Source: Atopsyche davidsoni (taxonomy: Eukaryota > Arthropoda > Insecta > Trichoptera > Hydrobiosidae). Taken from it: a stretch of 64,000 nucleotides of DNA. Shown piece by piece: positions 1 through 64,000 of the stretch (positions are counted from its first letter, which is position 1; the number at the start of each line of letters is the position of its first letter). A model generated the notes under the pieces. It was not told the origin of the DNA, did not search any database, and saw only the letters and a program-made list of their open reading frames with translations. The DNA is taken from NCBI GenBank assembly GCA_022113835.1, contig JAILWY010000014.1, positions 2,232,001 to 2,296,000 on the forward strand, given 5' to 3'. Position numbers and translations under genes: made by a program.

Positions 1-578
1 ATTTAATGTAAAAGTATCACTTGATAATTTATTATATTAAATATCTCAATAAAGCATTTAAATTATTTATTGTACAGTAAATTGAATGTGTTATTTCAAT
101 TTCTCAAATAATATTGACACTGCTTTAATTTATTTCTGGAGGAAAGGTTCTCTATTGTATTTTTGATATAAGGAAAATTTATGTACGACGTGCTGAAAAA
201 CCCACTCTGGCAATATTGCTCGTTTTTATTAAGTCGCGAAAAAATGTTCCTCTGCTAATCAGTAAAAAAAACCTTCAAACAAAAAAAATGGTCTTTGAAA
301 TGCGAGATGGCATTCAAATATTAAATTTAATTTTTGAAAAAATACTCAGAATGGGTTTGCAGCTCGACGACTCATATATGCAATAGATTTTGGGTGCTAA
401 TTATACAAAATCATGCCATACGTTGTAAGATTATAATTAAGAGTAAGTTAAATATTTAAATGATATATAATATTTATTACTTCAATTAAATTTGATTTGA
501 TCAAGTTGATTTTATTGTTTTACTATATTAATAGAAAATCATGAATTATGTTCGTAGAGTTGATAATTTTGCACTAGC
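1..578. other. AT-rich non-coding stretch
   Basis: I see no gene, RNA or structured repeat here. Homopolymer A and T runs dominate, and stops are dense in all frames. Confidence 0.6.
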
Positions 579-627
579 TTGGTGTTTTCTGTCTTCCAAA
601 CTTGCGGTGGAAGACAAAAAACACCAA
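579..627. repeat. Short near-perfect inverted repeat (hairpin)
   Basis: Two 19-nt arms (579-597 and 609-627) are reverse complements with one mismatch, around an 11-nt spacer. The left arm begins TTGGTGTTTT and the right arm ends ACACCAA. It could be the tip of a small foldback element or a transcript hairpin; no function is assigned. Confidence 0.6.
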
Positions 628-889
628 CACCCAAGAAACCACGAAATCGTCCATCTCTTATTTATTGAGAAAAATAGAAACAGTAAACAGAAAAACACAT
701 AAATCCTATACTGGAGATTTTTTATTTATTTTAAAAAATATTTATCCAAAATATCCAGAATACTACGGTCGACAGGCAAATATGCTAACAACTAGAATGC
801 AAGGCGGTTTTAAGATGCAGCTGAATAATAATAGGTTCGGTTTCAATAATGTGTGCAAACCGATCATTTTAAAAAATCCGCTTTTTTGA
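602..889 (+). CDS. Possible orphan or terminal exon (95 codons)
   Basis: An open frame of 95 codons in AT-rich DNA ends with TGA at 887-889 and is followed by an AATAAA at about 911. The product is basic and Asn/Lys/Thr-rich, with no domain I recognise and no signal peptide. Its first part overlaps a hairpin arm. It might be the last exon of a gene starting left of the window, or chance. I see no convincing homology to the secreted genes that follow. Confidence 0.15.
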   Translation: MRWKTKNTNTQETTKSSISYLLRKIETVNRKTHKSYTGDFLFILKNIYPKYPEYYGRQANMLTTRMQGGFKMQLNNNRFGFNNVCKPIILKNPLF

Positions 890-1335
890 TTGACAATATA
901 AAAAATGTAATAAAAAGTTTTATTAAAATTAAAGTTTTCTGCATGATTTCAAAGTGCGCATGAAAAGCTATACAATAAAATTAAATCAATCTATGGACAT
1001 TATTATTACTATTTCTAGTTCTATTGCAATATATATACACAATTAGTGTATAATGCATTCTTTTGAGATAAATTTCAATAAAAAATGAGATAGTCTCCAA
1101 AATATTTCATTTTGAAGAACGTTGAAAAAATAAGGCATACTTACTAATAGGGGTTGAGCATTTACTTTCTGAAAGATGAAGATTATTAGACTAAGAAGTA
1201 TATTTATTGATAGTTTATTGAATAACGCAGTATTTTATTTTAATTGACTATATAAAAAAAGCATATTTTATTGTAATTAAAATTTTCCGCTTGATCTTGA
1301 TTATATAAAAAACAATTGTGTGTACGTCATTAAAG

Positions 1336-1396
1336 GATTATTCACGGTAAAAATATGAATATATAAGAGCCTCTGAAACAATGAAAATTATTCAGT
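1336..1396 (+). promoter_or_regulatory. Core promoter of gene 1 (upstream motif, TATA, initiator)
   Basis: A TATATAAG box at 1360-1367 is followed about 31 nt later by TTCAGT (1391-1396), the classic arthropod initiator, so transcription should start near 1393, 60 nt before the ATG. The 12-mer GATTATTCACGG at 1336-1347, 24 nt before the TATA box, recurs exactly at 8366-8377 before gene 2 with nearly the same spacing. Confidence 0.75.
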
Positions 1397-1452
1397 ATCA
1401 AAGAGATTGTCCTGTGTTCAAGCATCTGGAAACCGAGTAGGTTTCCATCAAG

Positions 1453-4400
1453 ATGGACTTCCATAGGAATATTCTCTTTTTCGTGTGTTTGGTGGCTGGA
1501 ATCTGCTTTGCAAGTGAGTACATCACCTTAATTTAAAGATAAAGTCATATCTTCCTCACCAGAACTGATGTCCAACTTTTGCTGCTGTTCGTTAAGTCTC
1601 TATGCATTAGTGGGTGCAGTGAAAAAAGTTGGCTTGACCTAAAAACATCTGACACAAATTATATCAAAAGCTTTTCCAATACAAAATGTTGTAATAATTT
1701 TTTTTCATTTTTATATATATTTTTTCTATTCTAATTATTAATTGAAGTGCATTAGTTCAACAAATAAAATTAAAACTACCCAAATTCTGTAGTAACGCTT
1801 CATCCATGGCACTTGATCTAAAACATTATTGTCAGGTGGGCCAGAATTTTAGGCATGGAAAAGTCTGTGTCACATTGTTTTGGTGATCAAATTTTAGTAG
1901 CATTGCATTTTTCTCAGTGCCATATTTTAATTTACAGATGGCAGACCAAGTACAACTGAAGGAGATGCAAATATAACGACTCAAGTTGGAAACAAAACTG
2001 TCCTAGTGGGAAACGGTACATTGGATGACAGTGAGCTCTCCCGGAGACTCAGGCTGTTTCCCTGGGACACGGAAAACTTCCTGTGGAATACAAACAAATT
2101 AAAATTCCAAACCGAAGGATTTACATGGGATAATAAAAATAAATATTATAAGGACAAAAAACCTCAATCAAAAAGGCAAACATCAAACAGAAAAAGGTCA
2201 CCACGGCGAAACTGCAAAAATTGTAAAAGGAGTCCAAGAGATGGTGCAAATATTGTTATAATAAACGAAAATATCCAGAAAAGCAACATTAAAAAAGATG
2301 AATCTGAATATCAATTGAATAAAGATGATGACAACTCTCAAAAAACTAAAGGCTCCCGTGTTCAGCGAAACGATAATAAGATAAGAGAACATGAGATTGA
2401 TCTAAGTGAAAATTATGATGATAGTAATGTCGAGAGCAGAAGCGTGGTTAAGAGAAAAACAATCCGCAATCATAAAAAACAATTTAACAATTTTACTAAT
2501 AAGAACGGTGAAATTTTCATCAATTCAAATACTAAAAATAGTACTAGATCAGGACACGATCAACTTCTGGATAATAAAAAAACCAGTGTTGAGCAAGTAA
2601 ACGAAGTCAGTCATGATGAATCTAAAAATAATGGCATTTTTAAAACCGAAAGGGAGTTGGATGTAACAAGTGAAAATGTTGATAATAGTAATGTTGACAG
2701 CACAAAGTCAGTGAAGATCGATGGAAATGACCTCAATTTAGAAATCAACAATAATGGAAACAGTGCTGAGTATGTAAGTGAAGTCAGTCGTGATGAAGCT
2801 AAAAACAATGACAATTTCAAAACCGAAAGAGAGTTGGATGTAACAAGCGAAAATGTTGGTGATAATAATCTTGACAACTCAAATTCATTGGTAAAGGATG
2901 GAAATGACCTCGGTTTAGAAATCAACAATAATAGAAACAGTGCTGAGTATGTAAGTGAAGTCAGTCGTGATGAAGTTAAAAACAATGACAATTTCAAAAC
3001 TGAAAGGGAGTTGGATGTAACAAGCGAAAATATTGGTGATAATAATCTTGACAACTCAAATTCATTGGTAAAGGATGAAAATGACCTCGGTTTAAAAATC
3101 AACACTAATGGAAACAGTGCTGAGTATTTAAGTGAAGTCAGCCGTGATGAAGCTAAAAACAATGAAAATTTCAAAACCGAAAGGGAGTTGGATGTAACAA
3201 GCGAAAATGTTGGTGATAATAATCTTGACAACTCAAATTCATTGGAAAAGAATGGAAATGACCTCGGTTTAGAAATCAACAATAATAGAAACAGTGCTGA
3301 GTATGTAAGTGAAGTCAGTCGTGATGAAGCTAAAAACAATGACAATTTCAAAACCGAAAGGGAGTTGGATGTAACAAGCGAAAATATTGGTGATAATAAT
3401 CTTGACAACTCAAATTCATTGGTAAAGGATGGAAATGACCTTGGTTTAGAAATCAACAATAATGGAAACAGTGCTGAGTATGTAAGTGAAGTCAGTCGTG
3501 ATGAAGCTAAAAACAATGACAATTTCAAAACCGAAAAGGAGTTGGATGTAACAAGCGAAAATGTTGAAGAAAATAATCTTGACAACTCAAATTCATTGGA
3601 AAAGGATGGAAATGACCACGATTTAGAAATTAACACTAATGGAAACAGTGCTGAGTATGTAAGCGAAGTCAGTCGTGATGAAGCTAAAAACAATGACAAT
3701 TTCAAAATCGAAAGGGAGTTGGATGTAACAAGCGAAAATGTTGGTGATAATAATCTTGACAACTCAAATTCATTGGAAAAGAATGGAAATGACCTTGGTT
3801 TAGAAATCAACAATAATGGAAACAGTGCTGAGCATGTAAGTGAAGTCAGCCGTGATGAAGCTAAAAACAATGACAATTTCAAAACCGAAAGGGAGTTGGA
3901 TGTAACAAGCGAAAATGTTGGTGATAATAATCTTGACAACTCAAATTCATTGGAAAAGGATGGAAATGACCTCGGTTTAGAAATCAACAATAATGGAAAC
4001 AGTGCTGAGTATGTAAGTGAAGTCAGTCGTGATGAAGCTAAAAACAATGACAATTTCAAAACCGAAAGGGAGTTGGATGTAACAAGCGAAAATATTGGTG
4101 ATAATAATCTTGACAACTCAAATTCATTGGAAAAGGATGGAAATGACCTCGGTTTAGAAATCAACAATAATGGAAACAGTGCTGAGTATGTAAGTGAAGT
4201 CAGTCGTGATGAAGCTAAAAACAATGACAATTCCAAAACCGAAAAGGAGTTGGATGTAACAAGCGAAAATGTTGGTGATAATAATCTTGACAACTCAAAT
4301 TCATTGGAAAAGGATGGAAATGACCACGATTTAGAAATCAACACTAATGGAAACAGTGCTGAGTATGTAAGCGAAGTCAGTCGTGATGAAGCTAAAAACA

Positions 4401-5773
4401 ATGACAATTTCAAAACCGAAAGGGAGTTGGATGTAACAAGCGAAAATATTGGTGATAATAATCTTGACAACTCAAATTCATTGGAAAAGAATGGAAATGA
4501 CCTCGGTTTAGAAATCAACAATAATGGAAACAGTGCTGAGTATGTAAGTGAAGTCAGTCGTGATGAAGCTAAAAACAATGACAATTCCAAAACCGAAAAG
4601 GAGTTGGATGTAACAAGCGAAAATGTTGGTGATAATAATCTTGACAACTCAAATTCATTGGAAAAGGATGGAAATGACCTCTATTTAGAAATCAACAATA
4701 ATGGAAACAGTGCTGAGCATGTAAGTGAAGTCAGCCGTGATGAATCTAAAAACAATGACATTTTCAAAACCGAAAATGAGTTGGATGTAACAAGCGAAAA
4801 TGTTGAAGAAAATCATGGAACTGACCTCAGTTCAGATATTAACGTTAATGGTGAAAAGAATAGTGTTGAACAATTAAGCAAAAATAGTTTCGAAAATAAT
4901 GGATCTGAGAATGAAGATAATGCTCTTGGATTAGGGAACGATCTACTTCTTGGTGATGAAAAAGTCAATGCTGAACCTGCCATTAAAGTCCCTGAAGATA
5001 TTGAAGAGAATCTGAAAAAAGATTCCTCTGAAAACAAGCTCGTGTTGGATGTAAGAGGCGAAAATGTTGATGATGGGAAGAACAATGAGAATATTGATCT
5101 TGATATTGAAATCAATAATACTTCTGACAATCATCCCCTTGATGATAAAAATAATAATCTAGAGCAAGTGAGTGAAAAGAGTCATAATGTTGAAGAGAAC
5201 TTGAAAGAAGATGTACTTGAATCTAAAAATGACTTGAAACCGAAGAACGAAAATCTTGATGGTGATGTTGATGGTTCTAGGACTAAAAGGCAGGGAATTT
5301 ATGATGATGTCAACATAAAAACAGATAATATCAACCCTGGCAACATTGGCAGTTTTCCAAACGCCCCTTGCCAAACACACGTGCATAGGGATCAGGACGG
5401 AGGAAGAGAAGATGGCCCCATTGACAACACAGATTCTAAAAGCACAAGCACCCAGCTGCTGGAAATACCTTCTGCAAAGAATAGCAATCATGGAGCTGTC
5501 CAAAATTCTGTGAGCGGGAATGATGGTGGAATCAGTGAAGTTGGTTCTGCAGAGCTTAATCAATTTGGACAGATCGTTCAAGTTGGAAAGGATCTTATTG
5601 ATCAGCTCAAGAATAATCAAAACAAAGACAAGATTAACAGTGGAAATCAGAATGCCACAGGTGGCTGTGGAGGTTGCTGGATCGTTGGCGGTAGTAATGC
5701 TAATGTTGATGTCGAAATGAAGTCCTCAAGACAAGTTTCACTAAAGTTTAAATTGAACTGGAAACATCTATAG
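1453..5773 (+). CDS. Gene 1: secreted acidic 59-residue-repeat protein (1298 aa)
   Basis: Unrecognised secreted protein. Exon 1 is 1453-1513 (MDFHRNILFFVCLVAGICFA, a signal peptide; donor GTGAGT; phase 1). Exon 2 is 1938-5773 (acceptor TTTACAG) and runs open to TAG. Mature regions: an N-terminal part starting NGRPS with PWDTENFLWNT near residues 62-72 and FTWDNKNKYY after it; a basic patch with CKNC (113-116); about 12 tandem 59-residue acidic Asn/Asp/Glu/Ser-rich repeats (about 235-970); an acidic non-repeated part; a furin-like site RTKR ending at residue 1138; and a C-terminal segment with C1264-x2-C1267 and an SLKFKLN end. N- and C-terminal parts resemble gene 2. A poly(A) signal ATTAAA lies at 5858. 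The body is probably intrinsically disordered; silk, glue, eggshell or salivary roles are possible but unproven. Confidence 0.85.
2587..4790 (+). repeat. 177-bp (59-codon) coding tandem array
   Basis: The marker TGCTGAG recurs at 2764, 2941, 3118, 3295, 3472, 3649 and so on to 4711, always exactly 177 bp apart, giving 12 full units plus a degenerate unit on the left. Units differ by single substitutions only (for example DGND/NGND, ENVG/ENIG) and no indel breaks the register. Two neighbouring units share the variant HDLEINTNG, as expected from unequal exchange or gene conversion. Confidence 0.95.
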
Positions 5774-8365
5774 AAGGTTTATTATACTAACATGAAAATA
5801 CTGAAAACCCATTGTAATCCTTTGATACTTATGTAAAATGATAATACTTTTTTGGAAATTAAATGTATTTATAAAAATATTGATATTGTTTTTAATCTAT
5901 AAGTATTCATTTATTTATAATAATAATAATGATGAAAAAGAACCTTAGGTATTAAAGTACAAATTAATGTATAATACATTCGCTCAAAGGAGTGAGTAAT
6001 TTCCCGAAGTGTTAAAAAATTTAAGATAATTAAAATATTTCAAAAATAATTTATGACCATCACTGATTTTCTATGATATTTTGGAATATAATCATTAAAA
6101 AGACAAAGTATCTCTCAGAAGGGATTAATGGGTATAATCAAAGCAATTCTTCTTCGGGTGCCTCTCACTGAGCATGTACTTATACTGAGCCAGTGTTCAC
6201 GGTTTTATTAAGGAAAATAGTGAATAATATTTATAAAATATTTTATTTAAGTTCTAGCTAAAAGTTTTATAACTACCATTCATTTGAAATCTTTTTAAGT
6301 TTTGATAACAAGTGAACTTGAAAAACCTACAATTGTAACATTGCACATGAATACTTTCAGATACTAGACAACAATAGCGTCTCTTATTACAGGTTGTTTG
6401 GTGATCGTGAGACCCTTTGAAATGGTTAATTGTTTTCAGGCTTAAAGAAAATGCAAACCTAAAAAAACTCTTTGCGATGCAAGTTTTTTTATTTCTCTGA
6501 GTGAGACAACAAACTGAGTGTTTACACACAGCAATTGCACGCATGCTTTTTGCTACCTGCTTCTACTGTTGCGGCTTCCTATCTTTATATTCCTATCTTA
6601 GATGGCTCCAACTCGTATCACAAAGATATAAAGCATTAATAACAATGCTAGAAAGAGAAACTGATTTATTAGCCATCAATAAAATTACTTGAATTATTAT
6701 TTATGTGGAAAAAATATGTGGAAGTGAATATTTTTGTTATATATGATTTACATATCTTTTCGATATCATAAATTAATAAAATATAATCAAGCCAAAGTTA
6801 TTTTATTTTCAATTAAAGGCATTTTTATTGCCTGTCAACCGTGACAAAATTAGTTCATAATAAATAAAAAAAATTATGTAATTTATATGTACATTGCATC
6901 ATAAGATAATCATTTTATAAAACTGGTGTAATATTTTCCGTTTTATTATGTAAAAATAACATTAATTTTTCATGTTTCTTTTATTTTAAGTATATTGAAA
7001 TATAAACTCTCGATTATGTATCAAATCAATATTTTCTCAAATGGATAAATAATATATTTACAATCATACTTTAAATAATCTCAAAACATGCATGACTTCA
7101 CTTGGAAGGTTATTTATATTTTATGTAGTATATATTATTTATCAGTCAGTATATTATATACATCTTCCATCTTCCATACATCATCAGCGGGCAGGTAAGA
7201 TTTTATTTAATTTTTATAAAAAGTTGCTTTGTTGTATCTCCTCGTCATATGTAAACAACATATTACATACAATAAGTAAAAATAATAATATGGCTATTTG
7301 ATACAATGTGAGGCCACCTTGGTACGGAATGATAAACGCCTTAAAGCAATAGGTTAAATAAACTATAGAATGGCCAGTTCGCATCTTCAAGCGGAATAAA
7401 AACATTTTTTGTTTTTATTTTGGGTCCCAAGAAAAATGTATCAAATATATCATAAATATTTAGGAGGAATGAAATCTTTGAAACCTTAGATTGCTACTTG
7501 ATACGGAGTATAATTTGACCCGAATCAAGTATCTAGGTAATAGTTAGGGCTTCATATTTATTATAGTAATGTTAAGGTATATATTAGAGTAATATATAAA
7601 ATATACAAATTGATTGATTCGATTTTGTATTTGCAATAATACCCATCTCCACACTTTTTCGTGGCCGAGTAGTTATCACGCTTTCTTACTGTTAGCCGGT
7701 ACCGTGAAGAAATGAGTATTTTTTAAAATTCTTGATGTGTTCAAGTAGAAAGGAAACATTTCAAGAGTACACTTATCCTCCTTGTATATAAACAAGTGTA
7801 CTCTTGATGATATTTATCAATATATAAAACAAGGCAAATACCAAAGATGTACTAAGAGGGTCAGTTCTGATTGCTTTAAGCTTGTCTCACATATTACTCA
7901 GACAAAAATACAGTTTTTTTTCTGGTTGTCTGTGTGGCTGGGAAGAGAAGCAAGGGACTCGTCCCGATGAGACGAATCAAACGGGTCAAGAAGACAAGAA
8001 ACCGCTAATGAGGCTGCTGCTAAAGACAGACGACTCTGTATTCTACTAAATGTTGGAGACTTCCGACGAAGTCTACAACATTCAGCAGAACACCAAAGCT
8101 GGTCATGATTGCCCAGCAATGCGCGAGCAAAAGCAATACTGATGTATTTCATAAACAACCTAATACATATGCCATTTTTCAATATAATTTATTGCTTTCG
8201 ACAGCTTGAAAACCATCATAAATGTATATACAAGGACACACATTGGTGTATGTTTTTAATAAAATCTTATCAAGTTAATAATTCAAATTTTCTATTTCAT
8301 TTTTTATGAACATGTGTTGATATGTATTGAAACTGTATAAATGTCCATGCAAATCATTTTAGTTA
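5774..8365. other. Intergenic, AT-rich, with repeat debris
   Basis: No gene is supported. About 6155-6215 is a copy of a dispersed repeat (CCTCTCACTGAGCATGTAC type) also seen near 9455, 37127 and 45090. At about 7662-7680 a GTGGCCGAGTAGTTATC stretch resembles a tRNA A-box, perhaps a SINE remnant. A more GC-balanced island at 7915-8130 looks inserted, possibly transposon-derived, but I cannot name it. Confidence 0.5.
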
Positions 8366-8398
8366 GATTATTCACGGCTGATTGTGATTATAAAAAAT
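8366..8398 (+). promoter_or_regulatory. Promoter of gene 2 (shared 12-mer plus TATA)
   Basis: GATTATTCACGG (8366-8377) is identical to the motif before gene 1, and a TATAAAAAA box starts 23 nt after the start of the motif (24 nt in gene 1). No TCAGT initiator is evident at the expected start near 8420. The ATG is 126 nt from the motif, against 117 nt in gene 1. Confidence 0.6.
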
Positions 8399-8491
8399 AT
8401 TGGAAATGTAATAAAAAATTATAAATCTTAATGCCTTAAAAATATTCCACTAGTGTTTAAGAATCAGGTTACCTTGTAAGTTTCTTTCAAT

Positions 8492-11400
8492 ATGGACTTT
8501 CGGATAAGTCTTCTTATCCTTTATTTCGTGGCTGAAAATTGTCTAATCTGTAAGTAATCCATAAACATCCTACGCTCAAGGATAATCTCAGAGTTTTCGC
8601 TAAAATATCATAAAAGTTAATGTCATAAAATTAGATAAGTGCTTTTTATCTTGATATATTATTTTACAAAGCAATATTGCTAATAAGTGATACAAGAAAG
8701 TTGAAATATTTTTATTCTTAAAGTTGGCAAAAATCACGAGTTTTGGTTCTTGTGCTGTGACTATCTTCAAGGTTTCAAAGGATATTTATGGTTCTAATTT
8801 ATCATAAGTGGATAATTTTTTTCTTGTTTGGTGTTGAAATAACATATCCGTTTACATGAATAGTTGGAAAATTCACACTTCAAATTGATTTCAAGCTAAA
8901 TGAATCTGAAAGACGAGATCAACTCTCCTTCCATTGTTAATGTCTTTTTTACAGATGGTAGACCGAACGGGATAAAAACTGTCAGTAAAGAAAAATGTAG
9001 CTGTTACGAGGACGACATTTTAAGGCCGAAACATCCATGGGATATGGAGCACGCTTACTGGGACACTGCTTTATCAAAATATATACCCAGAAAATTGGTC
9101 AGCAACAGTAATTGTAAATGTGATGTACCTGAGCCAGCTTCTGGAGATTATGGTTCTAAAAAAGATCCCACAAGAACAAAAACGATTCTCAAACCAGATA
9201 AGGGAGACAGACCGGAAAAACATGTGCCAGCAGAACAACAACGTATTTCTTCAGCACCTGGGCATCAGCAGAACAATAGGACAACAGAAAAACCACAACA
9301 TGCAAAACCAACAGACCGGAGTTCAACTGCACCAAATCCAGGTATTTATTGTTTAAAATATACCTCAGCGGCATTCAAAGCACCACTTAGCGATTTTTGT
9401 ACCACTTGGCACACGGTATTTTGACTTTAGTACTGGTTTGATATTCAGGATATCTTTAAGTGTCTCTCCTCAGGTTGGTGACTATCTCACTGAATATATT
9501 TCTGTCTATTCATGATTTTCTTCTAGAGAATAATAAAGTAATGGCAAAGCTTAGTAAGGAAAGGATTGGGCAGCAGCAATATGCAGACCTTTCCTTAAAG
9601 GACCCGGAGACACACTTCACTTAGGGTATATGAGTATAAAACTCATCTACATTTTTACAAGTTAAAAATCAACGTAAGAACAAAATTTTTGATAATATTG
9701 AGGAAGAAATGATCGGTACTTTAGTACAATATTAAATAAAAATACTTACTATTTTACTAAATATTTTAAATGCAAATATTTAATTTTAATTTGTCAGTAA
9801 ATTAAGTAAATTCCAGTAAAGTTTTGATCAAATCTGAAAAACCGAAATACTGAAGGATTTTGTTGTTGGAGTATATTTTATTTAAATCCATAGATGACGA
9901 AAACACTACCATGGCAAATGACGAGCAGCACTGCACAGAAGAAGAAAATATATTTCGTTGGAACGACGAAAAAGAAATTTACGAAAGACGCTGCAAAGGT
10001 GAAAATTCTGCAAAGAAACAACCACCTTTCCCCAAGACAACCACTCGTGGCATGACTGCAACCAGCAAGTCGCCTAGTCGCAATGAAAACCATGCAACCA
10101 CAAAACCTACAAGTAAGACATATACGATCTAAAAAAGATTCGGTATTACCAGTGCACTACAATTTAATCACAAAGAATCTCCTTCAACAAAATATCCAAT
10201 AACCAATCAAGTAATTGTACTATCAGTAGAAACTTAATCATCATGAGCTCCCTCCCTATACTTAGTCTTTGGTGTTATGAAAAACATAAAACAATGAAGA
10301 AATATTACAATTGATCTAAATAAATATGTCAATATTCATGATTGTTTGTATTAACAGGTAGCCCATCGAACAAGGATATATCAGAGGGAAAAGAATTAAA
10401 AGACTGTAAAACTGGATATGAACTTCGTTTGAATAAGGAAAAATCCATTTATGAAAATATCTGTACAGACAAACCTATAGTTGAAAGCCTAACAACCAAT
10501 AAACCTACAATTGCTTCAAGCACCACTCGAAATAGTCTAACTACCACCACTACGGAATCACAAAGCCAAAATGAAAATACTTCAAACAATAAACCTGCGA
10601 GTGGTACGAGCACCACTCTTAGAAGTCCAGTAACTTCTACTTTGAACCCACAAAGCCAAAATGAAAATACATCAACCGATATGCCTGCGAGTGGTACGAG
10701 CACAACTCTTAGAAGTCCAGTGACCACCACTATGAACCCACAAAGCCAGAATGAACATACTTCAACCGATAAGCCTGCGAGTGATACAAGCACCACTCTT
10801 AGAAGTCCAGTAACCAGCACTTTGAATCCACAAAGCCAAAATGAAAATACTTCAACGGATCAGCCTGCGAGTGATACGAGCACCACTCTTAATAGTCCAG
10901 TAATCACCACTACGAACCCACAAACCCAAAATGAAAATACTTCAACCGATAAGCCTGCGAGTGGTACGAGCACCACTCTTAGAAGTCCAGTAACCACCAC
11001 TTTGAACCCAGAAATCCAAAATGAAAATACTTCAACCGATCAGCCTGCGAGTGATACGAGCACCACTCTTAAAAGTCCAGTAATCAGTACTACAAAACCA
11101 CAAACCCAAAATGAAAATACATCAACCGATAAGCCTGCGAGTGGTACGAGCACCACTCTTAGAAGTCCAGTAACCACCACTTTGAACCCAGAAAGCCAAA
11201 ATGAAAGTACTTCAACCGATAAGCCTGCGAGTGGTACGAGCACTACTCTTAGAAGTCCAGTAACCACCACTTTGAACCCAGAAATCCAAAATGAAAATAC
11301 TTCAACCGATCAGCCTGCGAGTGATACGAGCACCACTCTTAAAAGTCCAGTAATCAGTACTACAAAACCACAAACCCAAAATGAAAATACATCAACCGAT

Positions 11401-11994
11401 AAGCCTGCGAGTGGTACGAGCACCACTCTTAGAAGTCCAGTAACCACCACTTTGAACCCAGAAATCCAAAATGAAAATACTTCAATCGATAAGCCTGCGA
11501 GTGATATGAGCACCACTCTTCAAAGTCCAGGAACCACCACTCTGAACCCACCAATTCAAAATGAAAATACTTTAACCAATAAACCTTTATTTGGTATGAG
11601 TACCACACGTGGAAGTCCAGTAAACACCATTACGATACCCCAAAGCCAAAATGAAAATACTTCAACCGATATGCCTTCAAGTGGTACGAGCTCCACTCTT
11701 AGAAATCTAGTAATCACCACTTCGAACCCACAAACGCAATATGTTTCCACCACAACCGAGAATCCAACAACTGAGTCATGTTTTGCAATTCCTAGCATTA
11801 TTCCTTCCATCACCGAGATCCCTTCCATGCCCTCCCTCAGCCCTGCAGGTAATGGGACCTCCGCAGGCCTTATTGCAGGGCCTCCGGAGTGTATCATTTG
11901 TCCAATGAATGGAAATAATGTAAATGTTAGTTTAGAAACAGTTGAAGTGTCTAACTTTAAGAAGATGACGCTGAGGTTCAACTTAAACTTATGA
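8492..11994 (+). CDS. Gene 2: secreted mucin-like protein with Cys modules (766 aa)
   Basis: Four exons, all joined in phase 1: 8492-8549 (MDFRISLLILYFVAENCLI, signal peptide), 8955-9341, 9894-10112 and 10358-11994 (TGA). Exon 2 starts YGRPN and carries CSC, PWDMEHAYWDT and CKC, matching the PWDTENFLWNT segment of gene 1. Exons 3 and 4 each carry a short module, HCTEEENIFRWN...IYERRC and DCKTGYELRLN...IYENIC, so they look like duplicated symmetric 1-1 exons. The rest is a Thr/Ser/Pro-rich array of 30-residue units, expected to be heavily O-glycosylated, then a C-terminal segment with CIIC and a LRFNLNL end that aligns with the end of gene 1. AATAAA follows at 11999. Mucin-like secreted coat, silk or salivary protein; exact role unknown. 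Confidence 0.8.
10570..11750 (+). repeat. 90-bp (30-codon) coding tandem array, Ser/Thr-rich
   Basis: About 13 in-frame 90-bp units of the type NENTSTDKPASGTSTTLRSP followed by a TTTLNPE-like stretch. Higher-order order is visible: a 180-bp pair (DKPASGTS then DQPASDTS) recurs at about 10920, 11100 and 11280, which implies duplication of multi-unit blocks. Outer units are more degenerate than inner ones, the usual pattern of arrays evolving by unequal exchange. Confidence 0.9.
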
Positions 11995-12139
11995 AGGAAA
12001 TAAATTTTTCAGGATATTTGCACCCTTCATTTAAATTTTGATCGCCACTTCGTGGAAATTTGAAAAAGATGGTTTTTTTTATTCTTATGTCCATATTTAT
12101 TTATTTTTTAAATATAATTTACTAAATTATAACAACTGT

Positions 12140-12470
12140 CTTATTAGTATTTGAGTATCACGTCCGATGAATTCGTGGTATCTAGATGTGGTGAGCTTCG
12201 GACATCCGTCCGGATTCGAATAAAAGTATTAGTACAACAAATATGAATAGGTTGCGATGTTTTTATGTTTACAATGATTTTGTGGTGATGTTTCGAATGA
12301 CAGTAGCAAGAAATGACAAACAATCAATATCCCTGTACATGGTCCCAGCACTGGGACCGAAACGTTATAAGACAAAAAACATCAAGCAGCTCATCGAATA
12401 CCAACGGCAGCCAAAACCTACGAATATATGTATATTTTATTTTTTAACTTAAAATTTCACCAAAAAAAAA
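12140..12470 (+). repeat. Dispersed element remnant with GGGACCGAAACGT hairpin
   Basis: The segment contains GGTCCCAGCACTGGGACC (an 18-nt hairpin) followed by GAAACGT and then AAAACATCAAGCAGC. The same combination occurs at about 42625-42665 and, without the second part, on the opposite strand at about 32720-32760 and 52970-53010. It is a dispersed family; the hairpin followed by GAAAC is reminiscent of hammerhead-ribozyme-bearing retroelements, but the core is not clear enough to claim this. Confidence 0.45.
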
Positions 12471-13426
12471 AATAAAATCAATAAACTGCATCGCATGCCA
12501 TATTTTTACTCAAGCATACATTTGTATTAGTTATAAAATTACTTTTTAAATTTGTAGATTTAATATATAATTTTAAAAATGTCGCTTTATAATAAATTTT
12601 TTTTAAATTTATTTACATTTTTTTTTTTACTTTAAATCACTTAAATTAGTATGTTATATCACATATATTCTAATTTATTAAAAATTCTACTAGCCGAATG
12701 GCTAGGAGGTATCAGAAATATTGCAAGTAGTGACATTTTGCAACATTTGCTGGTATGATATGCTGCAGTGAAAAAAACTGTAGCGAGTATTGTATGGGAA
12801 TGATAAAATAGGTTCGTGTTCCTTCGCTACCTTATTGAGATTGATTTCAACTATTGCGAATTAACCCGAACTTTATTTTTTTTATCACAAATATGATCAA
12901 AACTAAAATTAAATTTTACTTTCATAAACTAATTTAAATAATGGGTTTTTGTTTTTATCTTTTTATAAAAATCGAAAAATTACTTTATCATCAAAATGAT
13001 AAATTTTGAATAAAATTTTTATACATAATTAATACTCATTGTTTAAACAAAAAACACGAATAGCTAAATGGCTAGACGTTTTCAATGATCGATGTTTCCT
13101 AGTCATGCAGATGTAATTTTTATCAAATTTGATTAATCGTTTGATAAAGAAACTGTTATTTTGAAGTATTTTATTATTATATATTTATGATAACATATTT
13201 ATTTTCATTCATAAGAGTTTTCGTTAGCATTTATCTATGTTAATAAAAAAAATCAATTTTTAAATAATATTTATAAAAACACCCTGTATTTTAATAAACA
13301 CGTGTAAACTAATAAATGTAATAAAATATATTTTTTGAACATATAAAGTAAATCAAATATTTTATGTAAGCCAGTTTCAGAGTTGCTTCCTGAGTATCAA
13401 GTACACACGTATAGGGAATCAGTAAA
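12471..13426. other. AT-rich intergenic spacer
   Basis: No gene or clear element is supported. Two short related phrases, TAGCCGAATGGCTAGG near 12692 and TAGCTAAATGGCTAGACG near 13062, may be degenerate tRNA A-box-like repeats. The 60 nt before gene 3 contain possible initiators but no strong TATA box. Confidence 0.4.
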
Positions 13427-14583
13427 ATGCGTAATAGAGTTGTGCTGGCAGGTATATGCCTTGTAATCGGGCTAAACTCTGTTGGTAAGCAAAACTGACA
13501 ATGTTTTAAATAAAAAGTTATAAGCTATTTTGAATAAAAAATGTTAAATTTATCATATATATTTTATAGTTTAATAAATATTCAATAATTAAACAAATAT
13601 TTATGTATACCTCAACATACATGGTTAGAAATGTATTATTTATTTATTAATATCTGAAGATTAGTTTTGATTAGTTATGAGTAAAAAATATACTCTTTAT
13701 AGTCATTGTAATAGTTTATTATGAAAAAATAAAATGAATGGGGTACATTGTTTTAAATTAATTAAAAATATTGTTGTAAGGAAATATTAAAAGAAGATAT
13801 ATTTGCTTCATAGATTCGCGGTCCTTGAATAAACCGACAAAGATATTTGTCAATCTTCACAAGGATGGCAAGCATGGAGGTCAGTATAAGGATGGAACAT
13901 TAGGAGTTCTGGCTAATGTCCTCGTTCTGAAGAATCACGAAGATCATAAGGATATCATCGCTGTCCTAGGCTACCAGGAAACAAACGACCGACAAGACGA
14001 AGAGAGTAGCAATAGGAATCGAAATAAAGATGAAAGATATGAAAATGGAGGCGACGATAAAACTGGAGTTGATAATAAATTCAGAAATGAAGATGACTTT
14101 AAAGTTATTACTAGACATGACTATGGAGATGATGAAGTGGTTGATGATGGATTAAAAAATAGACGAGAAAATGTGAAATATGACTATAAATACGGAAGTG
14201 GAGATGACTTTGGAAATAAACGTGGTGTTTATAATGGACTTGGAAACGGACGTGGCAACGCACATGATCACTTAGGAGATCATGAATTTGAGAATGGATT
14301 TGGAAATGGGGGTAAACGTGGTATTTATATGGAAGACCATGAAGCTGATTACAATGGGCCTGGCTTTGGATATGTAAATGGATACGGCAATAAAGATGGC
14401 TATAAAGATAATTCCAGACATGAAAATGGTGTAAATAAAAGATATGGATTTGAAAGGGGAAATGACTGGAGAAACGTAAATGTAGACGAATATAAAGTTG
14501 ATGGAGGTGGCAACGTAGGCGACTATGGATATGGACTTGACTATGGATACGATAATAGATATGGCAACAGAGGGGTATGGTAA
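13427..14583 (+). CDS. Gene 3: secreted Gly/Asp/Tyr-rich protein (275 aa)
   Basis: Unrecognised secreted protein. Exon 1 is 13427-13484 (MRNRVVLAGICLVIGLNSV, signal peptide; donor GTAAGC; phase 1). Exon 2 is 13814-14583 (acceptor CATAG), ending TAA. The mature N-terminus begins DSRSLNKPTKIFVNL and contains GTLGVLANVLVLKNHEDHKD followed by IIAVLG; this aligns with gene 4 and appears to be a small conserved domain. The rest is low complexity, rich in Gly, Asn, Asp and Lys, becoming Tyr-Gly-rich at the end (GYGLDYGYDNRYGNRGVW). There are no cysteines in the mature part. AATAAA is at 14686. Probably a structural secretion; the function is unknown. Confidence 0.8.
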
Positions 14584-15010
14584 CAATGGACGTTGTTGAT
14601 ATGGTGATCGTACGTTGCTATGCAGTGGTTGTAAAATTGTTTTTGTTTTCAAGAAATAATATATTTAGGCTGATTTGATATTTTTAATAAAATATTAATA
14701 TAATACAAATAAAAATAAGTTACTTGCAAATCCCAACCTTTACTTATAAAAAAATTGTTTTATTATTAATTTCTAAGTATATCATTAGAAAATCATTTAC
14801 ACATTGATCGATGATCTTTTGATTCCATACTCACTGTATGAGTCGACGGCTGAATAAATAAAATAAGATAAAATATTTGTTATAATTTGATACGTAACTT
14901 TAAAACGTTTTGTCACAATAAAATGTTGAGTGCCATCGCTAGAGTCGACCTCACAGCCATGGCCCTGCTAAAAATATATATATACCATGATTAATTATTG
15001 CCTTTAGGGC
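14584..15010. other. Gene 3 3' UTR and spacer
   Basis: The first ~110 nt are the probable 3' UTR up to the AATAAA at 14686. The rest is AT-rich with no supported feature. Confidence 0.5.
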
Positions 15011-15620
15011 TATGCTTACAATACGGTGTGTGGCTGTCCCCTGGTCTTGGCGCAGTTGTGAGGCTTACAAGATGTGTTTTAGGTGGTAGAGTACATGGGT
15101 TTCTTACCATTATTTAACGATGCTCAAACGTTGCAGATGTATTACGTAGTTGAGAAATATAACTGATGAAGATTGCGAATGCACTTTTTTGCAGTTGCAT
15201 AATGAAACTAATTATTCATACAGACTTTTCGAAACCTTGAAGATGCTCCTGTATTCAGACAGATAAATAGTATGGTAAGGACTTTCCTGTACCATCGATA
15301 AATGCACATCTCTCTCCAAATGCACTTCTGGACTTGTTGCGTTGGAAACTTCTTTAATAAAACAAACATGACGTAACCATTCTGGAACTCTTTATTTCAT
15401 CACGCGACGGCGACTGTTTCATTATTTCTAAAGTATTAAGTAAAGTAACTTATAATTAATGACTCATGCAAAAAGTTTACAAGGGTTGCAAATAAGGGTA
15501 CATAAACTTAGTAACGAAAATAGAGTAATCCATATTACGCTACCGCCTAAGCCACACCTTGTAAGCCTCACAACCTCCGCGCAGCATCAGGGGATAGCTA
15601 CATACCGTATTGTAAGCATA
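15011..15620. mobile_element. MITE-like element with ~90-bp terminal inverted repeats
   Basis: The left end begins TATGCTTACAATACGGTGTG and the right end is its reverse complement (CCGTATTGTAAGCATA at 15605-15620). Similarity between the arms extends about 90 bp inward, including GAGGCTTACAAG and GTGGTAGAGT. No transposase is visible in the ~430-bp interior, so this is a non-autonomous DNA element. Related fragments occur at 25027-25110, 25312-25365, about 38190-38270 and about 61741-61765. Confidence 0.7.
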
Positions 15621-16218
15621 ATGCAAACATTATGAATAAATTAGCTATTGACAACTTAATAATATTATAAAAATATAATATTTTAAATTTAATTTGCATA
15701 AAAAGATTGTGTTTGGTTTAAACCTCACCTATTAAAATATATAATTGTATAAGTTGAATATATTTATTTAACTCATACAATACCAAGAAAAACAAAATTA
15801 ACTAATATGATTGTAATTAAATCATTTTGGCCAGTCAATTCTAACATTTAGGACTTTATCACACATTATTAAAAATTGGAAAAAAGTAATTATTTTATAA
15901 CTTAAATTAATTTTATTATGAAAAGTATTATGCAAGTATTATTGTATACGCAAAATTTATACTCGTGGTATATAAAACTTAATATAACTTGAGTATATAA
16001 AATGACACCCTGTGTGCATATCGGATTCATTATTGTATATAAAAATGTTTTGAACCTTATTATAAACGAGCAATAAAAATGCAACAGCGTGCAAATTTTT
16101 TCAGTATATATATTATTTTGATTTAATATTTGTGTAGAAGTTTATAGGTAGGCGGTATTTCTCTGGTGATTCGATTCATCACAAGGGTTTTTAAAGTAGA
16201 GGATCTCCATCCCCGCTG
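15621..16218. other. AT-rich spacer before gene 4
   Basis: Mostly AT-rich without structure. A possible weak TATA box (TTTATAGG near 16140) lies about 75 nt before the gene 4 start codon. Confidence 0.35.
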
Positions 16219-19048
16219 ATGATGCACTGTGGAGCCGTGTGGTGCCTGCTGGCTGGGCTCTGCCTTGTCGGTAAGGATATTGAGTTTCAAATTAAATATA
16301 TACAATGGCCCAAAAGAATCATCCGAAAATTAAATCAAATCATATATAGGGAAAATTTTCGACATGCTCCAATTTGAGAAAATTCTCACCTATCAGATAC
16401 AAGCGTTTAGAGATGCTACCACAAATAATGTAATATATAAAAATACTTTTTTTTTTATATAACAATAAAAAAAATTATATTTTTAAAATAAAAATCATAA
16501 AATGTGCAATAAAAATAAAGTGAGAGTGTTCATATTTGTAGATATATGAGTTTTTACTTTGTCAGATGCTCGTAATTTGGCTGGAGATACGAAAGTTTTA
16601 ATCGATCTGAATGACGACAACTACCCTGGAGAAGTCAGTGGAACCTTGGAAAAAGTTGTTGTTCTGAAGAAACACGATGACCACGAAGATGTCATTGGAG
16701 TCATTAGCGTCAACGCCGGTGATGAAAATAAAGACGACAATTGTTACAGTTGTGTAGATGGAGAAAATAACAATGAAGGCAACGGTAGAGTCCAGAGTTC
16801 TAATGGTCAACAAGGTTGCTGTAAGGGAAATGGAAATAAAGATGGCAAAAACAATGGTGGTTATCACGACAGCAATCTTAATGGAAACAATGACAGAAAT
16901 GACCGTGATGGAAAAGGAAATGTTAATGATTATGACAATAGAAGTGACAATAACAATAAGATTAGCAGGAATTATGAGAATTACAGAGAAAAAAACAGTG
17001 GTTTCAATGAAAATCGAGATGGAAATGGATATGAAGGTGGTACTAATGGTTGGGAACGTAACAATAACAACAATGAAAAAAGTAATGGTAACAACAATGG
17101 AGGTAAAAACAATGCTCTAAACAACGGTAACAATCCAGGGGATCCAAAAATTGCCAATAATTACAATGAGAATTATATTGAAAGAGATAACATTGTTTTT
17201 AATGATAAACAAATTGAAAATGCAATTATAAATAATGCTTACACAGAAAAAGGTCACGAAGATAACAGTGATAATGGAGACAGATTCAATGGTCTATCTG
17301 GTAACCAAGGTGAAAACAAAAATGAAAATGATGGTGGCAAATTGTTACCACCAGTAGTAGGTGAAAACAATTTTTCTAATGGAAATCAAGGAGAAAATGG
17401 AAATAAATATAGTAATGATAGTAGTGAAGGCCAAGAAAATAGCAGCGCAAATACTGGGGTTGGTAATGATAACGATCGTGAAGGTGGAAATAATGAATCC
17501 AATGGAGACACAAATAGAAATGATGTAAATAATGTAAAAGAAGCAGTTCAAGAAACTAACCGAGAAGGGAATAACAACAATAGGGGAAATTATGATTATG
17601 AAAATAATTTAGATCGGGGAAGTTACAATACTATCAATGCAGGTGGTTCTGATAATAATTTTGGAGGCGAAAGCAATAGTCATAATGTTCGCTCAGGTGA
17701 AAGCGATAACAGAAATAGTGGTGGCAACACAGGAGCTCAACAAAATAGCAATACCGCCAATAAAGTTTTCAATGACAATAATGATGGAAATGCTCCAAAA
17801 AGTGACCAAGGAGGAGACGGAAACGAAAATGAAATCATCAGTGAAGGAGTTCGAGAAGATGGAAATACAAACAATGGAGGTAATAATGATAACAAGATTG
17901 AAAGCAGGAAAAATGACCAAAAGAGTAACCAAGAAGGAAATGGAAATAAATATGAAAGTATTGTTAAAAAAAGTCAAAAAGATGACTATGACAGTGAAGG
18001 TGGTAAAAATAACAATGGGGATAAAATCAATGCTCCAAATACAAACCAAAAAGGAAACGAAAATAAATTTGAAAGTAACAATAGAAGAGGTCAAGAAGAT
18101 GGTAACGGAATCAATGGAAGTGGTGATGATAATACTAATGGGGGTGTAAAAACCGATCTTCATACTTACCAAGAAATAAATGAAAATGTAAAAAATTATA
18201 TCAATGGAGAGACTAGAGAAAATACCAATAAAATCTTTGTAGATGGCAGAGATAAAAATGATGGAAGCGGAGACAATGTTTTTAATCTAAATCTGAATGG
18301 TAATGGAAATGGTAGAGGAAGTTGGGATGAAGTTAACAACAACAATGATGGTGGTAGTAGTAACAATGCTCTTGTCGGTAACCGAGGTAGCGAAAAAAAT
18401 ACAGAGTATAGTCACGAGAAACAATATACTAAAAATTTTAATAGTTATGATGCAGGTAACAGATACAAAACTATTGGAGGTGGAAATAACAACCTTAATG
18501 GAAATCGAGGTAGTAACGGAAATGAAAAACGTGGAGGCAACAGAAGAAGTCAAACATTTGGAAATAACATACACATTACTAAGAAACAAGGTGGCAACAG
18601 AAACATAAATAGCAACGGCAGTCAGAGAAGGGGTTATTATAATGATGGTGCTTATGGTAATTTCTACGGCGACCGAGGTATAGGAGAATACCAAGGAAGA
18701 TGGTTTTCAGATGGTGATTATGCTGGAAGAAATAGAGATGGGTTTAGAAAAGAATACGGATCCCAAGATGAAAATGGAAGAGAAAATAGAAGAGGCAGTC
18801 TATCTTGGAATAGTGGTAGCATAAGAAGAAGATACCGAGGCGATGGGGTAAACAGTGGTGGGTGGGATAATGGATACAGCTACGGTAACGGTTTTCAAAA
18901 TAGAAAGTACGGTGGTTATGAACGAGGGTACGGAGATGGATACAACTTTAGTTATGGAACTGGCAATGGTCCTCAAAAAAACCTTGGAGCTGGTGCTGTG
19001 GGCAGCAACGGAAACTACAAGAAGAGCTATCTGGTGGTGGTACACTAA
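16219..19048 (+). CDS. Gene 4: secreted Asn/Gly-rich protein (844 aa)
   Basis: Paralogue of gene 3 in its N-terminal domain. Exon 1 is 16219-16270 (MMHCGAVWCLLAGLCLV, signal peptide; two adjacent ATGs; donor GTAAGG; phase 1). Exon 2 is 16566-19048 (acceptor TCAG), ending TAA. The mature protein begins DARNLAGDTKVLIDL and has GTLEKVVVLKKHDDHEDVIG, matching gene 3. A small Cys cluster follows (CYSC, then CC). About 700 residues of irregular Asn/Gly/Asp/Glu-rich sequence come next, without a strict repeat period, then a Tyr/Gly/Arg-rich tail (GYERGYGDGYNFSYGTGNG) and SYLVVVH at the end. AATAAA is at 19079. Probably disordered and hydrophilic; a silk, glue or coat component is plausible, but the function is unknown. 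Confidence 0.82.
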
Positions 19049-19084
19049 GAGCAATATTAAATTAAAAAATAATTAAATAATAAA

Positions 19085-20800
19085 TAATTTTTTTTTAACG
19101 ATTGTTGTTGAATAAATCAAACAGTTCTTTTGAAATGTTGTTTTTAATTAAACATCTTTTTATCTACATACTTTGAAAGGTAAGGCAATTTTCAAAAAGT
19201 AAGAAATAATGGCTACTTATACGATAAAATTATTTTTTACCTTGTTATTATTTGTGGATGTTATAAAAATCTGACTATTCGACCAGTTTTAGAGTTGATC
19301 GTGTCAATAAATATTTACAGAAATGTCGAACTATTTATTAGGAAAATATTTTTTTGTCCATGTCATATAATTGATCGATCGATTGAAACTCTAAACTACA
19401 ACGCAACGCAATTATAAATTATTCGGTGATTCAATCCATTATTTTTCGATATATTTGAAATAATCAATTATGCATTATAATTTTTTTCTAAATGGAACGA
19501 ATTATCTCAAAAAATCGTAAATGCGTTTTCTATATTATATTTTATGTATTAAATATTTAGTAAGGAAATTCCTTGTTTAAAAAATTGTTTTTTTTAATGA
19601 AATATTTAACGACACATCTAGATGTAAAGGTATTCAAAAATACTATAATAATAAAACAAAGCATTTTATAAGTTTTTCGTAAAAGACCTTAAAAAATTTT
19701 CTATGGTTCTATTGAAAATATTACAGCGTTATTGCAACTGATTGCATAATAATTGAAATACTTCCGACCTCTTCGTATTCATGAAAAATGTGTAACAAAA
19801 CTCAGGAAATTTACCTTTTGTATCCTTGGTAGTCCTTCACGAAATATGGTGCAATGGTAAGTATGCAGTCGTACTCCAAAGAAGCAGTCGTGTTTGACTT
19901 AAGGTTTGTTGAGATTCAACAATGGCGATGGAGTGAATCCCAGAAGAAACGATGAAAGCATTGTCGCCTCGAGGTCATGGTGCCATGGTCAGGTCCTACC
20001 CATAATCGCTTCATCTTGGTAAGGACTATACATTTGAATAGCATGTGTTGAGCTCGACATTAGAAAGATCCTGTCTAAATTATGAAAACAATGAGGCGTG
20101 AAGAGCAAACCCTGAAAAATGCCAGGCAGATATGTAACAGTATAAAAGAGACAATAAGGCAAGTATGCCCAACACCTCATCCCTTAATTATCAACCCGCT
20201 CTGTAAAAGCAGGTGACGTAAAAAATAGATAACAAGCGAGGTTCATCCATCACTTAAAAAATCCACACACTAGTTGATGAATGGATGCTCTTGGGGATGA
20301 TTTTGTACCTCTCGTAAAATAAAGTCAAGTAATAAATAAAAACAGTTGTATTGTTAACAGCCGATATATATATAAATAAGCGGTTCTCTTTGAACGCATG
20401 GACAGTGGTGAAATTTTTTTTATAAAAAGTTTCCTGTCACTGTTTAGTTTTATTAATTATTCTTAACTTTGTCTTGCTCATTGTTCTTCAACAATTTTAG
20501 AGCCTATCAAGAAAACATTGACTGCTATCATGGATTTCCACACAAATATATTTTTTTATATATATTATATAAATATATAGAGTTTTTTTTTATCGTTAAT
20601 TCTAGTTAGGGCATCAACTGCAAGTGTCTTTAAAAAAAAAACCACTTGGGAAAAATAATCAGCCGTGATATTAAAAAAATACACATTTCCTTATTTCATA
20701 ATTGGCAATTTGTACGAAACGTGGAAATGCATTATGAAAGTATTTATTTAAATTTGCGCAGGTACTTCCAATTTGTAACGTTATTTTTGCAACATTTAAG
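19085..20800. other. AT-rich intergenic region, no gene supported
   Basis: No open frame with signal peptide and splice signals was found. The part around 19800-20170 is somewhat richer in GC and could hold an old repeat or a dead gene, but nothing in it matches its neighbours convincingly. Confidence 0.4.
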
Positions 20801-20801
20801 A

Positions 20802-20840
20802 TATATAAATATGGGGACCCGTGCCTGCACTCGCCATCAG
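20802..20840 (+). promoter_or_regulatory. Core promoter of gene 5
   Basis: A TATATAAAT box at 20802-20810 is followed by ATCAGA at 20836-20841, a fair initiator, about 40 nt before the ATG at 20879. Confidence 0.5.
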
Positions 20841-20878
20841 AAATCTGCTCCTCCAGCATCACCAGCCCCGCACCCATT

Positions 20879-21534
20879 ATGCAGACCACCCGAGTATACT
20901 TGCTGTGCCTGTTCCTGGCGATCGGAGCTTATTGCATCAGTGAGTATCTATGCACGCAGATGACAATGTAATATTTAATAAATCCAAAACCTTTACAGAC
21001 TTTGCCAACAGTGTTTTTAACTGTGGGTATCTGGAGTCAGCTGCCTACACACCATCTCACAACCAGCCAATAGTATCCTACTTTGCATTGTTTACCATGG
21101 CAAAATCATTAAAAAATATTCAAATAAAAGGGAAGCTATTGGCTAATCACCACTTGCTTGTCGGTTGTGTCGCAGTGTGTCTAGTCGGCGGTTGGCGACT
21201 AAATTTGTTGGTCAAAATGTACAGTGTATGTGGTGGCAAATATCACCCAGTCCAGGCGTGGCTCAGCCCCTTCAAGCAACGTCCGGCAATGATACTATGA
21301 TCTCGTCTTTGAACAGGTTCCGCTGGAGCCACGAAGGGCCCCCTCCTCGATGACGACAAGGAAAATAACTCCATCGAAGGCTTTGGGAGGAACGACGATA
21401 ATACCGGCAAGATAGTTTACGAGACATCTGGGGGAAGGTTTACCGAAGAACCGGTGTACGGCACGGTGGTGAAGGAGGGGTTATACCAAACCAGAGATAA
21501 CGATGCAACCGGCAACATCAAGACTTCCCCATAG
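20879..21534 (+). CDS. Gene 5: small secreted protein (92 aa)
   Basis: Unrecognised. Exon 1 is 20879-20939 (MQTTRVYLLCLFLAIGAYCI, signal peptide; donor GTGAGT; phase 1). Exon 2 is 21317-21534 (acceptor GAACAG), ending TAG. The mature ~72 residues begin SSAGATKGPLLDDDKENNS and are hydrophilic, with TGKIVYETSGGRF and PVYGTVVKEGLY; there is no cysteine. AATAAA is at 21688. The signal peptide resembles that of gene 6 (TTRV-LLC). The exon is more GC-rich than its surroundings, which supports selection for coding. Confidence 0.7.
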
Positions 21535-21699
21535 GAGATGAGTGTGCCATTTGTGATGGTGAAACGAAACTACCAGAAGATGGAAGTGATTGCATCATCA
21601 GGTCATCAAGTGTCTACTCTAATCACTTCGAATTATTTTCCTGTTTGAAATATTTATAAGTATACACCAATTTTTCGTATTTTATCAAATAAATACTAG

Positions 21700-22159
21700 T
21701 TTCAATTTTAAAGGTTTTTTTATTTATAGCTTTTCCGGGTTTTTTTTACTTGAGTTATTTAAGAAAACACATTTGCGGTATATCTCTAGATCAAAAATAA
21801 TTTTTCTCAATACTCAATTCACAGCGTCTCTTTAGTAAATAAATAGTATTTAAACATCCATCAATCAGCCCTAATAAATATTATTTAATAAATCTTCCTC
21901 ATACATTTTTAAAACGTTGCAAATATTGCAACAAAGCTTTATCTAAAGAAGGTCTAAAATCTTGATTTATACGTACAATGTTTTTCGAGCAAAGCACTGA
22001 CCGACGAGACCAAAGCAAATTGACATTTTTCTTCACAAATTTAATAGCAGGCTATGTGTTATTTATGTACAAGGCGTAAATTATTTTTCAGACTTATTAT
22101 TGATATTGGAAATAATGGTACTTCCTTCATTAAAAATTCACAAATTATATATATATATA
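21700..22159. other. AT-rich spacer
   Basis: No supported feature. The end is an (AT)n run against which the following Helitron starts. Confidence 0.5.
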
Positions 22160-23185
22160 TCTACTATAATAATAGCCATTGTGTGTTTGTATGTTTGTAT
22201 GTGTGTATGTTTCATTTTTCCGTTCTGTATAGAATATCTTAAAAGATACAACGCTGATTTTTTGCACATAAGTTAAGTAAATTTTTCCGCAGCTATGTGC
22301 CGAATTTCAAGACGATAGGATAATATTTTCATTCATAAACTTTAAAATATGCTTTAGCGAATTTCAATATGTACGAATTATATGATTCAGTTCTTCACCG
22401 TGAGAATTTCAAATTTAGAACTTTTACAAAAAAAACAAATTTTAGATGCTTCTAAGAAATTTCCAGCTTATGTCAGTTTGACGCAAACGCCATCTCCATT
22501 TTTTTATCGAAATTGCATTAGAAATTATTAATCACATCATTAATAACTCAAAATAACACCTTCTACGCACAGAAAACGTAATTAAAAAAGAATTGCACAA
22601 TTGAACGTGATAAAGACTGCATCAAATAAAGAACAGTGCAGTGAAAAGTGATGCGTTGTTTGTGACACGAAATGTGACATAAATGTCAAGCAATGAGTTG
22701 GAAGGAAAACGTGAGCAGCGTCTTCTTAAAATTCGAGTACGCGCATCGACCTCAAGACAAAAAAAAACTGATGCACAGCGAACGCTGCGTTTGTCTTCGG
22801 ATTAATTAGTGTGACCTGTCGATTCTGCAATGCTTTACATTATCAAGCAGAAAACCCATCAGATGGAAAGTTCAACAGTTCAAGTGCACAAAGATAAAGT
22901 GAAACTACCAGCAAGGCCTATTTCCCCAGTATATTTAAAGGATATTTATAATGTAAATTTCAAGAGAAAAATAAGATCATACAATAACAGTATATCTTTT
23001 GCATCAATGGGAGCTAAATTAACAGTGGGCCACTCTGCTTCAAAGTTGAAGGCCAAGTATATTACAGAACTTTGCACCTTCATCCAACTGATGGTACAAA
23101 ATTAAAGCATTATTCATCTTATTATGTTCAAACACTATCGCATCGTTCATCAAATACGTCATTTTATGACGGGCTACATTGCTAG
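22160..23185 (+). mobile_element. Helitron copy A (1026 bp, with decayed replicase pieces)
   Basis: The element starts TCTACTATAATAATAGCC after an A and ends CTAG before a T, the Helitron target rule. Eleven or so nt before the end lies the hairpin CGTCA-TTTTA-TGACG, the expected 3' structure. The interior holds a piece that reads KIRSYNNSISFASMGAKL (about 22965-23020), typical of Helitron replicase N-terminal regions, and an upstream piece shared with copy B. No full Rep-helicase remains, so it cannot move by itself. Confidence 0.85.
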
Positions 23186-23330
23186 TTAAAAATAATAATA
23201 GTAGTAGTTTTCTGCATTTTGATTATATTATCTATAAAATATTATGGTTATCCGTAAAATAAAAATAATTCCAGGTTTGTTAAATTCAATTACTTGCAAT
23301 TCGTAACGTTGAATTTAAAGTGTTTTTGCT

Positions 23331-23340
23331 TTTTATAAGA
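23331..23340 (+). promoter_or_regulatory. TATA box of gene 6
   Basis: TTTTATAAGA lies about 55-60 nt before the ATG at 23393, a spacing like that of gene 1. It is only 145 bp downstream of the end of Helitron copy A, so the transposon sits at the edge of the promoter. Confidence 0.5.
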
Positions 23341-23392
23341 GTGGAAATCTCTGTTTGATCCACAAGGCTCTTGTTTTTCCACGAGCATCATC

Positions 23393-23982
23393 ATGGGGAC
23401 CACTAGAGTGTTCTTGCTGTGCATGTGTCTTGTAGCGTTCATTTCCATTAGTAAGTATTTATATATATATATATATCTCAAATATATTTTTTTTCTTCAC
23501 GGCTACATTCCTATTTATTCTTAATTACTCATTAATTTGATTTTATGGACAAATCACAAGTAATCGATCACTCATTTATTCATAAGTACAGTGTTTTAAT
23601 TTTATTTTCAGAAATGTAGAAATCATTTGAGTTAAACATTCATATAAAGTCATCTCTAGCGGCGTCCCCATCTCCTTTATCCTGAGCCCTGCAAACCCGC
23701 ATGGAAAAAATGATTTAAAGGTCAATAATATAACCCAAAATAAATAACCCATTGCTTCCTCGTTCAGGTGCCAGCCGCAGCCTGGGCAAAACTGACGGGA
23801 CCGATAAGCGAGATGAGACTAAAGGTCTCCTTGGCCAACAAGACTATACTCCAAAACACGAAACCTCACGCAGAGACCATACAGACGATGATGGATCCAA
23901 TGAGCACGGTAAGAATCACAGCGGGGATTGCGAAGATAAGCCCAAGTCTCGAGGAAAATACAGGGACTTGAGTCCGCATTGA
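23393..23982 (+). CDS. Gene 6: small secreted hydrophilic protein (90 aa)
   Basis: Unrecognised. Exon 1 is 23393-23450 (MGTTRVFLLCMCLVAFISI, signal peptide; donor GTAAGT; phase 1). Exon 2 is 23768-23982 (acceptor TTCAG), ending TGA. The mature ~71 residues begin SASRSLGKTDGTDKRDETKG and are very hydrophilic, rich in Asp, Lys, His, Arg and Ser, with a single cysteine. The signal peptide and an ETKGLL/ATKGPLL stretch resemble gene 5, so these are likely diverged duplicates. AATAAA is at 23990, only 8 nt after the stop. The intron includes a short GC-rich segment (23650-23715) of unknown meaning. Confidence 0.7.
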
Positions 23983-24095
23983 AGGAAACAATAAATATAA
24001 TCATTTTCACAGTTATTCGATCATATAAAATGTTACCTTGAATATTTAAAAAAATAAAATTATATTTACTAAAGCAATTGAGTTTTTATAAATTA

Positions 24096-24805
24096 CTAGA
24101 AATGTAGCCTGTCACAGAATGACGAATCAGATGAACGAAGCAATAGTGTTTGAACATATGTTTGGCTGAATACTCGAATATCTGGGTACTCGAATTTTAA
24201 GAAGACGCTGCTCACGTTTTCCTTTCGATTCATTGCTTGACATTTGCGTCACATTTCGTCTCACAAACAACGCATCACTTTCACTGCACTGTTCTTTATT
24301 TAATGCAGTCTTTATCACGTTCAATTGTGCAATTCTTTTTGAATTACGTTTGCTGTGCGTAGACGGTGTTATTTTTTTAGGAGGCATTTTGAGTTATTAA
24401 TGATGCGATTAATAATTTCTAATGCGATTTCGATGAAAAAATAAAGATGGTACTTGTGTTATAAACTGACATAAACTGGAAATTTCTAAGAAGCATCAAA
24501 ATTTGTTTTTTTTGTAAAAGTTCTAAATTTGAAATTCTCGCGGTGAACAACAGAATCCTATAATTCGTACATATTGAAACTCGCTAAAACATATTTTTTA
24601 GTTTTATTAAATTAGTTTATGAATGAAAATATTATCCTATCGTCTTGAAATTCGGCACATAACTGCGGAAAAACTTACTGAACTTACGTGCAAAAAATCA
24701 GCGAATATCTATAGAATATCTTAAAAAATATATTTTAAGATATTCTATAGAGAATCAAAAAATGAAACATAACCACACACACACAATGGATATTATTATA
24801 GTAGA
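24096..24805 (-). mobile_element. Helitron copy B (710 bp)
   Basis: On the minus strand the element starts TCTACTATAATAATATCC and ends CATTTCTAG, flanked by A and T as expected. The 3' hairpin is CGTCA-TTCTG-TGAC. An open piece on the minus strand (about 24387-24127) begins MPPKKITPSTHSKRNSKRIA, the kind of basic N-terminus seen in Helitron proteins; it is truncated. Sequence matches copies A and C end to end except for the interior deleted in B and C. Confidence 0.85.
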
Positions 24806-25026
24806 TTATTTCAACAACTATTTATCTCGGAGACGAACCTTTAAGCAAAGCTTTGAAAATAATCAAAGATTTGTTCATAGATGGCAGTATATTAATTAAA
24901 TGTAAGTTGGAAAATTCATTACACAATTATTCCAAAATGTGATAACACAATTCATTATTTATTCAATTAATATATTATGAGTTTTTGTGCATATTTTTTT
25001 CTACACAAAGTCAATAGAGAAACCAA

Positions 25027-25365
25027 TATGCACTACCACCTTAGCCACATGTAAGTCCCACAACCTGCGCCAGGATCAGAAGAAGCCTCATACCATATTG
25101 TAAGCATGGCCTTAACTATTTTAAATAAGCATAAAAAACATAAAAAATCTTGTTAATTTAAAAAATATATATTTTAGATAATGTATTATTTTACAATACT
25201 CATAATTTTTTTTCAATATTATTGATTTCGTTTGTAACAAAATCAAGTTTTCTAAAATTAAATTGCAAGATACTTTATTTTCATGGGTTAATTTTACAAA
25301 AGTTCTAGGGGCTTTTTTTCTTTAAGAGCTACGCTTACAATACTGTGTGTGACTGTCCCCTAGAG
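25027..25365. mobile_element. Two fragments of the 15-kb MITE family
   Basis: 25027-25110 (ACTACCACCTTAGCC to TTGTAAGCATGGCC) matches the right arm, and 25312-25365 (GCTACGCTTACAATACTGTG) matches the left arm of the element at 15011-15620. The order of arms is reversed relative to an intact copy, so these are probably the facing ends of two elements, both decayed. Confidence 0.5.
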
Positions 25366-25602
25366 GACCCTGTCAGTTCGCTTCCAATCTGAAGAAGCCC
25401 TTGAAAGATGAAGGTCCTTATAAAAAAATGACCGTAATTTACTTGTCATATGGCTTTTCATATTTATGTTTATAAATTATATTTTGACATCAAAATAATA
25501 AGAGAAAAAAATTGGATAAAACATATTTATTCAAAAATTTTACAGCTGTATGATTATTTCAAGAAAATATTTAAAGAAAGTTTTCTTGCTGATGCACAGA
25601 TG

Positions 25603-25608
25603 TTTATT
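25603..25608 (-). terminator. Poly(A) signal of gene 7
   Basis: TTTATT on the plus strand is AATAAA on the minus strand, about 31 nt after the TGA of gene 7. Confidence 0.6.
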
Positions 25609-25638
25609 TACATAAAGTAGGTAAAGTCGCAATCTGCA

Positions 25639-28402
25639 TCACCAACCATTGTTGCCTCCGTTATTTCCTTCGTCGTTTCCTCCGTCGTTGCCACCGTTGT
25701 GTCCTCCGTTGGTTCCTCCGTTAGTTCTTCCAAATCCAGTACCATATCCGCCAAATCCTCCTCCGTTACCTCCGCCATTTCCTCCATCGTTGCCTCCGTT
25801 GGTTCCTCCGTTAGTTTTTCCTCCGAATCCGGTACCATATCCGCCATATCCTCCACCATTGCCGACTGTGTATCCTACTTTGGTTCCTCCGTTGGTTCCT
25901 CCGTTGGTTCCTCCGAATCCGGTACCATATCCGCCAAATCCTCCACCGTTACCTCTGCCATTTCCTCCATCGTTGCCGCCGTTGTGTCCACCGTTGGTTC
26001 CTCCGTTAGTTCTTCCTCCGAATCCGGTACCATATCCGCCAAATCCTCCACCGCTACCTCCACCGTTACCTCCGCCATTTCCTCCACCGTTACCTCCGCC
26101 ATTTCCTCCATCGTTGCCACCGTTGTGTCCTCCGTTGGTACCTCCGTTAGTTCTTCCGAATCCGGTACCATATCCGCCAAATCCTCCACCGTTACCTCCA
26201 CCGTTACCTCCACCGTTACCTCCGCCATTTCCTCCATCTTGTCCTCCGTTGGTTCTTCCTCCGAATCCGGTACCATATCCGCCATATCCTCCACCATTAC
26301 CTCTGCCATTTCCTCCATCGTTGCCGCCGTTATGTCCACCGTTGGTTCCTCCGTTAGTTCTTCCTAATCCGGTACCATATCCGCCAAATCCTCCACCGTT
26401 ACCTCCACCGTTACCTCCGCCATTTCCTCCATCGTTACCTCCGCCATTTCCTCCATCGTTGCCACCGTTGTGTCCTCCGTTGGTACCTCCGTTAGTTCTT
26501 CCGAATCCGGTACCATATCCGCCAAATCCTCCACCGTTACCTCCACCGTTACCTCCACCGTTACCTCCGCCATTTCCTCCATCTTGTCCTCCGTTGGTTC
26601 TTCCTCCGAATCCGGTACCATATCCGCCATATCCTCCACCGTTACCTCCACCGTTACCTCCACCGTTACCTCCACCGTTACCTCCGCCATTTCCTCCATC
26701 TTGTCCTCCATTATTTCCTCCAAATCCAGTACCATATCCGCCATATCCTCCACCGTTGCCTCCACCGTTACCTCCGCCATATCCTCCACCGTTACCTCCG
26801 CCATTTCCTCCATCGTTGCCACCGTTGTGTCCTCCGTTAGTTCTTCCTAATCCGGTACCATATCCTCCACCGTTACCTCCACCGTTACCTCCGCCATATC
26901 CTCCACCGTTACCTCCGCCATTTCCTCCATCGTTGCCACCGTTGTGTCCTCCGTTAGTTCTTCCTAATCCGGTACCATATCCTCCACCGTTACCTCCACC
27001 GTTACCTCCGCCATTTCCTCCATCTTGTCCTCCATTGTTTCCTCCAAATCCGGTACCATATCCACCATATCCTCCACCGTTGCCTCCACCGTTACCTCCG
27101 CCATATCCTCCACCGTTACCTCCACCATTTCCTCCATCGTTGCCACCGTTGTGTCCTCCGTTAGTTCTTCCTAATCCGGTACCATATCCGCCATACCCTC
27201 CAAGGCTACCTCCGTCATTTCCTCCGTTATTACCGCCCCTTGTTTTTCCATTCCAGAAAAATCCACCACCACCACCGTTTGTCCTGCCACCCTTCCCGCG
27301 GAATCCCGTTCCTCTTGATGTATCAGCATCTAATCAAAATAAACAAAACATTTATTTTCACAAATTCATCAGTCTCTACTGTACAGATCTATATTTTATT
27401 AGTGATTTACAATTGCGTATAGTAATTTTACTTTTAAAGTTAGTGTGAGAAACTTTAGCTGGTGGTTGCTCAACCACGTAATCAAAACTATAATAAATAA
27501 TTACTTATTAATAATTTGAATTTGCTAGTATAAAACAAATATTCTTAACAAATAAAATTCTATTTTTTTAAATACATATATATATTATCTACTATAATAA
27601 TATCCGTTGTGTGTGTGTGTATGTTTAATTTTTTGTTTCTCTATAGAATATCTTAAAAGATACAACGCTGATTTTTTGCACGTAAGTTCATTAAGTTTTT
27701 CCGCAGTTATGTGCCGAAGACGATAGGATAATATTTTCATTCATAAACTAATTTAATAAAACTATAAAATATACTTTAGCGAGTTTCAATATGTACGAAT
27801 GATAGGATTCTGTTGTTCACCGCGAGAATTTCAAATTTAGAACTTTTACAAAAAAACTAATTTTTATGCTTCGTAGAATTTTCCAGTTTATGTCAGCTTG
27901 ATATTTGAAGTACCAATTTTATTTTTTTATCGAAATTGCGTGAGAAATTATTAATCACATCATTAATTACACAAAATGTCTACGCACAGCAAACGTAATT
28001 CAAAAAGAATTGCACAATTGAACGTGATAAAGACTGCATCAAATAAAGATGCAGTGAAAGTGATGCGATATTTGTGACACGAAATGTGACAGAAATGTCA
28101 AGCAATGAATTGGAAGGAAAAAAAGGAACAAGAAAGTCCTATAATTTAAAAAAAAAATGGTATGTACCATTCATTTGTGATGAATATTTCCTAGAATAGC
28201 TTTGCTTTCGAAATTAATATCCAGTTATTCAAAATATATGTGTACAAAATGAAAGCAAATATTCATCTAATCGTTCATCGAATACGTCATTTTGTGACGG
28301 GCTACGTTTCTAGTTATAAAATAAACACGTTTAATACTCACGGATGAGGCAGACGGCGGCCACAAGGCACAGGCCGAACAGGAAGGCTTTGCTGACTCCC
28401 AT
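25639..28402 (-). CDS. Gene 7: secreted glycine-rich repeat protein (583 aa)
   Basis: Minus strand. Exon 1 is 28402-28342 (MGVSKAFLFGLCLVAAVCLI, signal peptide; donor GTGAGT; phase 1). Exon 2 is 27329-25639 (acceptor TTGATTAG), with the intron at 27330-28341 carrying Helitron C. Mature start: ADTSRGTGFRGKGGRTNGG, then a Gly-rich core of about 14 units mixing GGNGGG, GGNDGG, GGHNGG and GGYGTGFG, ending NNGGNNGW and TGA. The two exon lengths (61 and 1691 nt) keep one frame throughout. Such Gly/Asn/Tyr arrays occur in silk, glue, cuticle and eggshell proteins; the class cannot be fixed here. Antisense frames rich in Pro or Ser/Val are shadows of the GGN codons. Confidence 0.85.
25700..27230 (-). 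repeat. Coding Gly-rich minisatellite of gene 7
   Basis: About 14 units, each marked by GGTACCATAT (plus strand), spaced roughly 80-130 bp. Units differ in the number of 9-bp and 18-bp sub-repeats (GGTGGAGGT-type), so length polymorphism between individuals is expected. A 230-bp segment near 26830-27190 is nearly duplicated. Confidence 0.85.
27588..28313 (+). mobile_element. Helitron copy C inside the gene 7 intron (726 bp)
   Basis: Starts TCTACTATAATAATATCC after A and ends GTTTCTAG before T; 3' hairpin CGTCA-TTTTG-TGACG. It is the plus-strand counterpart of copy B and retains no coding frame. It makes up about 72% of the gene 7 intron and ends 28 nt from the exon 1 donor. Confidence 0.88.
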
Positions 28403-28462
28403 GTTGCTTGTCGGTTACTTGTCGGTTGCTTGATGTTGAATCTTCAATCAACAAGTTGCTTG

Positions 28463-28493
28463 TGATTCTGCTGAAGAACTCAACCCTTTTATA
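28463..28493 (-). promoter_or_regulatory. Core promoter of gene 7
   Basis: On the minus strand TATATAAAAGGG-type sequence (first T of TATAAAAG at 28493) lies 30 nt before a TCACA at 28465-28461, a weak initiator, giving a ~60-nt leader before the ATG. The leader contains repeated CAAGCAAC/CGACAAG phrases. Confidence 0.6.
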
Positions 28494-28499
28494 TGCATC

Positions 28500-29807
28500 A
28501 ACTCTGATAACTCAATTCAAATAATAATGCGATAATTTCCAATTTTTCTGGTAGTCAAACGGCCATTATTTTCGGTTGTTAAAATTATTTATTTAGTATT
28601 GCTAGAATGCATACGTAAAAAGGATATTGCGAAATATGCAATAAAATAATGCGTTTTCTCGAATGATTTATGACTTTTGGAAATTGACGGAAATGTATTG
28701 AACATACTATAAGATTATATTATATTCCTGTTTTATTAAAAATGTCAACGGGCATGACAATATATGATTGATTAATTAAAAAAATATTTATATGACCTCT
28801 ACAGTGCTAGTAATTATTTTAATGTAGAAATCTGACTGTAGTCAGGTCCATCGAGAGATTTAGAGACCGGTGCTTAGAGCTGAGTGGATTCTAAATCAAA
28901 ATACTCGATACCAGGAAGTTATGTCGCGATTTCGATTCAATCGAAATTAAAACCTGCATACATTTGTCAGCACTGTACAAGAAGTGTAAAAAAAAGATGG
29001 GATCTTCTGTTTTTTCTCGAGAAATAGAGTCACTAGCCTCTTTTTATTTAAATGTGAAATTTTCGACTTTCGATTTTAATCATTTTATATCAACAACAAA
29101 AAAATTGATAAAGAAATAATTTTGATGTAATTTTGATTATAGAAAACCTTGCTCGAGTTAAAAGTTATAAAATTTATTTTATTACATTTCAACAGTTTTG
29201 CAATATTCATACATTATATCAAATCGATTATTGTTTCCTTATAAAATTGAAAGTATTTTTGATTAAAAAATATTTGCCCTGAAATCGAGTGCAAGTTTAT
29301 ACATATTTTTTAAAATTAACTTCAGTCGCTCTCCTAAGGCTTAACAACACAGACATTTAGATAAAAAAAAATTGTATTCCTAAACCAACAATTGGATCGC
29401 AAAAAATTCACTTTTGGTTGAAAAATAAATAAACTTTTTAATTGTTTACATTTGATTTCATTTCATTTCATTATATGTATATAAAAATAGTATTATCTGA
29501 CTGTCGTATGAAATAAAAAAATAGTCTCGATTAATTGTGTGTAATTGCGAATTGGTGAATTGATTATTTCGCACACCGTTGCTCTTGTACTACGCGATAA
29601 TATTAACCGTTTTAAAATATAATATTTAATGACAAACAATATTTAAAATAAACACTACCTGATTAAACTGTTAGAGTATTTAAAACTAGTAAAAAAAAAA
29701 TATTTATTTATTCCTGATTATCATACATATAATTAATATATTATTTTTATCATAATTAATTTATCAGGTATTTATGTACTGCTTTTTTAGTATGCTTATT
29801 TTTTTAT
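28500..29807. other. AT-rich intergenic region
   Basis: No gene, RNA or repeat supported. It separates the secreted-protein cluster from the PDZ-RING gene region. Confidence 0.5.
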
Positions 29808-29943
29808 AATTTTGAATAAAATACTTGAGTGATTTTCCACATTTTGAGACTCTGTTTGATAATGCCAACGTGAAAGGTTGGCGAAACCGGTCACTAATAA
29901 AAACAAAAATGCGGAAAATCACTCAAGTATTTTATTCAAAAAT
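29808..29943. repeat. Foldback element with GAAACCGGTC hairpin
   Basis: Arms of about 38 nt (29808-29845 and 29906-29943) are near-perfect inverted repeats containing ATACTTGAGTGATTTTCC. The loop holds a 6-bp hairpin, GCCAAC/GTTGGC (29864-29882), followed by GAAACCGGTC. A second copy, starting at the GGCGAAACCGGTC part and keeping the right arm, lies at 40074-40143; the flank GTACTCTCTGTCAAAAATATT is shared by both in inverted order. Confidence 0.6.
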
Positions 29944-29998
29944 ATTAAAATGGAATTCCACCAAGTACTCTCTGTCAAAAATATTGAATTTATTTTTT

Positions 29999-30013
29999 AG
30001 TTAGGTTAGGTTA
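29999..30013 (+). repeat. Short TTAGG-type run
   Basis: TAGTTAGGTTAGGTTAG, an interstitial run of the arthropod telomere-type unit. A longer reverse-oriented run lies at 59127. Confidence 0.6.
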
Positions 30014-30179
30014 GTTTTTTTTTTTTATTATAGGGACGCACGTCACTGCTCTCTGCTCATACAAAGGTTAAAATAGCGTACATTTAATGTTACGGTACAC
30101 CTGTCTGGACAAAGAGGTGATAACTGGCATGGCCAACGAACATAAGTGATTAGTAATTTATCAGGAATAATAATCGAGT

Positions 30180-30300
30180 GAGCCATGAGTAGATCGATCA
30201 CGACGCGGCGCGCCCTTGGCTATCCCGTTCGCCTTGCATCGCGTGCGCCACGATTCGTACAGGCCTTGCTCCGTCGCCTCTCTAAATAAGTTAATTCGTC
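30180..30300. other. CpG-rich island
   Basis: CACGACGCGGCGCGCCCTTGG and neighbouring sequence is far richer in CpG than its AT-rich surroundings. No coding frame with splice signals is evident. It could be regulatory DNA or an unrelated insertion. Confidence 0.3.
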
Positions 30301-30437
30301 AAAATATCACTACACAAAGCAATGCTTTAGTATACGCAGTATCTCAAAGTTTTGGAAATAATAAATAAAGGGAAACCAGGTACCACTTTGAGAGCTAAAA
30401 ATGTTGTTAAGTTCGTTTTAATTACACTTAGAGAAAT

Positions 30438-30720
30438 CTGGTTGTATAGGAGTCACAAATGAAGGAGTCTTGCTCAGAATGCGCAAATAAAGAGAACTCT
30501 AGACATTGGTAAAGAAGCAAAAAGTTTCTATTTTAGCCAAATTTTTCAAAACAATAATTATGGATTGTCCAAGGAAAAATCGAAGGGAGGAAGTTCACGT
30601 GGATGCGGAATTTGCGCCAGTGGCTGGGAGATCGGAAATGCCGCCGGATTTGTGAGACTGCCCCGGGATAGAGATATGTCCGAGGAAATGGTCACCAACT
30701 GAAGAAGAGAAAAAAAATCG
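30438..30720 (+). mobile_element. Non-LTR retrotransposon 3' remnant
   Basis: GTCACAAATGAAGGAGTC and following sequence reads, with stops, like the end of a LINE reverse transcriptase (VTNE-VL-R-RK-REL-TLVKK). GATTGTCCAAGGAAAAATC and a GCCAGTGGCTGG segment follow. The same order is present on the minus strand at 45590-45860. Confidence 0.45.
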
Positions 30721-30969
30721 TTTGAATTTAAATTAAAAAAAAAACAACAGGTTTACTCGTTCATCAAAAATAAATATTTCTTTGGATATATACAAAAATT
30801 ATAAACACAAATTTATTTATACTCATCCGGTTTGTTTAGTTATAATTTTAAGACGATTAATATATAAATTGACGCTTTGCAGAATTGGCCGAATTTCAAA
30901 CTGATTTTATTAATACGGGTTATTCATTTATTTATTTGGGTTAGGTTATCTTTTGACGTGTATTAAAAT

Positions 30970-31210
30970 AAATATGCTTCGCTCCGTGTGACGTCGAAGA
31001 TGACGCACGAGTCGCGTCGCCTGCGAGTGACCTCAGCGTCCCGGCCCGTTCTCCTCGTGGGCACCACTCTTTCCTCGTTTTTATCTCCGAGTCATTCAGA
31101 GCCGAGCTGGCCCAATGTCACCTCCCCGCGCCGAGCAAGCCGCGGGACCAGTATTGGTCCGGAGACGGAAGCGGCGGCACGTCTCTCCATCTCTGCCATA
31201 AACATTTAAA
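30970..31210 (+). promoter_or_regulatory. GC-rich island, possible promoter of the PDZ-RING gene
   Basis: A 240-bp island rich in CpG, 1.3 kb before the first coding exon of the PDZ-RING gene on the same strand. A later CAGGTAACG at about 32084-32092 could be a 5' UTR donor. Both points are inference; no TATA box is obvious. Downstream, 31213-31300 and 31425-31500 are diverged copies of one segment (CTGTGTCTATGA ... CAGAATTTTTC). Confidence 0.3.
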
Positions 31211-32465
31211 ACTGTGTGCTGTGTCTATGACTACCTTTGAAACGCTGTTTTCTGATAGGTCAGAATTTTTCGCGCGAAAAAACTGACACGTTAACTTGCA
31301 TCGTAATTGCGATTTTATTTTACTAACAGTGAGTGTGTTTTTTTTTTTTTTTTAATAGTCTGCTACTAAAGAGTATTGTTATCACAGAAAAAAATATTTT
31401 TGAACATTTAAAACGTAGCAACGCTGTGTCTATGATAGTTAGTTTGATACACTGTTGTCAGAATTTTTCCCGCGCAAATACTGGCACATCCCTTCAAAAA
31501 ATAATATAAAACGTATTCAATAAATGCGCTTTGTCTATAAAATACTGAAATATCAGATCAGAGCAAGTTATATATCCAAGGCTGGCATCGTATTGAAAAT
31601 TTATTTTTTAGTAGTTGTGAATGTGATTGTTGACTTTAAATGTGACATTTGTGAATAAATGCATCATAATTGAGTGTAAATAATTTGTTTGGAACATTGT
31701 CATTTGTTTGTTTGTTTATATCAGTGGCGTGCGGTTCAGAAATAAATAATTTTTAACTTTATTATTTCATAATTTAGTAATGATGCAACAAATATGCAAT
31801 CATTTGTAGTTATGTGTATTGCATGATATTTTTCAGAATATAATATTTTTTACTATAGCAGGTCCACTCGTTTATACATATATGTTATATTATGACTTGA
31901 GTCATTTCTTTGTGCATGACTGGACTTAAAGAGATCATTTATGAACTTATTATTTTTTTTTTCAACAAAATCTCGTACCGTTTTTCACAACCGGTGTGAT
32001 GTGCAATGAAAACTTTCGTTTTCGTTAAATTAAAAAAACCGGTTTCCGTATCCGATCTCGCCCACCAGAAACAAAAATAATTACAGGTAACGCGACCTCA
32101 GCCCACCTGTCGCGCGTGCATATGTAAATATAAATAAACTATCCGCTAAAGACCTGTTTTATTTAATAACATTTACATCATGTACATATATCCAAATAAC
32201 TAGAAGACGACTGAATATTTTTGGAGAGAGCGCTTTAATTCTTTCTTACCTGTTCAAGCATAAATTTAATTTTGTATATATATATATATATATATATTTT
32301 TTTTGTTTTGGCTTAAATTATTTATTTAAATCATAGTGAAGTAAATGACAAAAAAGTGCAAAATATATAACACTGAATCAAAGTGAATGTGGTACGTAAA
32401 GACGAGGTTATTCAAGAGTGGTGCTGCAGTTGCTGCTGGTGCTGGAGAGGACTCTTCGTCTCAGG

Positions 32466-51686
<19,221 letters not shown>

Positions 51687-51789
51687 CTTGTTTGTATGAT
51701 CATAGACAAATGATAGTCATTCAAAAAAGGGATGAAACAACTTAATAAAATATTTATTGTATTAAGGCTTTAATAAATGTCTATAAAAC

Positions 51790-52870
51790 ATGTAAAGTTT
51801 TAGTATTGGACATGTGAATTTTATTTTATGAATATGCATGAAATAAAAATTTATACTTTACCAAAATTGTATGCGTAGTGGAAGTTTAATCATGTAAAGG
51901 GTTTTCAAAAATTATGATATCATCCGAAAAGTAACAAATGTTTTAATAATAAAAATAATATATTCTTATAAGAAAATTAATTAATTTTAGTTAATCTTAT
52001 AATCCTTTAAATTTGGGTATTGATAAATTTTACTGATAAATTCAACTCCAAACAGATTCAAATACTACTTTTTGAGTTTGTTGCTTTTCTCTCTTTACTG
52101 TTTACGCCTGGAAATGGAAACTCAATCATAGGTTAATATTGAAGTTTCTAACCTAGTTCAGAACCGCTTATGGTTTATCCATTCACATTTTAAAATATTT
52201 GTTTTTCAATTATTACAATGCGTTGAAATTTAAAAAAAAAACTCGTTTTAATAATTATAATAGTAACTTTTATATAAGATGAGAAAACTCACGTTTACTA
52301 ATAACCTGAAATGCGCACAGAGTCTGAAGAAAATTGATTTTCGTTGTAAAAATATTTTTTAACAATCCATGCAATATTGAATTATCCTAAACTAAACCGA
52401 ATAAATTTGATTTAAATAATTTCTGAATAAAATAACACAAAAAAACTGTATTATCTATATAACAATACGCTTCAATTATTTTTAAATATTTATTTTGCTT
52501 ATTTCGTATGATGTCATAGGTTTTGAAATATTGCTCTTCTGTTTAAACGGTATTTTATTATTAAATAATGATATATTTTTTATTAAAATTAAATAGCTAA
52601 GTCAATATTAAGATCACAATAATAATGCCAAGCAATTAGACTAGAAATATCAACGAAAAAAGAGACAACTCATAACATAAAAATTCGCAATTTCCACATT
52701 ATTTACAAATCTAAGGTCTAAAATTCCAATTAAATGAACAATTATTTTCAACCCTTCAAAAATCTCATACGGACTTTCGATATAAAAAAAATTGATTAAA
52801 TTTAAAAAAATATTATACATTTATTTATTCAATAAATTCGCACATTGAAGAAACAATGTTTTATGCAATA
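51790..52870. other. AT-rich intergenic region after the PDZ-RING gene
   Basis: After the poly(A) signals at 51742 and 51771 nothing is supported for about 1.1 kb. Confidence 0.5.
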
Positions 52871-52879
52871 TGTGTAAAG

Positions 52880-53040
52880 TAGCCATTTGCCTATTTATAT
52901 TTGTGTTTTGTGTTTTGGCAGTCATTGTTATTAGATGATCTCGAGATTTCATGGGTGCCATACCGGGTAGTGTCTTCCGACGTTTCGGTTCCGGTACTGA
53001 GACCACGAAATACGCTATGAAATTAATAAATCATTTTTTT
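52880..53040 (-). repeat. Copy of the GGACCGAAACGTC hairpin family
   Basis: Minus strand: GTCTCAGTACCGGAACCGAA then ACGTCGGAAGACAC, followed by a piece (ATCATCTAATAACAATGACT) that recurs at about 59435-59455. Related to 12340, 32730 and 42625. Confidence 0.5.
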
Positions 53041-53719
53041 TATGTTTGTTGTTGAAATAAATCGTAGATGAGATGGTAACTATTGTTAATATTAATCGGT
53101 ATTTTTTTAATTTGGGCTGAAGTGCGTCAGATGGTATTATTTGATGTTGGTGGAGAAACGGTAGCTCGGAGGCGCTAAAGCCAATGTGGAAATCGATAGT
53201 AATAGTCGTGGAGCCATCTATAAGCAGCTGAAGGGGATATTTCCGGTCCTGTCACAGATGGAATGGAGTGTCAATTTTGGGATATCATTATATCCCACTG
53301 GGTATTTACGTAATTTATTCTATTAACATAATTGTGATTGCGTTCATCTCAGCGATGCGCACACGTTACATGCTTATCTTAATCACCCTGTATAACCTTT
53401 TTGAAAATATGTTCATGTTAAATATAAATAAAAAAATATTTTAATAAAATCTGTTTTTATTGTTTTTTTAGAATAGATGTATAAAAAAGTCCATATGTGA
53501 TATGATTTTACAAAAAATATATTCACGTTTATTTTAAATAATCATGAAAAAAATGTAAAGCTATTTAGTGTTTGTTATATTTTTCGTGGGTGATATTAAA
53601 TTCTGGATTTGTTAAATCGTACTAAAGTTTATGGAAAATGTAATATTTGAAGCTGGCTACACAGCGCCTCGCTCAGCGGCCATAAACCCGGAAAATGATT
53701 TTTAAATTTCCATCCCTTC

Positions 53720-54417
53720 ACCATAGAGCTCGCCGAGCGTATACGGAAGGCGTGCACGTACAAACGGGCCGCGCCATTCACACACCCGGTGTAACTATGG
53801 TCGCCGGAGTACGGGCGGCGCGAAGCTCGCGGAATGCACGGCGGGGCGGGCGTATTCACGGAGCGGGTTGCGCCGCTGCCGGCGGAGTCCGCTCGAGTGC
53901 GGGTGTGTGGGTGTGCGCGTGTGCGTGTGCGCGGATCGATCCCGCGGCTGCGAGGCGCTCACGAACACACTCGCACTCAGTGTGGAATCGGCGCGCGCGG
54001 GGACATGTTGTCGCTTGTTTAAACACTAAATTAAGACGAAAAATACACGTACCCTACACTAATTAATCTAATATCTGAAAAATACGCATCTTGCGAATAT
54101 TGTTTAATTGAATTAAAGCGGTTTATGTGTGCAATAATCGTTTGAATAAAGTTTTCCGTTGGTATTTTTGAGTCCTACTATAAAAGATGGCCGTCTCCTG
54201 TGTCTTGTAGCTACGCTCGTAGCGATGGACTTGCACAAAATGCAGGCGTTTTGAGTGAAAATTAACAATTTAAATACGGGATCGTTTATCTTATACGTCG
54301 TGCTTTAGTTTTTTCGAGTAATCGAGTGTCGGCGGTGTTTTCGGCGGACTCTGCGACCCGCGGGAGTCGACTTCGCCGGCTATTTGAAGAAACGTCGTAG
54401 ACTTCAAAAGATCACAG
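53720..54417 (+). promoter_or_regulatory. GC-rich promoter region and probable non-coding first exon
   Basis: 53730-54005 is a CpG-rich island (GCGGGCGTATTCACGGAGCG type). A TATAAAAG box at 54179-54186 predicts a start near 54209. Sequence then runs to AAGATCACAG with a donor GTAATG at 54418. The only ATG in the exon (54224) opens a very short frame, so the exon is probably 5' UTR of a plus-strand gene whose coding exons lie beyond this window or are too short to see. Confidence 0.55.
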
Positions 54418-57400
54418 GTAATGTGACTTCAGAATTAAAATATCCTTAGATTCAAGTTGCATGTGTAAAATTCACATACATGTCCTTACTTATATGGACT
54501 TCGTGGATTTCAATTCCTGGTCATAGCTATAATATACGATTACAAATAAACTGACTTCCTATTTACTCCAAACGATATTGCCTGAATTCTAACCAATTTT
54601 ATCAAATAATCTAAATTGATAACACAACACCTTTACTTTTTACTATCTACAAAATACTTTTTAAAAAAATCATTTAAATACTAGAACTGTTTTGTTTTTA
54701 ATACATAAATTTTCTTTTTAGGGTACGTTATTTCATACACACGGTTAGTTATTTGATTGCACGTATTCATACCCATATGGATTGATAATTAAGATTTAAT
54801 ATTTTTAGAAAAGTTTATAAGGATCCGACACATTATTTGTTTTTACTATATTTTTATAGATTTAATTATATTGTAGATCAAAAGTAATAGTTATATCGTA
54901 CAAAATCTTTTCATCTAAATCTTATAAACGCTCGAAATGATATCCATAAGTAAAAGGAAATGCGCGACATCTTTTCGTCGCCAATAATTACACCTAGACA
55001 AGCTATCAAATGTGAGTTTTATTTAAAATTTATATACAACGAAGCATTTATCTTTTTTCTCACGTATTGATATATTTTACGAATATTAATATAAACCGAT
55101 TGCATTTATGTTATAAGCGCTGCATTAAATAAAATTGAGATTGTATGTATATGTAATGCAAGTGTTTTTTTTAACAGATTAAAATGACTTTGTTTTGTAA
55201 ATCTAATATATAAAATAATGTATTTTCTGTTCTGTTTAACTAAATATGTTCCATTTTTGCGTCAGTCGTCAATTTGTGATATCTTTCGTAGACTCAATTT
55301 TCCGACGATGATATTGGAAAAGTTTTGGAGTTAATAATAATTTCTCTTTCATTGTTACACACCAGGAATATGTGGTATACGATTAATAAAATAAAATACT
55401 CACATATCTATAAAAACGTTGTGATGAAATGATCGTAATGTGATAAAATTAGGTAATTGCATAGTATTTTATATTCAGTTTTATGTTATTACTAAATCGT
55501 TTATTTCATTGTATTGTCAACACTCATAGTATTGTTACGCTGTATTTTTAGGTTTTGGCGACCGTTGTAAATAAAATATAAAAATATTTAATGTTATTAT
55601 TCTATTATTTCGTTTGAATGTTTCAGTCGCTACTGGTCTATTTAAATTCGAGCGCACCACTCCGAGATACCAGAGTTTTCTTGTGGCGTCACATGGTTAG
55701 ACCCTGCCTTATATGGTATCTTTGGACCCTGAAATCTCACATTCTCTGTCTCCTTTTATTTGACATTTCTGACTGAAAAGGAATACTTTGTATACGACGC
55801 CTTCTGCTGAATGTGTTACTTTTGTCACCATAGGGCTTAACTTCACCGGGGACAGAGATCCCCAACTCTACGTCTGTGCGTTTTAACGAGCGTGCGACAT
55901 TGTTGACGCTTTGTTCTTGTGCATGTATATCCAGGGGATGCGCAGGTAAGCGCACCTCTCCGAGAGCGCGCAGAGGTAGAAGACGAGTGGTCCTCGGCCT
56001 AGGAAGACAAACGAAACATCGACGCGGCACAATACCCAACACAAATACAATTAACACATCTGTGAGATTATTTCAATGTATCGCGGCCTAAAAAGTTTTT
56101 AATTTTTTTTAAATAATTTTCATACTATTAGCAACTTAATTTTTCTCTGGGTATCGTTATTAAAATTTTGTGACAGTCATGACGGAGCGATTATTCATCA
56201 CAGATATGCAGGCGTTGGAAACGTCGCACGCTTTCAGCAATCATTTGTTTGGCAGATAAAAAAAAAAAACCAAGTCACTCGCTAACAAGCCGCGCTCCCC
56301 CTGCATTTTCACTGCAATTTAAACACCAAGTTGTTGCTTGTACATCATTATCGGGACACCCTTTAGCTTAATGTGTGCCTCTCGCGGGGGATCCCAAACC
56401 GTGGCTCGCGGCTGGGACTATCACCAAAAACACATATTTTTAAACATAAAGACTCGGGCCGTCTACACGCGCTACGACACAACAGACAACCGAATGGTAA
56501 TAGACCAATACAACCTCTCTATTTTGAGTGTTTTTTTTTAAAGTTTTGTATAAGTATACAACGCTTTTGGCTGTAAATAAAATAATCTTGTCGCTTCTGC
56601 GTTCAAAAATATAAGTTAGGATAGCAGACGAAAAATACGACATAAGTACACGTAGTCAAAAATATATTATAACATAATGGCTCACAGGTAGAAAGAGTAC
56701 AAAAAATTCCCAGTTTCAAGTGTATACTTTCTATCTTTAGGAAACAGCTTAATCGATAATAATTTAGATTACTCTGCTGCACGTGTTGCACTAGAATTAT
56801 TTTAACTGGATCACAATGATGATAGAACAATGCAGGATGCAGCTAGTTACTGCCCGACAGTGAGTATTGCAGCAGCCATTGTATCTGTGGGAATCAATCT
56901 CGTTCATTTCACTTCACTGCTGGATGAAGGCCTTCGTTGACCCAACCATAACATTATCGTATGTAAAATTCGACTTCTTAAAAACAGCAAAAAAAATGTA
57001 GTCTTAGAGTGTATCAATAACAAAATAAATACAAGGTATATTTATTATATTTAATGCTTGCTTTCAATATCTGCATGATTAATGCCGGCCTACAAATTAA
57101 TTTTACATATCAATTTTAATTAAATTTAGCATAACAGTTGATGGATGTGTGCTTTTGACATTTTGAGATTTGAGGTTGTGCGATGGGGAAACACAGCAGC
57201 TCGTCTCGCCTCAGCACAAACAATGTGAAAAGGGAAAAACAAACGCAATTAATTTTTTTTAATTTAAAAAAGATACAAAAATAAATAAAATAATCACCAT
57301 CATTTTTATCTTTTGAAAAGAAAAATAAATATTTTTGACTTTGCTTCTATCAAGTCCGTATGACGTGTTTCAAAAGCTACGAAGCGTATTCCGTACAACG

Positions 57401-59030
57401 TAAAAAAGTTAACGCATAAAGTAATCACAGATGTTGTTTTACTTTTTATTTTTCATTTTCTAGAGTACACTCGCAAAATATATTTTTTACAGTTTGTGCT
57501 TTCAGGTAAAGCCGCTCATGTCACATGTTATAATTTAAGTATGTATGTATATGATAATTCGGCTCCATGAGGCTACAGAGTTACATTTGATCAAATCGAT
57601 AGTTATATGGCTATTGATTTCAAGCCTGAAAACAATATCAATTTCAAACTATTCGATAATCGGCCGTTTTGAAGACAATATAAAACATTCATTATCTTTA
57701 TTTCCCAGTTTTATCTACCCTTGCTTCTGAGAGCGCAGACAAATTACAAACACTAAAAATATACCTAGGATAATTGTTTTCCGATAAATAACCTTTTTAG
57801 AGTTTTTTTTTGCCTTTATTAAATGTGCTTATTAAAAAAACATGTTAACTTATTCTTGCCTATCATGTCTGGAATTTTATGACCAGGCATTACCGGTTAA
57901 GTGCGTATTAAATTCACTTGAGTTATACGTGTACAGGCAACTACTTCGGTCATTTGAAGGACTCGCTCCTGGCGTCCATTATCTACACACCAATCCCAGC
58001 AAATGGTATTTATTTTTTTAACCCTTAAACATTTTAATTTAACAGCTTTTAAATTTATGAAATGCTCGCGTTGCCTGAAATGTCGATATTTTAAATTTAA
58101 CGAAAAGCTTAAACCATTACTTGGAGCTAAGTCATCTTACATCTTACATCATTACATCTTCAATTCTCAAAACATGGCAAATAATTTAAATGAAATATGC
58201 TATCAAACTGACTCGACGCAAAATACAAAGTATTAAAATATAACAATATTCCAAAATTTTTTATCCGGTACGTCACAAAATGCCGTGCTTAATTTTGAAG
58301 GGATTATTAAACGATGTGGACTTGCATAGAAGACTTGTGGACACACTGAATTTCTCGAAATGTATGTACGTGAGTAAGAATAAAAGGTTTCGTACGTCTT
58401 CATTATTTGCCTCGTAGTCAACGATGCAAATTTTTTCAAAGGTTTTTATATTTATAAAAATTTTACAGAACTCAAAAACTTGAGACTGACTTGAAAAACA
58501 TAGGACTTTGTAATTGGCAAGAAAACTAAAAAGATTCAAAATAAAAGGAGTTCACTTGTGTATTCTTCACCAGCTTACTCTACCCTAAAATTTCAGGTCA
58601 GGTTAGGCTATCGGCAATAAATATGAATTAACTATTGTTCCCTTGCTTTATATTAAAAAAAAATAGTTTAAACCATATGTTTCAACATTATTTTTCCACC
58701 GCCGACGCTCAATTAGCAACCTGTTGCTTTTAGGCCGATACGTTATGCTCAACACATCTCATCTTACAACTTCCTCCTCGGTGAAAAAAACCCGAAACTT
58801 ACGTCAAACCACCGAAGAGCCCTACCAAACAACCACCGCCGGGAACAAAATGTTGAGAGTTGCTTTTTGGTTTTTGCAACCCCCCTCCCCCCCACACTCA
58901 CTTCGATGGCTTGCCTCATAGACATACAAGAATGATTTGTTCCACAAATCCACCCTCGGGGGAGGGATAGACCGACCCTCGATCTTTGCAAACAGCGAGG
59001 GCTGGCAGACCTGATGCAACTTTTATTTAA
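54418..59030. other. Probable intron or intergenic DNA; no coding exon found
   Basis: I find no exon with supporting splice signals and coding character. GC-balanced blocks at about 55640-56090 and 56150-56420 stand out from the AT-rich surroundings and may be regulatory. The rest is unremarkable. Confidence 0.4.
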
Positions 59031-59039
59031 ATATACTAA

Positions 59040-59125
59040 AAGGCGAACAGTTTTTTTTGCTTGCGAATTTTCCCGCTCCGAGGGTAATTTATGGCCCGCG
59101 CTTGATATGCAAACCGGCGGCCGGA
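59040..59125. promoter_or_regulatory. Candidate conserved regulatory element
   Basis: A GC-balanced, non-coding block with GGTAATTTATGGCCCGCGCT and TTGATATGCAAACC contains a TTTATGG, the kind of site bound by posterior Hox proteins, and an octamer-like ATGCAAA. It lies just before a TTAGG-type run. Judged by texture only. Confidence 0.25.
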
Positions 59126-59148
59126 CCTAACCTAACCTAACCTAACCG
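59126..59148 (-). repeat. Interstitial TTAGG telomere-type run
   Basis: Four consecutive CCTAA units in a row (CCTAACCTAACCTAACCTAA), the arthropod telomere unit on the minus strand. Such short interstitial runs are common in several insect orders. Confidence 0.85.
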
Positions 59149-60699
59149 CAGGAATTTCATATCGATTTTTAGATTAGCGTATAAGTTAGTATCCCCCCTA
59201 CTCGCACTGACCTGGCGTAACGGAGCCGCCGCTTGCAGCCCCCGGACTTCCGGCTGCTGCCCTGGAGGCTGGCTGCGGCTGCAGACCAGCCGAGGAACCA
59301 CTTCAGCTTCCTTACACACAAACGTCTCTATCAACATTATATTTTCAACATCTTTCTTCTATCTACTAATGTAATATTTAATTTAATTCATCTACATAAA
59401 AATAACTTCTTTCAATGCTGCCAATATTTTTTTGGCAGCCGTTGTCATTAGATGATCCTAGGATTTTTTGGATGCGTATTTTAAAAAAAAAAAAATTCTG
59501 GTGTCTGGTGCATCTCGGAGTTGTGCACTCGAATGCAGGTGAGCAAAATAAAAAGTCCAAAGTCAAAAACCCTTTGTATGTGAATATACACAATATATCC
59601 AGAAATGCGCGGATTTAATAAATAAATTTTTACGTTTTCTAAACACCACCTCGCCTTCGACACTGAGTTTCCTCCCCTGGAGATGTTGTGAAATACTTTG
59701 TCTGAACTGCGAAGCGTCCACCCCCTAGTGACGTCCCTCCGTGCTCCCGACGTCTTGTTGCGTGAATATATTAGCAAATTCTTTTGCGAATACCAGTCAT
59801 CTTTACTTGCACCCTCAAATGTTATTGCTGGGGGCGTTTTGAATTCCTCGTTCATTCGACCCTTGTCTGGGTGTCTATCATAAGTGGCCTTCAAAATTAA
59901 AAAAAAATATATTTTAATTTAAAATAATGCTATAGTTATTGTACTTACCTGTAGACAATCTATACTTTACAGTAAGCTTTTATGATGTTAGATTATATAG
60001 TGGTATTCTTGGAAGATTTACTTTACTATGCATATAGTGAACTACGGTTGCTATTATAGTTTCGTCGCTGCGTGTATTGGCTTTTCACCTATTTCGAGTG
60101 AACCACCGTTTATTTTTAATAAATAATCACAATTGCAGCTGTATCCAATTTGTCACGTGTCAGTCATTTATTTGCCCTTTTCAAATGGGAATTTTCTCTA
60201 AGCTTTTTTTTTTCCTTTTGAGCCAATACAAGATCTTCTGTTGTTACTCACTGGCAATAAGGAATTAATCAGTAGAAAGAGCATACTCATCAGTTTAAAA
60301 AGCTATATCCCATTATTTATACTTTGCGAAAAGTTTTAATTAACAAAGCGTGGAGTCATCACATACAATTGTTCGTTTACTGAGTATTTCACTTCCTATT
60401 GTCAATGCCGTCCGCTGTCATTCATTTAGTTCAATAGTTTATACACAATCGACTGTAAAACTCTACCAAACTTTCAACAGTTATTAATTATTAAAACAAC
60501 GAACCAATTTCATAAGCCCTTGAATTATGCATTCCCATATACATAATGGCCCTCTTGTAAAACCATTGTTATGCGGCTGATCGCAGTTTTCTAACCACTT
60601 AATCATTCGAACTAATAATATTCCTAGCTCGCATTATTTTGTACCAATTACCTGGGAGAATTCGTGTTTAAGAGTACATGGGTTTCGGGATCGATTGTA

Positions 60700-61440
60700 C
60701 AGGCAAACTGTTTAATAATGAGCCTCTGTGGTTGCCTAACCTATCCTAACCTGACCTGTGGCAGCTCATGGGAACCGACTGCCTCGGTATGCAAATCGCA
60801 CAAAGCACCGGGGACTGAATCGATTTCTCAAGTTCTCCTATTTCTCCAGTCTTTAATGTTGTCGTGTATTTTAAAAATGAATTGAGTTTCGATGTATAAA
60901 AAACTCCACCATAACCTTGTATATGTTTACTTCTACCATAATGTTCTATCCGGGTCTACTCGAACCTAACATATAATAGCTTATAAAAACTGATTGCCTT
61001 AGAATACAATCATATAGAGCTCAGGAGACATTTCATATTTATTATTTATTCGGTCTTTAATATTTCTGTATACTTTGAAATGAAATAGAATTAGATTTTT
61101 ATGTATAGAAAAGTCAACTTATTTTTTTAATAAACTTATTATATGTGTTATGTAAAATAAGTTTTTTTTATGCGTGATTTATTTTCCTCTTTGAACTATA
61201 GAGTAACCATAATTTGTTATTTGGAAATAACTTTTTTTTGTTATGATCGTGTGTTATTTGAAAGAAATCTAGCCTTACCAATAAATAGCTTTTACGAACT
61301 GACTGCTCCAGCTTCCCATATCACCTAAAACACAGGAGATGTTATCGATTATCCAGCCTCTCGTGTTTCCCCTGTCCGCTGTTTTGTTTAATATTTTAAA
61401 ATGAAATTGAATTTTGATTTTAAAAAAGTTAACCGTAATC
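60700..61440 (+). repeat. Three diverged copies of a non-coding segment
   Basis: Copies centred near 60764-60920, 60981-61125 and 61288-61440 share, in order, an AAATAGCTTTTACGAACTGA-like start (TGGGAACCGACTGCC in the first), a CTCAGGAGACAT-like middle, and an AAATGAAATTGAATTTTGAT-like end. They are old tandem duplicates with 60-75% similarity as judged by eye. Confidence 0.55.
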
Positions 61441-62029
61441 TAACCGATGTTTAGTTTCGATAGGATTTTGTTTTTAAATTGGCAAAATGTACTTGGATAA
61501 CTTTAGGGGGTGTTTTTTTTTTGATCGAGGGTAGGTAATGAGATTGCCTTGTAAGTATAAAGAACAAGTAACTCTTAAGCCAATCAATCGAGAGCGCAGA
61601 GGGTGGATTCTTCAATGTTTATGGCCGAGTATTTTAATGAAAACACTGAACAACGAATTTATGAAGAAGTTTGGTTTTTTTGTACACAGTTAAACATCTA
61701 AGGGATTTTTTCTAAAACCATCATCGTAACTTAGGGTACCTAACACCATATTGTAAGCCTAAAATCCAGTGTAAGTCTTGAAATCAAATATATTTTTTGG
61801 ATGGGGTAAATATTTTTTATTTAATTTTGTAGGTTTAGACTTAAGCATGTGGTAAGGAAAATAATTATTTTCCGTAAATATTTTGTACATATCTTTAGAA
61901 AATGTAACTGCAATACGTACGGAATTTTTATATAAGTTCTCCATCATGTGAGCCTAAATCTACAATGAACAATATATATTTTTTTTATTATAGAAACACA
62001 ATACGTTTTTAATCATATTTTTGGGTCAA

Positions 62030-62680
62030 AAAAGTTGGAAAAAGTTTTTTTCTGTGGATTACAGAGATTACAAGGATTGGCCCGCCGACCGGAAGGCTTT
62101 CATCCAGCGCAGATCGGCGATAGCCGGAATAATGCTGATGAAGCTCAATAAAACGCGAATATTTACTTTTACACAATGGGTATTAAAAATGACGTGCGGA
62201 ACGCGTATTAGCCTCAAACTTAGCCTCTTTATGGGCCGTATTATACAGGATTACTCTCTCGATTACCATCTCGGCCGCTGGGATTTCAGGGAATCCCCCG
62301 TCGAAGAAAATTACCCCTAATTATAGTGTACACTTTTTTATTTTAAATATTCTACAGCCCCGCGCCGCGCTACACATCTCCCCTACAAATTGACCATTTG
62401 TTTGCAATAACATCGCCGCCATGATTTATCGAAGGGGGGGAGAGCATTGACAAAAAATCTATTCCAAAAAAAACTGCCCTATTTCCTGGGGGAGCGGACC
62501 GATTTATTATTTTTGAACCCCTATCTATTGTCTCGCGGTTTTGTATTATTTTTTGTGTTTGTTTATTCAGCGACCCGCTGACCGCGCTCTCTCTGGAAAC
62601 AGAGCGATTGAATGATTTCTATTTGCTTTACAATAGATCTGGACGCGTAGTCTCTACAGCCGTTTCGATTTTTTTTTTGC
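62030..62680. promoter_or_regulatory. Candidate conserved non-coding block
   Basis: About 62040-62320 and 62400-62670 are unusually complex, GC-balanced sequence in an AT-rich context, with homeodomain-type TAATTA, TTTATGGGCCG and GTTTGTTTATTCAG (forkhead-like). A 99-codon frame at 62021-62320 is open but shows no protein-like composition bias, no splice signals and no homology I know. I favour a cis-regulatory element. Confidence 0.3.
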
Positions 62681-63420
62681 TGTGCTTGGTACTATAACAA
62701 TTGCTCCAAAATCATATTAAATCAAATTAGTTATTGTGTAAATATATCGTTTGTTAGCAGTCATCGCGTGGAAGTACTTAAAAATAATTACAAATAAAAA
62801 TCTAGTTTTTCTCTGCCACAGTATAAACTCTATCCTGTACAATTCCACTAACTTTTCTTGTTACAAATCAAGGGATTTGCATTATTTAGATGTTAACTAT
62901 TAAACTAGTCGTGTTCATGTTTTTGAACACTGTTAATACCGTGGTTAGTTTCTGATCACGTGATTAGAAAAGCTTTACGAAGAATATTTTATGCCAGCTT
63001 TGCATTAGATCGTTTTATATGGAAATAACTCTTGCATATCATAAAACACGTGGTAATAACCTGAAAACGGTATTTATTAATAAATAAGTACGCATCTAAT
63101 TATTAAAACATAAATTTTTAATCACAAACAAATTTAATTTTTTTGTTATAAAAACGTATTTGATTCTAACCGTTATTATTTGAATATTCCTGGAAGCTCT
63201 AAAAATACTACTAAATATCTCAATAAATCCTACCGCTTCTTTTTTCGCCCCTTTCTTGTTGAGTTCTTTTATTTTCCTCTTGCATCTTTGTGTCCGTGAC
63301 CATAAAATAATAATCAGCCAATCGAAAGAGTAATGTTATATTTATTACCAAAAATATTTTTTGTGAACCCGCATCTCCACGGCTATCGAGAATCTGCACC
63401 GCTACACGCGAGTGCTGAGC

Positions 63421-63860
63421 ATTTTTTTTTTTTTTTTTTTTTTTTTCAGATTATCATTTGTATTTGATAAAAGTCTTTGCTTGAGTGAAATTATCAAAGG
63501 AGGCGCCGGGTTCGGCAACCGCGCGGCGGAGTCGGTTGTTGGTTGGTTAGGCCCGGCCGGGGCTGCCAGGCGGGGATATATCGCCGGCACGTGCCGCGCA
63601 CGCGTCCCCCCCCCTCCCCGTGAGGACCCCCAGCCCTCCATGCTGCCCCCCCAGGCTGCCCCCCCCCAGGCTGGCCCCCCCGGCTGCCCCCCCGGGCTGG
63701 CCCCCGCGCCGCCCCGGCCGCGGCGCTGCCTAATTAAATTATTTATTTTTGCGAAATTATTCACCGCGGGTCAACTCTCAAAGCTGCCCGCACGCCGTGC
63801 CTTTTACTTTATTAAATTAGGAGTTTTTGTTTTAGCCCCCCCCCCCCCCACGTTACTCCC
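63421..63860. other. Homopolymer-flanked GC-rich block
   Basis: A T26 run at 63421-63446 is followed by AT sequence and then a GC-rich block (63500-63725) ending in C-rich imperfect repeats of the GGCTGCCCCCC type, and a C14 run at about 63837-63850. No coding support. Possibly regulatory or a low-complexity expansion. Confidence 0.5.
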
Positions 63861-64000
63861 CCCGCGTGTGCCCGAAGGTGAAGCGCGCGTTGTTAACTTT
63901 GAACCCCCCTCCGCTGCAAGAGTGCTGGACCGAGTTTCATTACATTTTTCAGTCTCTTTTGTAATATTATTGCATTTGATATGTAATTTAATAATTTTGA

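Follow-up and report, generated by a model that had tools for sequence, protein, structure and literature searches.

The window, by which we mean the whole 64-kb stretch of DNA that was analysed, contains a cluster of seven spliced genes, g1 to g7, between positions 1453 and 28402 (~27 kb), with g1 to g6 on the forward strand and g7 on the reverse (Table 1). In each of the seven models the frame stays open from the ATG to the final stop codon. The first coding exons of g1 to g7 are 61, 58, 58, 52, 61, 58 and 61 nt long and encode a hydrophobic, signal-like peptide, a label judged by hydropathy, and the first introns, which span 295-1012 nt, are GT-AG and phase 1 in every gene. A first-pass annotation of this DNA had described signal exons of 52-61 nt followed by a phase-1 intron and spliced in frame, and the exon lengths, GT-AG introns and uninterrupted frames of all seven models bear this out. 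The g2 gene has four coding exons separated by three phase-1 introns, and the other six genes have two coding exons each.

Table 1. Coordinates within the window of the seven gene models and of the 12-mer found upstream of two of them.
Feature	Position	Strand	Description
g1	exons 1453-1513 + 1938-5773	+	spliced model; 1298 aa, rich in Asn/Glu/Asp and acidic (pI 4.4), with 12.6 copies of a 59-aa repeat
g2	exons 8492-8549, 8955-9341, 9894-10112, 10358-11994	+	766 aa, mucin-like and rich in Thr/Ser/Pro, with 13.1 copies of a 30-aa repeat
g3	exons 13427-13484 + 13814-14583	+	275 aa, Gly/Asp/Asn-rich; N-terminal domain in common with g4
g4	exons 16219-16270 + 16566-19048	+	844 aa, 92 kDa, Asn 22.5%, Gly 16.5%
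g5	exons 20879-20939 + 21317-21534	+	92 aa, small hydrophilic, ~10 kDa
g6	exons 23393-23450 + 23768-23982	+	90 aa, small hydrophilic, ~10 kDa
g7	exon 1 28402-28342, exon 2 27329-25639	-	583 aa, Gly 57%, Asn 17%
GATTATTCACGG	1336..1347	+	12-mer above the g1 TATA-like box; in common with g2
GATTATTCACGG	8366..8377	+	12-mer above the g2 TATA-like box

The mature proteins are all hydrophilic, with GRAVY values of -1.0 to -2.0. Thr and Ser (18.5% and 13.1%) lead the composition of g2, an 83 kDa protein with a mature GRAVY of -1.03, and in the other six proteins the commonest residue is Asn, Gly or Asp. Mature g1 to g7 contain 5, 11, 0, 4, 0, 1 and 0 Cys residues respectively.

The gene structure is more frequent here than in random sequence. 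We searched the window from end to end for signal-like exons ending in a phase-1 donor and used 20 random replicas as the null. The scan returned eight matches, all with a downstream frame of at least 60 codons; seven of these fall at six of the cluster genes (g4 twice), and the remaining match, at 59472, is weak. The replicas gave a mean of 0.9 matches per random 64 kb, 0.2 with such a frame, and a maximum of 1. The g2 gene was missed because its signal core contains Glu. A looser scan recovered all seven first exons and preferred another acceptor for g2, g5 and g6, since its rule takes the longest frame; at g6 the chosen frame extends into the antisense frame of g7, which is also open. Openness alone cannot therefore set the strand of g7, and this is fixed by the signal exon and the TATA-like box.

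Across 100 random 27-kb replicas the longest stop-free run averaged 111 codons and reached a maximum of 167. Five frames of the cluster exceed this maximum, namely exon 2 of g1 (1278 codons), g4 (827), g7 (563), exon 4 of g2 (545) and g3 (256). Within the chance range are exons 2 and 3 of g2 (129 and 73 codons) and the second exons of g5 (72) and g6 (71). The shortness of these last two frames could mean that the cluster is partly spurious, g5 and g6 being either decayed genes or exons paired by chance; the other acceptors favoured for both genes by the longest-frame rule, and the lack of any TATA-like box between -60 and -115 in g6, point in the same direction. Against this, the phase-1 splice of both genes leads into a frame closed by a stop codon, exon 1 is alike in g5/g6 (p 0.0005) and in g6/g7 (p 0.001), and coding GC is 0.53 in g5 and 0.50 in g6 versus 0.29 in the non-coding DNA of the region. 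The g5 and g6 models rest on this in-frame spliced signal exon, exon-1 similarity and raised GC, and we consider it very unlikely that they are spurious or decayed.

Signal peptides are alike by nature. Measured against shuffles that keep codons within three signal-peptide regions, these shuffles being the sole controls, exon-1 DNA is similar at p<0.01 in seven of the 21 gene pairs (g1-g2, g1-g3, g1-g4, g3-g4, g3-g6, g5-g6 and g6-g7). Five pairs fall below the Bonferroni limit of 0.0024 and 12 have p>0.05. None of 1000 shuffles reached the summed exon-1 score, whether or not the three neighbour pairs were counted. The seven significant links connect all seven genes, with g3-g6 (p 0.005, above the Bonferroni limit) as the only bridge between g1-g4 and g5-g7.

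Further likeness lies beyond the signal exon. The N-terminal domain common to g3 and g4 aligns with a z score of 14.1 and 33% identity, and with an E value of 8.5e-4 in the genome search. In g1 and g2 we observed a common C-terminal stretch (z 5.7) and a common PWD-x-E motif (p 0.009). A match between the N-terminal part of g1 and the C-terminal part of g2 (z 6.8) was set aside, as the positions do not correspond. By eye, exon 2 starts with GRPS/GRPN in g1/g2 and with SRSL/ARNL/SRSL in g3/g4/g6. The first-pass annotation had emphasised the differing composition of the protein bodies; the compositions do indeed differ, yet the genes form related pairs (g1/g2, g3/g4 and g5/g6).

The promoters tell a similar story for one of these pairs. 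Upstream DNA is similar in g1/g2 (z 5.4), the sole pair of the 21 at p<0.01, and the 12-mer GATTATTCACGG sits at -117 in g1 and -126 in g2 and occurs nowhere else in the 64 kb. A TATA-like box is present at -60 to -115, a range picked after the sequences were seen, in six of the seven genes (not g6) versus 86 of 427 control ATGs (20%; P 0.0004). Seven 7-mers occur in at least four of the seven promoters versus 1.8 expected (p 0.005), and these are mostly TATA-like or A/T runs; no 9-mer common to at least three of the seven promoters was found. Forkhead-like and POU-like patterns are present once each in the promoters of g2, g3, g5 and g7 and absent from those of g1, g4, g6 and FibL. Clear upstream likeness in g1/g2 only, together with the 12 exon-1 pairs at p>0.05, counts against a single family.

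Taken with the exon-1 likeness, the related pairs, seen in the promoter DNA and protein ends of g1/g2, the domain of g3/g4 and the signal exon of g5/g6, make it probable that the seven genes are a single family produced by tandem duplication, the bodies having diverged. We find it less likely that a signal exon was shuffled onto genes of separate origin, as the starts of exon 2 also look alike in g1/g2 and in g3/g4/g6.

The ancestral unit of such a family would have consisted of a TATA-like promoter, a signal exon, a phase-1 intron and one long exon, duplicated in tandem. The second exons may then have diverged through repeat turnover, giving rise to the acidic, mucin, Asn/Gly and Gly-rich bodies. 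Among the repeat copies, single-base codon differences are synonymous in 114 cases and non-synonymous in 435 for g1, and in 161 and 437 cases for g2, so that neither set of repeats has a synonymous or third-position excess indicative of codon constraint. This fits selection on composition, or no selection. Helitron-like insertions, three in number, are found next to g6 and within the intron of g7, and might have helped to move or invert g7.

Within the reach of the simple signal-exon scan the cluster is isolated, with no similar gene found within 100 kb on either side. The looser scan gave six matches at four places in the left-hand 100 kb, none with a frame longer than 108 codons, and three matches of at most 87 codons on the right side through 100 kb beyond the window. 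The left neighbours are frames with C2H2 zinc fingers, identified by eye, and the right neighbour has Pfam matches above cut-off for both PDZ and Sina-type RING domains. The best match to this PDZ-RING protein is LOC143910099 of Arctopsyche grandis (51% identity over 97%, E 9.7e-171), and the next, from a beetle, has 31% identity over 71%; five of 7994 scored candidates passed. Its conserved part is 64% identical to the Arctopsyche protein, with a tree path of 0.72 versus 2.5-3.3 to the beetle and moths, and a six-row tree does not separate the window and Arctopsyche proteins from the long-branched beetle.

Homologs of g3 (residues 1-120) and g4 (1-95) were sought among 5.8 billion proteins; 72 and 118 candidates had words in common with them, but none reached E<=10, in a search that requires 5-residue words in common and that fast-evolving orthologs may escape. 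Neither g2 (residues 1-202) nor the g3/g4 domain matched viral contigs. Pfam returned nothing at E<=1 for g1-g5 or for the first 182 of the 583 residues of g7, and three sub-threshold matches only for g6. In NCBIfam, queried with g5, g6 and the N-termini of g3 and g4, only g3 had matches, both weak and far below the cut-off. In the PDB the best E values were 1.3 for the g4 N-terminus and 0.57 for the g3/g4 alignment, and an AlphaFold model of the g3/g4 domain suggested three strands at a pLDDT of 47, too low to use. The 370.7-Mb assembly yielded no third meaningful match to the g3/g4 domain; a g4-domain match at E 6.9, in a 432-residue frame that we take to be Nop58-like, was rejected as chance. 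A genome search with the g1 C-terminus found itself only and also missed g2, so kin as distant as g2 would escape it. No such cluster was found in the open-licence literature, supplements being outside the scope of that search.

What, then, might these genes be for? Signal-peptide cleavage sites have an excess of phase-1 introns (PMC1626468), such an intron being a frequent trait of secreted proteins, and the common architecture alone is therefore weak evidence. The suggestion in the first-pass annotation of a co-evolving secretory locus gains support from similar first exons in seven of the 21 pairs, related neighbour pairs, TATA-like boxes in six of the seven genes and the failure of the scan to find a similar gene within 100 kb on each side. 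Among the secretions proposed there, silk gains most, because the source is very probably a fibroin-bearing caddisfly and similar silk clusters of caddisflies have been published (PMC11092239, PMC9432349). The L-fibroin match in the genome scores 44.4 bits against a cut-off of 27, with a signal-like start upstream of the match by eye. Together with the Arctopsyche match of the PDZ-RING neighbour, this makes a caddisfly origin of the DNA very probable. An early moth lineage is unlikely, and the fit is poor for Micropterigidae, whose FibL is described as absent or much altered (PMC11906653).

The closest published parallels are the cadhesin (caz) genes of Limnephilus lunatus and the pseudofibroins of Plectrocnemia conspersa. 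The cadhesin genes form two clusters on one chromosome, and most of them consist of a short first exon that encodes part of the signal peptide and a long, often repetitive second exon (PMC11092239). The genes reported here resemble them in being clustered, seven within 27 kb, in joining a short signal exon to a long exon and in the heterogeneity of their bodies. Compared by description rather than sequence, they differ in that cadhesins are mostly Ser/Thr-rich, which here is true of g2 alone (PMC11092239). The pseudofibroins, which are silk-gland products, likewise have two exons, with a very short first exon within the signal peptide and a low-complexity second exon, but are Ala/Ser-rich, unlike the six cluster proteins led by Asn, Gly or Asp (PMC9432349). 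Two coding exons with a short first exon in the signal peptide are found in six of our seven genes, g2 with its four being the exception, and only g2 has a body rich in the residues typical of either group.

Individual members also have counterparts. The silk protein Muc1 of P. conspersa has two exons, ~85 kDa, 29% Asn and 24% Gly (PMC9432349), and g4, also of two exons and Asn/Gly-rich, has 92 kDa, 22.5% and 16.5%, a likeness to the published composition only. Muc1 carries a CXCXC motif near its C-terminus that g4 lacks, the Cys residues of mature g4 all lying in its first part (PMC9432349). Mucin-like 1 from the silk of Neomicropteryx cornuta is encoded by four exons and has 15.1% Thr, 13.1% Ser and a GRAVY of -1.28, close to the four exons, 18.5%, 13.1% and -1.03 of g2; in a comparison by description only, it differs in size, at 205 kDa versus 83 kDa, and in being a singleton gene (PMC11906653). 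Zonadhesin-like silk proteins, in which Cys makes up 12-17% of residues, have no counterpart in the cluster, where the mature proteins contain 0-11 Cys in total each. Drosophila salivary glue, as portrayed in PMC6352337, is a secretion of apparently unrelated proteins, some of them glycosylated and with internal repeats, and in this it is like the cluster, though the genes are those of a fly and the likeness is by description only. Counting against silk are the lead of Asn, Gly or Asp in six proteins and the missing Muc1 CXCXC motif in g4.

By analogy with these systems, we put at about even the chance that the cluster is a caddisfly tandem family whose secreted, disordered products have a structural role outside the cell, most likely as accessory proteins (for coat, adhesion or matrix) made by the larval labial silk gland. 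The products would be secreted together, and the acidic g1 and mucin-like g2 could form a coat that holds water and binds ions. A flexible matrix that could be cross-linked may be provided by g3, g4 and g7, with their content of Asn/Gly, Gly and Tyr.

Caddisfly eggs are laid in a swelling jelly (spumaline), and the main alternative is that the genes encode the jelly of the egg mass or other female accessory-gland proteins, with acidic, mucin-like and Gly-rich proteins forming a swelling egg matrix. The strong hydrophilicity of the proteins and the mucin-like member would suit a water-swollen gel, but silk precedents with the same gene form exist and no caddisfly jelly protein sequence was found for comparison; we consider this origin unlikely. 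We give just as little credence to another secreted matrix, such as cuticle, peritrophic or gut mucus, or saliva, of which signal peptides and low-complexity bodies are general traits, but no cuticle or chitin-binding Pfam domain was seen in g1-g6, g6 having its sub-threshold matches only, or in the 182 residues of g7 that were searched.

A bolder and rather doubtful proposal is that the locus keeps a promoter and signal-exon cassette and swaps or rapidly rewrites the long exon, so that a single ancestor gave rise to the acidic, mucin, Asn/Gly- and Gly-rich structural proteins of one secretion; it would then act as a modular generator of new extracellular materials and contribute an as yet undescribed component of a caddisfly secretion. 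Should the products prove to be silk, a compact set of seven genes for mucin-like and Asn/Gly/Asp-rich proteins would join the short parts list of underwater silk, and the locus would also be a clean case of protein bodies that differ wholly in composition arising behind one conserved secretory exon.

Three copies of the same mobile element were observed within the cluster of seven genes for secreted low-complexity proteins (g1-g7), each starting with TCTACTATAATAATA, ending with CTAG and carrying a short hairpin close to the 3' end. Each copy is flanked by A and T. From this combination of start, terminus, hairpin and flanking bases, hallmarks of Helitrons, we take the element to be Helitron-like. 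The copies surround g6, which encodes a small hydrophilic protein, and split the Gly-rich gene g7.

Features around g6 and g7 and in the neighbouring PDZ-RING gene
Feature	Position	Strand	Remark
Mobile element copy 1	22160-23185	+	
Mobile element copy 2	24096-24805	-	
Mobile element copy 3	27588-28313	+	within g7 intron
PDZ-RING protein gene	32466-51687	+	11 coding exons, splicing by eye
Tandem array, 194-bp unit x 4.7	46050-46958		in PDZ-RING gene intron
Histone H4 gene	47452-47763	-	in PDZ-RING gene intron
Putative decayed transposase stretches	50100-51150 and 43430-43900		by eye

Two gene models in the cluster call for comment. The antisense frame of g7 (+ strand, 25725-27329) is Pro-rich and open across much of its length, and as a result g6 is joined to this frame when splicing is assigned automatically by the longest frame. 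The open frame is probably a by-product of GGN/GGT-type repeats. In the final codons of g3 (14560-14620) the character of the sequence shifts, by eye, past a G run, and with one base fewer a Tyr/Gly/Asn-rich frame would continue for a few residues. This shift, which affects only the last residues, may reflect an assembly error or a genuine difference.

To the right of the cluster, the PDZ-RING protein has a complete counterpart in the caddisfly Arctopsyche grandis, and its moth matches are confined to the first third. The histone H4 gene in its intron is intact and intronless, encoding 103 aa. Inspected by eye, the two putative transposase stretches resemble decayed mariner- or Tc1-type genes.
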